A stretch of 55,543 nucleotides of DNA from an uncultured Rhizobiaceae group bacterium. Its GTDB lineage: Bacteria > Pseudomonadota > Alphaproteobacteria > Rhizobiales > Rhizobiaceae. The notes beneath the pieces were generated by a model, which had not been told where the DNA came from, did no database searches, and saw only the letters and a list, made by a program, of their open reading frames with translations. The position numbers and the translations under genes were made by a program. The stretch spans positions 1 through 55,543 of the forward strand of contig CALIOE010000125.1 of NCBI GenBank assembly GCA_938044775.1. Reading direction: 5' to 3'. Shown piece after piece: positions 1 through 55,543 of this stretch (the stretch's first letter is position 1; each line of letters begins with the position of its first letter).

Positions 1-1471
1 AGGGGGTCAACAGGTCGGACAGAGATATCGTGCAAAAATCATGGCCAAGCGGAGCGCCGGCCCGGGCCGCCGCCGCCTGAAGGGCGGATATGCCCGGCGA
101 AATCTGAAGGGAGATGCGTCTCGCGGCGTCACTCAGTCCGCCATCAGCCAAAAGCTCATAGACCAGGGTTGCCATGGCATAAATCCCGGCATCACCCGAG
201 CAAACCAGTGCTACATTTTTGCCCTCGCCCGCCAGCTCCATAGCGTGACGGACGCGATCCTCTTCCTTGCCAAGATCAAAATCGTGTCGGAGCCTGCCCT
301 CAGTCAGGCCTGTGAGCAGATCCAGATAGAGCGAATATCCCACCAGATCGGTGGCTGCCGATACCAAAGCGGTAACCTCCGGCGACCGCCAATCCTCGCT
401 CCCCGGGCCGATTCCCACCACCGAGAGATGGCCCCTCGCGCGGCCAGCAGTTCCGATTTGAACCGGACTTGCCGAGCGGCCAATGGCAGCCGTTGCACGT
501 GTGGATTTCATCTTGGCGACCAAAAGTTCACCGTCGCTGCCGGTTGCCGCGAGCGCTGCGCCTTCGGCCACGCCATGGCAACCGACTTCGGCAAATACAA
601 TTTCGGACGGATTGTGAAGCCGCGGCGTCTCCGCCTCCAGCGTAGCAGCATCAAAAAACCTTGCCGGAACTTCAAAATATTCGGCAACTGCATGGATGGC
701 CGTTTCGTCTGCTTTCAGATCGATCGACGCAATGCAGGCCAGCGATCCGCGATGCAATCCAGCTTCCGCCAATACCTTCTGCGTGAGATCGATCAGTTCG
801 GCTGTTTCGGTGCCCCGTTCGCAGCCCACTCCCAGGACCACATTTTGCGGATGATAGACAAGCTGCAAGGCATTGGGAACAACCGCGTTATCGGTGATGG
901 TCAACTGCACCTGACCGGTATCTGCGACCGGAAGATCGCTTTGCCGTAACCAGGAGGCATTGCCCTCTATCCGGGCCTTTGCGCCGCCAAGAAGAGCGGC
1001 CATAACCTGCTTGGCATTGTCGGGGTTCGCCAATTTCCAACCTCGCGGCGGCTCATCCAGTGCCACACCAAAACGAATGTCGCCCGCTGTTGTCACAGCC
1101 GCATGACCACCCAGGTGGGTGGCAATCATCCGCGCCAGGTCGTTGGCACCCTGATGGCCGCCGAGCAGAGGCACAATGCTTGATCCGTCATCGGCCACAG
1201 CAAGCACCGGCGGGTCGGATCTTTTTTCACCAATGTACCCGGCAATCAACCTGATGAGAGCGCCTGCCGCCATGATGCCCACAAGCGGCCGTCGTTTCTC
1301 AAACAGATCACCCAGATGGCGCGCGGCGTCGTCGAACAACACGTCTGCTTGATCAACCCGACTGCGCAGCGCATGAATCCTGCCGCCACACAGGGCCTTG
1401 ATCTCCTCCGCAACCGCCAGCGAAGACGCCGATAGAACAATAATGGCAGGTTCGATTTTCAGGTCATTCAT
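1..1471 (-). CDS. cobJ: CbiG-CobJ fusion: cobalt-precorrin-5A hydrolase-like / precorrin-3B C17-methyltransferase (3' end outside window)
   Basis: Two-part cobalamin enzyme; 490 codons are visible and the gene runs off the left edge. Residues 1-120 form a CbiG N domain (AGALIR, then ADDGSSIVPLLGGHQGAN). About 210-320 is a CbiG C/CobE-like domain beginning VLGVGCERGT. From about 345 comes a CobJ tetrapyrrole methylase, with VVGIGPG as the SAM loop and GHDFCTISLSDLL at the edge. CobJ methylates C17 and contracts the ring; CbiG opens the ring lactone in the anaerobic pathway. The ATG at 1471 overlaps the cobI stop in an ATGA, which fixes the start. CbiG-CobJ fusions are known in alphaproteobacteria. 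Whether the CbiG part is active here is not visible. Confidence 0.93.
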   Translation of the reverse strand, partial: MNDLKIEPAIIVLSASSLAVAEEIKALCGGRIHALRSRVDQADVLFDDAARHLGDLFEKRRPLVGIMAAGALIRLIAGYIGEKRSDPPVLAVADDGSSIVPLLGGHQGANDLARMIATHLGGHAAVTTAGDIRFGVALDEPPRGWKLANPDNAKQVMAALLGGAKARIEGNASWLRQSDLPVADTGQVQLTITDNAVVPNALQLVYHPQNVVLGVGCERGTETAELIDLTQKVLAEAGLHRGSLACIASIDLKADETAIHAVAEYFEVPARFFDAATLEAETPRLHNPSEIVFAEVGCHGVAEGAALAATGSDGELLVAKMKSTRATAAIGRSASPVQIGTAGRARGHLSVVGIGPGSEDWRSPEVTALVSAATDLVGYSLYLDLLTGLTEGRLRHDFDLGKEEDRVRHAMELAGEGKNVALVCSGDAGIYAMATLVYELLADGGLSDAARRISLQISPGISALQAAAARAGAPLGHDFCTISLSDLLTP

Positions 1472-2202
1472 TGGCTTTTGCCTTCAATCGGCAGGGCAGA
1501 GATCCAGTCATCGCCGCCCTTGTAAATGAGAATCATCGAGAAATAGGGGGCTGTGTCATCCCCTGCCCGCGAAAGGGGCATCAACCTTTGATTGTCGAGC
1601 GTAACCCGTTCGAGATAGGCCGCCGCGTCGAGCAGTCCGGCTTTTTCGATCAATCCACGGATTCGGCTCAGATGCCGCCCGACCTTGATGAAGGCAATCG
1701 CATCGGCCTGCTCAAGCTGGGAAAGAATTTTGCCATCATCAAGGGGGGCGGGAATGACTGTGACCAGGTCGTTGCGGGCTGCAAGCGGCCTGCCCAGAAC
1801 GGCGCCCGAAGCCATGAGTGAAGAGATCCCCGGCACGATTTCGCAAGGATGGCTTCCGGCCAGACGCTCATAGACATACATGAAAGAGCCGTAGAAGAAC
1901 GGATCCCCTTCGCACAAAACCACCACGTCCTGACCGGTGTCGAGATGTGAGGCAATTGTCACCGAGACCTCGTCATAAACCGCTTTTGCTGGAAATCGCT
2001 CAAGCCGCATCGGCACGATGATCGGAATTTCGACCTGTCTGGGCGACAGATATTGCGCCACGATCGAGCGTGCAAAACTCTCACCACTATCAGGTGCGGG
2101 ATAGGCAACGACCCTGGCAGCCTTCAATATCCTGTGGGCTTTGAGCGTGAGCAGTTCCGGATCACCGGGACCCACTCCCAAACCATAGAGTGTTCCGCTC
2201 AT
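1468..2202 (-). CDS. cobI: Precorrin-2 C20-methyltransferase
   Basis: SAM-dependent methylation of precorrin-2 at C20 to give precorrin-3A, a cytosolic step of B12 synthesis. The protein begins MSGTLYGLGVGPGDPELLTL, with the GVGPGDPE loop typical of tetrapyrrole methylases, and continues with ARVVAYPAP and CEGDPFFYGSFMY, family blocks of CobI. The length of 244 residues is usual. I chose the ATG at 2202 over an in-frame upstream ATG at 2235 because it overlaps the cobL stop as ATGA. The stop overlaps the cobJ start in the same way, so cobL-cobI-cobJ should be translationally coupled. Confidence 0.95.
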   Translation of the reverse strand: MSGTLYGLGVGPGDPELLTLKAHRILKAARVVAYPAPDSGESFARSIVAQYLSPRQVEIPIIVPMRLERFPAKAVYDEVSVTIASHLDTGQDVVVLCEGDPFFYGSFMYVYERLAGSHPCEIVPGISSLMASGAVLGRPLAARNDLVTVIPAPLDDGKILSQLEQADAIAFIKVGRHLSRIRGLIEKAGLLDAAAYLERVTLDNQRLMPLSRAGDDTAPYFSMILIYKGGDDWISALPIEGKSQ

Positions 2203-3416
2203 CTCGAGGCTCCAAAGGGTTTGATTACCAGCCACTGAGTGACCGGCATGGCGGCCCGCCAGCCGTGAAAATGGCCGACTGGCTCCGCTCTTTGAACCGC
2301 TAACCTGGTAAGCTCTCCACCATATTCAGCATGCAGAGCCAGCAATCGGGCTTCGCTCTCCAACGTCACCGTATTGGCAACCAGCCGGCCACCGGGGCGC
2401 AACGCCTTCCACGCTGTCTCCAACACACCACCAGTGGTCAGACCGCCACCGACAAAGACGGCATCCGGCTGCGGCAGACCGGCAAGCGCCTTTGGCGCTT
2501 CTCCGCCGACCACCTGCAGCTTCTCAGTGCCCAGAAGAACAGCGTTTTTCGCGATCATTTCACGCCGACCCGCCTTTGGTTCAATGGCAATGGCCAGCGC
2601 TCCCCGTGCTGCGCGCATCCACTCGACGCTTACCGATCCGCAACCCGCCCCGATGTCCCAGAGCAGTGCATCCGGATAAGGCGACAGTTTCGCAAGTGTC
2701 GTCGCGCGGACATCCTGTTTGGTCATCTGACCATCGGAAACGAAGGCATAGTCAGGCAGGCCTCCGGTGCGTGAATACCATTGAGCACCTTCTGCCGCGA
2801 CGCAATCAAGCGCCAACAGGTGAAAATCCGGGACTTCATGGTTCCATGTGCCGGCAACGCCATCGAAACGCTGCTCCCGTTCGCCGCCGAGTGCCGCCAG
2901 CGCGGTCATCCTGGTTTCACCAAAGCCACGATCAACCAGCAATTGCGCAACCACCGCCGGGCTGTCGGCATTCTGCGTCAGTACCAGGATTCTCACGTTT
3001 GGTGCCAGATGCGGCAGGATCTGACTGTCAGCACGGCCGTGAATGGTCACCGTCTCACAATCTGCAAGGCTCCAGCCCATTCGGGCGGCTGCCCATTGGA
3101 AGGCCGAAAGTTGCGGATGGAAACGGATCTCATCCGCTGGAATAGCGCCGGCGATGCGAGCCCCGACAGAATACCAGAGCGGATCCCCGGTCACGAGAAT
3201 GACCAGTCGTTTACCGCGATACGACCTGATTTCGTCGATCATCGCATCAAACGGCGACGGCCAGCTGATCCTTAAGGCGTCGACGTTTGGTAAGAGCTTG
3301 TGGTGCCTGTCTCCGCCAATGATAATTTCTGCCGCCTTCAGCGTTTTCTTCGCAGAAGCGGAGAGCCCATCGACGCCATCTTCGCCGATTCCGATAATGT
3401 CGAGCCACGGTGCCAT
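2199..3416 (-). CDS. cobL: Precorrin-6Y C5,15-methyltransferase (decarboxylating)
   Basis: Bifunctional enzyme of 405 residues that methylates C5 and C15 of precorrin-6B and removes the C12 acetate carboxyl, giving precorrin-8X. The N-terminal half (LDIIGIGEDGVDGLS, then LVTGDPLWYSVGARI) is a CbiE-type tetrapyrrole methylase. The C-terminal half (LLWDIGAGCGSVSVEWMR, about residue 250 onward) is a CbiT-type Rossmann methyltransferase with the SAM loop DIGAGCG. The ATG at 3416 shares its first base with the last base of the cobH stop (TGATG). A TTG three bases upstream is an alternative start. Direct substrate hand-off to CobH fits the adjacency. Confidence 0.95.
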   Translation of the reverse strand: MAPWLDIIGIGEDGVDGLSASAKKTLKAAEIIIGGDRHHKLLPNVDALRISWPSPFDAMIDEIRSYRGKRLVILVTGDPLWYSVGARIAGAIPADEIRFHPQLSAFQWAAARMGWSLADCETVTIHGRADSQILPHLAPNVRILVLTQNADSPAVVAQLLVDRGFGETRMTALAALGGEREQRFDGVAGTWNHEVPDFHLLALDCVAAEGAQWYSRTGGLPDYAFVSDGQMTKQDVRATTLAKLSPYPDALLWDIGAGCGSVSVEWMRAARGALAIAIEPKAGRREMIAKNAVLLGTEKLQVVGGEAPKALAGLPQPDAVFVGGGLTTGGVLETAWKALRPGGRLVANTVTLESEARLLALHAEYGGELTRLAVQRAEPVGHFHGWRAAMPVTQWLVIKPFGASR

Positions 3417-4048
3417 CAACCCAGGTTTCCTGCGAGGGCATTGATCACTGAGCTCGCCATTGCCGACCCTCCTCGACGGCCATTAACGGTAATAAAATCA
3501 AGACCTAAAGTGTTTTCTGCTAGCGCTTTCTTTGACTCCACAGCACCGACGAATCCGACAGGAATACCGACGACCAATGCAGGCTTTGGTCCGCCATCCC
3601 CGATCCGTTCAAGCAGTCGAAAAAGTGCCGTCGGTGCATTGCCAATGACAGCCAATGCACCCTCCAGCTCCTCGCTCCAGAAATCGACCGCAGCGGCGGA
3701 GCGCGTGTTGCCGATCACTTTAGCATGATCCGCAACCCGGGAATCGCCAAGCTTGCAGATCAGCTTGTTGCCGGCTGGCAAGAGCCTCTCAATGATGCCG
3801 GAACGAACCATTTCGACGTCGCAGAAAACTGGCCTGCCGGCCTCCAGTGCCGTTCGACCGGAACCGACGGATTGTTCTGAAAAGTCAATGTCTTGCGTCA
3901 GGTTTATCATGCCACATGAATGGATCATCCGCGTCGCTACCGGCCGCATTTCCGGTGGCAACGACAGCAGGTCCGCCTCGCTCTCAACCGTTGCAAAGGA
4001 CTGTCTGTAAATCTCTTCGGGGTCGCGGATATAATCGAACTGGCTCAC
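3416..4048 (-). CDS. cobH: Precorrin-8X methylmutase
   Basis: Moves the methyl group from C11 to C12 of precorrin-8X, producing hydrogenobyrinic acid. The 210 residues match the family length. The segment RMIHSCGM near residues 40-47 carries the expected catalytic histidine (H43), and FCDVEMVRSGI, NAPTALFRLLE and VGIPVGFVGAVESK are conserved family blocks. It lies between cbiX and cobL, separated from cbiX by 45 nt and fused to cobL by a one-base stop/start overlap. Confidence 0.96.
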   Translation of the reverse strand: MSQFDYIRDPEEIYRQSFATVESEADLLSLPPEMRPVATRMIHSCGMINLTQDIDFSEQSVGSGRTALEAGRPVFCDVEMVRSGIIERLLPAGNKLICKLGDSRVADHAKVIGNTRSAAAVDFWSEELEGALAVIGNAPTALFRLLERIGDGGPKPALVVGIPVGFVGAVESKKALAENTLGLDFITVNGRRGGSAMASSVINALAGNLG

Positions 4049-4093
4049 TGGTTCAGACCATCGGGATCTGGCGGGTTGATGTGCTGCACGGCC

Positions 4094-5185
4094 CTAGCCA
4101 TCCTTCTTCATGGAGTTTGGTCCATGCGGATGATCAGCATGCGGATAAGGATGGTGATGGTGATCATGATCGTGGCTATGCGCTTCGCCATGGGCATGAT
4201 CGTGGGTATGCAGCGGCGTCCACGGCAGATCGTGAGCCTTGCAGAATGCCTCATCCCGGCATGAAGCGTCGCAGTCCCCATTGCAGGGACAGTTTTCCAG
4301 CCCACCGCCGATCCCTTCCACATGATGGTGATGACTCTCCTGTGCCAGTCCTACCTGGTCCTCAAAGCCCAGCACCTGTTCACGATACTTGCACATCTGA
4401 CAGTTCATCACGTTCTGCCCGGCCTCGATCTCGTTGACCCGATCCTCAAAGGTCGAGAGAACCAGTTCGTGATCATTCAGGTAACCGGCCTTGAGGAACT
4501 CGATGTCGCGATAGCGATCGGCCACGGTGTCAGTGAAGGAGTAGATGCGCTTAATCAGCACACCCGTAAAAAGAAAATAGGGAAACACGACGATGCGTCG
4601 GTAGCCCAGTTTCGCCGCGTGTTCGAGGCCCGGTTCAACCAGTGGAAACGTGACGCCGGAATAGCAGACTTCGCCCCACCCGAAGCCAAAACCTTCCCAG
4701 AGCATCCGCATGATCTTGTTGATGTTTGAGTTGGCATCCGGGTCAGAAGACCCGCGTCCTACGACCATCAGCATGGTTTCGTGCAACGGCACCTTATCAT
4801 TTGCGGCGTCCAGTGCTTCCTGGATCCGCGCACCGGCGGCGCGGATCATTTTTAGGTCTACGCCAAGTTCCCGGCCATAGATGACCTCCATTCCTGGGTT
4901 CTGCGCCTGATAGGTGTTCAGGACTGAGGGGATATCATTTTTTGCGTGGCCCGCCGCGAAAAGCATCCCCGGCACCGCGAGCACCTTGGTGCACCCCTGA
5001 TCTCGAAGCTTGTCCAGTCCGTGGCTGATCACAGGGTTGGCAAATTCAAGATAGCCGTATTCAACCGGCACATCACCGAAGCGGCCCTTCAGCCCCTGGG
5101 ACAATTTGGCGAATTCTTTCATGGCATTTTGATTGCGGCTGCCATGGCCGCAGATCATAACACCCAACTTTTCAGAAGCGCTCAT
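4094..5185 (-). CDS. cbiX: CbiX-type sirohydrochlorin cobaltochelatase with Cys- and His-rich C-terminus
   Basis: Long-form class II chelatase of 363 residues, expected to insert cobalt into sirohydrochlorin or a related early corrinoid. GHGSRNQNA at 13-21 is the N-terminal chelatase signature, with a second half-domain from about residue 137 (MLMVVGRGSSDPDAN). MNCQMC at 260-265 matches the MXCXXC [4Fe-4S] motif described for long CbiX proteins. Beyond it lies an extra cysteine cluster (C299, C301, C305, C309, C315) and a His/Asp-rich tail (about 326-354), a plausible cobalt store. The start overlaps the preceding small gene by 4 nt. The catalytic metal cannot be proven from sequence; iron or nickel are alternatives. 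Confidence 0.88.
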   Translation of the reverse strand: MSASEKLGVMICGHGSRNQNAMKEFAKLSQGLKGRFGDVPVEYGYLEFANPVISHGLDKLRDQGCTKVLAVPGMLFAAGHAKNDIPSVLNTYQAQNPGMEVIYGRELGVDLKMIRAAGARIQEALDAANDKVPLHETMLMVVGRGSSDPDANSNINKIMRMLWEGFGFGWGEVCYSGVTFPLVEPGLEHAAKLGYRRIVVFPYFLFTGVLIKRIYSFTDTVADRYRDIEFLKAGYLNDHELVLSTFEDRVNEIEAGQNVMNCQMCKYREQVLGFEDQVGLAQESHHHHVEGIGGGLENCPCNGDCDASCRDEAFCKAHDLPWTPLHTHDHAHGEAHSHDHDHHHHPYPHADHPHGPNSMKKDG

Positions 5186-5403
5186 ACGGGGGCTTCCTCT
5201 GTTTCTGTTTCCGACTCTGCATCTTCATCACGATCCTCATCGGGTTGCGGACGCAAAAGGGCAGCAGCGAGGGCCGCCGCTCCGATCAGCGCTCCGACTG
5301 CGATGACATGCCCATGGCCTGCCAGTTCGCCAACATGCCCCCAATGGGCATGAGCGGGCATGGTCAGCGCGGCAAAGAACAAAACGGAAAACATATTTTT
5401 CAT
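5182..5403 (-). CDS. Small His-rich single-pass membrane protein, DUF6732-like
   Basis: A 73-residue protein starting MKNMFSVLFFAALTMPAHA, a clear signal peptide ending AHA. HWGHVGELAGHGH follows with four histidines, then a hydrophobic segment (VIAVGALIGAAALAAALL) and a very acidic tail (DEDRDEDAESETETEE). I recall such proteins beside cbiX in other alphaproteobacteria; a role in periplasmic cobalt handling is only inferred from the histidines and the 4-nt overlap with cbiX. I chose the ATG at 5403 because the signal peptide begins there and GAGG lies 5 nt upstream. An in-frame extension to 5538 would translate the structured leader and is unlikely. Confidence 0.75.
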   Translation of the reverse strand: MKNMFSVLFFAALTMPAHAHWGHVGELAGHGHVIAVGALIGAAALAAALLRPQPDEDRDEDAESETETEEAPV

Positions 5404-5409
5404 AGCGAC

Positions 5410-5540
5410 CTCGTTCCAGTTGACGAACGAGACGCAGCACAAGCGGGAGAACCCGGTTATGCTTTGCGATAGCCCCGGTCTTGGCCCCGAATGGGTCGGC
5501 CTCACCGGAATGTTTCTCAGCCCTTCAGGGGGCGCCATCG
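5410..5540 (-). promoter_or_regulatory. Structured 5' leader with ribosome-site hairpin; candidate riboswitch ahead of the cbiX group
   Basis: On the minus strand a 7-bp stem (5540-5534 with 5473-5467, one G-T wobble) closes a region with two inner hairpins: GCCC/GGGC (5533-5530 with 5523-5520), and CCGGT/ACCGG (5508-5504 with 5479-5475) enclosing GGCC/GGCC. About 35 nt downstream, CTCGTTC (5431-5425) pairs perfectly with GAACGAG (5416-5410), burying the GAGG ribosome-binding site of the next gene. An aptamer-like fold followed by a sequestering hairpin is what a translational riboswitch looks like. Part of it resembles the CCGGTG...CCGG core of cobalamin riboswitches, but no B12 box is present. 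The class is unknown. Confidence 0.5.
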
Positions 5541-5626
5541 TTCGGGTCTGAGACTAATTAATGCGGTCACAAAGGGCAAACGCTTTCGCGTCGCAATCGA
5601 TAGGATTTGCGACACACCAGCAGCAA

Positions 5627-6031
5627 TCAGTTGAGATTCAGCAGCCTCGTTACTTGCCCGATCATTCTCGATTCCAGCGGGTGCAGCACACCATCAGCAT
5701 ACGCCAGAGACTGCAGATTTGAGATCAGGTCCCGGCGCTCTTTTGGGGACAACGCACGATTCAATATGGTTGTAAACGGGAACAGGGTTGCCGAAGCTTT
5801 TTCTTCAGCGACACCCTCCCGGCAGAGATGATCGACCTGTTCAGAACTCAGATGGAACTTGTCGGTCAAAAGCAGTTTGAGCGTTGCCAGCTCCTGCCTT
5901 GTGACCTCCCCGTCAACAAAAATCATATGGAAAAACAGTGCAGCAACTGCTGCGCGTACATCTTTGTTTTCAAAACGCTGCGCCCCGTCACTTGCGCCGC
6001 CTTCCAGATATTCTACGACGCGCTCAAACAT
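5627..6031 (-). CDS. TerB-like protein, second of a tandem pair
   Basis: A 134-residue, mostly helical protein of the TerB (tellurite resistance) superfamily. The hallmark is two repeated helical segments carrying acidic motifs: MIFVDGEVTRQELATLK near residue 37 and SLAYADGVLHPLESRMI near residue 107. It has no signal peptide. It starts 3 nt after the stop of the paralogue at 6035-6457, so the two are very likely co-translated. TerB proteins are linked to metal or envelope stress, but the substrate and function in this clade are unknown. The position inside a B12 gene cluster is notable. Confidence 0.7.
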   Translation of the reverse strand: MFERVVEYLEGGASDGAQRFENKDVRAAVAALFFHMIFVDGEVTRQELATLKLLLTDKFHLSSEQVDHLCREGVAEEKASATLFPFTTILNRALSPKERRDLISNLQSLAYADGVLHPLESRMIGQVTRLLNLN

Positions 6032-6034
6032 GGT

Positions 6035-6457
6035 TCAGAGCCACTTCCGCACCTGTTCAGGTGTGTAGCCCAAAATTCTGGCAACACGGACAATCAGGTC
6101 GGCCTCATTGGTATGCAATCGGCTGTCGGCTCGTGCCATTGAAATGAGATGGACAAGCAAGTCCCGTTTGCGCTCCCCCGGCATGTTTTCGAAGGTTGCG
6201 GCGGCCTGTTCGCCACTGGTCTCGTATCCGTATTCCTTCAAAAAGAGAATGACATCCGGAACATCGGCTTCGGGAATGTTAAACACTGTCTCGCAGATGT
6301 TCTTAAAGAGCTCGAGTTCCCGCTCAGTCATCTTGCCATCGGCGAACATCATTCGCACGAGGAGCAATATCTCCGATGCCATTTCGGGATCATCAGCGAC
6401 CATCTGCACCGATGACTTGCCCACCAGCATGTCACGAATTGAATTAAGCAGGCTCAT
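6035..6457 (-). CDS. TerB-like protein, first of a tandem pair
   Basis: A 140-residue TerB-superfamily protein. MMFADGKMTERELELFK (about residues 36-52) and SMARADSRLHTNEADLI (about 106-122) are the paired acidic helix motifs, matching those of the following gene. The two proteins share length and layout but differ clearly in sequence, so the duplication is not recent. There is no signal peptide or membrane segment. It lies 96 nt downstream of the hypothetical gene and 3 nt upstream of its paralogue. A tellurite phenotype should not be assumed. Confidence 0.7.
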   Translation of the reverse strand: MSLLNSIRDMLVGKSSVQMVADDPEMASEILLLVRMMFADGKMTERELELFKNICETVFNIPEADVPDVILFLKEYGYETSGEQAAATFENMPGERKRDLLVHLISMARADSRLHTNEADLIVRVARILGYTPEQVRKWL

Positions 6458-6553
6458 CGACTTCCCCCATCAACCCAATCGGGCACCAAAACGATTCTGG
6501 CGAACTGACAGTGTTTCCCATCCCGCGGCAGGGAGCAAGGTTGGGATGCGACG

Positions 6554-7858
6554 CTAGTGCCTCGTCCCGAAACCGCCTTTTCGGCGGCCGAACGATGATC
6601 CGGAGCGTGCATATCCACCGGACGGCTTCGCTTCAGATGCGGGCCTCTCTTCGGATTCCATCTTCTCGCGCTGCCGAAGCCGCTCCATTATTGCACGGTC
6701 GATGGGGTCGTTGGGATCAAGCGGACGATCAGCCTCGTAGTCGTCGTCCGGCCGGGCATCAACTGCCGGACCGGTCGCGGGTGCCCCGTTTCCCTTCAAG
6801 TGGACCCGAAGACTGCCGCCTGCAGCCAGCGCAGCGCTCTCCTTTGCGGCGAATTCGTCCAGTTGGGCACGTTCATCTTCGTTGTTGGGATCCAGCAACT
6901 GGGCAACAGACGAAACACCGTCGGGCAATGGTTGAGGCGGCTCATAAGTCGGGGCGACATAGCCGTTTTTGTCGCAACGCTCGAGCGTAAGCTGATAATG
7001 TGCATCAGGCGATACGGCGTCAGCATCGCCCGCTTCAATGTGCCGGACGCGATAGGAAAAGGCACCGGATTCCGGGCCGAACGTGTCATCATCGGGGATA
7101 ACGTAGCCGTTTTCCGATATAGCCAACCGAATGAAGGCCAGGGCTGTTTCATACAATTCGGGCCACGGAATCGGAGCCGGTGTCATGTGAATTTCACGAC
7201 CAATGTAATCGGAGGCTCCCTGGGTGAAGAAGCCGGCAGGCGCTTCTTTATACCCGGGAATGGTATCGTGACCGTAGAGGCTGGCGTGAACTGTCAGCAT
7301 GCCCGGATGGTCCGGCTCGCTGAAACTGGTAAAATGCTCGCCGGCGACCAGCAGATTGCTCGGCACCCAGTGAACCGCACTGGCCGGTTGATGAGCAATG
7401 ATGTGGCGGCAGATAGCTGCCATGACATCACATCGCAGTCGAAAGGCCGCAAGCGAGTGGCCAGGTTTCGGCATCCCAATCTCTTCGAGAAAGCCACTGT
7501 ACTTCGGATCATCCGACATGTCGGGCAATACACCGTGACGCACCTCGACGATCACATGACTGCGATGTCGTGTAACCCGTTCCCGGGCGTCCGACATGGC
7601 AATATTGACGAATGAAGATCGCAGCGTGGCTTCGAAGACTGAAAGTTCGGCCGGATTGCTGTGAAATCCAACGGTAATGAACAGATCATCAGGTCCCATC
7701 AGGAGAACGAAGTCCTCGGATTCCTGTGTGATCGACAGCGGAATGTTTTTTTCGAGCATCTCCATCCGGAGCGGATTGAGGGCAAGGGATGGGCAAACAG
7801 GCTCTACACCATCGAAAAGAATGGCCGCCTGCAACTGGTTGGTGAACTTTCCAGCCAT
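6554..7858 (-). CDS. Conserved hypothetical protein with basic Gly/Ser/Arg tail
   Basis: I do not recognise this 434-residue protein with confidence; the globular first 300 residues loosely recall DUF4261-type proteins. The ATG at 7858 (MAGKFTNQLQAAILFDG) has GAGG about 7 nt upstream and is preferred over an in-frame start at 7876. From about residue 320 the protein becomes low-complexity: an Asp/Pro-rich stretch (DPNDPIDRAIMERLRQREKM) and a final segment rich in Gly, Ser and Arg (SGGYARSGSSFGRRKGGFG) that looks disordered. No signal peptide or membrane helix is evident. It separates cobO from the TerB pair and may form a module with the latter. Confidence 0.6.
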   Translation of the reverse strand: MAGKFTNQLQAAILFDGVEPVCPSLALNPLRMEMLEKNIPLSITQESEDFVLLMGPDDLFITVGFHSNPAELSVFEATLRSSFVNIAMSDARERVTRHRSHVIVEVRHGVLPDMSDDPKYSGFLEEIGMPKPGHSLAAFRLRCDVMAAICRHIIAHQPASAVHWVPSNLLVAGEHFTSFSEPDHPGMLTVHASLYGHDTIPGYKEAPAGFFTQGASDYIGREIHMTPAPIPWPELYETALAFIRLAISENGYVIPDDDTFGPESGAFSYRVRHIEAGDADAVSPDAHYQLTLERCDKNGYVAPTYEPPQPLPDGVSSVAQLLDPNNEDERAQLDEFAAKESAALAAGGSLRVHLKGNGAPATGPAVDARPDDDYEADRPLDPNDPIDRAIMERLRQREKMESEERPASEAKPSGGYARSGSSFGRRKGGFGTRH

Positions 7859-7938
7859 GAAACACCTCTTCAACAATCGATCGCGAAGAAGCTATCGGAC
7901 ATCTCTTGATAATCGTTTAAGCGGAGCGGTTCACGCCC

Positions 7939-8577
7939 CTAGAACTCGATGCCCACCTGAGCTTTCACCCCATCGCGGAACGGATGCTTGACCATCGTCA
8001 TCTCGGTCACAAGATCGGCGAAATCCATCAGTTCGTCCTTGGCATTACGGCCAGTTATGATGACATGCTTCATTTCCGGCTTGTTTTTGAGCACTTCCAG
8101 GATTTCGTCGACGGGCAGATAATCATAGCGCAGCACGATGTTGAGTTCATCGCACAACACCATGTCGTGCTCGTCGTCCATAATCATGGCCTTGGCGCGT
8201 TCCCATGCGGCGCGCGCTGCATCAATGTCACGCTGACGGTCCTGGGTCTCCCAGGTAAATCCATCGCCCATTGCTGTCATCGTGACCTGATCACCCAGTT
8301 TTTCGAGAACAGCGCGTTCGCCGGTCGCCCATTTACCCTTCACGAACTGAACGACACCGACCTTCATGCCGTTGCCCAGAGCACGGAATACCATACCGAA
8401 GGCCGCTGTCGACTTGCCTTTGCCCTTGCCGGTATGAACCATAACCAACCCTTTTTCACGGGTTTTGGTCGCGATGATCTTGTCCCGCGCAGCCTTTTTC
8501 TTCTTCATTTTTTCTGCATGGCGGGCATTGAGCTCATCTTCGCTCATGTTCTTCAAAGTTTTAGATTTTTCAGCCAT
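7939..8577 (-). CDS. cobO: Cob(I)yrinic acid a,c-diamide adenosyltransferase
   Basis: Transfers the 5'-deoxyadenosyl group of ATP to Co(I) of cobyrinic acid diamide, forming the Co-C bond of adenosylcobalamin precursors. The 212 residues contain the P-loop HTGKGKGKST (about 48-57) and the family blocks VQFVKGKWATGE, GFTWETQD, CDELNIVLRYDYL and ITGRNAKDEL. The Lys-rich N-terminus (EKMKKKKAARDK) is common in alphaproteobacterial CobO. The ATG at 8577 lies 8 nt inside cobN, so it should be coupled to chelatase translation, consistent with adenosylation following cobalt insertion. Confidence 0.96.
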   Translation of the reverse strand: MAEKSKTLKNMSEDELNARHAEKMKKKKAARDKIIATKTREKGLVMVHTGKGKGKSTAAFGMVFRALGNGMKVGVVQFVKGKWATGERAVLEKLGDQVTMTAMGDGFTWETQDRQRDIDAARAAWERAKAMIMDDEHDMVLCDELNIVLRYDYLPVDEILEVLKNKPEMKHVIITGRNAKDELMDFADLVTEMTMVKHPFRDGVKAQVGIEF

Positions 8578-11500
8578 TGTTCTGTCCTGCCAATTGTTCA
8601 AGTTCGAATTTCGCTGAGTTGGAGCGCGCTGTCCAAAGGCCACGCTCCTGTGCTTCCAAAAGCCTGTCTGCCATTTCCTTCAATGCCTCTGCATTCTTTT
8701 CTGCCATAAAGCTGCGTACGTTCTCGTCGGCTACAAACGCCTGATAGACAGCATCGAAATGATGATCCCGCACAGCCCCGGTCGTTGCAGAAAACGCGAA
8801 CAGATAGTCCACGGTTGCGGCAATCTCGAAGGCGCCTTTGTAACCATGTCGCATGACTCCGGCTATCCACTTGGGGTTCACCACCCGGGCACGCACAACC
8901 CGTCCGATCTCTTCCTCAAGCGTTCGAACAACCGGCTTGTCGGGCCGGGAATGATCGTTGTGATAGACAACCGGACGTGCACCGGAAATGTGTTCAACGG
9001 CTGCGGTCATGCCGCCTTCGAACTGATAATAGTCATCTGAATCCAGCAGATCATGTTCGCGGTTGTCCTGATTATGAACAACGGCCTCAACGCTGCTCAG
9101 GCGTTGCTCAAACTGGCCGCGTTCGGCCTCGCCTGCGGCATTGGCACCATAAGCATAGGCTCCCCAGGTCAGATAGGCCTCTGCCAGATCGGCCTTGTTG
9201 TTCCAGCCCTTCTCGTCGATCAGAGCTTGCAAACCTGCGCCATAGGCGCCGGGCTTTGAACCGAATATTCGGTAGCCGGCGCGTTGGCGCGCAGTTTTCA
9301 AATCCAGTCCTTCGGCCAGAAAGCTTGTCGCCTCGCGTTCCACGCGCGCAGCAATTGGATTATCCGCAGCATTTTCCTCGAGGGCAGCGATTGCACGTAC
9401 TGCACTATCAAAAAGATCGATCTGAGCCGGAAACGCATCACGGAAAAACCCGGAAATCCGCAGCGTTACATCGACCCGCGGCCGCCCGAGCTCTGCCAGT
9501 GTGATGACTTCATAACCTGTCACGCGGCGTGAGCCGTGGTCCCATACAGGACGGACACCGATCAGGGCCATGGCCTGAGCGATGTCGTCACCCCCGGTGC
9601 GCATATTTGAGGTGCCCCAGGCCGACAGGCCCAGCGAGGTTGGCCATTCACCGTTTTCCTGGCGGTGCCTCTTGATCAGCAATTCCGCAGACTTCTGTCC
9701 AAGATACCACGCCGCGGGGGTCGGCACTGCCCGGGTGTCGACGGAGTAAAAATTGCGACCGGTGGGCAGAACATCCGTGCGACCGCGCGTGGGTGCACCC
9801 GATGGTCCGGGCACAACAAACCGGCCATCCAGAGCGGCAAGGAAACTGTCAAGTTCTGCGGGACCGCAGGCTTCAATAGAAGGTGCAATTACGGCTGTGA
9901 TTTCAGCCAAAACAGATTGGGTCTCCGTCCAGCTTGCATCACACGCAATATCACCGGACACCAGCTGTACGGCCAGCATTTCGATCCGCTCGACCGTATC
10001 TCCATTTGTACGCCATGCTTCGTCCGACAAAGTCTGCAGCGTCGCTGGTTTGCTGCCCCGCCATGGCTCTCCCATCGCGCAATCCAGGGGATCGAAGCCC
10101 TTCCCGTCCAGCACATCAACAGCAATTGCCCGTTGCAGGCTTTGGTCGCCGCCTTGTCCCTGCCCGCGCGGCACCCGGGCCAAGGCCACGGTCAGGTCGG
10201 TCTTCAATCTGTCGCTGGGTGCTTCGCCAAAGATGTGCAGACCATCGCGTATCTGCATCTCCTTGAGTTCACACAGATAGGCATCGAGCTTGGTGAGCGC
10301 ACCATCGTCGCTCGTATCCGCGCCGATACCGGCATCCTGGTCCAGCCCGGTGTCGCGCATCAGGTCCAAGATTTGTTTGTGCAGATACGAGAGCCGACGC
10401 GGATCAACTCCGGCGGCCTCGTAATATTCATCCACCAGCGCTTCGAGTTCTTTGAGTGGACCATAGGTCTCCGCCCGCGTCAGCGGTGGCGTGAGATGAT
10501 CGATGATGACGGCTGACGACCTCCTTTTCGCCTGCGTCCCTTCTCCGGGATCATTGACGATGAACGGATAAATATGCGGCAGCGGTCCAAGAACTGCTTC
10601 CGGGAAGCACGTCTGCGACAAGGCCAGTGCTTTGCCCGGCAACCATTCCATGTTGCCATGCTTCCCCATGTGAGCGATGGCATGGATGCCGTAAACGGCT
10701 CGCAAAAAGAAATAGAATGCAAAATATCCATGCGGCGGAACCAGGTCCGGCGAATGATAAGTGTCGGTAGGATCAATGTTATAGCCGCGCGCCGGCTGAA
10801 TGCCGACAAGCGTATCGCCAAAGCGGGCAAGAGGAAGGGCAAACGCAGCCCGGCTCGAAAGAAAAAACGGATCACTTTCGGGCGCACCCCAACGCTCAAG
10901 CACTTGTTGCTTGACTGGTTCCGGAAGCTTCGCGAATTGCTCTTCGTAACGAACCAGCGAAACTGTTTCGCGGATGACACGTCCATCGCTTGCAGCGTTG
11001 GTCGGTCCAGCCTGAAGAAACGCAACAAGCGCTTCGCCGTCGCAGGGCAGATCATCGACGGGATAGCCGGCCCCAGCCATGGCCTGCAAGACCTTCATCG
11101 TCGCAGCCGGTGTGTCGAGTCCGACTCCATTGCCCAACCGCCCGTCGCGGTTTGGATAGTTCGCGAGGACAATTGCGACCCTTCGGTCCTTCGCTTCGCT
11201 GTTGTGCAGGCGTGCCCAATTGACCGCGAGTTCCGCAACAAAGCGGACCCGATCAGGTCGGGCAACGTGGCGAACAATATTGGCTTCGACGCTGTCATCG
11301 AAAACCCCGGCATTTTTGAACGCCACGGCGCGCGAAAGCACCCTTCCGTCAACTTCCGGCAGAGCGACATTCATGGCCAGATCGCGTGACGAGAGCCCCT
11401 GGTCGGAGCCGTTCCATGCTTCCTCACTGCCACCAGCAAGCACGGCCTGAAGCACCACTGCTCCGCCCTCATCCAGAACGGTCGGAGAATGGTTGCCATC

Positions 11501-12310
11501 GGGCGATGAAACAGCAAACCCGGTGAGGTTGATCACCACATCGGGTTTTGCCTGCCCGAACAGGGTTCTGATCGTTTCCTGAGAGACCGCGTCTTTCAGA
11601 GACGAGACAAATACAGGCAGCGCATTGACGGACATCTGTTTCAGCGCTTCGACGAGAGCGGCAATCGGTTGCGTGTTTCCAGCTTGCAGCAAGGCCCGGT
11701 AGAACGTGATCGCAACCACAGGTGACCCGGCGGTCCAACCGGCTCGCAGGTCATCTATGGATGGGCATTCGTTGTCCATCCACCACAGCCCCGCTTTAAG
11801 CAGCGGCGCGGCTTCCGGAACTGCACTCGAGTTGCCATTCAGATAGCCGGAAACGAACGCCAGAAAATTCGACAGATTGCCCGCACCGCCATGGTTCAGG
11901 TAAGCCCACAGCCTGAACCGGGTCTCGGCATCGGCGTTGTTAAACCGTTCAAGCGACAGGTCCGGCTTGTCGTCGCCTGGTAAAACGACGAGCGGAATAT
12001 CGTTGGCGTGACAGGTGGCGTGCAGTACTTCCAGACCATAGGGCCAATAACTCTCGCCACCCAAAACACGAACGACCACCATTCGCGACCTGGCAATCGT
12101 TTTCCCGGCATAAACGTCTATAGACATCGGATGGCTCAGCGCCATCAGATTGGCCACCCGAACCGAAAGATCACCACCGGCAGCATGTGCTATGCCCGCA
12201 AGTTCGGTATCAGCCGCTGAAATGAAAACCAGATCAGCCGGCGACTGGTTTAGATCAATCGCCTCATCCGCATCAGCGAGAGCGCCCTTTTGTGCGAGGA
12301 GGAGGTGCAT
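8570..12310 (-). CDS. cobN: Cobaltochelatase large subunit CobN
   Basis: Large subunit of the ATP-dependent late cobalt chelatase that inserts Co2+ into hydrogenobyrinic acid a,c-diamide together with CobS and CobT. The 1246 residues are near the usual length of about 1250-1275. Recognisable blocks include RVLGGESYWPYGLEVLHA, HMGKHGNMEWLPGKALALS (the HGNMEWLPGK signature of CobN/BchH/ChlH), PFIVNDPGEG, SAWGTSNMRTGGDDIAQAM, and, near the C-terminus, HNQDNREHDLLDSDDYYQFEGG in part. cobS and cobT are not in the window and must lie elsewhere. The gene starts 6 nt after the cobW stop. Confidence 0.97.
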   Translation of the reverse strand: MHLLLAQKGALADADEAIDLNQSPADLVFISAADTELAGIAHAAGGDLSVRVANLMALSHPMSIDVYAGKTIARSRMVVVRVLGGESYWPYGLEVLHATCHANDIPLVVLPGDDKPDLSLERFNNADAETRFRLWAYLNHGGAGNLSNFLAFVSGYLNGNSSAVPEAAPLLKAGLWWMDNECPSIDDLRAGWTAGSPVVAITFYRALLQAGNTQPIAALVEALKQMSVNALPVFVSSLKDAVSQETIRTLFGQAKPDVVINLTGFAVSSPDGNHSPTVLDEGGAVVLQAVLAGGSEEAWNGSDQGLSSRDLAMNVALPEVDGRVLSRAVAFKNAGVFDDSVEANIVRHVARPDRVRFVAELAVNWARLHNSEAKDRRVAIVLANYPNRDGRLGNGVGLDTPAATMKVLQAMAGAGYPVDDLPCDGEALVAFLQAGPTNAASDGRVIRETVSLVRYEEQFAKLPEPVKQQVLERWGAPESDPFFLSSRAAFALPLARFGDTLVGIQPARGYNIDPTDTYHSPDLVPPHGYFAFYFFLRAVYGIHAIAHMGKHGNMEWLPGKALALSQTCFPEAVLGPLPHIYPFIVNDPGEGTQAKRRSSAVIIDHLTPPLTRAETYGPLKELEALVDEYYEAAGVDPRRLSYLHKQILDLMRDTGLDQDAGIGADTSDDGALTKLDAYLCELKEMQIRDGLHIFGEAPSDRLKTDLTVALARVPRGQGQGGDQSLQRAIAVDVLDGKGFDPLDCAMGEPWRGSKPATLQTLSDEAWRTNGDTVERIEMLAVQLVSGDIACDASWTETQSVLAEITAVIAPSIEACGPAELDSFLAALDGRFVVPGPSGAPTRGRTDVLPTGRNFYSVDTRAVPTPAAWYLGQKSAELLIKRHRQENGEWPTSLGLSAWGTSNMRTGGDDIAQAMALIGVRPVWDHGSRRVTGYEVITLAELGRPRVDVTLRISGFFRDAFPAQIDLFDSAVRAIAALEENAADNPIAARVEREATSFLAEGLDLKTARQRAGYRIFGSKPGAYGAGLQALIDEKGWNNKADLAEAYLTWGAYAYGANAAGEAERGQFEQRLSSVEAVVHNQDNREHDLLDSDDYYQFEGGMTAAVEHISGARPVVYHNDHSRPDKPVVRTLEEEIGRVVRARVVNPKWIAGVMRHGYKGAFEIAATVDYLFAFSATTGAVRDHHFDAVYQAFVADENVRSFMAEKNAEALKEMADRLLEAQERGLWTARSNSAKFELEQLAGQNNG

Positions 12311-12316
12311 GGGGCT

Positions 12317-13387
12317 CTACACAAGAGCCGCCAACAGATCTTCGCGAATGGCCGTTTCATCAATGTCATGAAGGCCAATTACCACCAGTTGAGAACCACG
12401 CTTTTCGTTGGCTTGCCAGTCACGATCGAAATAGGAGTCGACACGCCTGCCCACGGCCTGAACGACCAGACGCATTGGCTTGCCTGATACTTCTACAAAT
12501 CCCTTCAGGCGCAAAATGTCATGTTTCTCGATAATGGACGTCAACGAAGCGGCAAGCGCGCTGGCGTCGGAAATCGCTGATCCCTCAACCACGAAGCTTT
12601 CAAACTCATCATGGTCGTGTTCGTGTCCGTCTTCATGATGCAGTTCGTGATGGCTCTTTCGTGCAGCCATGTCGTTCTCGGTTCCTATTCCAAGTCCCAG
12701 AAGAACTTCCGCACTCGGGACGCTGTCAACACCAGCGCGGATCAACTTTACCCTGCGTTCTGTTGCATCGCGAACCTCACCTTCGACAAAGTCAAGGCGG
12801 TCCGCATTCACCAGATCGGTCTTGCTCAAAACAATCATGTCGGCGCAAGTGATCTGGTCTTCAAACAGTTCCTCAAGCGGGCTTTCGTGGTCGAGGCTTT
12901 CATCCTGAACCCGTTGGGCCTGTACCGCGTCATGATCATGGGCAAACCGGCCTTCAGAGACCGCCGCTGAATCAACAACAGTCACAACGCCGTCCACCGT
13001 GACCTGTTCGCGAATCTCAGGCCAGTTGAAGGCACTGACGAGTGGTTGTGGCAACGCCAGTCCAGACGTCTCGATGACGATGTGGTCCGGACGTCGGTCA
13101 CTCTCCATCAACCTGGTAATTGTTGGGATGAAATCATCGGCGACAGTGCAGCAAATGCAACCATTGGTGAGTTCCACAATGTCATCTTCGCTACAGGTCT
13201 CGTCGCCACAGCCCGCGAGTACATCACCATCTACGCCGAGGTCACCGAACTCGTTGATAATCAGGGCGATACGCTTTCCGTTGGCAGTCGCCAGAAGGTT
13301 TCGAATGAGCGTCGTTTTGCCAGATCCAAGGAACCCCGTGATAACTGTGGCAGGTATTTTTTGTGCGTCCATTTCCAATAATCTCAC
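12317..13387 (-). CDS. cobW: CobW-family metallochaperone GTPase
   Basis: G3E-family P-loop GTPase, thought to deliver cobalt to CobN or help under limiting cobalt. The Walker A is GFLGSGKTTL (about residues 18-27), GCICC is the metal-binding CXCC motif, and SKTD is the guanine-specificity motif. A His/Glu/Asp-rich stretch (HHELHHEDGHEHDHDEFE) is a typical metal-loading loop. The C-terminal CobW_C domain contains LRLKGFVEV. The GTG at 13387 overlaps the cobU stop by 4 nt; the ATG at 13372 is a good alternative (MDAQKIPATVITG). CobW lies directly ahead of cobN, as in classic cob operons. Confidence 0.95.
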   Translation of the reverse strand: MRLLEMDAQKIPATVITGFLGSGKTTLIRNLLATANGKRIALIINEFGDLGVDGDVLAGCGDETCSEDDIVELTNGCICCTVADDFIPTITRLMESDRRPDHIVIETSGLALPQPLVSAFNWPEIREQVTVDGVVTVVDSAAVSEGRFAHDHDAVQAQRVQDESLDHESPLEELFEDQITCADMIVLSKTDLVNADRLDFVEGEVRDATERRVKLIRAGVDSVPSAEVLLGLGIGTENDMAARKSHHELHHEDGHEHDHDEFESFVVEGSAISDASALAASLTSIIEKHDILRLKGFVEVSGKPMRLVVQAVGRRVDSYFDRDWQANEKRGSQLVVIGLHDIDETAIREDLLAALV

Positions 13388-13911
13388 TTCAGTTTTTGCG
13401 GGAGGCCGGCAGTTACGAACCAGACATTCGGAGCCACAGCGGCAATATCCTGATGCAATCTGCCGGCATAATCGCGAAAGTCCCGCGCCATCTTTTCCAT
13501 CGGCACAATGCCCTGCCCGACTTCATTGCTCACCAATGCGACAGACGAGTCTCGCGACAATCCCTCCAACACATCGACAAGGTATCGGCACTCGTTGGAT
13601 ACGTCGCGTTCGGCCATCATCAGATTGGTGAGCCAAAGGGTCAGGCAGTCTACCAGAACGAAGGAGTCCGGACCGGCAAGATTTTTCAGTTCTTGTGCAA
13701 GGGCAAGCGGTTCCTCTACCAGTTGCCAATCCTTCCCGCGCCTTTGCTGATGCTGAGCGATGCGGTCTTCCATCTCGCCGTCCCGCTTTTCGCCGGTCGC
13801 GAGATAGATTTTTTGCAGTCCGCTGTCGGTGGCAAGTTTTTCGGCAAATGCACTTTTACCGGATCGCGCACCGCCGAGTACTAGCGATGCGCCGGCGGTG
13901 GTGTGGGCCAT
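13384..13911 (-). CDS. cobU: Adenosylcobinamide kinase / adenosylcobinamide-phosphate guanylyltransferase
   Basis: Bifunctional 175-residue enzyme (called CobP in Pseudomonas denitrificans) that phosphorylates adenosylcobinamide and attaches GMP, preparing the nucleotide loop. The P-loop is GGARSGKS (residues 13-20). The histidine in RIAQHQQRR (H54) corresponds to the guanylylated residue of CobU. VDCLTLWLTNLM and VSNEVGQGIVPM are conserved. It starts 7 nt after the HupE-like gene with AAGAGG as ribosome site and overlaps cobW by 4 nt. Confidence 0.95.
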   Translation of the reverse strand: MAHTTAGASLVLGGARSGKSAFAEKLATDSGLQKIYLATGEKRDGEMEDRIAQHQQRRGKDWQLVEEPLALAQELKNLAGPDSFVLVDCLTLWLTNLMMAERDVSNECRYLVDVLEGLSRDSSVALVSNEVGQGIVPMEKMARDFRDYAGRLHQDIAAVAPNVWFVTAGLPQKLK

Positions 13912-13918
13912 TTGCCTC

Positions 13919-14554
13919 TTAGCCGAAGGCAGCAGCGATGGCCTTTTCTCCGACCATCAGAAACCCTGCGCCTGCAACCATGCCCCCGGCGATACGGGCC
14001 GGAACGTTGTTGACGAATTCCTGCGCCTTGCCAAGGCTCGTGACAATTGCCGTGCCAGCGATAATGGAAATGGCATATTGGGTCATGCCGAAACCTGACA
14101 GATAGGCCAGTACCGGCGTCGTCTCAGCGCCAAAGATCGCCTCGCCATAGGCGTGTCCGTGGAACAATCCGGCGACTGCAAAGAGAGACGCGAAAACCGC
14201 AAATGATACGGCCCTGCCAGTGATGAGAAGCAAGCCGACTGCAGCTACGGAAAGCGAAATCACCAGCTCAACCGCAGGCAGGTTGATTGCCATCAGGTGT
14301 ATGCCAGTGCCGGCGACGGTCGCCAGAATGAAGAAAAGCGGCAACGCGAATCGCGCCCCGATAAGGACAGCGGCAATGCCGACAGCAACGACAAAAGCAA
14401 GATGATCAAGGCCGAGAACCGGATGTCCGATACCGGAGAGCAGGCCTTCCATCAGGTTGGATGGCGTCTTGCCGCCCATGGGATGATGCGCGAGCGCCGA
14501 TGTGGAAAACAGCGTGGCCATAGCTGCCAGGCCGGTAAGGGTTATCTTTTTCAT
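13919..14554 (-). CDS. HupE/UreJ-family transporter, predicted cobalt uptake
   Basis: A 211-residue integral membrane protein with about six hydrophobic segments after a signal peptide (MKKITLTGLAAMATLFSTSALA). The mature N-terminus HHPMGG and the signature GIGHPVLGLDHLAF (about residues 40-53) define the HupE/UreJ family, as does LFHGHAYGE. Family members carry Ni or Co. Being first behind a cobalamin riboswitch and joined to cobU-cobW-cobN points to cobalt. I chose the ATG at 14554 because it begins the signal peptide and has GGGAG about 12 nt upstream; longer in-frame readings would run into the riboswitch. Confidence 0.88.
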   Translation of the reverse strand: MKKITLTGLAAMATLFSTSALAHHPMGGKTPSNLMEGLLSGIGHPVLGLDHLAFVVAVGIAAVLIGARFALPLFFILATVAGTGIHLMAINLPAVELVISLSVAAVGLLLITGRAVSFAVFASLFAVAGLFHGHAYGEAIFGAETTPVLAYLSGFGMTQYAISIIAGTAIVTSLGKAQEFVNNVPARIAGGMVAGAGFLMVGEKAIAAAFG

Positions 14555-14669
14555 GTCTGCAAACAACTCCCGTGTTTTGCTCTGTGACGGGTGCTTGCGG
14601 ATGGCGGGAAAATTGCCACTTCGCAAACGGAACTCCCCGTCCGTTGATCGTATGGGCAATATCGCCCTT

Positions 14670-14875
14670 TGCAGATGGCAGGTCTCCTGGCTGCGGATCG
14701 TCAGTATCTGCCCGCCTTCCCGCCCTGACCATTGAAGCCCTGACAGTGGCATGATGGGCAAACCTCACCGCTACAGTCGCGGGGTCGGCTGTGTTTCGGG
14801 CTCCCGAATTGGGTCAGCCCCTCACATTCCCTTTTGCTCTCCGAATCCCCGAGGTGGGGCCGTTCAAAGACCACT
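14670..14875 (-). promoter_or_regulatory. Cobalamin (B12) riboswitch
   Basis: Read on the minus strand, the segment has the cobalamin riboswitch core in order: AAAAGGGAATGTGAGGG (around 14835-14819), GACCCCGCGACTGTAGCGG (around 14790-14771), CATGCCACTG (around 14754-14745), GGGAAGGCGGGCAGA, and the B12 box GCAGCCAGGAGACCTGCC (14694-14677). It ends about 120 nt before the HupE-like start codon and should switch off the transporter-cobU-cobW-cobN-cobO series when adenosylcobalamin is plentiful. The expression platform is not obvious: a GGGC/GCCC hairpin and an AACGGA/TCCGTT hairpin lie between the box and the gene. The 5' boundary is approximate. Confidence 0.95.
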
Positions 14876-14945
14876 TGCAACTGCGACTAAACAGTCCACC
14901 GACCGGCAAGTCAATCACGAATGCGACATGGATTGACGGGGTTGT

Positions 14946-16424
14946 TCAAAGCTCGAAAATTGTTGACTTGACCACTGGATCCAGACGTTCTGCCAGAACA
15001 TCGAGAGTTCGTTCCACCTCCGCGCGATAGTTCAGCGCGCCACCGGACACACCCAGTGAAGCCAAAAATGCCGCGCGCCAGTCGTCTGTTGTGAACAAGC
15101 CGTGCAGGTAGCAGCCACGCACGCTGCCATCTTGAGAGATAGCTCCGTCGGGCGCTCCTGCAAAACGTATCATGGGACGCTTTGTATCCGGGCCGGTGGT
15201 CTGACCCATATGAATTTCATAACCGGACAATGGCCGTCCGGTTTCGGCGTCAGTGGCATTTTGATTGAGAACAGTTTTCTCTGGCACCAGGACCGTCTCG
15301 ACATCGAGAAGCCGAAGCCCCTCCACTTCCCGATCAGTCCCCTCAATGCCATCGGGGTCACGCACGATCCGGCCCAGCATCTGATAGCCACCACAAATGC
15401 CAAGTACCTTTCCACCCCTTTGAACATGTCTCATCAGCTCGGCATCCCAACCCAGTTCCCGGAATTGGTTCAGATCGGCGATGGTGGACTTCGACCCGGG
15501 CAGGACAATCAACCGGGCATCACAGGGCCAGGGATCACCGGGGCGGACAAAGACCAGCCGGACCCCGGGTTCCAGTTTCAAGGGATCGAGATCATCGAAA
15601 TTGGCGATGCGCGACAAAATCGGCACTGCAATGGTCACACCATCCTGCGAGTCAGCAACAGAGTGTTCCAGAGCAACCGAATCCTCGGCTGGCAGGCGCG
15701 AAGCCTCCGGCAAAAACGGCACAACGCCAAATCCAGGCCATCCTGTAAATTCTGTGATCTGTTTCAATCCGTCGTCGAACAGGCTGACATCGCCGCGAAA
15801 CTTATTGATCAGAAAGCCCCGGATCATGTTGCGATCTTCCGGTGGCAGGATGGTGTGCGTCCCGACGATCGAGGCGATCACACCACCGCGATCAATATCA
15901 CCGACTAACACAACCGGTACATTAGCGGCGGTGGCAAAACCCATGTTGGCAATATCGCCTGAACGCAGGTTGATCTCAGCCGGCGATCCGGCGCCCTCCA
16001 CAATGATCAGATCTGTTTCGTCTCCGAGCCGCTCGAAACTCTCCATAACCGCCCCAAGGAGCCGCGGCTTGATCTGTTGGTAGTCTCGCCCGCCTGCTGA
16101 TCCCCATACCTTGCCATGAACGATAATCTGGCTGCCGGTCTCAGACTGCGGCTTGAGCAGCACAGGGTTCATGTCGACGCTGGACGGCACGCCGCAGGCC
16201 AGCGCCTGAAGCCACTGAGCACGGCCAATTTCACCTCCGCTACCATCGCCCAGCGGTGTGTCGGCAACAGCGGCATTGTTTGACATATTCTGTGGTTTAA
16301 ATGGCCGCACGCTCAGGCCACGCATTCTGGCAAGCCGGCAGAGACCGGCCACCAGGACGGTTTTGCCCACATCGGAGCCCGTGCCTTGCAGCATGATTGC
16401 GCGAGATTTTCGTTTCCTGGCCAT
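14946..16424 (-). CDS. cobQ: Cobyric acid synthase
   Basis: Glutamine-dependent amidotransferase (492 residues) that amidates four side chains of adenosylcobyrinic acid a,c-diamide. The N-terminal dethiobiotin synthetase-like ATPase domain has the P-loop QGTGSDVGKTV (13-23) and PFKPQNMSNNAAV. The C-terminal class I glutamine amidotransferase-like domain has GICGGYQMLGR with the nucleophile cysteine, and the catalytic-type histidine occurs in GCYLHGLF. The gene precedes the riboswitch, so it is transcribed from further upstream and probably escapes that control. No strong ribosome site is visible before the ATG. Confidence 0.96.
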   Translation of the reverse strand: MARKRKSRAIMLQGTGSDVGKTVLVAGLCRLARMRGLSVRPFKPQNMSNNAAVADTPLGDGSGGEIGRAQWLQALACGVPSSVDMNPVLLKPQSETGSQIIVHGKVWGSAGGRDYQQIKPRLLGAVMESFERLGDETDLIIVEGAGSPAEINLRSGDIANMGFATAANVPVVLVGDIDRGGVIASIVGTHTILPPEDRNMIRGFLINKFRGDVSLFDDGLKQITEFTGWPGFGVVPFLPEASRLPAEDSVALEHSVADSQDGVTIAVPILSRIANFDDLDPLKLEPGVRLVFVRPGDPWPCDARLIVLPGSKSTIADLNQFRELGWDAELMRHVQRGGKVLGICGGYQMLGRIVRDPDGIEGTDREVEGLRLLDVETVLVPEKTVLNQNATDAETGRPLSGYEIHMGQTTGPDTKRPMIRFAGAPDGAISQDGSVRGCYLHGLFTTDDWRAAFLASLGVSGGALNYRAEVERTLDVLAERLDPVVKSTIFEL

Positions 16425-16561
16425 AAAAGGCGCTTAGACGAGGCGTGCCCGCCGCACAAACAAAAACTGCGGCAGTCCATCCGAAACTCAAGGAAAGACC
16501 ACCGCAGATTTGTTACTCAACGCAGTACTGAATCTTCGGAAAAACTCACCGAATAAATCCT

Positions 16562-16650
16562 TTCCCGGTACGCGATACCTTTTCCGGGAACCAAGGTGAC
16601 GCTTAGGGCCGCCTTGGCTTCAACAGATAGCGCCTGTTTCCTAACAGGCG
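16562..16650. other. Three adjacent inverted repeats upstream of cobQ (in the 341-nt gap 16425-16765)
   Basis: The gap between mmsB and cobQ holds no convincing gene. It contains three inverted repeats in a row: TTCCCGG/CCGGGAA (16562-16590, with an alternative inner GGTA/TACC pairing), CCAAGG/CCTTGG (16591-16617) and a perfect CGCCTGTT-TCCT-AACAGGCG (16631-16650). None has a T-run on either strand that would make a clear rho-independent terminator. The remainder looks like ordinary intergenic DNA; no B12 riboswitch core was found here. Confidence 0.5.
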
Positions 16651-16765
16651 GCTAATGTTTGGTTAAGCAAACGGAAATGTCGCAGGAAAATGTTGCCGCA
16701 TTAACGGGGGCTTAGGCGAGAAATTAAGATTTGCCCACAGCAACGATGGGTTTTCCATCCGAGTC

Positions 16766-17659
16766 CTAAATGACGGAATTTTTCGCCTGTTGCATCAATT
16801 TGATAATGCCAGAGAAATCCGTTCCCTGATGGCCTTGCTCGCAGAAGGTCTTATAGAGATCCAGCGCCTTCGCCCCCATCGGGGTATAGGCGTTTGTCTG
16901 CTCAGCCGCATCCTGGCTCAAACCCAGATCCTTCAGCATCAGTTCTGCAGCAAAACCGGGCTTGTAGTCGTTGTTGGCAGGTGATGTGGGCACCGGTCCG
17001 GGAACCGGACAGTAAGTGGTCGTTGACCAACTTTGACCGGAAGCGGTCGACACCACATCAAACAGGGCCTGATCCTCCAGCCCCAGCCGCCGGCCCATTT
17101 CAAACGCTTCGGCAGTGCCAATCATGGTAACGGCCAGGATCATGTTGTTGCAGACTTTGGCAGCTTGCCCCGCAGTCGCCGAACCACATCGCACGACACG
17201 TCCAGCCATCGGATCAAGGATCGGCTCGGCTGCATCGAGAGCCTCGTTCGTGCCGCCAGCCATGAAAGTCAGGGTTCCGTTGATTGCGCCCATGATACCG
17301 CCAGACACCGGAGCATCCACAGACAAGGCTCCCGCCTGTGACGCAATCTCATGGGCCCGGGCTGCTGACTTAATGTCGATCGTCGAGCACTCAATCAGCA
17401 GACAACCGGTTTTCACCACACCGGATATGTCTTCATATACACCGACCACATGTTTTCCGGCCGGCAGCATTGTGACAACCACATCGCGTCCCTCTGCAGC
17501 CTCTTGCGCGGTCTCCGCGATGGCACAACCGGCCTCCCGCGCTGCGGCAACAGCCTCCGCAGAAAGATCAAATCCGGTGACGTTCAATCCCGCCTTTACA
17601 AGGTTGGCCGCCATCGGCCCGCCCATATTGCCGAGTCCGATAAATCCGATGGTTGTCAT
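16766..17659 (-). CDS. mmsB: 3-hydroxyisobutyrate dehydrogenase
   Basis: NAD-dependent oxidation of (S)-3-hydroxyisobutyrate to methylmalonate semialdehyde in valine catabolism. The 297 residues begin MTTIGFIGLGNMGGPMAANL, with the GxGxMG dinucleotide motif. VDAPVSGGIMGAINGTL is the substrate-binding signature, and the lysine in GQAAKVCNNMI is the catalytic one of the beta-hydroxyacid dehydrogenase family. STTTYCPVPG and the final helix are typical of MmsB rather than glyoxylate reductases. It lies 13 nt after the isobutyryl-CoA dehydrogenase gene, supporting a valine pathway operon. Confidence 0.93.
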   Translation of the reverse strand: MTTIGFIGLGNMGGPMAANLVKAGLNVTGFDLSAEAVAAAREAGCAIAETAQEAAEGRDVVVTMLPAGKHVVGVYEDISGVVKTGCLLIECSTIDIKSAARAHEIASQAGALSVDAPVSGGIMGAINGTLTFMAGGTNEALDAAEPILDPMAGRVVRCGSATAGQAAKVCNNMILAVTMIGTAEAFEMGRRLGLEDQALFDVVSTASGQSWSTTTYCPVPGPVPTSPANNDYKPGFAAELMLKDLGLSQDAAEQTNAYTPMGAKALDLYKTFCEQGHQGTDFSGIIKLMQQAKNSVI

Positions 17660-17672
17660 TTCAAGAACTTTC

Positions 17673-18836
17673 CTAAGCCGTGAGCGCTCGCGAGATAATC
17701 ACCCGCATGATTTCGTTGGTACCTTCCAGAATCTGATGCACCCGCAGGTCGCGAACAATTTTCTCCACACCGTATTCCGCAAGGTAGCCATAGCCGCCAT
17801 GAATCTGCAGCGCCTCGTTGGCAACCTGGAAGCCTGCATCAGTAGCAAATCGTTTAGCCATGGCACAGAACTTAGTGGCGTCAGGCGACTTGGCATCCAG
17901 CTTCGCTGCAGCCGAGTAAAGAAATACCCGCGCTGCCTCCAACTCAGTGGCCATGTCTGCCAATTTGAACTGGATAGCCTGAAAATCGCCGATTGCCTGA
18001 CCGAAAGCCTTACGCTCCTGCGAATAAACAAGAGCCATGTCCAGCGCTGCCTGTGCACCGCCGATTGAGCAGGCTCCTATATTGAGTCGGCCGCCATCCA
18101 GACCCGACATCGCGATACGGAACCCCATTCCCTCTGAGTTTATCAGGTTTTCCACTGGAACACGGCAATCCTCAAAGATCACCTGGGCGGTTGGTTGGAT
18201 GTGCCAGCCCATCTTTTTCTCGCTGCTGCCAAAGGAGAGACCCGGAGCGTCCTTCTCGACAATGAAAGAGGAAACACCCCTCGCACCTTCGTCGCCAGTG
18301 CGTGCCATCACCAGATAGATGTCATTGACACCGGCTCCCGAAATGAACTGCTTGGTACCGTTCAAAACGTAGCAATCGCCATCACGCCTGGCTGTTGTCT
18401 TCATCGCTGCAGCATCGGAACCGCTGCCGGGTTCGGTAAGGCAGTAGCTCGCGATCAGTTCCATGGTGGTCAACTTAGGCAACCATTTTTGACGCTGATC
18501 CTCACTGCCATAGGTATCGATCATCCACGAAGTCATATTGTGAATGGTGATATAGGAAGAGGTTGCAGGACATCCGGTGGCCAGCGCTTCAAAAATCACT
18601 GCCGCGTCAAGCCGCGAAAGCGCCGATCCGCCGACATCCTCACGCACATAAACCCCGCCCATGCCAAGGCTTGCAGTCTCTCGGATAACATCCAGTGGCA
18701 GATGCCGGGCCTCGTCCCACCCGACAGCGAAAGGCGCCACCTTTTCGCGTGCAAAATCGCGCACCATATCGCGCATCGAGCGTTGGTCCTGGTTGAGCGA
18801 GAATGGCGGGGTAACGCCCTCAGTCAAGGCATCCAT
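17673..18836 (-). CDS. Acyl-CoA dehydrogenase, probably isobutyryl-CoA dehydrogenase
   Basis: FAD enzyme of 387 residues oxidising an acyl-CoA to its enoyl-CoA. Typical blocks are YCLTEPGSGSDAA (FAD/substrate region), GTKQFISGAGVNDIYLVMART, RKAFGQAIGDFQAIQFKLADM and the C-terminal HGGYGYLAEYGVEKIVRDLRVHQ followed by LEGTNEIMR, whose glutamate matches the catalytic base of the short/branched-chain group. The ITIHNMTSWMIDTYG region resembles ACAD8 (isobutyryl-CoA dehydrogenase). Adjacency to mmsB supports valine degradation. An AAGGAGG ribosome site precedes the ATG. Substrate remains an inference; 2-methylbutyryl-CoA is the alternative. Confidence 0.88.
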   Translation of the reverse strand: MDALTEGVTPPFSLNQDQRSMRDMVRDFAREKVAPFAVGWDEARHLPLDVIRETASLGMGGVYVREDVGGSALSRLDAAVIFEALATGCPATSSYITIHNMTSWMIDTYGSEDQRQKWLPKLTTMELIASYCLTEPGSGSDAAAMKTTARRDGDCYVLNGTKQFISGAGVNDIYLVMARTGDEGARGVSSFIVEKDAPGLSFGSSEKKMGWHIQPTAQVIFEDCRVPVENLINSEGMGFRIAMSGLDGGRLNIGACSIGGAQAALDMALVYSQERKAFGQAIGDFQAIQFKLADMATELEAARVFLYSAAAKLDAKSPDATKFCAMAKRFATDAGFQVANEALQIHGGYGYLAEYGVEKIVRDLRVHQILEGTNEIMRVIISRALTA

Positions 18837-18906
18837 ATGGCAGCCTCCTTTTACAGTTCAGTTTATGCGCCATCGGCGCTGCTGTCATCCCGTTGTCGGG
18901 ACGACA

Positions 18907-20280
18907 TCACTCAAACAGGTCAATAGCAGCATCGTCGAGCGCCAGTCGCACAATCTCGGCAGCATCATCAATAGTTTCCTGCGTCCAGGTAAGCGGTGGA
19001 GAAAAAATCATGGTATCGCCAACGGCGCGCATCATCATTCCGTGCTGGATGGAATAGTCTCGGATCATCGACGCCGCATGCCCCGCCGGTTCGAAGCGTT
19101 CGCGCGTTTCCCGGTCTCTGACGATCTCAATCGCCGCCAACAGGCCGAACCCACGCACTTCACCGACAAGCGGATGTTCACCGATGATCTCAGCCAGCCG
19201 TTGGGTCAGATAAGGCCCGGTGTGATCGCGCACTCTGTCGATCAGCCCCTCGCGCTCGATGATGTTAATGTTCTCAAGCGCAACGGCCGCTGCCACAGGA
19301 TGACCGGAATAGGTGTAACCATGATAATATTCGCCGCCCTGCTCCAGAACCTCTGCCATGCGATCTCCGACAATGACGGCAGAGAGCGGCTGATAGCCTG
19401 ACGTGATGCCCTTCGCCACCGTGATCGTGTCCGGCTCAATGCCCATGGCCTGAGCGGCAAACCACTCACCGGTGCGACCAAATCCGGTGATCACTTCGTC
19501 CAGCATGAGAAGCACATCATATTTGCGGCAGATGCGCTGAATCTCGGGCCAGTAGGTTTCCGGCGGTATTTTGACACCGCCCGCACCCTGGATCGGTTCT
19601 CCCACAAAGGCCGCAACATTCTCAGGGCCGGCGCTCAATATCGCATCCTCCACCGCCTCAGCGGCACGGCGCCCAAAATCCTCTCGGCTTTCGCCGGGCT
19701 CTGCAAGTTCGAAATCGTAGGGCGCCATGACGTGGACAAAACCCGGCAACATCGGACCCAGCTGCCCCTGCATCGCGCCCATTCCACCCATGCTCACAGC
19801 TGCGATGGTCGAACCGTGATAGGCGTCATGCCGCGAAATGATCACATGTTTCTCCGGCTTGCCCTGCAACGCCCAGAAGTGCCGAACCGTCCGGATGGCC
19901 GTATCGTTGCTCTCCGAGCCGGAAGAACCAAAGAATACCTGATTCATGTGAGCCGGAGCGAGTTCAGCAATCCGGCTCGCCAGCAGCGTGGTCGTGGGCA
20001 CCGTCGACTTGAAGAAGGAGTTGTAATAAGCCAGCTCGCTCATTTGCTCGTAAGCCACCTTTGCCAGCTCTTCGCGACCGTAGCCGACATTGACGCACCA
20101 CAGCCCTGCCATTGCGTCCAGAATGCGCTTTCCCTCGCTGTCCTGGATATAGTGCCCATCGGCCTCAGTCACCACGCGCACCCCATCGGCCCGCAATGCC
20201 GCATGATCTGTGAAAGGGTGAAGGTGGTGGGCGGCGTCGAGCGCCTGTAGTTGCTCGGTTGAAAAGTTTTTGTAGGCCAT
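18907..20280 (-). CDS. Class III (omega-amino acid) aminotransferase
   Basis: PLP-dependent transaminase of 457 residues. Key features are FFGSSGSESNDTAIR (phosphate-binding region), HDAYHGSTIAAVSMGG, MLDEVITGFGRTGEWF with the PLP-binding aspartate, and TVAKGITSGYQPLSAV with the Schiff-base lysine. It belongs to the omega-amino acid:pyruvate or diamine:pyruvate group (beta-alanine, 3-aminoisobutyrate, putrescine or taurine). Beside isobutyryl-CoA dehydrogenase and mmsB, an omega-amino acid such as 3-aminoisobutyrate or beta-alanine is the best guess, since its semialdehyde would feed the same route. It lies 70 nt upstream of the dehydrogenase on the same strand. Confidence 0.9.
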   Translation of the reverse strand: MAYKNFSTEQLQALDAAHHLHPFTDHAALRADGVRVVTEADGHYIQDSEGKRILDAMAGLWCVNVGYGREELAKVAYEQMSELAYYNSFFKSTVPTTTLLASRIAELAPAHMNQVFFGSSGSESNDTAIRTVRHFWALQGKPEKHVIISRHDAYHGSTIAAVSMGGMGAMQGQLGPMLPGFVHVMAPYDFELAEPGESREDFGRRAAEAVEDAILSAGPENVAAFVGEPIQGAGGVKIPPETYWPEIQRICRKYDVLLMLDEVITGFGRTGEWFAAQAMGIEPDTITVAKGITSGYQPLSAVIVGDRMAEVLEQGGEYYHGYTYSGHPVAAAVALENINIIEREGLIDRVRDHTGPYLTQRLAEIIGEHPLVGEVRGFGLLAAIEIVRDRETRERFEPAGHAASMIRDYSIQHGMMMRAVGDTMIFSPPLTWTQETIDDAAEIVRLALDDAAIDLFE

Positions 20281-20456
20281 ATTCGGCTCCCGGTTGTGAA
20301 TTCAGACGATTTGAATTCCAGTCCGGTGCGGCGAATAGCCGATGCGTGCGCAAAGCTGCAGCAAAATTGAGTGGCGGCACAGCGCAGATTGATTTAGGGG
20401 CAGCGCAATCATGAAATTGCTCTAGCACATCGCCGCCCGGCGGGAAATTATGCGCC

Positions 20457-21167
20457 ATGAAAAATCCACCATCCACAACAGTGTGTCCTGCCATTGTTCG
20501 GCAGTCACCGAACGGCCTCGAGATTCTGGCAATTCGCAACGCCGAATTCGGGAACAGGTTGATTGCAGAAGAGTCTCGCGAAACCGAGGGTCTGGCGGAA
20601 TCGGCGCGCCGCTCAATGCTCGCCGCGAGCGGGGTCGCCATTGCCGATCACCTGATCGATATCGGGCAGTCGAAAGGCATTGTGCAGGGCACGCTGTGGC
20701 GTTTTTTCCTGTGCCCTTGTCCCCCTCTTCCAGAATCCTGGTCACACGAAGGGCCGGCCGGTACCGGGCCCGCCTCGACCTTTTTCTGGCAGAGACTTGA
20801 CGAATACTGGGAGCACGACTGGGATCCGGCTTTCATACGTGCGGCAAGACATATTCAATCGCGGGTAGCAAAATTGTCAGGCTCGCAGTTGGACGAATAC
20901 TGCCCTGCCGAACGCGCTGATATTGCACAAACCATACTCAAGTTGGCACGCGAATGCGGGCATGACAAATCCATCGACCCCACGGAGGTTGCACGCGCAA
21001 TCGCCGGCAGCGACGAGAAAGAATGGCGGTTGATGATGAAGCCAGTCCGGGCTGAGGCGGTCAGGCTCGCCAAGGGAGGCCTGGTCCATATTAAGCGTAA
21101 GGGCAAAATCGTTGATCCAGAGGGTTTCAAAGGGGTTTACCGGATCGCCCTGTCTGAGCCGCAATAA
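20457..21167 (+). CDS. Degenerate Nudix-like domain fused to DUF3253
   Basis: A 236-residue protein. Residues 1-125 look like a Nudix fold, but the segment where the Nudix box should lie (ETEGLAESARRSMLAASGV) lacks the REx2EE metal-binding glutamates, so pyrophosphohydrolase activity is doubtful. The C-terminal 80 residues match the DUF3253 pattern: ADIAQTILKLARECG, then SIDPTEVARAIAG, MMKPVRAEAVRLAKGG and a final KIVDPEGFKGVYRIAL. DUF3253 has a winged-helix look and no known role. The gene is transcribed divergently from the aminotransferase, with 176 nt between them. Confidence 0.6.
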   Translation: MKNPPSTTVCPAIVRQSPNGLEILAIRNAEFGNRLIAEESRETEGLAESARRSMLAASGVAIADHLIDIGQSKGIVQGTLWRFFLCPCPPLPESWSHEGPAGTGPASTFFWQRLDEYWEHDWDPAFIRAARHIQSRVAKLSGSQLDEYCPAERADIAQTILKLARECGHDKSIDPTEVARAIAGSDEKEWRLMMKPVRAEAVRLAKGGLVHIKRKGKIVDPEGFKGVYRIALSEPQ

Positions 21168-21246
21168 GCCAACGCCGCTTTGACAACAGGCGATACCTGG
21201 TTTTGACTGTACGTGAGAAGACCAATTCAGGGTCTCGGGAGGGTTC

Positions 21247-22581
21247 ATGTCGAAATTTCGTGTCGCAGCCGCTGCTGCAATTTCATTTGCTGCCTTAGCG
21301 TTTTTGGACGCACCGGCTTCCCATGCGCAAAACCTGCAGCTTGGCGGCAGCTTTGAGCAGACACTCGAGGCCAATGGTTACCGGGACATCAAAGTTACCC
21401 AGAGACGCCTGACAATCACGCAGGGCGAAGCCTGTAAGGGCGGCAAAAAGTACCGGGTTAAGGTCAATGTTCTGGGGGTCATTTCCAGCGCCAGGGAAAT
21501 CGGTTCATGCGCTCAGGAATTTGGAGGAGAACAGGCGATCGCTGTGTTACGGCGTCGTGGATATACCGACATCGAAGCCAGACGCAATCGCGGCCGGATC
21601 GAGGCGGCCGCATGCAAAGGCGCTGACCGCGTCGGCATCGTGATGGATTTGCGCGGGCGCGTACAGCAAGAGCGCAAAGTCGGCCGATGCGGCAATGCTG
21701 TTGACGAAGGGCAACTGACAGAACTGATGGAGCGTGAGGGCTTCACGAGGGTGAAAATTCTTCAAGCCCAAACGGCACCGTTTTTGGCACAGGGTTGTCG
21801 AAACGACGACCGCATCAAGGTGGTCATCAGTCGCCGGGGTCGCATCCGCAACCAACAAAAGATCGGCGAATGCCGACAACGGATAGATCCCGCCAACCTG
21901 GCCTCCATCCTCGAAGAGGACGGCTTGCGCCGGGTCAAAATTGTACAGGGTCGACGTGCACCGTTTCTTGCAGAGGCCTGTCGGGAAAACGCGCGAGTCG
22001 AGCTGGTGATTGGTCGTTTTGGGCGCATCCAGAGTGAAACCACAGTTGGCAGATGCCGGCGCGACATAAACCCGAAAGCCCTCACCAGTCTGATCCAAAA
22101 AAACGGTTTCAACCGGATCCGTATTCTGAACGATCGCTCTCCTCCCTATCTGGCTGAAGCTTGTCGCAAGAGCGATTTAATTGAGTTGGTCATCGGCAGG
22201 CGCGGCAAAATCCGCAGCCAGGAGCGAATTGGAACATGTCGCGTTCAAATGTCGGGCGATCAAATCAGCCAGAAGCTGCGTGACGAAGGCTACATGCAGG
22301 TCAATCTGGAAAGAGATGAGGAACGCAACTGGCGCGGCAATATCTGCAAACAGGCGGACAAAATCGCTATCCGCGTCAATGTCTTTGGCGATGTGTTGAG
22401 TGCGCGAAAGATCGGTGCCTGCAGATCCGAGAGTGTGCTGGACGTTCTGACCCGTCTGGAGGGTCGGGGCGCAGAACAAACCGAACTGTTTGTCGAAGGT
22501 TGCTTCCGCAACACCAAGTACCGCTGGGCGTTCGACCGCCTCGGCAACAGGATCAACCGTACGAGAATTGGCGGCTGCTGA
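21247..22581 (+). CDS. Secreted repeat protein with seven paired-cysteine repeats
   Basis: A 444-residue protein with a signal peptide (MSKFRVAAAAAISFAALAFL, cleavage near ASHA-QN). The mature part is seven repeats of about 50-60 residues. Each begins with a helix of the type LxxxGFxxVKI, continues with (F/Y)LAxxC(R/K) and a strand xxDxIxLVI, and ends GRIRxxxxIGxC. Every repeat keeps one mid and one terminal cysteine, 14 in all, suggesting one disulphide per repeat in the periplasm or outside. The alternating helix/strand pattern recalls PepSY/BON-like small domains, but I cannot name the family. Strongly basic overall. It ends 3 nt from the convergent fdsA. Confidence 0.7.
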   Translation: MSKFRVAAAAAISFAALAFLDAPASHAQNLQLGGSFEQTLEANGYRDIKVTQRRLTITQGEACKGGKKYRVKVNVLGVISSAREIGSCAQEFGGEQAIAVLRRRGYTDIEARRNRGRIEAAACKGADRVGIVMDLRGRVQQERKVGRCGNAVDEGQLTELMEREGFTRVKILQAQTAPFLAQGCRNDDRIKVVISRRGRIRNQQKIGECRQRIDPANLASILEEDGLRRVKIVQGRRAPFLAEACRENARVELVIGRFGRIQSETTVGRCRRDINPKALTSLIQKNGFNRIRILNDRSPPYLAEACRKSDLIELVIGRRGKIRSQERIGTCRVQMSGDQISQKLRDEGYMQVNLERDEERNWRGNICKQADKIAIRVNVFGDVLSARKIGACRSESVLDVLTRLEGRGAEQTELFVEGCFRNTKYRWAFDRLGNRINRTRIGGC

Positions 22582-22584
22582 GCC

Positions 22585-25392
22585 CTACTCCGCAGCCTCG
22601 CTTACCGCCATCCGGCCGACTTTTGCCGCGCAAAACTTGAACTCCGGTATTTTCCCGTAGGGGTCCAGCATTGGGTTGGTCAGGCGGTTGGCCGGGCTTT
22701 CGTTGAAGCAGAAGGGCATGAACACCATCCCGTCTGCAACCTCGCGGTCGGCCCGCAGCAAGGCCTCAATTGTTCCGCGGCGGGTGGAGACTTGCACCAT
22801 GTCGCCGGCCTGGAGACCCTGTTTGGCGATTTCACGGGGGTTCATTGCGGCAAAACCTTCTGGCTCGAGGCCATCGAGCACCTCGGCGCGGCGCGTCATG
22901 GCGCCGGTGTGCCAATGCTCAAGCACACGCCCCGTCGTCAGCACCATCGGGTATTCATCGTCAGGCACTTCGTCGGGAGCCCGAAGGTCTGCCGGGACAA
23001 TCCGTCCGCGGCCGTCCTCCGTCGGGAACCCGTCATTGAAAACCACCCATTGTTCAGTCCCGTCAGGCTTGGACGGATAGGTAACGCTGTCATTCTGTTC
23101 AAGTCGGTCCCAGGAAATATAGTTCAGCGAGGCCATAACCTGCCGCATTTCCTCATAGACCTGAGGAACATCGTCATAGGCCCAGTTCAACCCGCAACGA
23201 TTGGCTAAATCAACAGTGATCTCCCAATCCTGACGCGCCTCTCCCGGAAGCGGCAGTGCGGGTCGCCCGATCTGCACCTGGCGGTTGGTGTTTGAAAAGG
23301 TTCCCAGTTTTTCAGCATGCACCGAAGCAGGCAGCACGACGTCGGCATGCCAGGCAGTTTCGGTCAGGAATATATCCTGCACCACAAGGTGATCGAGCTT
23401 GGCAAGCGCTCCGCGGGCATGCAGTTGATCGGGATCCGACATGGCGGGGTTCTCGCCCATGATATACATGCCGTTAATTGCACCATCGTGGATCGCATCG
23501 ATGATTTCGACCACTGTGAGTCCTTTAACGGGGTCGAGCGAGCGGCCCCAGAAATCTTCCATCTCACCACGGATGTCTCCGTTCTCCACAGAACGATAGT
23601 CAGGGAAGAACATCGGAATCAGACCGGCGTCAGAGGCGCCCTGAACGTTGTTTTGGCCGCGCAACGGATGAAGTCCGGTGCCCGGGCGACCCACATGGCC
23701 TGTGATCAATGCCAGCGCGATGAGACAGCGTGAATTGTCGGTACCATGCGTATGCTGGGAAATACCCATGCCCCAAAAGATTATTGACCTTTCCGAGGTG
23801 GCATAGGTTCGGGCGACTGTTCTGAGCGTTTCGGCATCTATTCCGCAGACCTCAGCCATCGCCTCCGGAGAGAAATCTTTTACTTTCGCCTTCAGAGCGT
23901 CAAAACCAGAGGCGTTGGCCTGAATGTATTGCTCGTCATAGAGTTCTTCATCGATAATGGTGTGCAACATGGCGTTCAGCATCGCCACGTCTGTACCCGG
24001 TTTGAAGCGCAGAGAGTGCTCGGCATGACGCATAAGGTCCTGCCCGCGCGGATCCATGACAATAAGCTTCGTTCCCCGTTTCACCGCTTGTTTGAAATAG
24101 GTAGCAGCCACCGGATGGTTCGTCGTGGGCCGTGCGCCAATCACGATTACGCAATCGGCCTTCATCGCATCTGTGAACGGTGCTGAAACGGCGCCTGAGC
24201 CGACCCCTTCCAGCAGTGCGGAAACGGAGGAAGCATGGCACAGGCGGGTGCAGTGATCGACATTGTTGGTGCCGAAACCCTGCCGGATAAATTTCTGGAA
24301 CAGATAGGCTTCTTCGTTGGAGCCCTTGGCCGATCCAAATCCGGCAATGGCGCCGCCGCCCTTCCCGTCTCGAATTTTCGTCAATCCAGCGGCAGCGAGT
24401 TGCATCGCTTCTTCCCAGGTTGCTTCGCGGAAGACATCCGAGACTTGCATGAACCGCATGTCCATATCGGCCCGTTTGGGTGCATCATCACGGCGGATGA
24501 GGGGTTTTGTCAGCCGCTCGGCGGATTGCGCATAGTCGTAACCAAACCGCCCCTTAACGCACAAGCGATTGTTGTTGGCCGGCCCATCCCGACCGTCGAT
24601 GAGCACAATCTTGTCGTCCTTGGTATAAACCGTGGTCTGGCAGCCGACTCCACAGAATGGGCAGACGCTGTCAGTCGCGTTGTCAAAATCCTCGACGACC
24701 CGGGTTTTTCCCTCTGCATCCATCAGGGTCTTTTCAAACAACGCACCTGTCGGACAAACCTGCACGCATTCGCCGCATGTCACACACGTGGAAAACCCCA
24801 TTGGATCATGGATATCGAAGACCGGCACCGCATGATGACCGCGTTCCCCCATACCCAGAACATCGTTGACCTGAACCTCACGACAGGCCCGCACACACAG
24901 ATTACAGGCAATGCAGGCATCAAGATTCACTGCAATTGCGGGATTGGAGACGTCGTGGATGCCTGGGGTATTTTCATTAGCTGCGTCGCTCGCTCCGTCA
25001 AATTTTGATGGAAGCCGATCGCTGCCGCGGATGCCAAAATCACCGGCCCATTCCCAAAAGACAGACTTGTCGTCAGGGCTGTCCTCCGGCGGGCGCATGT
25101 CTGCTGCCAGCAGCTCAAAGACCATCTTGCGGGATTTGTCGGCGCGCTCGGTATCAGTCCTGACCACCAGTCCGTCAGAGACCCGCCGCTGACATGAAGC
25201 GGCAAGGACCCGTTCGCCCTCAATCTCCACCATACAGGCACGACAATTGCCATCCGAACGGTAGCCCGGCTTATCAAGATAGCAAAGGTGGGGAATGCGT
25301 GTTCCCTCTCGTTTTGCCACCTGCCAGATGGTTTCATCGGCGGTCGCGGAGACAGACTCGCCATCAAGTGTGAAGGTGATTTGATCGGTCAT
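22585..25392 (-). CDS. fdsA: NAD-dependent formate dehydrogenase, molybdenum alpha subunit
   Basis: Oxidises formate to CO2 at a bis-MGD molybdenum centre in the cytosol. In order: a [2Fe-2S] domain (C37, C50, C53, C67), two ferredoxin-type [4Fe-4S] motifs (CIACNLCVRAC, CVTCGECVQVC), the CPFCGVGC cluster of the Mo domain, and CTRLCHASSV, where the cysteine before the histidine is the likely Mo ligand instead of selenocysteine. The C-terminal molydopterin-binding domain has VLTTGRVLEHWHTGAMT. The 935 residues match FdsA (about 920-960). The start overlaps the cupin stop by 4 nt. Confidence 0.96.
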   Translation of the reverse strand: MTDQITFTLDGESVSATADETIWQVAKREGTRIPHLCYLDKPGYRSDGNCRACMVEIEGERVLAASCQRRVSDGLVVRTDTERADKSRKMVFELLAADMRPPEDSPDDKSVFWEWAGDFGIRGSDRLPSKFDGASDAANENTPGIHDVSNPAIAVNLDACIACNLCVRACREVQVNDVLGMGERGHHAVPVFDIHDPMGFSTCVTCGECVQVCPTGALFEKTLMDAEGKTRVVEDFDNATDSVCPFCGVGCQTTVYTKDDKIVLIDGRDGPANNNRLCVKGRFGYDYAQSAERLTKPLIRRDDAPKRADMDMRFMQVSDVFREATWEEAMQLAAAGLTKIRDGKGGGAIAGFGSAKGSNEEAYLFQKFIRQGFGTNNVDHCTRLCHASSVSALLEGVGSGAVSAPFTDAMKADCVIVIGARPTTNHPVAATYFKQAVKRGTKLIVMDPRGQDLMRHAEHSLRFKPGTDVAMLNAMLHTIIDEELYDEQYIQANASGFDALKAKVKDFSPEAMAEVCGIDAETLRTVARTYATSERSIIFWGMGISQHTHGTDNSRCLIALALITGHVGRPGTGLHPLRGQNNVQGASDAGLIPMFFPDYRSVENGDIRGEMEDFWGRSLDPVKGLTVVEIIDAIHDGAINGMYIMGENPAMSDPDQLHARGALAKLDHLVVQDIFLTETAWHADVVLPASVHAEKLGTFSNTNRQVQIGRPALPLPGEARQDWEITVDLANRCGLNWAYDDVPQVYEEMRQVMASLNYISWDRLEQNDSVTYPSKPDGTEQWVVFNDGFPTEDGRGRIVPADLRAPDEVPDDEYPMVLTTGRVLEHWHTGAMTRRAEVLDGLEPEGFAAMNPREIAKQGLQAGDMVQVSTRRGTIEALLRADREVADGMVFMPFCFNESPANRLTNPMLDPYGKIPEFKFCAAKVGRMAVSEAAE

Positions 25393-25670
25393 TTTATTTC
25401 AATCTCTACAAACGCGAAGTCGAAGTCATTGGCGTTGATGACGTTGTGGTGCACGCCCTGATCCCGGAAGTAGGACTGGCCGGCTTTCATATCCGCCAGA
25501 GATTCCGTGCCATCCGGCGCAACGATTTTCAAAACTCCGTCCATCAAAGGAACGACCGCGTAATCAAATCCGTGGATGTGAACGCCGGTATCTTCTCCCG
25601 GCTTAAAGTCCCAACGGGTGATGATGCACCTGTCATTATCAACTTGGGTTGTGGCGGTACCGTGGGTCAT
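25389..25670 (-). CDS. Small cupin-domain protein in the formate dehydrogenase operon
   Basis: A 93-residue single-domain cupin. WDFKPGEDTGVHIHGFDYAVVPL carries the first motif (G-x5-HxH with a later E/D-like position), and YFRDQGVHHNVINAND carries the second with HH. Small cupins often bind a metal or a small ligand; the function is not known here. The ATG at 25670 overlaps the stop of a possible 61-codon ORF, and the stop overlaps fdsA, so its expression is tied to formate dehydrogenase. An in-frame upstream extension to 25760 (MLLPLRSVRS) is less likely because it lacks cupin features. Confidence 0.8.
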   Translation of the reverse strand: MTHGTATTQVDNDRCIITRWDFKPGEDTGVHIHGFDYAVVPLMDGVLKIVAPDGTESLADMKAGQSYFRDQGVHHNVINANDFDFAFVEIEIK

Positions 25671-25852
25671 AGCCTGACACTCCCGACACACTTGAGGGTT
25701 CCCAGGCTGCATGGGTTCAGTTGGCCCAAAGCTTCGTACTGACCGAAGCGGGAGCAGCATCGGTCATATCGGCGGAAAACTCCCGAAGGTTGGGGATCGC
25801 TTGCCAAAGGCACACAAACTCCAAATTCAATCTGATCCGAATTTTGGCTCAT
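25667..25852 (-). CDS. Possible small coupled ORF between fdsB and the cupin gene
   Basis: A 61-codon reading frame (MSQNSDQIEFGVCVPLASDP...) whose ATG overlaps the fdsGB stop (TGATG) and whose TGA overlaps the cupin ATG (ATGA). Being coupled at both ends is what a real operon member would look like. However, the sequence, with five cysteines and no recognised domain, does not resemble FdsD or any family I know. It may instead be a chance frame across a 180-nt spacer. Confidence 0.3.
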   Translation of the reverse strand: MSQNSDQIEFGVCVPLASDPQPSGVFRRYDRCCSRFGQYEALGQLNPCSLGTLKCVGSVRL

Positions 25853-27540
25853 CACAGATCCTCTCGAAAATGCAACAGGAGATGGTTTACGGGGTTCGGT
25901 GCGGCCTGTCCAAGTCCGCAGATACTGGCGTCCCGCATGACGTCTTCCAGATCGCGGATCGCCTCCTCGTCCAGTTTGCCGCCGCTTCTCAGCAGTTTGC
26001 CAAGCTTTTCTGTCCCGCCACGGCATGGTGTGCACTGACCGCAGCTTTCGTGGGTGAAGAAGTCAATCAGATTCAGGGTCACATCCTTGATGTTGTCCTG
26101 ATCTGAAAACACCACAATGGCGTGAGAACCGACGAAGGCACCGAGTTCTGCCAGTGGTCCACCGAAGTCCAGCGGCACATCATCATGACTCGCGGGCAAA
26201 ATCCCACCAGAAGCTCCGCCCGGCAAATAGGCCTTAAATGTATGCCCTTCCGCCATGCCGCCGCAATGTTCATCAATCAGTTCACGGATGGTGACGCCGG
26301 CCGGCGCAATTTTCACCCCGGGTTCACTGACCCGTCCCGAGACCGACCATGACCGCATTCCCGGGTGGCCGTCCTTGCCTTGTTCAGCAAACCAACCGGC
26401 TCCCTTCTCCAGGATGGTTGGCACCCAATAAAGCGTTTCCACGTTGTTATTGAGGGTCGGGCGACCAAAGACACCCACTTCCGCGATGTAAGGAGGACGG
26501 TGACGCGGCAAACCACGTTTTCCTTCGATACTCTCGATCATCGCGGATTCTTCGCCGCAAATGTAAGCCCCTGCCCCACGCCGCAGTTCGAAAAATCCGG
26601 GCTCCGCAATACCGGCATTCTCCAACGCGGCAATCTCGTCCCGCAAAATATTCAGCACCGCAGGGTATTCATCACGCATGTAAATGTAGCAACGCTCCGC
26701 TTCCACGACGTGGGCTCCAATCAGCGCTCCCTCAAACATGGCGTGTGGATTCCGCTCAAGGAAATACCGGTCCTTGAAGGTCCCGGGCTCCCCCTCATCG
26801 CCGTTTATTGTCATCAGCCGGGGCCCCTCGTAGGCGCGCACAAAGCTCCACTTCTTGCCGGTAGGAAATCCTGCTCCGCCAAGCCCCCGCAGGCCGGCAT
26901 CAGATAGCTTTTCAATGATGGAATCGGAGGAGATTGCGCCCGACAGCACCTTGTTCCAGACACTGTAGCCGCCTTCGGCCTGATAGGTGGCGAGGTCCTT
27001 GTATTCTGGTTGCAGAGCCGAGGTCTCGTCCGACCTGGCAAAGGCCAGCAGGTCTTCAACCGTCGCGTTTCCAACTTCCCTGTCGCCAATGCGCGCAGCA
27101 GGGGCGACATCACAACCGCCCATGCAGGGCGCTCGCATCACCCGGATCTCTTCCGGATCAATGCCGGCTTCCAGCTTAGCGATCAGATCTTCCGCACCGG
27201 CCATCATGCACGAAACAGAATCACAGACCCGGATGGTCAGGGGCGCCGGGATCGGTTGCCCTTCCTTGATCACATCAAAATGGTCATAGAATGAAGCCAC
27301 CTCGTAGACCTCAACCTGCGACAGCCGCAATTCCTCCGCCAGAGCACAAATATGTCTGGCTTGCAGGCAGCCGTATTCATCCTGCACCAAATGCAGAAAT
27401 TCGATCAGCAGGTCAGGTTTGCGCTCGCGATCGCCAAGCAGATCGCGTATTTCGGCGACAGCGGCATCATCGAGCTGGCGCCCCTTGGGTTTGGCGTTGT
27501 CGCGTTTGCGACCCGACTTGGATCTCGGTATATCCAGCAT
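25852..27540 (-). CDS. fdsB: Formate dehydrogenase FdsG-FdsB fusion (NuoE/NuoF-like diaphorase)
   Basis: Electron-transfer part of the NAD-linked formate dehydrogenase; takes electrons from FdsA and reduces NAD+. Residues about 20-175 are a NuoE/FdsG thioredoxin-like [2Fe-2S] domain (VCDSVSC ... APCMGGC). Then follow the NuoF/FdsB parts: GLRGLGGAGFPTGKKW (NADH/FMN site), NGDEGEPGTFKDR, GAGAYICGEESAMIES, and the [4Fe-4S] motif ESCGQCTPCRGG. In the characterised Rhodobacter enzyme FdsG and FdsB are separate; here they are one chain of 562 residues. I prefer the ATG at 27540 (GGGAG upstream) over one at 27552. No fdsC or fdsD gene is visible nearby. Confidence 0.94.
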   Translation of the reverse strand: MLDIPRSKSGRKRDNAKPKGRQLDDAAVAEIRDLLGDRERKPDLLIEFLHLVQDEYGCLQARHICALAEELRLSQVEVYEVASFYDHFDVIKEGQPIPAPLTIRVCDSVSCMMAGAEDLIAKLEAGIDPEEIRVMRAPCMGGCDVAPAARIGDREVGNATVEDLLAFARSDETSALQPEYKDLATYQAEGGYSVWNKVLSGAISSDSIIEKLSDAGLRGLGGAGFPTGKKWSFVRAYEGPRLMTINGDEGEPGTFKDRYFLERNPHAMFEGALIGAHVVEAERCYIYMRDEYPAVLNILRDEIAALENAGIAEPGFFELRRGAGAYICGEESAMIESIEGKRGLPRHRPPYIAEVGVFGRPTLNNNVETLYWVPTILEKGAGWFAEQGKDGHPGMRSWSVSGRVSEPGVKIAPAGVTIRELIDEHCGGMAEGHTFKAYLPGGASGGILPASHDDVPLDFGGPLAELGAFVGSHAIVVFSDQDNIKDVTLNLIDFFTHESCGQCTPCRGGTEKLGKLLRSGGKLDEEAIRDLEDVMRDASICGLGQAAPNPVNHLLLHFREDL

Positions 27541-27757
27541 TCTGGCTCCCATAACCGGCAGCCAAGCTACCGACGCATTATTCTGCCGAAGAATTTTCCG
27601 CCAAAAATGCGAAACACAAAAACAGCAATGTCGTGAAACGGACGATATGCGTTCGTCAATTGGCGCCCACGTTGCGCCACGATTCGCATATTCACCGGGA
27701 ACCCTGTCCGGTGGATGCAGCTTAACAGGCCATAGGCTGTTCGCAAGATGCTTTTTG

Positions 27758-28906
27758 TCAGGCGCGGAACATCATCTGCGCCAACAATCTAACATCATCA
27801 TGGGTCGCATCGCGGGCTGTGGCGCGAAGCATCGACACGTTGGCATCTGCAACCATGTCAGCCGCAAGAATATCGACATCCAATTCTCCCTGCTCTGCAT
27901 GCGTGAGCAGCAGCGAATGGCCGCAACGATCAGCCAGAGCCTGGAGGATAGGTGCGATGTCACCGGCGGATCTGCCGCCCAGCAGAACAGCGACACGGTC
28001 GAACGCCTCACGGTTGCCCTCAACGACCCAATCAAGAGTAGCCAGCAGCGCGATCGAAACTGCGCGCCCGTGTGGAACGCCGGCTATCGATCCCAGAGCA
28101 TGCCCGATATTGTGTGCAACCGCGCAACCGGTATTGCCAATTGCCAGACCGGCATAGGCCGCCGCGAGCATCATTCCAGAACGGGCCTCAATGTTTCCAG
28201 GGTCCTGAACTGCGTTTTCCAGGTTCGACATCGCGAGAACAATTGCCCTTTCGGCCAAAACATCATTCTCTTCAAATCGATAACGGTTTGTCCGCGATTC
28301 AATAGCATGAACCAGCGCATCCATTCCGGTGAAGAAAGTCCAGTAAGGCGGCAGGCCAAGCGTGAGCTCCGGGTCCAACAGCGCCAGATCAGGCTTCAAC
28401 TGTGACCCCCAAAACCAGTTCTTTACTCCGTTGGACTGCGAAATGATCGACGTACCGGTCGTCTCCGAGCCGGTGCCGGCCGTGGTCGGCATGCAAATCA
28501 GACCAGTCTTGCGAAACGGCAACGGAGTTTCACCAAGCCGGAAAGGTGCACACGCTTCTCCGGGGTCAGTCAGCACCGCGACGACCTTGGCGGCATCCAT
28601 CGCAGAACCACCACCTAACCCGACTACGCAATTGGTGTGCATCTCGTGAGCCATTTTTGTCGCTGCATCCACCGACCCTTCACTGGGATCGGAGTGCAGA
28701 TCGGCGAATACCTCAACGTCGTGTCCAACCTCCTGCAACGAAGCTACCACCGGCTCTGCAAGCCCCATTTGCACAAGCGCAGGATCCACCACCAACAGAA
28801 CGCAGGCCTTCGGCATGGAGATTTCGGTGACGAGTTTTCCGATATTACGCGCAGCACCGGGCTCGATCAGGAGAGCGGGCTGCTTTGCCAGTGAAAATGT
28901 CTGCAC
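27758..28906 (-). CDS. Iron-containing alcohol dehydrogenase
   Basis: Group III NAD(P)-dependent alcohol dehydrogenase of 382 residues. GLGGGSAMDAAKVVA binds the cofactor, PTTAGTGSETTGTSII is the conserved turn, and the metal site is built from the D of KPDLALLDPEL and histidines in FFTGMDALVHAIES, HNIGHALG and GVPHGRAVS. The substrate is unknown; short alcohols, or semialdehydes such as 3-hydroxypropionate/lactaldehyde, are possible. I chose the GTG at 28906, which has GGGA 8 nt upstream and gives the usual length, over an in-frame TTG at 28945. It is divergent from the MttB operon. Confidence 0.87.
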   Translation of the reverse strand: MQTFSLAKQPALLIEPGAARNIGKLVTEISMPKACVLLVVDPALVQMGLAEPVVASLQEVGHDVEVFADLHSDPSEGSVDAATKMAHEMHTNCVVGLGGGSAMDAAKVVAVLTDPGEACAPFRLGETPLPFRKTGLICMPTTAGTGSETTGTSIISQSNGVKNWFWGSQLKPDLALLDPELTLGLPPYWTFFTGMDALVHAIESRTNRYRFEENDVLAERAIVLAMSNLENAVQDPGNIEARSGMMLAAAYAGLAIGNTGCAVAHNIGHALGSIAGVPHGRAVSIALLATLDWVVEGNREAFDRVAVLLGGRSAGDIAPILQALADRCGHSLLLTHAEQGELDVDILAADMVADANVSMLRATARDATHDDVRLLAQMMFRA

Positions 28907-29088
28907 GTGCCAGGTCCCAAAATCATCCCCAGTTTCACATGGCAAGTTTGACCGGCAGAATCAACGCAACCTTTGTCGGGCTGTGTAAAAACTCAGCATG
29001 TCGCCTTTGTAGTGGCCTGTGTCGCGGCAGCCTTCACGACGTCTGACAGGAGCATCACACTGTTTGACATGTCCGGAGGGTATTAAAA

Positions 29089-30663
29089 ATGAGTGATCCA
29101 GGCGCTCTCAAGACCGATCCAAGTCCGAAAGTCAGACGCGGCCGAAGCGGTGGTCGTCTCGGCAATGCACGCCGCGGCGGCACGGTAATAAAGCAAGACG
29201 AATGGCGCATTCCCTACAATCCAGACCGGCCCACCGAACCGGTCGATCAGGAAGGCGTCGAAAAAATTCACGACACGGCCATGCGGATCCTTGAAGAAAT
29301 CGGCATCGAATTTCTGAACGACGAAGCGACCGCAATTCTCAAGGCCAATGGAGCCACTGTATCCGGGACAAATGTGCGCATGGATCGCGCCATGGTGATG
29401 GAAAAGATCGCTCTGGTTCCATCGGTATTTTCGCTGACACCACGCAATCCTGACAGAAAGCTCACAATTGGTGGCAGCAACATCGTCTTCGGCAATGTAT
29501 CCAGCCCACCCAATTGCTCCGACCTTGATACAGGAAGGCGAACGGGCACATTTGAGGACTACAAAAACTTCATCAAACTGACCCAGTATTTCAACTGCAT
29601 TCATTTTGCCGGCGGGTATCCGGTAGAGCCGATGGATATCCATCCATCGGTACGCCACCTGGATTGTCTTTACGAAAAACTGACGCTCACTGACAAAGTG
29701 GTTCACGCCTATTCATTGGGCAAGGAACGCGTCGAAGATGTCGTGGAGATGACCCGGATAGCCGGTGGTCTCACGCACGAAGAATTCGATGCCACGCCCC
29801 GCATGTACACCAATATCAATTCGACCTCTCCGCTGAAGCACGACCAGCCGATGTTGGACGGACTGATGCGGCTGGCGCGTCGCGGCCAACCCACGATCGT
29901 CACCCCATTCACGCTGGCCGGTGCGATGGCACCGGTTACAATGGTCGGAGCGGTAACCCAGTCGCTGGCTGAGGGACTGGCCGCGATCGTTCTCGCGCAA
30001 TGCATAAAACCAGGCGTTGCAGCCGCCATTGGCACTTTTACATCAAACGTGGATATGAAAACCGGCGCTCCGGCCTTTGGTACACCGGACTATGTGCGTG
30101 CCACACAGATTACCGGTCAGATGGCGCGCTATTACGGGCTGCCGATGCGTTCATCCGGCGTCTGCGCCGCCAATGTGCCCGATGGGCAGAGCATGTGGGA
30201 GTACATGTTCTCCATGTGGGCCTCGATCACTTCCGGCACAAACGTCGTCTATCACGCGGCCGGCTGGCTGGAAGGCGGCCTTTGCGCCTCATACGAAAAG
30301 TTCATCATGGATTGCGAAGTTTTGCAGGCCTTCCAGTCATACTTTCAACCGATGGAAGTGAACGATGAAACACTGGGCCTGGAAGCCATCAGGGAAGTTG
30401 GATCGGACGGCCACTTTTTTGGCATCCAGCATACCCAGGATCGCTATGAAACGGCTTTTCACGCGCCGTTCCTCTCAGACTGGTCGAATTTCGAGAATTG
30501 GCGCGACCGCGGCAGTGTCTGGACTGCGCAGCGGGCCAACACAATGTGGAAGCAAATCCTGCAGGAGTTCGAACCGCCACCCATGGACGAATCTATCAAA
30601 GAAGAGCTTGAAGCCTTTGTTGCCAAGCGCAAGGAAGAAGGCGGAGCACCAACGGATTTTTGA
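29089..30663 (+). CDS. MttB-family corrinoid-dependent methyltransferase, non-pyrrolysine (paralogue 1)
   Basis: A 524-residue TIM-barrel methyltransferase of the trimethylamine methyltransferase superfamily. The frame has no internal TAG, so it is not a pyrrolysine enzyme; such homologues (MtgB and relatives) demethylate quaternary amines such as glycine betaine, proline betaine or carnitine. Conserved blocks: ILEEIGIEFLNDEA, FGTPDYVRATQITGQMARYYGLP, VYHAAGWLEGGLCASYEKFIMDCE and GSDGHFFGIQHT. Residues 14-32 form a basic Gly/Arg leader (KVRRGRSGGRLGNARRGG). GGAGGG lies 10 nt upstream of the ATG. It heads an operon with an MDR enzyme, a dimethylglycine dehydrogenase-like protein and a PhyH oxygenase. 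The substrate is not determined. Confidence 0.9.
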   Translation: MSDPGALKTDPSPKVRRGRSGGRLGNARRGGTVIKQDEWRIPYNPDRPTEPVDQEGVEKIHDTAMRILEEIGIEFLNDEATAILKANGATVSGTNVRMDRAMVMEKIALVPSVFSLTPRNPDRKLTIGGSNIVFGNVSSPPNCSDLDTGRRTGTFEDYKNFIKLTQYFNCIHFAGGYPVEPMDIHPSVRHLDCLYEKLTLTDKVVHAYSLGKERVEDVVEMTRIAGGLTHEEFDATPRMYTNINSTSPLKHDQPMLDGLMRLARRGQPTIVTPFTLAGAMAPVTMVGAVTQSLAEGLAAIVLAQCIKPGVAAAIGTFTSNVDMKTGAPAFGTPDYVRATQITGQMARYYGLPMRSSGVCAANVPDGQSMWEYMFSMWASITSGTNVVYHAAGWLEGGLCASYEKFIMDCEVLQAFQSYFQPMEVNDETLGLEAIREVGSDGHFFGIQHTQDRYETAFHAPFLSDWSNFENWRDRGSVWTAQRANTMWKQILQEFEPPPMDESIKEELEAFVAKRKEEGGAPTDF

Positions 30664-30669
30664 GAGCAA

Positions 30670-31794
30670 ATGACAACGCAAACAATGCAGGCAATTTTAC
30701 TGACTGGACATGGTGGGCTGGAGAAGCTGACCATTGATGCCGGCTATCGCAGACCGGAGCCGGCAGCGGATCAGGTCCTGATCGAGGTTGGTGCAGCAGG
30801 CATCAACAACACCGACATCAACACCCGCATAGGCTGGTATTCGAAATCAGTTTCATCCGAGACCGGCTCAGGAGCCGCAGGTGGCTTTGACGACGTTGAG
30901 GCAGCCGATGCCAGCTGGTCGGGTGCAGCCCTTGAGTTCCCGCGAATCCAGGGAGCGGACGTTTGCGGAACAATCATCGGTGTCGGGAAAAACGTCTCGC
31001 GGCAAAGGATTGGAGAACGGGTCATTGTCCGCTCCATGCAGCCGGATGAGCCTGGCCCTCAAGGGCTTTCCTGCAAAACGTTCGGATCGGAATTTGACGG
31101 TGGTTTTGCGGAATTTGCCGTGGCGAGAAGCGATATGGCGTTGGCCATTAAAAGTGACATGTCTGACGCCGAACTTGCTTCGTTTCCCTGCGCTTATTCC
31201 ACCGCGGAGAACATGTTGGAGCGGATCGGCCTGCGCTCTGAAGATCGGATCCTTGTGACCGGGGCTTCGGGAGGGGTAGGCTCTGCTGCGGTTCAACTGG
31301 CCAGACGTCGGGGATGCACGATCACAGCCATCGCATCCAGGTCTAAGCATGCCTTCGTACGTGATCTGGGCGCTGAACGGGTCATCGACCGGAACTGCGT
31401 GCTGCTTGATGAGGTCGACCCGATGAGCATCGACGTGGTTGTCGATCTTGTTGCCGGGAAGCAATGGCCCCAATTGCTTCAGATCTTAAAGCGCGGCGGA
31501 CGCTATGTTACCGCTGGCGCGATTGCAGGACCGATTTGTGAAATCGATATTCGCACACTCTATCTGAGTGATCTGACTCTGGCCGGAAGCACCTATCAAC
31601 CACCGCAGGTTTTCGAGAACCTCGTTCGCTACATCGAAGACAGCGAAATTCAACCGGTTGTCTCAAAACTCTACCCGTTCTCAGCAATTGCTGAAGCGCA
31701 AACCGACTTCATTGAAAAGAGATATCCCGGCAAACTTGTTTTGGTTCCGGATGTGAAATTTGCTGCCGCAGCCGCAATTGGAGAAACGACATGA
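30670..31794 (+). CDS. MDR-family NAD(P)-dependent oxidoreductase
   Basis: A 374-residue medium-chain dehydrogenase/reductase. The GroES-like half has QVLIEVGAAGINNTDIN and FPRIQGADVCGTIIGVG. The Rossmann half has VTGASGGVGSAAVQLARRRG (about residues 196-215) and LVAGKQWPQLLQILKRGGRYV. The first half carries a longer Gly/Ser/Asp-rich insertion after INTRIGWYS than is usual. The structural zinc cysteines are not evident, so quinone-reductase-like or zinc-lacking chemistry is possible. It starts 6 nt after the MttB gene and overlaps the next gene by 4 nt, so its substrate is probably an intermediate of the same pathway. Confidence 0.85.
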   Translation: MTTQTMQAILLTGHGGLEKLTIDAGYRRPEPAADQVLIEVGAAGINNTDINTRIGWYSKSVSSETGSGAAGGFDDVEAADASWSGAALEFPRIQGADVCGTIIGVGKNVSRQRIGERVIVRSMQPDEPGPQGLSCKTFGSEFDGGFAEFAVARSDMALAIKSDMSDAELASFPCAYSTAENMLERIGLRSEDRILVTGASGGVGSAAVQLARRRGCTITAIASRSKHAFVRDLGAERVIDRNCVLLDEVDPMSIDVVVDLVAGKQWPQLLQILKRGGRYVTAGAIAGPICEIDIRTLYLSDLTLAGSTYQPPQVFENLVRYIEDSEIQPVVSKLYPFSAIAEAQTDFIEKRYPGKLVLVPDVKFAAAAAIGETT

Positions 31795-34253
31795 AATCTC
31801 ACGCACAAGCAGTGGTTGTCGGCGGGGGAGTCGTTGGCTGTTCGGTTCTTTATCACCTGACAAAGGCCGGCTGGAAAGACGTTGTTTTGCTCGAGCGGGA
31901 CCAGCTCACCTGCGGCTCCACGTGGCATGCAGCCGGTGGGTTTCATGCTCTGAATGGTGATCCCAACGTCGCCAAACTGCAGGCCTATACAGTTGGACTT
32001 TACAAGGAACTCGAAGAGATTTCAGGCGAAACCTGCGGTCTCCATCTGACTGGCGGGGTCGCATTGGCCGACACGCCTGAGCGTCTCGAGTGGTTGAAGA
32101 TGAGCCATGCACGTGGTCGTTATCTCGGGATGGAAACGGAGATGATATCGGTGGCCGAGGCCAAGGAAAGGCTGCCGCTGCTGGAGGAAAAATACTTCGT
32201 CGGCGCTATGTGGGATCAGATCGAGGGTCATCTGGACCCCTATGGCACCACCAACGCCTATGCCAAAGCCGCCAGGATCGGCGGCGCAGAAATAGAGCTG
32301 CAATGCAAGGTCGAAGAGCTCAACTGGGACGAGGCCAGGGGAGTTTGGAACATCACCACCAGTAAGGGCTCGATGACAGCGGACCATGTTGTCAATGCCG
32401 GCGGCCTGTGGGCGCGCGAAGTCGGTCGCATGGTCGGCGTTGAGTTGCCGGTATTGGCCATGGAACACCACTATTTGCTGACGGAAGCCATGCCCGAAGT
32501 GGCTGAAATACAGGCGGCTACCGGAAAAGAAGTGGTCCACGCGATTGACTTTTCCGGGGAAATTTATTTGCGCCAGGAACGCGACGGCATGCTGCTCGGC
32601 ACCTATGAAAAGGCGGCAACGCCCTGGTCACCAAAGGACACACCCTGGGATTTCGCACAGGAACTGCTGGAGCCAAATCTCGACCGCATAGCCCCCTCGC
32701 TGGAGGTTGGTTTCAAGCATTTTCCGGCCTTCGAAAAGGCCGGAATTCGCCGCATCGTCAACGGCCCGTTCACTTTTGCACCAGACGGCAATCCGTTGGT
32801 GGGTCCGGTGCGGGGTATTCCGAATTACTGGTCCGCATGTGCTGTTATGGCGGGCTTCTCGCAAGGCGGAGGCGTCGGACTTGTCCTGTCTGAATGGATG
32901 GTCAACGGCGACCCTGGATACGATATTTGGGGCATGGACGTTTCCCGGTTTGGACCGCACATTACCCGTGACTATACCAATGCAAAGGTGCGCGAAAATT
33001 ACTCGCGACGCTTCAGCATCCGTTTTCCAAATGAAGAACTACCAGCCGGAAGACCGCACCAGACCACGCCACTTTACGATGTCCACCTGGCCAAAGGTGC
33101 CGTTATGGGGGACTCCTGGGGCCTTGAAACACCGCTCTGGTATGCACCCGAGGGGGTTGAGCCGGTCGATGTCTTCTCGTTCCACAGATCAAATGATTTT
33201 GAGCATGTGAAGGCCGAGGTGACGAACTGCCGGGAAAACGTCGGTATCACCGAGATATCCAATTTTGCGAAATACGAAATCACGGGTTCCGGTGCCCGCG
33301 CCTGGCTTTCCCATGTGATGACGAATTTTGTACCAAAGCCAGGTCGAATTGCGTTGACGTCAATGTGCAACAACGATGGCAAGATTATCGGCGATTTCAC
33401 GATTTGCGGAGCCGGTGCAGACGGTGGAGACGGCGAACGTTTTCAGATGTTTGGATCGAGTCAGGCGCAGATTTATCATATGCGGTGGTTCGAAGCCCAC
33501 CTGCCTGATGACGGCTCTGTGTCAATACGCAATCTTGATCTTGGACTGACCGGGCTTTCCATTGCCGGGCCGAATGCGCAGCGGGTTTTGGCAAAGCTTT
33601 CTGACGAAGATTTGTCCAATGATTCATTCAAATTCATGGACTTCAGAGAGATGACTGTTGCTCGCGTTCCGGCCATGATCAACCGCATTTCTTATACCGG
33701 CGACCTCGGTTACGAGATTTGGGTGAAGCCGGAATTCCTGCGTCGCTTGTACGATGGAATCATGGCGGCGGGAGCGGAGTTCGAGATCAAACCTTTCGGC
33801 ATGCGGGCGCTGCTCAACATGCGTCTCGAGAAGCATTTCGGCACCTGGTTCCGCGAGTTTCGTCCAATCTATTCGCCGTTCGAGGCAGGCCTCGACAGAT
33901 TTGTCTCGCAAAAGAAGAACGACTTCATCGGTCGCACTGGCGTTTTCGCCCACAAAGACAGTCCGCCGCTGACCCGTATTTGCCTCAACGTGATCGGAGC
34001 AGCCGATGCTGATTGCATCGGCGACGAGCCGATCTCTCTTGGCGGCAAGGTGATTGGCTGGATTACATCCGGCGGTTATGGCCATTACGTCGGTCAGTCT
34101 CTCGCGACCGGCTACATTCCCACTGAGCATTTGGCGGAAGCGCGCAAGGTTGGAGTGGAGGTTGAAATCATCGGCGATATGTGTGCCGCTGAAATTCAGG
34201 ACGAACCGCCTTTTGACCCGCAGGGCAGACGCATGCGTGGAGACTTCAGCTAA
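31791..34253 (+). CDS. Dimethylglycine/sarcosine dehydrogenase-like protein (FAD oxidase + GcvT domains)
   Basis: An 820-residue two-domain enzyme of the DMGDH family. Residues 7-20 hold the FAD motif VVVGGGVVGCSVLYHL, and GSTWHAAGG has H46 at the place of the covalent-flavin histidine of dimethylglycine dehydrogenase. The DAO-type domain runs to about residue 390 (NPLVGPVRGIPNYWSACAVM). From about 430 a folate-binding GcvT-like domain follows (ITEISNFAKYEITG, SYTGDLGYEIWV-type block, GKVIGWITSGGYG). Such enzymes oxidise N-methyl groups and pass the carbon to tetrahydrofolate. The location behind an MttB gene suggests oxidation of the tertiary amine left after demethylation. The exact substrate is open. 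Confidence 0.88.
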   Translation: MKSHAQAVVVGGGVVGCSVLYHLTKAGWKDVVLLERDQLTCGSTWHAAGGFHALNGDPNVAKLQAYTVGLYKELEEISGETCGLHLTGGVALADTPERLEWLKMSHARGRYLGMETEMISVAEAKERLPLLEEKYFVGAMWDQIEGHLDPYGTTNAYAKAARIGGAEIELQCKVEELNWDEARGVWNITTSKGSMTADHVVNAGGLWAREVGRMVGVELPVLAMEHHYLLTEAMPEVAEIQAATGKEVVHAIDFSGEIYLRQERDGMLLGTYEKAATPWSPKDTPWDFAQELLEPNLDRIAPSLEVGFKHFPAFEKAGIRRIVNGPFTFAPDGNPLVGPVRGIPNYWSACAVMAGFSQGGGVGLVLSEWMVNGDPGYDIWGMDVSRFGPHITRDYTNAKVRENYSRRFSIRFPNEELPAGRPHQTTPLYDVHLAKGAVMGDSWGLETPLWYAPEGVEPVDVFSFHRSNDFEHVKAEVTNCRENVGITEISNFAKYEITGSGARAWLSHVMTNFVPKPGRIALTSMCNNDGKIIGDFTICGAGADGGDGERFQMFGSSQAQIYHMRWFEAHLPDDGSVSIRNLDLGLTGLSIAGPNAQRVLAKLSDEDLSNDSFKFMDFREMTVARVPAMINRISYTGDLGYEIWVKPEFLRRLYDGIMAAGAEFEIKPFGMRALLNMRLEKHFGTWFREFRPIYSPFEAGLDRFVSQKKNDFIGRTGVFAHKDSPPLTRICLNVIGAADADCIGDEPISLGGKVIGWITSGGYGHYVGQSLATGYIPTEHLAEARKVGVEVEIIGDMCAAEIQDEPPFDPQGRRMRGDFS

Positions 34254-34282
34254 GGACGGTATTGAGAAGACAGGAGGGGCAA

Positions 34283-35065
34283 TTGAATCTCACACAGAAA
34301 TACCAGACCAGCGGTTTCGTTTCCCCGATCGCTCTCATTGAGCCTGCGGAAGCGGCCGGTCATCGCGCTAAGCTGGAAGCCGTTGAGGCGCAGCATGGCG
34401 ATCTTCACTACAAATCAAAGATGCACACATTGCTCGATTTTGCGGCCGACCTCGCCACGCGCGAAAACGTATTAGACACAGTTGAGCAGCTGATCGGCCC
34501 TGACATAATGTTGTTTGATGTGACCTACATCATCAAAGAGCCTCACTCCGCCTCCCATGTCAGCTGGCACCAGGATTTAACCTATTGGGGCCTGTCAAAC
34601 GACGAGCAGGTTTCCATGTGGCTGGCACTTTCACCGGCGACGGAAGTGTCCGGTTGCATGCGCATGGTGCCCGGCAGCCATAAGCAGGGGAAACTGGAGC
34701 ACACGGATACGCAGGATCAGACAAACGTACTTTTCCGCGGTCAATCGGTCGTCGGCATCGCCGAAGAGGAGGCCGTCATGTGCCCGCTGCAGCCCGGCGA
34801 AGCGAGCTTTCACCACGGTTGGACGCTGCATGCTTCTATGCCCAATCAAAGCGACGACCGGCGCATCGGCTTCAATGTTCAGTATATCAATCCGTCAGCA
34901 GCACAGACCCTGCACAATCTCGACACCGCAACCCTGGTGCGGGGCAAAGATCGGTTCAACCACTACGCGGCCGACGAATTTGCGACCGGCGCCATGACCC
35001 CCGAAGCGGCCGCCAGACACGCCGAGCTTGAGAAATTGCGCAAAGAAACCTGGGCCAGCGCGTGA
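34283..35065 (+). CDS. Phytanoyl-CoA dioxygenase (PhyH) family Fe(II)/2-oxoglutarate oxygenase
   Basis: A 260-residue cupin-fold oxygenase. The iron facial triad is visible as H96-x-D98 in SHVSWHQDLTYW plus a distal histidine near residue 183 in HHGWTLHASMP; the arginine that binds 2-oxoglutarate is in DDRRIGFNVQYI. PhyH relatives hydroxylate small N-methyl compounds as well as acyl-CoAs. I chose a TTG start at 34283 because an excellent GGAGGGG lies 4-10 nt upstream; an earlier TTG at 34262 has none. Fourth gene of the MttB operon, so the substrate is probably the same methylated amine or its precursor. Confidence 0.85.
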   Translation: MNLTQKYQTSGFVSPIALIEPAEAAGHRAKLEAVEAQHGDLHYKSKMHTLLDFAADLATRENVLDTVEQLIGPDIMLFDVTYIIKEPHSASHVSWHQDLTYWGLSNDEQVSMWLALSPATEVSGCMRMVPGSHKQGKLEHTDTQDQTNVLFRGQSVVGIAEEEAVMCPLQPGEASFHHGWTLHASMPNQSDDRRIGFNVQYINPSAAQTLHNLDTATLVRGKDRFNHYAADEFATGAMTPEAAARHAELEKLRKETWASA

Positions 35066-35188
35066 GCGTGCCCTCAAATACCCGCAATTGAAGCCATTAT
35101 GTGTGCACCGCTTGCCAGAATCGGCTCTTGACCGTATCGCAGGTGTTCGTGGCTGTCAGAGCGGCTTGCAAATCCGAGAGGAACGTCT

Positions 35189-35788
35189 GTGGACGCCCGT
35201 TTTGCCAAAAATGTTGCCCGTCACATTCATGAGGATATGAATTTCGTAAAAACCTGGGTGGCGCGACCGAAGACCACGGGTGCGGTTCTGCCAACAAGCC
35301 GGTACACCGCCAAAAGAATGGCCAGTGTTATCGATCCGTCGAACGGTGCTAAGGTGCTGGAGCTGGGTCCGGGAACGGGGTCTATAACCAAAGCTATCAT
35401 TGAGCGCGGCGTAAAGCCGGAAAACATCTATTCCGTCGAGTTCAACGCCAGCTTTGTGCCAAGTTTGCGTCAAAAGTACCCGGGGGTGAACTTCCTGCAG
35501 GGCGATGCTTTTGCGCTGAGAAATCATCTGCCCGACATGGCGGGCAACAATTTTGAGGCGGTCATATCGGGCCTGCCTCTGTTGAACTTTCCAGTCCAAA
35601 AGCGGGTCAAGCTTCTGTTGTCTCTGTTTGGCTGGGTAAAACGGGGAAATCCTGTCGTACAGTTCAGCTACGGGGCTATGTCACCCATCCCAAAGCGACC
35701 CGGATCTTACCAGGTCAATTCCCTGGAGTGGATTGTGCGCAATGTACCGCCAGCGCGTATCTGGACCTATCGGCAGACCATCAGATAG
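35189..35788 (+). CDS. pmtA: Phospholipid N-methyltransferase, Sinorhizobium PmtA type (paralogue 1)
   Basis: A 199-residue SAM methyltransferase of the class that converts phosphatidylethanolamine to phosphatidylcholine in rhizobia. NFVKTWVARPKTTGAVLPTSR at the N-terminus, the SAM motif VLELGPGTGSITKAI (about residues 57-71), VISGLPLLNFP and VQFSYGAMSPIP all match PmtA. The GTG start at 35189 has GAGAGGA about 6 nt upstream. It is followed 93 nt later by a second gene of the same family. In vivo this protein could methylate a different head group or step. Confidence 0.88.
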   Translation: MDARFAKNVARHIHEDMNFVKTWVARPKTTGAVLPTSRYTAKRMASVIDPSNGAKVLELGPGTGSITKAIIERGVKPENIYSVEFNASFVPSLRQKYPGVNFLQGDAFALRNHLPDMAGNNFEAVISGLPLLNFPVQKRVKLLLSLFGWVKRGNPVVQFSYGAMSPIPKRPGSYQVNSLEWIVRNVPPARIWTYRQTIR

Positions 35789-35881
35789 CCGGAAGGTCCG
35801 GGCTGCAACACAATCATGCCGAATTCTTTTCGTTACTTTGGGTGTCCGGAATGAACACCTCTGTTTCAGAAAGACAATTCT

Positions 35882-36481
35882 ATGAACAACAGCAGCAGAG
35901 GCGCTGGAACCAGGCGAATCGAAGACAACATCCGGTTCTTTCGCACCTGGATCGACAATAAGAGAGCTTTGGGCGCGCTGCTCCCTACCAGCAGCGTTAC
36001 GGCCAAACGCATGGCCAGCGTTGTCGAGGCAGAGACCAATGAACCGGTTGTCGAGCTGGGTCCCGGCACCGGCGTTATTACAAAGGCACTCCTGGAAAAG
36101 GGTGTGAGACCCGAGAACCTGCACTCAATCGAGGTGGTTGAAGACTTTATCCCGCAACTGAGCCGGGATTTTCCGGAGGTCGAGATCATTCATGGAGACG
36201 CGTTCCACGTGGCGGATATTCTGAGCCGTTTTACGGGCCAGGTGAACACAGTCATTTCGGGAATACCCTTGCTCAACTTCCCACTTGAAACACGACTGAC
36301 CTATCTCGACAATCTGTTCAAGTTGCTGAAACCGGGCCGCCCCGTTGTTCAGATCAGCCACGGCCCTCTTTCACCCATTCCCGCGGGCAAAGGACCCTAC
36401 AGTGTCGAACCCCTGGACTGGGTTTTTCGTAACATTCCGCCCGCCAGGCTGTGGCTCTACCGCGGGACCGCCGGCGGATAG
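35882..36481 (+). CDS. pmtA: Phospholipid N-methyltransferase, PmtA type (paralogue 2)
   Basis: A second 199-residue PmtA-type methyltransferase. NIRFFRTWIDNKRALGALLP, VVELGPGTGVITKALLEKGVRPENL, VISGIPLLNFPLETRLTYL and VQISHGPLSPIPAGKGPYSVE match the family. It shares the full layout of the preceding protein but has diverged clearly, so the pair is an old tandem duplication. The 3' end overlaps the convergent renalase-like gene by 25 nt. Two copies may divide the successive methylations, or one may act on another lipid. Confidence 0.88.
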   Translation: MNNSSRGAGTRRIEDNIRFFRTWIDNKRALGALLPTSSVTAKRMASVVEAETNEPVVELGPGTGVITKALLEKGVRPENLHSIEVVEDFIPQLSRDFPEVEIIHGDAFHVADILSRFTGQVNTVISGIPLLNFPLETRLTYLDNLFKLLKPGRPVVQISHGPLSPIPAGKGPYSVEPLDWVFRNIPPARLWLYRGTAGG

Positions 36482-37449
36482 GGCTGCAGGTTGCTCGCGA
36501 GTATGGCCTCGGCGATGGCATTGCCGCTTTCAAACGCGTATTCCACGCGCCCGCCAAGTGTCCAGTCGCCGCCCACGAAAAGTGAGCCATCGGCATTTCC
36601 GGCATGGGTCCTGCCCAGTGGAACCAAGGTTTTTGCGTAGCGCCAACGGTGCGCAGAAACGCTGTTCACCATCGGCAGGTCAACCTTGAACGACTTGCGA
36701 AACTCCGCAAGCATCAGGTCGGCCGCCTTTTCCCGGCTGAGCTCCAGATTTTCGGCACTCCAGCCAGGGTTCGCATGCGCCACCCAGCAATCGTATCGGC
36801 ATTGGCGCCCCGGCTTGGAGCTGTTGCGTGCGATCCACGATATCACTCCTGTTTCGGTTCGACGCACATCGAATTCACACTCAAGATATTTTTCAAATGA
36901 AATCAAAAGGGCCCAGCACGGCGCAGTTTTAACATCAGCTATCGCGTTTTGAACCGACTGCTCCTCGGCGAGCAGATGACGGACCTGTTCAACCGGAATT
37001 GTCGATACAACAATATCGGCGAATTGCTGATCGCCGTCTGCCGAGAGCACCCAGCCTGCAGATCTACGCTGAATTCCGTCGATAGTTGCACCAAAACGAA
37101 TATCCAGGTCATGGGCAATTGGCGCGAGAAGCCCGTTCATACCCTCGCGCCCGACGATCCAGTCGTCACCGTCCGCTGAGCCTGCACTGCGCGGGCTCCA
37201 GACCGCGGCAGACCCAGCCCCTATGAGCGCTTCGACAAACGTTGTGAACTGCGGTTTGCGGACGGTAAAATACTGTGCTCCGTGATCGAATACGATCCTG
37301 TTCGACACCTGGCGCGTGGCCAATCGTCCTCCGATCCCTCTGCTCTTCTCAAAAACAGTCGGGCTCAACCCCGCAACGGCCAGTCTGTGGGCGCAGGCAA
37401 GGCCCGCCATCCCAGCTCCGATGACGGCTATCTGGTGCCCTTTATGCAA
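36457..37449 (-). CDS. Renalase-like FAD-dependent amine oxidase family protein
   Basis: A 330-residue flavoprotein. IAVIGAGMAGLACAHRLAVAGL (part of the GxGxxG FAD motif, residues 8-15) is followed by VFEKSRGIGGRLATR, the amine-oxidase/renalase GGR motif, and FDHGAQYFTVR. Near the C-terminus LFVGGDWTLGGRVEYAFESG is the second FAD-binding block with the SG-x-AIAE helix. The family includes bacterial renalases that oxidise aberrant dihydro-NAD(P) isomers. It lies 5 nt downstream of gcvP on the same strand, so it may be co-transcribed with the glycine cleavage genes. Confidence 0.82.
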   Translation of the reverse strand: MHKGHQIAVIGAGMAGLACAHRLAVAGLSPTVFEKSRGIGGRLATRQVSNRIVFDHGAQYFTVRKPQFTTFVEALIGAGSAAVWSPRSAGSADGDDWIVGREGMNGLLAPIAHDLDIRFGATIDGIQRRSAGWVLSADGDQQFADIVVSTIPVEQVRHLLAEEQSVQNAIADVKTAPCWALLISFEKYLECEFDVRRTETGVISWIARNSSKPGRQCRYDCWVAHANPGWSAENLELSREKAADLMLAEFRKSFKVDLPMVNSVSAHRWRYAKTLVPLGRTHAGNADGSLFVGGDWTLGGRVEYAFESGNAIAEAILASNLQPYPPAVPR

Positions 37450-37454
37450 ATGGT

Positions 37455-40253
37455 CTATCCGACGGCGAGTTCTTCAATCGGTGGGCATGTGCAGACCAGA
37501 TTGCGGTCGCCGTGGACATTGTCCACACGGCTCACGGGGGCCCAGTATTTGCTGCTCGTTTCCACCCCGGCCGGATAGGCTGCAACGCTGCGTCCATAGG
37601 GGTGGTTCCATTCGTCGGACATCAGATCCTGCGCCGTATGCGGGGCGTTGTGCAGCGGGTTGTCATCCTTCGGCCATTCCCCGTTTTCAACCCGCTTTGC
37701 CTCTGCAGCAATGGCAATCATCGCGTCGCAGAAGCGATCTATCTCGGCCAGGCTCTCCGATTCGGTGGGCTCCACCATCAACGTGCCGGCCACCGGCCAT
37801 GACATGGTCGGCGCATGGAACCCGTAGTCGATCAACCGCTTCGCCACGTCATCGACGCTCACGTCGGCGCGATCCTTGAGCACACGAACATCGACAATGC
37901 ATTCGTGGGCAACAGTTCCATTCTTACCGGTGAAGAGAATTGGATAATCCTCCTGCAGGCGGACCGCGATGTAGTTGGCGTTCAAGATGGCGACTTCCGA
38001 GGCTTTTTTGAGCCCCTCCGCACCCAGCATCCTGATATACATCCAGGAGATGGGCAGGATCGAAGCTGACCCGTAAGGTGCAGCGGACACGGCTCCGTCG
38101 GTGCCTTCTTCGACATGGCCCGGCAGATGGGGAACCAGATGAGCCGCGACGCCGATCGGTCCGATACCCGGCCCACCGCCGCCGTGGGGAATGCAGAAGG
38201 TTTTATGCAGGTTCATGTGACAAACATCGGCGCCAAAATCGCCGGGCCGTGCCAAACCAACGGTGGCGTTGAGATTAGCGCCATCCAGATAGACCTGCCC
38301 GCCATGCGCGTGCACCGTTTCGCATATTTCCCGAATACGGGCCTCGAACACACCGTGGGTCGAAGGATAGGTAATCATCAGAGCCGCAAGATTATCAGAA
38401 TATTTTGCGACTTTTTCCTCGAGATCCGCGAGCGAAACATCACCCTCATCGTTGCAACGAACCACCACCACATCGTATCCGGCCATTTGTGCTGACGCAG
38501 GATTGGTTCCATGCGCCGAGGAAGGAATCAGGCAGATGTTGCGATGTCCATCACCATTCGCCTCGTGGAAACTGCGGATGGCCAGAAGGCCCGCATACTC
38601 GCCCTGGCTGCCCGCATTCGGTTGCAGGCTGACTTTTGCAAAGCCGGTAATTTCTGACAGCCACTTATCCATATCATCGATAATCGCTTTGTAGCCTTCC
38701 CGGTGGCTGGCTGGCGCAAACGGGTGAATATTGCCCGTGATTTCCCAGGTCACCGGCATCATCTCAGCTGCGGCATTCAGTTTCATTGTACAGGAGCCAA
38801 GGGGTATCATGGCCCTGTCCAGCGCCAGATCTTTGTCCATCAGCTTGCGCAAATAACGCATCATTTCGGTCTCGGACCGGCAGGAATGGAAGACTTCCTG
38901 GGTCAGAAAGTGGGTCGGTTCCCTGCGCGAGGGAAGCGCTTGATCGGCTGCAGCGACAACGGTTACCCCAAAGATCGAGCACAGGCTCTGCAGATCCGTT
39001 TCACCGCTCGTTTCATCGAAGGCCACAGAAACAGTATCAGCATCAATGACCCGCAGCAGCAGGCCCCACTCTTCAGCTTTGCCGGCCAGTTCTTCCGCCC
39101 TGCCCTGCTCTTTTACTGTGACCGTGTCAAAGAACTGTTCAGCGACCGGATAGCCACTGGCGCCCAGTGATTTAGCAAACCGGGCGGCATAGGAATGCAC
39201 CCGTTCGGCGATTTCGGTCAGACCCTCCGGGCCGTGCCAAATGGCAAAGGCGGCCGCCATATTGGCGAGCAGAGCTTGCGCTGTACAGATATTAGAAGTC
39301 GCCTTGTCACGTCGGATGTGTTGTTCCCGCGTCTGCAGAGCCAAGCGGTAGGCCGGACGGTCCCTGGTATCGATGGACTGACCGATCAGGCGGCCCGGCA
39401 CCAATCGGGTCAAGACAGTTTCAGCAGCAAGATAGGCCGCATGCGGCCCCCCGTTCCCAAGCGGCACTCCAAACCGCTGGACGCTGCCGACACAGATGTC
39501 AGCCCCCAGTTTTGCAGGCTGATCCAGCAGCACAAGCGAAAGCGGGTCGGCGCAAATGATCACCAGTGCATGCACCTTCTTTGCGGCTTCAATGATTTTC
39601 GATGGATCGGTCAGCGCCCCAAAAGTATCAGGCATCTGGATGATGACCGCGCTCACCTTGTCATCCAGCGGATCGTCGTCAATGGAAAAACCGACCGTGT
39701 CGCCACGTGTCTTCAGAACATCCAGGGTTTGGGGGTGCAGAGCGTTGGCAAGCACGATCCGATGCCGTTTTGCCCGGTGATGCCGAAACGCCATCCCGGC
39801 GGCTTCTGCGACCGCTGTTGCCTCATCCAGCAGCGAGGCATTGGCGACCGGCAAGCCGGTCAATTCGGATATCAGTGTCTGGAAGTGAAAGAGCATCTCC
39901 AGACGACCTTGTGATATTTCGGGCTGATAAGGCGTGTAGCTTGTATACCAGCCAGGGTTTTCCAGCATGTTGCGCTGGATTACAGGCGGCACATGCGTCC
40001 CATGATAACCCTGCCCGATCATCGCCTTTGCGACCGTGTTGCGTCCCAGCTTTTCGGCAACTTCCTCAAGAGCCGCTTCCTCGCCAACGCCTGCCGGAAT
40101 TGCCAGGGTTTTCTCAAAGCGGATATTTTCCGGAATGGTCTGCGCAACCAGCGCTTCAACCGAGGTCATACCCAGTTTGTTCAGCATGGTGCGCTGCTCA
40201 GCATCGTTAGGTCCGATATGGCGGGCGACGAATGGGGAAGGTTTGGCGGTCAT
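37455..40253 (-). CDS. gcvP: Glycine dehydrogenase (decarboxylating), P-protein
   Basis: PLP-dependent decarboxylase of the glycine cleavage system, transferring the aminomethyl group to lipoylated GcvH. The single-chain form of 932 residues starts [30 protein letters not shown] near residue 683 holds the Schiff-base lysine, and [29 protein letters not shown] and [11 protein letters not shown] are family signatures. I chose the ATG at 40253 with GAGAG upstream over an in-frame TTG at 40268. Last of gcvT-gcvH-gcvP, under the glycine riboswitch at 41788-41995. Confidence 0.97.
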
Positions 40254-40287
40254 GGTGCTCTCTTTCAATTGACGGAATGTCGCCGTG

Positions 40288-40656
40288 TCAGTCGATCAGC
40301 TTTTTGTAACCGTCGGCGTCCATCAGCGCCTCAAGCTCTGACGGATCGCTGAGCTTCATCTTGTAAAGCCAGCCATCGCTCTCGGCACCGGCATTTACAA
40401 TCGAAGCATCCCCGGCCAGAGCCTCGTTCACTTCCAAAACTTCGCCAGACGCCGGTGCGTAAACATCGGAAGCAGCCTTGACTGATTCAACGACAATTCC
40501 GTCATCCCCCTTCTCGAGTTTTGTCCCGACCTCGGGGAGTTCTACGAAAACCAGATCGCCCAATTGCTCCTGCGCGTGATTGGTAATGCCGACCGTTGCA
40601 ACGTCGCCATCGACCGTCAGCCATTCATGTTCGTCTGTGAAATAGGTTTTGCTCAT
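40288..40656 (-). CDS. gcvH: Glycine cleavage system lipoyl carrier, H-protein
   Basis: A 122-residue lipoyl carrier that shuttles the aminomethyl group between P-, T- and L-proteins. [20 protein letters not shown] begins the fold. The lipoylated lysine is K60 in [14 protein letters not shown], and [11 protein letters not shown] and [11 protein letters not shown] follow as usual. The ATG at 40656 has GAGGA 9 nt upstream. It lies 10 nt after gcvT and 34 nt before gcvP. Confidence 0.97.
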
Positions 40657-40666
40657 TTTGAGTTCC

Positions 40667-41743
40667 TCAACGTTTGTAATTGTGGGGCACAAAGGGTGGT
40701 TTGGTGCGGTTCATGGGGATTTGTTTTCCCCGCAGGTCAGCAAAAATCGGACCATCTGCCGCCTCGACGTCGACCAGGGCCAACGCCATTGGTGCCTCCA
40801 GAGTCGGGCCGTAACCACCCGAGGTTACCAGTCCGATTTTGTGGCCGTCGGCATCCTGCAGTTCTGTGCCCCCACGGACCGGGCGGCCATTGGGGAGCAG
40901 GCCAACACGCATACGCTTGCGGCCGTCTTGTATGCATTTTTCAAGCGCTTCCGCGCCAATGAAACCACCGCCAGCTCGAAGCTCCTTCGGAATGGCCCAA
41001 AGCAGACCAGCCTCATGCGGCGTAATATCTTCGCTTAAGTCCTGACCGTAGAGCGGCAGTCCTGCCTCCAGGCGCAGCGAGTCGCGAGCACCCAAACCGA
41101 TCCATTCGACCCTTTCGTCAGCAACGAGTTTCCCGGCAAACTCGACGCAATCGGGCACGGGCATCGCAATTTCAAAACCGTCCTCGCCGGTATAACCGGT
41201 CCTCGACACAAACCAGCTGTCCTGGGGCTCTATTCCGCTCATGAATGTCATTTTTGCCACATCAAAGTGGTCTGCGAGTACGGCAGCAGCAGCTGGGCCC
41301 TGCAGAGCCAGAAAGCCGCGCGGCAGCAACAACACCTTGGCATCAAAACTCTCTGAAGCAGCCGAGATATGGGTTACATCCTTTGCCGCACACCCTGCAT
41401 TGGCGACAATGAGATAACGTTCGTCGCCCAGACGGGTAACAATCAGGTCATCAATAATGCCTGCATCCGGTGTGAGCATGAATGTGTAGCGTGCCTGCCC
41501 GACGGATTGACCAGCCGCATCATAGGGACAGATCCGTGCGATAAGATCAGCCGCACCAGGGCCCGCGATCAGCACATGAACCATGTGGGAGATATCGAAC
41601 AATCCCGCCTGGACACGCGTGTGGACATGTTCCTTCATCACGCCGAGTGGATAAAACAGCGGCATATCATAGCCCGCGAATTCGCCCATTTTGGCGCCCG
41701 CGGTGACATGCATTTCATGCAAGGGAGTTTTCTTCACGTTCAT
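40667..41743 (-). CDS. gcvT: Glycine cleavage system aminomethyltransferase, T-protein
   Basis: Tetrahydrofolate-dependent enzyme that releases ammonia from the H-protein-bound aminomethyl group and forms 5,10-methylene-THF. The 358 residues begin [34 protein letters not shown], the catalytic-type aspartate region [46 protein letters not shown] and [20 protein letters not shown] are T-protein signatures. First gene after the tandem glycine riboswitch, with a 45-nt spacer. The product feeds the same folate pool as the dimethylglycine dehydrogenase-like enzyme. Confidence 0.96.
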
Positions 41744-41787
41744 TCAGGCTCCAGGCACAAGGGTTACCCGCCATGCGGCTGCACAGC

Positions 41788-41995
41788 AGATACCCCTCTG
41801 TCCTTGGCCTGAGAGACTCGCGCGATAGCTCTGTTCGCGCTTACACCTTCGGCGCGGGCCTGCCGGCCCGACTTTCCAGAGTGCCTTGGGTCTAATAACC
41901 CACCGTCAGCGGTCCTTTTGCCTGAGAGATTATGGGTGTTTTCACCTTCGGCGGCAGCAGCCCGATTGGGCCACCACGCTCTCCCACTGACAGCC
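41788..41995 (-). promoter_or_regulatory. Tandem glycine riboswitch (two aptamers)
   Basis: On the minus strand aptamer 1 (about 41992-41905) reads GTGGGAGAGCG, then GCCGAAGGTGAAAAC, then AATCTCTCAGGCAAAAGGAC. Aptamer 2 (about 41890-41788) reads CTGGAAAGTCGG, then GCGCCGAAGGTGTAAGCGCG, then GTCTCTCAGGCCAAGGACAG. These are the CCGAAGG and CTCTCAGGC-AAGGAC core elements of the gcvT RNA, present twice with a short linker. It precedes gcvT and should turn on glycine degradation when glycine is high. The 375-nt open frame that crosses it (41764-42138, minus strand) is not a gene. Confidence 0.96.
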
Positions 41996-42181
41996 CGGCC
42001 AAAGCCGGACAGCGCGCAGAGGTTATTCGACTCCATTGTCGTTGTCATCACCCAAAACACCTGACGCACGAAAAAGTGCATTTCTGGCCGAACCGCAATT
42101 GCGGCATGCCAAATGACGCCTTTCCTACAGCGCAGCAAACTGCCCGCAGGCAGAATCGTTCAGCAATTGGGAGAGCATGCC

Positions 42182-43567
42182 ATGAACGTTCGCACACCGG
42201 CAGGCACGGGGTTTGGCCGACATAAACGCAAAATCGAACCCTTCGTCGTGCCCGAGCATCCAGGAGCAAATGCCGGTTATGAGGAGCTGGAATCCTATTC
42301 CCGATCAAAAGCAGCCGCATTGAATCAGCATCTCATCGGTTATGGCGACCTGGCCGAAAGTGAGTGGAATTCAGCAGGGGTTCCAGCTCCGAATCTGGAT
42401 GCGATGCGTCAATACAGAATCGACAGAATTCGTTCCCAGCTGCGCAGGCACAATCTTGCAGGCATCCATCTCTACGATCCCCTCAACATCCGCTATGCCA
42501 CCGACTGCACCAATATGCAGCTTTGGACGACACACAACCCCGCCCGGTGCGCGTTCATTGCTACGGATGGTCCCGTTGTCCTGTTCGAGTTTCACAATTG
42601 TGAGCATCTGTCGGACCATTCCGGCGTTGTGGATGAGATTCGCGGGTGCACTGCATGGTTCTACTTTGAAGGTGGCAACCGGTCTTACGAGTTTGCTGAA
42701 AACTGGGCCAACGACGTTGCAGAGCTGCTGCGTCAGCACGGCGGCGGGAACATGCGTTGCGCATTCGATCAGGTCGACAGCCACGGTGTCCCGTTTCTGA
42801 AAAATGCCGGGGTAGAGGTCGTATACGGCGAGGAGATGATGGAAGAGGCCCGCAAGATAAAGTCTGCGGATGAAATTATCTGCATGCGTCGGGCGATCAT
42901 CGCCTGTGAGGCAGCCATGGGAGAAATGGAAAGAGCGCTTGAGCCCGGAATGACCGAAAACGATCTCTGGGCGGTGTTGCACGCCGAAAACATACGCCGG
43001 GGTGGCGAGTGGATCGAAACACGACTGCTCTCTTCCGGACCGCGGACCAATCCGTGGTTTCAGGAATCGTCGGCCCGGGTTATTCAAGATGGCGATCTCG
43101 TTTCTTTCGATACGGATCTCGTTGGACCTTATGGATTCTGCTGCGATATTTCCCGCACATGGCTTGCTGGCGACGGCTTGCCCACAAACGAGCAGCGCGA
43201 CCTCTATCAAAGGGCCGCAGAACATATTCGAACCAACATGGGCATGCTCGGACCCGGCATTTCATTTCGCGAACTGTCGATGAATTCGATGCAGTTGGAA
43301 GCCGAATACCTGCCGACCCGCTACGGCGTCCTGTATCACGGCGTCGGGTTGTGCGATGAATACCCGTCAATCCGTTACGCGGTGGATTATCAGCACCACG
43401 GCTATGATGGCGAACTCGAGCCAGGCATGTGCATCTGCGTTGAAACCTATATGGGGCGGCACGGCGGCGGCGAAGGTGTCAAACTTGAGGATCAGTGCCT
43501 GATCACAGAAACCGGCTGTGAGCAGCTCTCGACCTATCCGCTCGACACCCGTTTGATGGGCAATTGA
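42182..43567 (+). CDS. dddP: DddP-type DMSP lyase (M24 peptidase fold)
   Basis: A 461-residue metalloprotein of the M24 creatinase/aminopeptidase fold, expected to cleave dimethylsulfoniopropionate to dimethyl sulphide and acrylate. DPLNIRYATDCTNMQLW, NDLWAVLHAENIRRGGEWIE and GVGLCDEYPSIRY closely follow marine DddP as I remember it. The six metal ligands appear as D310, D312, D322, H386, E421 and E436, each exactly 15 positions later than the ligands reported for Ruegeria lacuscaerulensis DddP; the catalytic-type Y381 and D392 keep the same offset. GGGAGA lies 7 nt before the ATG. Divergent from the glycine riboswitch. A non-DMSP M24 enzyme is the less likely alternative. Confidence 0.85.
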   Translation: MNVRTPAGTGFGRHKRKIEPFVVPEHPGANAGYEELESYSRSKAAALNQHLIGYGDLAESEWNSAGVPAPNLDAMRQYRIDRIRSQLRRHNLAGIHLYDPLNIRYATDCTNMQLWTTHNPARCAFIATDGPVVLFEFHNCEHLSDHSGVVDEIRGCTAWFYFEGGNRSYEFAENWANDVAELLRQHGGGNMRCAFDQVDSHGVPFLKNAGVEVVYGEEMMEEARKIKSADEIICMRRAIIACEAAMGEMERALEPGMTENDLWAVLHAENIRRGGEWIETRLLSSGPRTNPWFQESSARVIQDGDLVSFDTDLVGPYGFCCDISRTWLAGDGLPTNEQRDLYQRAAEHIRTNMGMLGPGISFRELSMNSMQLEAEYLPTRYGVLYHGVGLCDEYPSIRYAVDYQHHGYDGELEPGMCICVETYMGRHGGGEGVKLEDQCLITETGCEQLSTYPLDTRLMGN

Positions 43568-43590
43568 CCTGGCGATTTAGGCAAAAGAGT

Positions 43591-43622
43591 CGCCGCGCGG
43601 TTTTCCTCCCACCCGCGCGGCG
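43591..43622 (+). terminator. GC-rich hairpin after dddP, probable terminator
   Basis: A perfect 10-bp inverted repeat, CGCCGCGCGG (43591-43600) and CCGCGCGGCG (43613-43622), with a 12-nt loop, 23 nt after the dddP stop. No T-run follows, so it may act with Rho or as an RNA-end stabiliser rather than as a classic intrinsic terminator. The remaining sequence to 43791 shows nothing I can assign. Confidence 0.5.
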
Positions 43623-43791
43623 CACCACAATGGACAAGCGTCAACATCGTAGCGATCTGGATGTCTGAAAAAAGTTGACCAGTGTTGCCACTAAACAACA
43701 AACTCCCAAATGAACCTAAAACAGGGGCAAAAAGGGAGTCAACAGATTGTTCTGCCCTGAAGCGGGCATTTTACTGGAGAAATGCAGGCTT

Positions 43792-44544
43792 TCAAAGCTG
43801 CGAAAGGGGTTCGTAGGCTGTTTCAGGGATCAACACGATTTTTTCTATTCCCAGATTTTCCGCTGCCCTGGTCTCGCCCCCTTGACGCAAGACACGACGC
43901 AGCCGTTCGAGCGGGCCCTGGGGCCAAAAACCGTTGGTAATAAAGGGCAGTGCTGGGAACTTGTCGGACCAGCGCAGTACCCGTAGCCGTCGCGCAGCAT
44001 CTGGCTCGAAGCGCTTGAAGAGGCTCCAGCAAACGGCATCCACAGCGGCAATATCGGCTCTCCCGTCGGCAACCATACGTGCTGACTCGCGATGTCCACC
44101 GCTGGCAACCGTCTGTTCAAAATACTGATCCGGAGCCCCGACTAGCGGTACCAAACAACGATATCCAGACAGCGAATCACGGCTGTTGTAGGCGAATCGC
44201 TGTGCCCTAGCCATTTCCGATGCGGCGGCACCGTTACCACGGGCAACAACAATGGCACTTGAATACGTCGCGCCCTCGCACCCCTCCACACGATATTGTG
44301 GCGTACCCAACAAGGTCACTTTGCCACGCAGTCGGGTTGCAAATGGATAACCGCAGGTCTGGCTGACGAGAAGATTGGGGTCGAGCCACGCATCGCTATC
44401 GGTCGAAGACCGCAAGAGCCCAGCAGGTGTCTCAAAACCCGCCTCCAGGAGATGATCACGCAGCACCAACCAGAAGGCATTAGTCTCTCGGCGGACTTCC
44501 GGCCAGTCATACATGGGGAGCGAGGCAATGCCCGGTCCGGTCAC
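43792..44544 (-). CDS. PhnD-like ligand-binding protein without a signal peptide
   Basis: A 250-residue protein with the fold pattern of phosphate/phosphonate-type ABC substrate-binding proteins: ASLPMYDWPEVRRETNAFW at the start, LVSQTCGYPFATRLRGKV, RFAYNSRDSLSGYRCL, GHRESARMVADGRADIAAVDAVCW in part, and PALPFITNG. No signal peptide, lipobox or transmembrane segment is present and no permease or ATPase gene is adjacent, so it is unlikely to be a normal transporter component. The ATG at 44544 overlaps the desaturase stop by 4 nt. It may be a cytosolic ligand sensor or have lost its export signal. Confidence 0.72.
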   Translation of the reverse strand: MTGPGIASLPMYDWPEVRRETNAFWLVLRDHLLEAGFETPAGLLRSSTDSDAWLDPNLLVSQTCGYPFATRLRGKVTLLGTPQYRVEGCEGATYSSAIVVARGNGAAASEMARAQRFAYNSRDSLSGYRCLVPLVGAPDQYFEQTVASGGHRESARMVADGRADIAAVDAVCWSLFKRFEPDAARRLRVLRWSDKFPALPFITNGFWPQGPLERLRRVLRQGGETRAAENLGIEKIVLIPETAYEPLSQL

Positions 44545-45497
44545 TCCACCACCGTTTCTTCGAGGTGGAGGAAGGGATGGTGCACCGGCTGCTTGACCCG
44601 AAACGCAAATCGGCGCGCTACGTCACTGTATCCGTGAAACAAGGTGTTCTCATTCGAGGCCAGAAACTGCTTCTTGCGTTCTTCATACAGTTCCGGAATC
44701 TCGTACCAGGGCAATTTGGGGTTCGCGTGATGGACGATGTGCAAATTGTTGTTGAGGAATAGAAGTCCCCACGGCGCAGCCGCTTCAACCACTGCAGAAC
44801 GTCCCCCGACATTTTCAGCCGCCTGGTGCTCTGCATAAGAACGTATTGATGTGATAGACAACGCCGGATAAACCGTCGCCAGCAGGTAAATCCACAACGG
44901 CATCTTGAAAGTCTGTGTAACGAGAACCAGCAAGACAGTCATGCCGATAAGATGCAGGACCCAGGCAAGACGCACTCCCGGCTCCCTTTTGTACAGCCTT
45001 TGGATCTCAGTTCTCAAAAAACCAATGATGGTCAGAGCTGGACCAACCACAAGACGACCGGAAAACGTGTTGTTGATTTCGAACAGCTTTTTCATCACCG
45101 GCCGCATTCGATTGTAGTTTGCCAACGGCCAGAAAAAACTCTCAGGATCTTCGTAAGGATCAGTCAGGTTCATGTCATTGTGGTGGACCAGATGCAGTTG
45201 TTTGTAACGGCGATAAGGAAACACTCCACCCAGTGGCAGACTCACCAGCAGTTCGTTTAGCCAGTTCCATCGCGTCGGGTGACCATGAATTGTTTCATGT
45301 TGCAGTGAGGTGTGGAAGGCCGCCAGCCAGGGCAGCAGCAGCAGCCCCAGCCACCAAAACGAAGTTGTCCAGGCCATCAGAGCCAAAGCCCAAAGGCCGT
45401 AGCAACACCCAATCAGCACGAAAGTTAGCCATTCAAAGCGACCCGACTGCGTCAAACCCTGCCCTTCCCCATATGTGTCAGCCCGACACAATTGCAT
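44541..45497 (-). CDS. Membrane fatty acid desaturase
   Basis: A 318-residue di-iron membrane desaturase. Histidine boxes are HETIH (residues 67-71), HLVHH (102-106) and HIVHHANP near 248, arranged around about four hydrophobic segments (for example WLTFVLIGCCYGLWALAL and FWWLGLLLLPWLAAF). The enzyme would insert a double bond into membrane acyl chains or hydroxylate a related substrate. Its start lies 113 nt from the divergent homocysteine methyltransferase across a shared palindrome. It is coupled to the PhnD-like gene. Confidence 0.9.
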   Translation of the reverse strand: MQLCRADTYGEGQGLTQSGRFEWLTFVLIGCCYGLWALALMAWTTSFWWLGLLLLPWLAAFHTSLQHETIHGHPTRWNWLNELLVSLPLGGVFPYRRYKQLHLVHHNDMNLTDPYEDPESFFWPLANYNRMRPVMKKLFEINNTFSGRLVVGPALTIIGFLRTEIQRLYKREPGVRLAWVLHLIGMTVLLVLVTQTFKMPLWIYLLATVYPALSITSIRSYAEHQAAENVGGRSAVVEAAAPWGLLFLNNNLHIVHHANPKLPWYEIPELYEERKKQFLASNENTLFHGYSDVARRFAFRVKQPVHHPFLHLEETVVE

Positions 45498-45546
45498 AAT
45501 ATTCCGATTGCAAAGGTATGCAATCGTTGCGTTTCGTCATTCAAGC

Positions 45547-45566
45547 ATATAACGATTTCGTTATAT
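45547..45566. promoter_or_regulatory. Perfect palindrome, candidate operator between desaturase and methyltransferase genes
   Basis: ATATAACGA-TT-TCGTTATAT is a 9+9 inverted repeat with a 2-nt centre, located between two divergent genes, 50 nt from the desaturase start and 45 nt from the methyltransferase start. It is AT-rich and resembles binding sites of small dimeric winged-helix repressors such as ArsR-family regulators, some of which control methionine genes in alphaproteobacteria. A second small hairpin (GCGGAA/TTCCGC, 45580-45599) lies just before the ribosome site of the methyltransferase. No regulator gene is encoded nearby. Confidence 0.55.
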
Positions 45567-45610
45567 CAGTAATTGAAATGCGGAATCTGTAATTTCCGCA
45601 GGAGGAAGAC

Positions 45611-46645
45611 TTGTCGGGTCCGCTAAAATCACTGCTCAATGAAAAGGGTGTTCTGCTCGCCGACGGCGCAACCGGGACTAACTTCTTCAATATGGGATTG
45701 CTTTCCGGCGACGCGCCGGAACTGTGGAATGAGGACGCGCCAGAAAAGGTGACCGCATTGCATCAGAGTTTTGTCGATGCTGGTTCCGACATTATTTTGA
45801 CCAACACCTTCGGCGGCAATCGAAACAGGCTCAAGCTGCATAACGCTCAGGACCGGGCACGGCAGCTTAACAAAAAGGCTGCGGAAATTGCGCGTTCGGT
45901 TTGCGATCAAGCCGGCAAGAAGGTTCTGGTGGCGGGTTCGGTTGGCCCAACCGGGGAGCTTTTTGAGCCGCTGGGCGAACTGACCCACGCTGCAGCGGTT
46001 GAATCCTTTACCGAGCAAATGATCGGATTGAAGGAAGGCGGAGCCGATGTGCTGTGGATTGAGACCATGTCTGCAAAGGAAGAAATCGCAGCAGCGGCAG
46101 AAGCGGCAAGCAAGGTTGGTCTGGAGTATATTTTCACCGCCAGCTTCGATACGGCCGGCCGCACCATGATGGGCATCGCACCATCCGCACTCGGCGATAT
46201 TGCGCAAGAAATGTCACCTCCCCCCGTTGCAGTTGGCGCAAATTGCGGCGTCGGTGCGACTGACCTGCTGTTTTCGGTTCTCGATATGACAGAAACCGGA
46301 GCCACGGCAGAAGGAGGGACTATTGCCGTTATCGCCAAGGCAAATTGTGGCGTCCCCAGGGTCAGCGGCGACCAGGTGATCTATACCGGAACACCCGAAT
46401 TGATGGGCGAATACGCCAAACTGGCGATCGACGCCGGCGCCAAAATCATAGGCGGATGCTGCGGAACAGCTCCTGAACACCTTGTGGCAATGCGCACAGC
46501 CATCGATGAGCACGCAAAGCGCGACAGACCATCGCTCGATACGGTCGTGGCGGCCACTGGTGAACTTGTTAATCAGATCGCTGCTGCAAAGTCCGAATCT
46601 GCCGATGAACCTCGGACAGGGCGCCGCCGGGGGCGCCGCCGTTAA
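45611..46645 (+). CDS. bmt: Homocysteine S-methyltransferase, betaine-homocysteine type
   Basis: A 344-residue zinc-dependent TIM-barrel enzyme that methylates homocysteine to methionine. LLADGATGTNFFNMG and ILTNTFGGNRNRL start the barrel. The zinc cysteines are in VGANCGVG (one) and IGGCCGTAPEHL (two). The C-terminus is a basic tail (GRRRGRRR). Bacterial members can use glycine betaine, S-methylmethionine or possibly a methyl-corrinoid. I chose the TTG at 45611 because GGAGGA lies 4 nt upstream. Two MttB genes and a corrinoid protein in the window make it a possible methyl acceptor of that system, but direct betaine use is equally consistent. Confidence 0.88.
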   Translation: MSGPLKSLLNEKGVLLADGATGTNFFNMGLLSGDAPELWNEDAPEKVTALHQSFVDAGSDIILTNTFGGNRNRLKLHNAQDRARQLNKKAAEIARSVCDQAGKKVLVAGSVGPTGELFEPLGELTHAAAVESFTEQMIGLKEGGADVLWIETMSAKEEIAAAAEAASKVGLEYIFTASFDTAGRTMMGIAPSALGDIAQEMSPPPVAVGANCGVGATDLLFSVLDMTETGATAEGGTIAVIAKANCGVPRVSGDQVIYTGTPELMGEYAKLAIDAGAKIIGGCCGTAPEHLVAMRTAIDEHAKRDRPSLDTVVAATGELVNQIAAAKSESADEPRTGRRRGRRR

Positions 46646-46647
46646 GC

Positions 46648-47298
46648 TCAGACAAACGCGGCCATGTGAAAGGCCTGCTGTTCGGGCTCGTAGGCGAAAG
46701 CCTTACCAACCGGGCAAGCATGCCGCGCAATACAGCCTCCAGACCGGCATTTTAGGCCCGATTCAGAGCCGACGTGGCTGCGGCAATCCTGGTAGGCGTA
46801 GGTCTCGTTCTTGAAGGCTTCTACCGGGCATGCGCTAAGGCAGGGCATTTCCTCACAATTGTCGCATGGGTGCAATTCGGCATGATTGACCGGAATCTCA
46901 AAGCTCTCAGAAAACACCAGCGCAACACGAAACGCCGTCCATAATCCATATTCTGGATGCACCAACAGGCCAATCGGCGATTGCTGCATACCTGTGGCGG
47001 CCCGCGCATAGTTCTGGAACGGCCACCGAGGTTCTCCAAAAGGAAAACGAGGCTCGGCATTCATGTCCTCCGCGAGAGGCTGGACGACGTGCTTTGTCCA
47101 ACGATCCATGGCGTCGGGCGCGCCGTCTGCATAGTGGTCCGAGCCTATAAAGGCCGACCAAAGACTGCTGCCAATATTGCCAACAAGCAATGCAGATCGG
47201 TCGTTTTCCGCTCTGAACCAGCCGAAGGGCGAGAGTCCGTGGGGGGCGAGCAGCAAACGGGCTCGGTTTTGCAGATGGTCGGAGCGGGAGAAAGACAT
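46648..47298 (-). CDS. 4Fe-4S ferredoxin-type protein, QueG-related
   Basis: A 216-residue protein. HPCDNCEEMPCLSACPVEAF and GGCIARHACPVGKAF supply the cysteines for iron-sulphur clusters in the arrangement seen in the ferredoxin half of epoxyqueuosine reductase (QueG). It is far shorter than QueG (about 350-380) and lacks its C-terminal HEAT-like part, so it is not called queG. It may pass electrons to an unknown partner, possibly a corrinoid enzyme, since QueG itself binds cobalamin. It ends 2 nt from the convergent methyltransferase gene. Confidence 0.72.
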   Translation of the reverse strand: MSFSRSDHLQNRARLLLAPHGLSPFGWFRAENDRSALLVGNIGSSLWSAFIGSDHYADGAPDAMDRWTKHVVQPLAEDMNAEPRFPFGEPRWPFQNYARAATGMQQSPIGLLVHPEYGLWTAFRVALVFSESFEIPVNHAELHPCDNCEEMPCLSACPVEAFKNETYAYQDCRSHVGSESGLKCRSGGCIARHACPVGKAFAYEPEQQAFHMAAFV

Positions 47299-47339
47299 GG
47301 TCCCTTCTCCCGCATTTCAAAGTGCGCGTCGAGACGCCG

Positions 47340-49430
47340 TCAGTTTTTCCCCAAACTACCTGCAAGCCGCACAAGTTGCACAAAAGCGCTGCGATAGCCG
47401 AACGCATCGGTGCCCCGGGAATCGGCTGCGAGGTCAGCGATTTCTTTGTAGCTGTAGTCGCTCGTCGCCGGATTGCCGCGCAGTTTTTGACCGAATGCAG
47501 CAACAGCGGAGGCAAACCGTGCTTCCGGCGGAAAGACACCGTCGCCATTCGGGCCAAGGGAGGAATTGTCGGGATTTATGACGGGTTCACTCAACAACCG
47601 GCTGTTACTTTCGTTCGGCAGTTTGTAGCGAATCTTGAGAAAACCAATTTCGCCATAGGGATTGTCTGCTGGCTTCACCTTCGCCTCACCGTAGCGCAAC
47701 GGATCTGTTAGAACCGCCCGACTGCCAACCGGCGTAATTTCATAGATCGCGGTCACCGAATGTCCGGCACCGATGTCTCCGGCGTCGACCTTGTCATTGT
47801 TGAAATCCTCGCGCTTGAGCGCCCGGGTTTCATAGCCGATTAACCGGTATTCGGCGATCTTCGACGGGTCGAATTCCAGCTGCAGTTTCACATCCTTAGC
47901 AATTGGAAACAGGGTTCCGCCCGCTTCTTCGACCATAACTTTCTGGGCTTCTGAAAGCGTATCGATATAGGCCGCCTGGCCGTTACCGTTTTGAGCAAGA
48001 GTTTGCATAAGCGTGTCATTGGTGTTGCCCGTGCCAAAACCGAATACCGAAAGGAACACACCGGATTTCCGTTTTTCGGCTATGAAATTCTTCAGGCGCT
48101 CCGGTTCAGAAATACCCACATTGAAGTCGCCATCGGTGGCCAGCATCACCCGGTTGACACCGTCCTTGACAAAGTTCTCCTCGGCCAGCTTGTAGGCACG
48201 CTCAATGCCTGCCCCGCCGGCGGTGGAGCCGCCTGCCTGCAAATTTTCAAGCGCGGCGAAGATTTTTGCCTTGCTCGAAGCCTTTGTCGGCTCGAGAACC
48301 ACACCTGCAGCCCCGGCATAGGTAACGATGGACACCGTATCGTCCGGATTCAGTTTGTTCAGCAACAGTCGGAACGATTTGATCAACAAGGGTAATTTGT
48401 CGGCGCTGTTCATTGAGCCCGACACATCCAGCAGAAATACAAGATTGGCTTTGGGCTGCGCAGCGGGCGGCAAATCGAAGCCCTTGATGCCGATATGCAG
48501 CAGATTGGTGTGCTGGTTCCAAGGCGTTGGCGTGACAGTAATGTTCGCTTTGAACGGTTGCTCGCGGTTTTCCGGCAGCACATAGTCGTATTCAAAATAG
48601 TTCACCAGCTCTTCCACACGTACCATGTCCTTTGACGGCAATTGCCCCGCCAGCAAGGCGCGCCGCACGCGCGAATAGGAGGCAGTGTCGACATCGATTG
48701 AAAATGTCGAAACCGGTTGTTGCAGGACGGATTTGACACCATTGGAATTAAATTCGGGATATTTTTCGCGGTCGCCCCGAACCCGGCTTTGACCTGGGGT
48801 ACCAGGTGTGAAAACGGATTTTACGCGACCGCGACCCACCTGGGACTTTCGCTCCGGATAGGCTTCCGTCAGATCCACAGGGGAACGACCGGCACTGTCG
48901 GCACGTTGTTCGAGACCTGGTTTGGGCGAAGCATAACCAGGAGACGCCCCTGGCGATGCAGAACTGCCATCTGCTTCCGCTGCCGGCACCGGTTCAGCTG
49001 CAACATCTGCGTCCGCCATCTCGAGCTTTGCGGCGGGTTTGGCAGGTTTAGCGCTGGCGGGAGCAGTTTCGTTGGTCGCGAGCCCGCCAACGGGCTCGAC
49101 TCGCTCAATTTGCCGGCGATCCTGATCAAATATCTGCCATGCGACCACCCCCCCCAGCGGCAGCAGGCAGGCACCGCTGAGCAGTGCCATCGTGGCAGGT
49201 TTCAGGTTCCAGACCGGTTTGGCAACGTTATTCATCAAAGCTCTCCATATCCTTGTGGTTATGGAGGTAGGACGATCCGCATCCGTTGATCCTTGGGTTG
49301 CGTCACCGCTGTTTTCGACCGCAGCGGCATCAAACGCGTCCATCGCTGAGATGGCAGCACGTTCGCGGGCATCTTTGGCGGGGACAGGCGGCTGAAGCCT
49401 TGCCAGTCTTTCGAGATCGAGATCGGTCAC
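47340..49430 (-). CDS. Membrane-anchored VWA-domain protein, YfbK-like
   Basis: A 696-residue protein. Residues 1-77 are cytosolic and acidic (MTDLDLERLARLQPPVP...). A single membrane helix follows at about 78-100 (ATMALLSGACLLPLGGVVAW), then a Pro/Ala-rich linker, a VWA-associated N domain (TFSIDVDTASYSRVRRALL), the VWA domain with MIDAS motif DVSGSM near residue 340, and a C-terminal DUF3520-type region ending DAFGYRSAFVQLVRLA. The first 4 nt overlap the ECF sigma gene. By position and topology the cytosolic N-terminus could bind the sigma factor, making this a candidate anti-sigma/sensor; that is inference. Confidence 0.85.
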   Translation of the reverse strand: MTDLDLERLARLQPPVPAKDARERAAISAMDAFDAAAVENSGDATQGSTDADRPTSITTRIWRALMNNVAKPVWNLKPATMALLSGACLLPLGGVVAWQIFDQDRRQIERVEPVGGLATNETAPASAKPAKPAAKLEMADADVAAEPVPAAEADGSSASPGASPGYASPKPGLEQRADSAGRSPVDLTEAYPERKSQVGRGRVKSVFTPGTPGQSRVRGDREKYPEFNSNGVKSVLQQPVSTFSIDVDTASYSRVRRALLAGQLPSKDMVRVEELVNYFEYDYVLPENREQPFKANITVTPTPWNQHTNLLHIGIKGFDLPPAAQPKANLVFLLDVSGSMNSADKLPLLIKSFRLLLNKLNPDDTVSIVTYAGAAGVVLEPTKASSKAKIFAALENLQAGGSTAGGAGIERAYKLAEENFVKDGVNRVMLATDGDFNVGISEPERLKNFIAEKRKSGVFLSVFGFGTGNTNDTLMQTLAQNGNGQAAYIDTLSEAQKVMVEEAGGTLFPIAKDVKLQLEFDPSKIAEYRLIGYETRALKREDFNNDKVDAGDIGAGHSVTAIYEITPVGSRAVLTDPLRYGEAKVKPADNPYGEIGFLKIRYKLPNESNSRLLSEPVINPDNSSLGPNGDGVFPPEARFASAVAAFGQKLRGNPATSDYSYKEIADLAADSRGTDAFGYRSAFVQLVRLAGSLGKN

Positions 49431-50002
49431 CGTATCACTGCCCTTTCCGCTAGTGCTTGTTGTTGCTCTGTCAGAGCCCTGAGTTGTTTCTTGGCTTCAT
49501 TTATCCGCCACGACACTGTGCCCTCCGCACATTCCAGTGCCGAAGCAGCTTCCAGATGCGACAGCCCCTCTCCGTAGACCAACATCACAGCATCGCGCAG
49601 TTTGGGGGCCAGCTGCCGCACATGTGACCACAGTTCCTGCAACGCATCTTCCTCGTCGCTGGCTTCTGCATCCTGGACGTCCGGGCGGTTCGGATCTGCA
49701 GCCCAGTCGTCGAGCTTTCGCTTCTTGCTGGCATCGGCGCGCTGATGATCCCGCACAGCGTTGATGACAACGCGGTACAGCCAGGTGCTGAACCTGGCCT
49801 CGCCGGTCCAGGTGCGGATGGACCTACCCAACCTTACACAAACATCCTGGGTGATGTCCTCGGCGTCTTCGCGGTTTCCGCAAAGCTTCCAGGCCACCCG
49901 GAAAATCATGTCGTAGTGGCGGGAAACCAGCGCGGCAAAGCCCGCCCGATCTCCAGCAACCGCGCGCTCTACCAGCTCATGATCTTCGGCACTGTTTTGC
50001 AT
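49427..50002 (-). CDS. ECF-type RNA polymerase sigma factor
   Basis: A 191-residue sigma-70-family protein. Region 2 is DMIFRVAWKLCGNREDAEDITQDVCVRL and region 4 is LAPKLRDAVMLVYGEGLSHLEAASALECAEGTVSWRINEAKKQLR (both cited in part only). A linker rich in Asp and Glu separates them. It is followed in a 4-nt overlap by a membrane VWA protein, the usual position for an anti-sigma factor. No clear autoregulated promoter was identified in the 283 nt upstream. Confidence 0.93.
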   Translation of the reverse strand: MQNSAEDHELVERAVAGDRAGFAALVSRHYDMIFRVAWKLCGNREDAEDITQDVCVRLGRSIRTWTGEARFSTWLYRVVINAVRDHQRADASKKRKLDDWAADPNRPDVQDAEASDEEDALQELWSHVRQLAPKLRDAVMLVYGEGLSHLEAASALECAEGTVSWRINEAKKQLRALTEQQQALAERAVIR

Positions 50003-50285
50003 TGTCAGACATGAGACGGAGCGAGTTCGGCAATCCTTGGGTCAGGAAGGCAAAAAACTCAAAAAATCTTTGATCGGCGTTGAAGTTCACGTGTATGGCA
50101 CAACAAAGCACGCTGACTTGACGGAAAATACAGAAATATCCAGCTGAACACTTCTGCAAACGCGCTTGCGCTGCCGGGTATTTCTAATCCCGAGGCTTGG
50201 CGCGCCAGACTTCATTGTGAATGAGGTCGCCAATAAACTCGCGACTACGAACTTCCCGACAATTTGGTGCCCTGACCTCGCGGCT

Positions 50286-51845
50286 TCAGGTAAACGCGTC
50301 GGGCATCGATTCCTTTTTTGTCGCCACGTAGGCGTCAAGCGCCTCCCGGGTTCCCGGATCCATTTCCGGTGCAACGTAATCGGCAATCCACTTGCGCGCC
50401 GTCTCGTTGGCCCGTTGTGGCGCAGATTTCTCACCCTCTACTTCCCATTGCTCGAATGAATTATTGTCGGCGATGGTTGAGCGGTAGAATGCGGTCTTGA
50501 AGTTTGCCTGCGTATGGGCGGCCCCGAGGTAGTGGCTGCCCTCGCCCAATCCAACTTCGCGAATAGCGTCCATGGCCTGACCGTTTTCGTCAATCGCGAC
50601 GCCGGCGGCCATCTTTTGCTGCGCTGCAAGCTGATCGCAATCCATAACGAATTTCTCGTAGGAACTGACCAGACCGCCCTCCAGCCATCCGGCGGCATGA
50701 AGCGCAAAATTGACACCCCCAAGCAGCGTTGGAGTCAGAGTGTTTGCACTTTCGTAGGCCGCCTGTGCATCTGGCAGTTTCGAACCTGTCAGCGAACCGC
50801 CCGACCGGAAGGGCAATCCAAACTTACGGGCAAACTGAGCAGCGCCGTACAGGACCTGAGCAGGTTCGGGAGTTCCGAATGCCGGCGCTCCAGATTGCAT
50901 GGATATCGACGTCGCAAATGTGCCCATAACCACGGGAGCACCGGGCCGGCACAATTGCGAGAACGCTATTGCCGCCTGTGCCTCTGCAAGAACCTGTGTC
51001 AGCGTGCCTGCAACGGTTACGGGAGACATGGCGCCACCGACAATGAATGGCGAAATGATGCAGGCCTGTCCTGCCCGGGCATAGACCTTTAGCGCTCCCA
51101 GCATCGTGTCGTCCATGACAAGCGGCGAGTTGATGTTGATCAGCGAGGTCACGACACAATTGTTGTCGACATAATCCTCGCCAAACAGGATTTTTGACAT
51201 CTCGACGGTATCCTGTGCCCGTTCAGGGGCGGTTACCGACCCCATGTAAGGCTTGTCGGAGAGCGTCATATGGGCGTGAACCATGTCCAGGTGCCGCTTG
51301 TTGACCGGCACATCTCCGGGCTCGCAAACCGTGCCACCGCTGTGATGCATAGCAGGTGCCATATAGGCCAGTTTCACGAAGTCGCGAAAATCCTCCATGG
51401 TCGCATAGCGTCGCTCGCCGTCCAGAGTGCGCACAAATGGAGGACCGTAGACGGGTGCAAATACGGTGTTTTTCCCGCCGATTTCGACACTGCGTGCCGG
51501 GTTCCGAGCTTGCTGCGTGAACTGCCCAGGCGCGGTTTTCATCAATTCCCGGCACAGCCCTTTGGGAAAATGGATCCGCTCGCCCTGGACGTCCGCGCCT
51601 GCATCCTTCCACATGGTCAGAGCCTCGGCATCGTCGCGAAACTCGACGCCGACCTCCTCCAGCACAATGTCCGCATTGCGTTCGATGATCTCCAGCGCTT
51701 CATCATCGAGAATCTCGTACTCTTTTATCTTTCGCTGAATATACGGAAACTGTTCGAGGCTGGCACTGCCTCTCTCAGCGCGCCGCGCTGACGCGCCGCC
51801 ACCGCCACGCCCGCGTCGTCTGCCTTCGTTTGCTGCTTCGGCCAT
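50286..51845 (-). CDS. MttB-family corrinoid-dependent methyltransferase, non-pyrrolysine (paralogue 2)
   Basis: A 519-residue TIM-barrel methyltransferase of the same family as the protein at 29089-30663. Shared blocks include a SPF(I)VGGAMSPVTVAGTLTQ-type segment, SGAPAFGTPEPAQVLYG, LHAAGWLEGGLVSSYEKFV and GSHYLGAAHTQANF. There is no in-frame TAG. Residues 8-28 form a Gly/Arg-rich basic leader (GRRRGRGGGGASARRAERG). The two paralogues diverge enough to imply different substrates. It lies about 830 nt from the corrinoid protein gene, on the other strand and separated from it by a cytochrome gene. Confidence 0.9.
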   Translation of the reverse strand: MAEAANEGRRRGRGGGGASARRAERGSASLEQFPYIQRKIKEYEILDDEALEIIERNADIVLEEVGVEFRDDAEALTMWKDAGADVQGERIHFPKGLCRELMKTAPGQFTQQARNPARSVEIGGKNTVFAPVYGPPFVRTLDGERRYATMEDFRDFVKLAYMAPAMHHSGGTVCEPGDVPVNKRHLDMVHAHMTLSDKPYMGSVTAPERAQDTVEMSKILFGEDYVDNNCVVTSLININSPLVMDDTMLGALKVYARAGQACIISPFIVGGAMSPVTVAGTLTQVLAEAQAAIAFSQLCRPGAPVVMGTFATSISMQSGAPAFGTPEPAQVLYGAAQFARKFGLPFRSGGSLTGSKLPDAQAAYESANTLTPTLLGGVNFALHAAGWLEGGLVSSYEKFVMDCDQLAAQQKMAAGVAIDENGQAMDAIREVGLGEGSHYLGAAHTQANFKTAFYRSTIADNNSFEQWEVEGEKSAPQRANETARKWIADYVAPEMDPGTREALDAYVATKKESMPDAFT

Positions 51846-51974
51846 GCGTCACCCTAAGGGAAAACCGGGCATTCGTTCTGAAAGCCCTGTATCGTCTACC
51901 ATGGTTCTACTATTGCGACTGTCGCCAAAGACAAGAGCCTGCAAGCGAAACGAACTGTCGCAATGGGGATACGA

Positions 51975-52436
51975 TTATTTCTTTTTGCGAAAATCACGGT
52001 GGCAAGCTTTACAAGTCGCGCCTATCGCCTCGAACTGGGTTTGGATATCTTCCTTTGAGGCGGCCGACTTGGCATTGACAACAAGTTCGGCTGTTGCCTG
52101 GCGTAGCTCTTCGGCGATCTTTGAGAATTCGTCCGGCCGTTCCCAGATCGTGGGGATTGCTTCGCTGGGTCCATGAATGCTGTCTGCTGGAAACAATCGA
52201 ACGATGTCGGCGGCATGTTTCTCAAGATCCGTTGCGTTTTCAATCACCCGGTTACGGGCTGCCGGCACATCGCTCCAGTCGGCATTGGCCATGCCCTTCA
52301 TAGCGGCTGCAATGGACTTCATCGCTTCCATCCGCTCCTTCACGATGCCTGTTGCACCGGTATGAGCGATGGCGCCCGCAGCCAGCGCGATCCATCCACA
52401 CAGGCACAATCCCAATATCTGAATTCTGGTGCTCAT
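51975..52436 (-). CDS. Class II cytochrome c (cytochrome c'-like), periplasmic
   Basis: A 153-residue protein with a signal peptide (MSTRIQILGLCLCGWIALAAGAIAHT) and a C-terminal haem site CKACHRDFRKKK, the hallmark of four-helix-bundle class II cytochromes. IVKERMEAMKSIAAAMKGMA is the typical first helix with the conserved RxxxM pattern. Roles in NO binding or periplasmic electron transfer are known for the family. The ATG at 52436 has GAAAG upstream. It is divergent from the corrinoid protein gene. Confidence 0.92.
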   Translation of the reverse strand: MSTRIQILGLCLCGWIALAAGAIAHTGATGIVKERMEAMKSIAAAMKGMANADWSDVPAARNRVIENATDLEKHAADIVRLFPADSIHGPSEAIPTIWERPDEFSKIAEELRQATAELVVNAKSAASKEDIQTQFEAIGATCKACHRDFRKKK

Positions 52437-52677
52437 TCTTTCGTTTCCACTCCACAAACAGCGGCGTTCAGATTAGCACAATATTCCTGTCTGCGTCATG
52501 CTTCCATTCGGGATGCCTGCTGGTGAAGGGGCGGATAAGGCTGTATTTTTCCATCAGCATCCGCTTTCAGGTGCATTAAGTCGCAATCGTCTCCGACAAG
52601 GTCGTTTTATGAAACGTTGACCTTTGTTATAGAGAATTAGCCTCTTGAATGCTCAGGGCCCAGCTGGAGACTTTTCC

Positions 52678-53376
52678 ATGTCCGATGAAGAAGAGATTAT
52701 TCTCTCCGAACTCAATGATGAAGAGCTCGTCCTGCAGATGCACGACGATCTGTATGACGGCCTGAAAGAAGAAATCGAAGAAGGCACCAACCTCCTGCTT
52801 GGGCGGGGTTGGCAGCCCTATGATGTGCTGACCAAAGCGTTGGTCGAGGGAATGCGTATTGTCGGAGAAGATTTTCGCGACGGTATTCTATTCGTTCCCG
52901 AGGTTTTGCTGTCGGCGAACGCAATGAAAGCAGGTATGGCAATCCTGAGACCGTTGCTTGCGGAAACCGGAGCTCCGAAGGTTGGCAAGATGGTCATCGG
53001 CACAGTGAAGGGCGACATTCACGATATTGGCAAGAATTTGGTGGCCATGATGATGGAGGGCGCCGGTTTCGAAGTGATCAATATCGGCATTAACAACCCG
53101 GTCGAAAACTATCTGGACGCGATTGAGGAGCACCAGCCCGACATTATTGGAATGTCTGCGCTGCTGACCACCACAATGCCTTACATGAAGGTGGTCATCG
53201 ACACATTGATCGAAAAAGGCATCCGCGACGACTATACGGTCCTGGTTGGCGGCGCACCGCTGAACGAGGAATTCGGAGAGGCCATCGGCGCGGACGCCTA
53301 TTGCCGGGATGCGGCCGTGGCGGTGGAAACCGCAAAAGAGTTCATGGCGCGCAAGCACAACCAGCGCGTTGCCTGA
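52678..53376 (+). CDS. MtbC/MttC-type corrinoid-binding protein
   Basis: A 232-residue methyl carrier. A helical cap (residues about 20-100, with FRDGILFVPEVLLSANAMKAGM) precedes a B12-binding Rossmann domain. The cobalt-ligating motif is D113-I-H115-D-I-G118 in TVKGDIHDIGKN, with SALLTTTM and LVGGAPLN as the further corrinoid contacts. Such proteins receive a methyl group from MttB-family enzymes and hand it on. I chose the ATG at 52678 (GGAGA about 9 nt upstream) over a TTG at 52645. It is the only such carrier in the window, against two MttB homologues, so it may serve both. Confidence 0.94.
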   Translation: MSDEEEIILSELNDEELVLQMHDDLYDGLKEEIEEGTNLLLGRGWQPYDVLTKALVEGMRIVGEDFRDGILFVPEVLLSANAMKAGMAILRPLLAETGAPKVGKMVIGTVKGDIHDIGKNLVAMMMEGAGFEVINIGINNPVENYLDAIEEHQPDIIGMSALLTTTMPYMKVVIDTLIEKGIRDDYTVLVGGAPLNEEFGEAIGADAYCRDAAVAVETAKEFMARKHNQRVA

Positions 53377-53454
53377 GCAGTTGGACGTTAAGTTCCGTTC
53401 CAGTCCGCCGCCCCCTGCCCGGCCTGGCGGACTTGGTTGGTACGGCGTAATTTG

Positions 53455-53598
53455 TTAATTGGCGACGTCGTTGACGCTATCTGCAACAGCGTCGGCTGTG
53501 TTGGAAACATCTTTTCCAACGCCCCGGATCGTGTTTGCGCAACCCGCCACTGCGAAAGTAAGGACCAGCACCAGCACCACAGACAATTTGTTTTTCAT
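53455..53598 (-). CDS. Entericidin A/B-like small lipoprotein
   Basis: A 47-residue protein, MKNKLSVVLVLVLTFAVAGC then ANTIRGVGKDVSNTADAVAD. The lipobox VAGC ends the signal sequence; the short amphipathic mature part fits the entericidin EcnA/EcnB family of outer or inner membrane lipopeptides. GGGA lies about 8 nt before the ATG at 53598; an ATG two codons earlier (53604) is possible. It lies between the corrinoid protein and DUF1638 genes on the opposite strand and is probably unrelated to them. Confidence 0.8.
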   Translation of the reverse strand: MKNKLSVVLVLVLTFAVAGCANTIRGVGKDVSNTADAVADSVNDVAN

Positions 53599-53655
53599 CG
53601 ACATATTCCCAAAATTTGAACGCCTCTTGGCGTTATCCTGAATATCGGCACAAAG

Positions 53656-54273
53656 ATGGCCAACGAGACAAAGAAATCGGACAGATCAGAAAATATTCGG
53701 GTCATTGCCTGTGGAGCGCTGGCCCGGGAGATTCTGGCTGTCTGCGATGCCAACCGTTTGGACCACATTGATCTCGTCTGTCTACCGGCAATACTGCACA
53801 ATCACCCCGAGAAAATCCCGGACGCTGTCGATCAGGCGATTTGTGAGGCACAAAGCCTTGGATTCCAGAAGATATTCATCGCCTATGCCGACTGTGGCAC
53901 CGGTGGACTGCTGGACAGGATTTGCGCGAAACACGGGGTCGAACGCATTGCGGGACCGCATTGCTACTCGTTTTTTTGGGGCAATAATTCCTTTGCCGAG
54001 CGGCATGAGGACGACATTCACAGCTTCTTCCTGACGGATTTTCTGGCCCGCCAGTTTCGGGCCTTCATGATTGATCCTCTCAAGCTCGACAAACATCCTG
54101 AACTGATTGAGATGATGTTCGGCAATTACAAAAAGCTGGTCTATCTGGTTCAGGAACCGGACCCCCAATTGGATGCCAGAGCGGAGGATGCCGCCAGGTT
54201 CCTTGGGCTGGAATATGAGCGTCGGGAAACCGGATATGGCGACCTCGTACCAGCGCTCCGCGACCTCAAGTAG
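53656..54273 (+). CDS. DUF1638 protein
   Basis: A 205-residue cytosolic protein of DUF1638. Three conserved cysteine sites stand out: VIACGALAREI (about residue 19), IAYADCGTGGLLD (about 79) and IAGPHCYSFFWG (about 103), and LPAILHNHPEKIPDAV is a further family block. The family recurs beside MttB and corrinoid protein genes and is suspected of a role in that methyl transfer, but no activity is established. Here it follows the corrinoid gene (with one antisense lipoprotein between them). The cysteines could bind a metal or a corrinoid. Confidence 0.85.
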   Translation: MANETKKSDRSENIRVIACGALAREILAVCDANRLDHIDLVCLPAILHNHPEKIPDAVDQAICEAQSLGFQKIFIAYADCGTGGLLDRICAKHGVERIAGPHCYSFFWGNNSFAERHEDDIHSFFLTDFLARQFRAFMIDPLKLDKHPELIEMMFGNYKKLVYLVQEPDPQLDARAEDAARFLGLEYERRETGYGDLVPALRDLK

Positions 54274-54345
54274 CATCCGCCCGACATATCTGCTTACCTT
54301 TGTCGAACCGACTTCGGCCGGGTTGAGCCGGGTTGAGAATGCCGT

Positions 54346-55543
54346 ATGGGAGACAATTTGGCAGAAGAATTCGACTATATCGTTGTTGGCGGTGGCTCCG
54401 GTGGATGCACCGTCGCCAGCCGGCTGAGCGAAAACGGCAAACATTCCGTTTGCCTCATCGAAGCCGGTGGTCAAGGCAAGAGTGCAATAATAAGGGCTCC
54501 TGCGGGCTTTGGCGCCTTTTTGCCGTTTCCAGTTCTTAACTGGGCCTACAAAACAACCCCGCAAATCGGGCTCAACGGACGCAGGGGATATCAGCCGCGC
54601 GGCAAAGCACTTGGCGGCTCAAGCGCCATAAACGCCATGCTCTACATTCGCGGGCATAAATCGGACTATGACGAATGGCGCGACCTCGGCAATCCAGGCT
54701 GGGGCTGGGACGATGTGCTGCATTATTTCAAGAAAGCCGAAGGAAACACGCGTGGCGCGGATGACTTGCACGGCGCTGATGGCCCTCTCAGCATCAGCGA
54801 TCTGCGCTCTCCTCATGAAATCACGAGCGCCTTTCTCGAAGCTGCCCGCGAAAACCAGATTCGCATCAACGATGACTTCAACGGGCCTGAGCAGGAGGGC
54901 ATTGGGCAATACCAGGTAACCCAGAAAGGCGGCGAACGCTTCAGCGTCGCAGCCGCCTACATTCACCCGCACATGGGACGGAACAATCTCACGGTGCTGA
55001 CCGGCACCCATGCGATCCGCATTCTGTTTACCGGTCCAACCGCAACCGGTGTCTGGGTAACCGGAAAAGGCGGTGACCGTGTCATAAGGGCGCGCAAGGA
55101 GATTGTACTTTCAGGAGGCGCCTTCAACACACCGCATCTGCTTATGCTTTCTGGTGTCGGACCCGGCAGTCACCTTAGGGAACACGGCATCGAGGTTTTG
55201 ATCGAGAGCCCCGAGGTTGGAAAAAATCTGCAGGATCACATCGATTACATAACCGCCTACAAGTCACCTCGAACGGATACGTTTGGAGTGTCGCTAAAAG
55301 GCACGAGCGATATTTTGAAGGGTATTTTGGAGTGGCGTCGCTACCGCACCGGCAAGTTGACCACACCATTCGCCGAGGCCGGTGGATTCGTCAAATCCTC
55401 GCCCGATGAAGACCGACCCGATTTGCAATACCACTTTGTTGTCGGCATCGTCGACGATCACAATCGCAAACTGCATTTCGGCCATGGGTTTTCGTGTCAT
55501 GTTTGCGTTTTGAGACCAAAAAGCCGCGGTACAGTGCGGCTGG
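54346..55543 (+). CDS. GMC-family FAD oxidoreductase, choline dehydrogenase-like (3' end outside window)
   Basis: The first 399 residues of a GMC oxidoreductase. FDYIVVGGGSGGCTVASRLSE (in part) is the FAD motif, GKALGGSSAINAMLYIRGH is the GMC signature 1, and SGGAFNTPHLLMLSGVGP is signature 2. The final visible stretch, FSCHVCVLRPKSRGTV, resembles choline/betaine aldehyde dehydrogenases (BetA group). Next to corrinoid and methylamine genes, choline or a related alcohol is a reasonable substrate guess. Start is the ATG at 54346; a TTG at 54358 with GGGAGA ahead is possible. The active-site histidine lies beyond the edge. Confidence 0.88.
   Translation, partial: MGDNLAEEFDYIVVGGGSGGCTVASRLSENGKHSVCLIEAGGQGKSAIIRAPAGFGAFLPFPVLNWAYKTTPQIGLNGRRGYQPRGKALGGSSAINAMLYIRGHKSDYDEWRDLGNPGWGWDDVLHYFKKAEGNTRGADDLHGADGPLSISDLRSPHEITSAFLEAARENQIRINDDFNGPEQEGIGQYQVTQKGGERFSVAAAYIHPHMGRNNLTVLTGTHAIRILFTGPTATGVWVTGKGGDRVIRARKEIVLSGGAFNTPHLLMLSGVGPGSHLREHGIEVLIESPEVGKNLQDHIDYITAYKSPRTDTFGVSLKGTSDILKGILEWRRYRTGKLTTPFAEAGGFVKSSPDEDRPDLQYHFVVGIVDDHNRKLHFGHGFSCHVCVLRPKSRGTVRL

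Follow-up and report, generated by a model that had tools for sequence, protein, structure and literature searches.

The window, by which we mean the whole stretch of 55,543 nucleotides from an uncultured Rhizobiaceae group bacterium that was analysed, very probably carries an aerobic MtgBCDE system with local variations, in which substrates and roles are predicted; the substrate assignments rest on families, gene context and the published genetics of homologues. From outside the window, we report as new that close copies of its corrinoid carrier, MtgC, also occur on marine-type tailed-virus contigs. Glycine betaine abounds in the sea as an osmolyte, and the window brings the functions predicted for demethylation, for glycine breakdown, for formate oxidation and for B12 synthesis together in one locus. 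A sequence-only reading of the same DNA had proposed that a quaternary amine is routed through an MttB and an MtbC-type carrier and that the rest of the molecule is then oxidised aerobically. This interpretation is essentially right but already published: the available text of Mausz et al. (2025, PMC12478193) proposes, from proteomics and mutants, a glycine betaine route in Ruegeria pomeroyi that uses the same gene families, and shows that this bacterium depends on a single corrinoid protein, MtgC, to demethylate glycine betaine and also to make methionine. The window fits this 2025 model in a non-roseobacter genome.

Profile searches recovered all the families that the earlier reading had named, namely two pyrrolysine-free MttBs, an MtbC-type protein, DUF1638, a homocysteine methyltransferase, a protein like dimethylglycine dehydrogenase (DMGDH), glycine cleavage genes, formate dehydrogenase and a B12 cluster. 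What it had overlooked is the second job of the carrier, since the corrinoid protein, DUF1638 and the homocysteine methyltransferase are parts of a split methionine synthase, and also the pterin methyltransferase, MetF and RamA that lie elsewhere in the genome. With these included, the genome shows the following features of an MtgBCDE system: a pyrrolysine-free MttB, a stand-alone MtgC, MtgD beside MetF, MtgE, and RamA with DUF1638, as well as, provisionally, the usual absence of a classical MetH.

The proposed mechanism starts with a quaternary amine, glycine betaine or one like it, from which MttB2 as the best candidate, with MttB1 as a second donor enzyme, would take a methyl group and load it onto the cob(I)alamin of MtgC. 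MtgD would then pass the methyl group to tetrahydrofolate, and MetF, whose gene adjoins that of MtgD, would begin its oxidation to formate, with formate dehydrogenase as the predicted final step of one-carbon oxidation. In the reverse direction, MtgD would charge MtgC and MtgE would convert homocysteine to methionine, so that one carrier would serve both catabolism and methionine synthesis, in agreement with no MetH having been found. DUF1638 and RamA may help to restore oxidised cobalamin to its active state, while the dimethylglycine product could be degraded via glycine by the DMGDH-like fusion and gcvTHP, whose families are evident and through which the flux is predicted. Six MttBs, one MtbC-type carrier and one DUF1638 were found genome-wide; with six MttBs feeding one carrier, MtgC would be a hub, and the six MttB neighbourhoods offer testable guesses at further substrates.

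MttB1 (29089-30663, + strand; PF06253, 723.7 bits) is a predicted quaternary amine:corrinoid methyltransferase that opens an apparent operon. It is followed on the same strand by a zinc-type alcohol dehydrogenase family protein (30670-31794; PF00107/PF08240), by the dimethylglycine/sarcosine dehydrogenase-like FAD-GcvT fusion (31791-34253; PF01266, PF16350, PF01571 and PF08669) and by a PhyH-type oxygenase (34262-35065; PF05721, 106 bits), which ends the gene run. The top likeness of the fusion is human dimethylglycine dehydrogenase (5l46, 566 bits), and the STWHAAG stretch is kept in the alignment. None of the six MttBs of the genome, including both window copies, contains an internal stop, and against the pyrrolysine-type model TIGR02369 MttB1 and MttB2 score 287 and 255 bits, far below the cut-off of 525; the two proteins are thus not pyrrolysine-dependent MttB sensu stricto. 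Relatives of MttB1 at 66-82% identity occur in 80 kept loci of named genomes. Many of these loci are shortened by contig ends; only four of the 80 have a DMGDH-like gene (at least 45%) near MttB1, and the zinc-type alcohol dehydrogenase and the PhyH gene are found in one each (an alcohol dehydrogenase counterpart, at 63%, is in locus L021); the loci that were laid out show other flanking genes. The MttB1 operon was therefore rejected as a widely conserved unit, and the MttB1-DMGDH association is local.

This neighbourhood bears on a variant of the proposal that we regard as a serious minority view: the system would be unchanged, with glycine betaine falling to MttB2, and MttB1 would act on a different quaternary amine or on a sulfonium compound. 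MttB1 and MttB2 are only 38.8% identical, the alcohol dehydrogenase and the PhyH oxygenase accompany MttB1, and in three of the 80 loci (L024, L031 and L078) the MttB1 homologue has as neighbour an M24 enzyme (40-54% identity) that resembles the DddP-like one encoded in the window. However, the DMGDH-like gene in the apparent operon of MttB1 and in the four loci points to a dimethylglycine product. Searches of open-licence papers for hydroxyproline betaine together with trimethylamine methyltransferase returned no literature.

MttB2 (50286-51845, − strand; PF06253, 752.7 bits) belongs to the same pyrrolysine-free superfamily and is the best candidate for MtgB, with a predicted substrate. It matches a putative trimethylamine methyltransferase structure, 4yyc, at 837 bits (MttB1, 364 bits), while 2qne scores lower with both proteins (391 bits for MttB2 and 327 for MttB1). 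Between MttB2 and MtgC lies a cytochrome c' (51975-52457, − strand; PDB 1a7v, E 7e-10) with a C-terminal CKACH. The earlier reading had taken this cytochrome and the oxygenase genes as signs of an oxic setting; the cytochrome is real, and the oxygenase-like genes are the PhyH protein and a fatty-acid desaturase (44541-45497), the latter with no evident link to the system. MtgC (52645-53376, + strand; PF02310 and PF02607) has the MtgC model as its top NCBIfam match, at 209 bits and under the model cut-off of 370, with its corrinoid motifs intact (DIHDIG, MSALL and VGGAP). DUF1638 (53656-54273, + strand; PF07796, 101.6 bits against a cut-off of 27) is a probable partner in corrinoid reactivation. 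AlphaFold2, run on the single sequence, gave a poor model (mean pLDDT 49.5), and a sequence search found no PDB relative at E ≤ 1.

A survey of 114 genomes of the same class showed that these families travel together; a lack of such co-occurrence is what the earlier reading had named as refuting its proposal. MtgC, DUF1638, MttB and RamA all occur in 23 of the 114, the MtgC-DUF1638 overlap is 23/24 in both directions, and MttB and RamA are each present in all 24 MtgC-bearing genomes; the five pairwise Fisher p-values are all ≤ 8.3e-20. The exceptions are G093, with MtgC and no DUF1638, and G107, with DUF1638 and RamA and no MttB. Physical linkage is tight for DUF1638, which lies less than 2 kb from MtgC in 21 of the 24, while only 10 have an MttB no more than 12 kb from the counted MtgC (a second MtgC copy in G104 would add one).

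The sparse MttB linkage would suit a narrower explanation, namely that only a split methionine synthase of MtgC, MtgD, MtgE, DUF1638 and RamA is at work and that the MttBs are unrelated neighbours. The available text of Price et al. (2018, PMC5764234) links methionine synthesis to DUF1638 and a RamA-like protein, and Phaeobacter inhibens mutants in either require methionine. The window and its genome resemble that system in the homocysteine module, corrinoid protein, pterin module, RamA-like protein and DUF1638, and MtgC, MtgE and DUF1638 match its methionine synthesis genes; that account, as far as its text was available, concerns methionine synthesis and not betaine demethylation. Against the narrower explanation stand the presence of MttB in every MtgC-bearing genome, the MttB gene that adjoins MtgC in the same orientation in Sinorhizobium meliloti Ak57 and Paracoccus methylovorus, and the R. 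pomeroyi mtgC and mtgD mutants, which reportedly fail to grow on glycine betaine when methionine is supplied as well (PMC12478193). We consider it improbable and retain the dual-purpose MtgBCDE system.

The MtgE/Bmt homocysteine methyltransferase module lies at 45611-46645 (+ strand). Although the model that it passes, PRK07534 (507.5 bits against a cut-off of 338), bears the name of betaine-homocysteine methyltransferase, it is extremely doubtful that MtgE is such an enzyme and removes a methyl group from glycine betaine directly, with no corrinoid involved, since in overall similarity the homocysteine module of MetH stands nearer to it (1q7m, 144.5 bits) than BHMT structures do (at most 48 bits) and the available text of Mausz et al. 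(PMC12478193) describes the S. meliloti-type protein as without betaine-binding residues.

For the MtgBCDE system, the predicted downstream steps are also represented in the window. Glycine cleavage is encoded on the − strand by gcvT (40667-41743), gcvH (40288-40692) and gcvP (37455-40268), with a tandem glycine riboswitch upstream of gcvT (41788-41996, − strand) seen as two Rfam RF00504 matches of 59.9 and 56.1 bits (cut-off 32). Formate dehydrogenase alpha (22585-25392, − strand; TIGR01591, 715.7 bits against a cut-off of 666) is found with a NuoEF-like protein (25852-27552, − strand). The cluster for cobalamin synthesis, which also takes in a few other genes, occupies 2-16424 (− strand) and includes CobJ, CobI, CbiET, CobH, CbiX, CobO, CobN, CobW, a CobU-type protein and CobQ; by family profile searches, the aerobic-type B12 methyltransferase set is mostly present in the 55 kb window. 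A cobalamin riboswitch lies within this cluster (14660-14890, − strand), and as it is the sole Rfam cobalamin match above gathering, riboswitch control of mtgC was rejected. At the other end, a choline-dehydrogenase-like GMC oxidoreductase truncated by the contig end (54346-55542, + strand; partial protein, PRK02106 412 bits against a cut-off of 605) is a possible source of glycine betaine.

The earlier reading had treated the span from MttB1 to DUF1638 as a candidate demethylation hub. The core families are indeed there, but the span also includes genes without evident link to the system, namely a PmtA pair, a vWA/ECF sigma pair and the desaturase, and MtgD, MetF and RamA sit together on another contig, C4. 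On that contig the pterin-binding methyltransferase MtgD (L015:2862-3899, + strand) adjoins MetF (L015:1778-2674, − strand). MetH was not detected genome-wide, a PF02310 search giving only MtgC and one 763-aa frame; this absence is provisional because the assembly (168 contigs) is 92.4% complete and a gap is possible.

By family membership, the genome has in common with R. pomeroyi DSS-3 MttB, MtgC, MtgD, MtgE, DUF1638, RamA and MetF, and also several MttB paralogues and no MetH found (PMC12478193, available text). It differs in carrying MttB2, MtgC, DUF1638, MtgE, the DMGDH-like gene, gcvTHP, formate dehydrogenase and B12 genes on one 55 kb contig, with MtgD, MetF and RamA grouped on a second. 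The S. meliloti Ak57 locus (L138) shares the order bmt - MttB - MtgC - DUF1638 with the window, and its MtgC is 82.8% identical. In Ak57 the next 9 kb or so also contain MetF, MtgD and RamA, and bmt, MttB, MtgC, DUF1638, MetF, MtgD and ASKHA/RamA together fall in about 18 kb with other genes interspersed; the window is without MetF, MtgD and RamA and instead has the DMGDH-like gene and the gcv block. MttB, MtgC, DUF1638, MetF, MtgD and ASKHA/RamA are likewise grouped on a Paracoccus methylovorus plasmid. The combination of a pyrrolysine-free MttB with an MtbC-type carrier recalls Desulfitobacterium hafniense MtgABC and the Eubacterium limosum enzymes, in which several MttBs may also feed one carrier; these are anaerobes, unlike the aerobic MtgBCDE system (PMC12478193, available text).

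MtgC, 81-85% identical to that of the window, is encoded on 14 IMG/VR contigs. The ten distinct viral sequences group in a single clade, keep their corrinoid motifs intact and show dN/dS of 0.03-0.09, and an alignment-based viral scan gave 13 loci, all on contigs among the 14. In the phages collection there was no close MtgC relative (21 records, the best row at 45.8% identity), and single-protein scans, which detect close relatives only, found no relative of DUF1638, MttB2, MtgD, MtgE or RamA on viral contigs. Literature searches of open-licence papers on viral corrinoid, B12-binding or betaine genes did not find a virus-borne MtgC, nor is one described in the available text of PMC6109700, PMC9402790 and PMC12753301. 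One proposal, which in our judgement could fall either way, is that one-carbon flux is controlled at MtgC, that its gene was captured a single time by marine tailed viruses, from a host resembling the Rhodobacterales, and then spread between virus lineages, and that infection would boost the flow of osmolyte methyl groups into folate and methionine through this hub subunit only, leaving MttB, MtgD, RamA and DUF1638 to the host. If viruses do use the same carrier, infection would draw on the point where osmolyte use, B12 and methionine meet in marine bacteria, and it would become possible to test directly whether MtgC is a limiting hub.

Alternatively, the 14 contigs could be chimeras or pieces of bacterial DNA that were wrongly filed as viral. 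Five are short (4-7 kb), near neighbours in most of L127-L133 are without a clear phage label, and the phrog_2 terminase was found in only four of nine records searched; since the same search also gives matches in 11 of the 14 ordinary genomes used as controls, a terminase by itself proves little. We nevertheless hold misfiling to be quite unlikely. The 14 contigs bear 14 different data-set numbers. L134 has its MtgC gene immediately flanked by a gene matched to tail tube on one side and one matched to head closure on the other, and tail sheath and terminase genes are close by; judged by their start residues, L125 has the same ORFs and L124 has them with one extra ORF between. Helicase-loader, SSB and UvsX genes are near MtgC in L126 and L135. 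Finally, the GC content of mtgC is 37-41% on the viral contigs, compared with 54-56% in the two bacterial copies compared.

The gene families named in the sequence-only reading, which had proposed an aerobic corrinoid-based demethylation hub, were all located in the window at the positions assigned to them. The two MttB-superfamily genes, MttB1 (29089-30663, plus strand) and MttB2 (50286-51845, minus strand), are without internal stops, and the MtbC-type corrinoid carrier MtgC (52645-53376, plus strand), the sole protein of this type found in the genome, is followed by DUF1638 (53656-54273, plus strand). Much of the span is taken up by the homocysteine methyltransferase gene (45611-46645), the gene for a DMGDH-like FAD-GcvT fusion (31791-34253), formate dehydrogenase genes (22585-27552) and gcvTHP (37455-41743), with a glycine riboswitch of two tandem aptamers (41788-41996) preceding gcvT. 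Most of the first 16 kb is occupied by a cobalamin cluster, inside which lie a cobalamin riboswitch (14660-14890) and two TerB-family genes side by side (5627-6457). A cytochrome c' gene (51975-52457) is flanked by MttB2 and MtgC. MttB2 is also adjoined by genes for an ECF sigma factor, a vWA/YfbK protein and one unnamed protein (46648-50002), and Oricola indica (L024) has a similar trio at its MttB1 locus. Two adjoining PmtA-like phospholipid N-methyltransferases (35189-36481) scored 250 and 242 bits against a cut-off of 250. An M24 enzyme (42113-43567) comes near the DMSP lyase DddP model at 510 bits, below the cut-off of 600, and matches the M24 structure 4rzy at 428 bits.

Mausz et al. (2025, PMC12478193) propose that in R. 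pomeroyi glycine betaine is demethylated by MtgB, MtgC and MtgD, and methionine synthesized by MtgC, MtgD and MtgE; mtgC and mtgD mutants are defective in both processes. They also give as many as seven MttB-family genes per genome and a predicted role in cofactor recharging for RamA and DUF1638. As judged from this work and from an earlier paper on a split methionine synthase (Price et al. 2018, PMC5764234), the system in the window is of an already known kind. On the likely biochemistry, in which a quaternary amine would pass through a corrinoid step, the sequence-only reading was right; a description of the system was published in 2025. The part deserving more work is a viral copy of the carrier MtgC.

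The assembly of which the window is contig C125 (4.18 Mb, 168 contigs, 92.4% complete) holds four further MttBs outside the window, and contig C4 carries one pterin-binding methyltransferase (MtgD) adjoining MetF, followed by a RamA/AcsV-like activase. MetH was not found in this 92.4% complete assembly, in which a PF02310 search returned only MtgC and one 763-aa frame, read by its length alone as methylmalonyl-CoA mutase.

The six MttBs share 23–44% identity. MttB5 and MttB6, both on contig C18 (L016:3316-12062 and L017:5609-15156), form a divergent pair, 44% identical to each other and 23–30% to the remaining MttBs; DMGDH-like fusions occur beside both, two of them at MttB5, where a homocysteine methyltransferase is also found, and one at MttB6, together with a TRAP transporter. 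The MttB4 locus (contig C141, L019:4781-14332) contains a sulfatase, a TRAP-TAXI transporter and an FAD oxidase. Next to MttB3 (contig C124, L018:10459-16933) are an aldehyde dehydrogenase, a DapA-family protein, an FAD oxidase and a regulator, a neighbourhood that we take to resemble hydroxyproline breakdown genes; our guess for the MttB3 substrate is hydroxyproline betaine. The differing neighbours of MttB3 to MttB6 suggest that the MttBs may act on different substrates, all feeding one carrier.

A scan with MttB1 kept 80 of 595 relatives, most of them Rhodobacterales by title. The closest among named genomes are two uncultured Rhizobiaceae group bacterium MAGs (L020, 81%; L021, 82%), to both of which the Fe-ADH and DMGDH-like genes of the window are common; formate dehydrogenase is also found in L021, and the PhyH and gcvP genes in L020. 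Comparison of neighbours across the 80 loci indicates that the MttB1 operon of the window is a local arrangement. Homologues of the M24 enzyme adjoin MttB1 relatives in 3 of these loci.

The association of MttB, DUF1638 and the corrinoid protein, expected from the sequence-only reading, was upheld in a survey of the class to which the window belongs, taken to be Alphaproteobacteria, covering 114 genomes that, where listed, bear different family labels. MtgC, counted as close homologues of at least 75% identity, was found in 24 genomes, DUF1638 in 24, MttB in 26 and RACo/RamA in 28. MtgC and DUF1638 occur together in 23 genomes (the exceptions being G093 and G107); MttB and RamA each accompany MtgC in 24 and occur in two and four more, respectively. 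All four are present in 23 of the 114 genomes, or 22 leaving out the window's own, and five Fisher p-values are each at most 8.3e-20, with genomes treated as independent, which is not strictly true. With a single MtgC considered in each of the 24 genomes, DUF1638 is no more than 2 kb away from it in 21; at a distance of up to 12 kb, RamA is found in 12 and MttB in 10, or one more for MttB if the other MtgC copy of G104 is included. A long MetH-like frame (902–1242 aa) is present in 8 of the 24 MtgC genomes and in none of the other 16.

When IMG/VR was scanned with the window MtgC, 14 contigs (L124-L137) were recovered, with 81–85% identity to the window protein; none of the other window genes tested was found in these loci, and neither of two viral MtgCs scanned matched a PHROGs family. 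In L134, MtgC lies directly between matches to the PHROGs tail tube and head closure families, with tail sheath and terminase near. The corresponding ORFs of L125 and L124 open with residues identical to those of L134, and L124 has one extra ORF ahead of MtgC. A helicase-loader gene lies near MtgC in L126, and single-strand-binding and UvsX-like genes in L135. L127-L133 show different neighbours, few of them phage-labelled; a terminase was matched in 2 of these 7 records by a search that was positive in 11 of 14 control genomes. These viruses would be marine, judging by their likely host.

In a tree of 59 rows, with partial L136 and L137 excluded, the 10 distinct viral sequences (from 12 loci) fall on one side of a branch with support 98/97. 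They adjoin five genomes of survey family f20, the joint branch having support 98/94 and the f20 branch itself only 95/77. Since the MttB1 homologue of one of these (G018) is matched best at DNA level, out of the 80 loci, by that of Thalassovita taeanensis (76%), f20 is, on this one gene, probably Rhodobacterales. Corrinoid motifs are intact in all 10 viral rows, and dN/dS is 0.03–0.09 in nine virus–virus mtgC pairs, with dS above 1 in some; the sole virus–bacterium pair is saturated. Between two virus groups the terminases are 59% identical, whereas the MtgCs are 88–91% identical in the rows shown, which suggests from sequence comparison that mtgC has passed between viruses. The GC content of mtgC is 37–41% in the viral copies versus 54–56% in the two bacterial copies compared.
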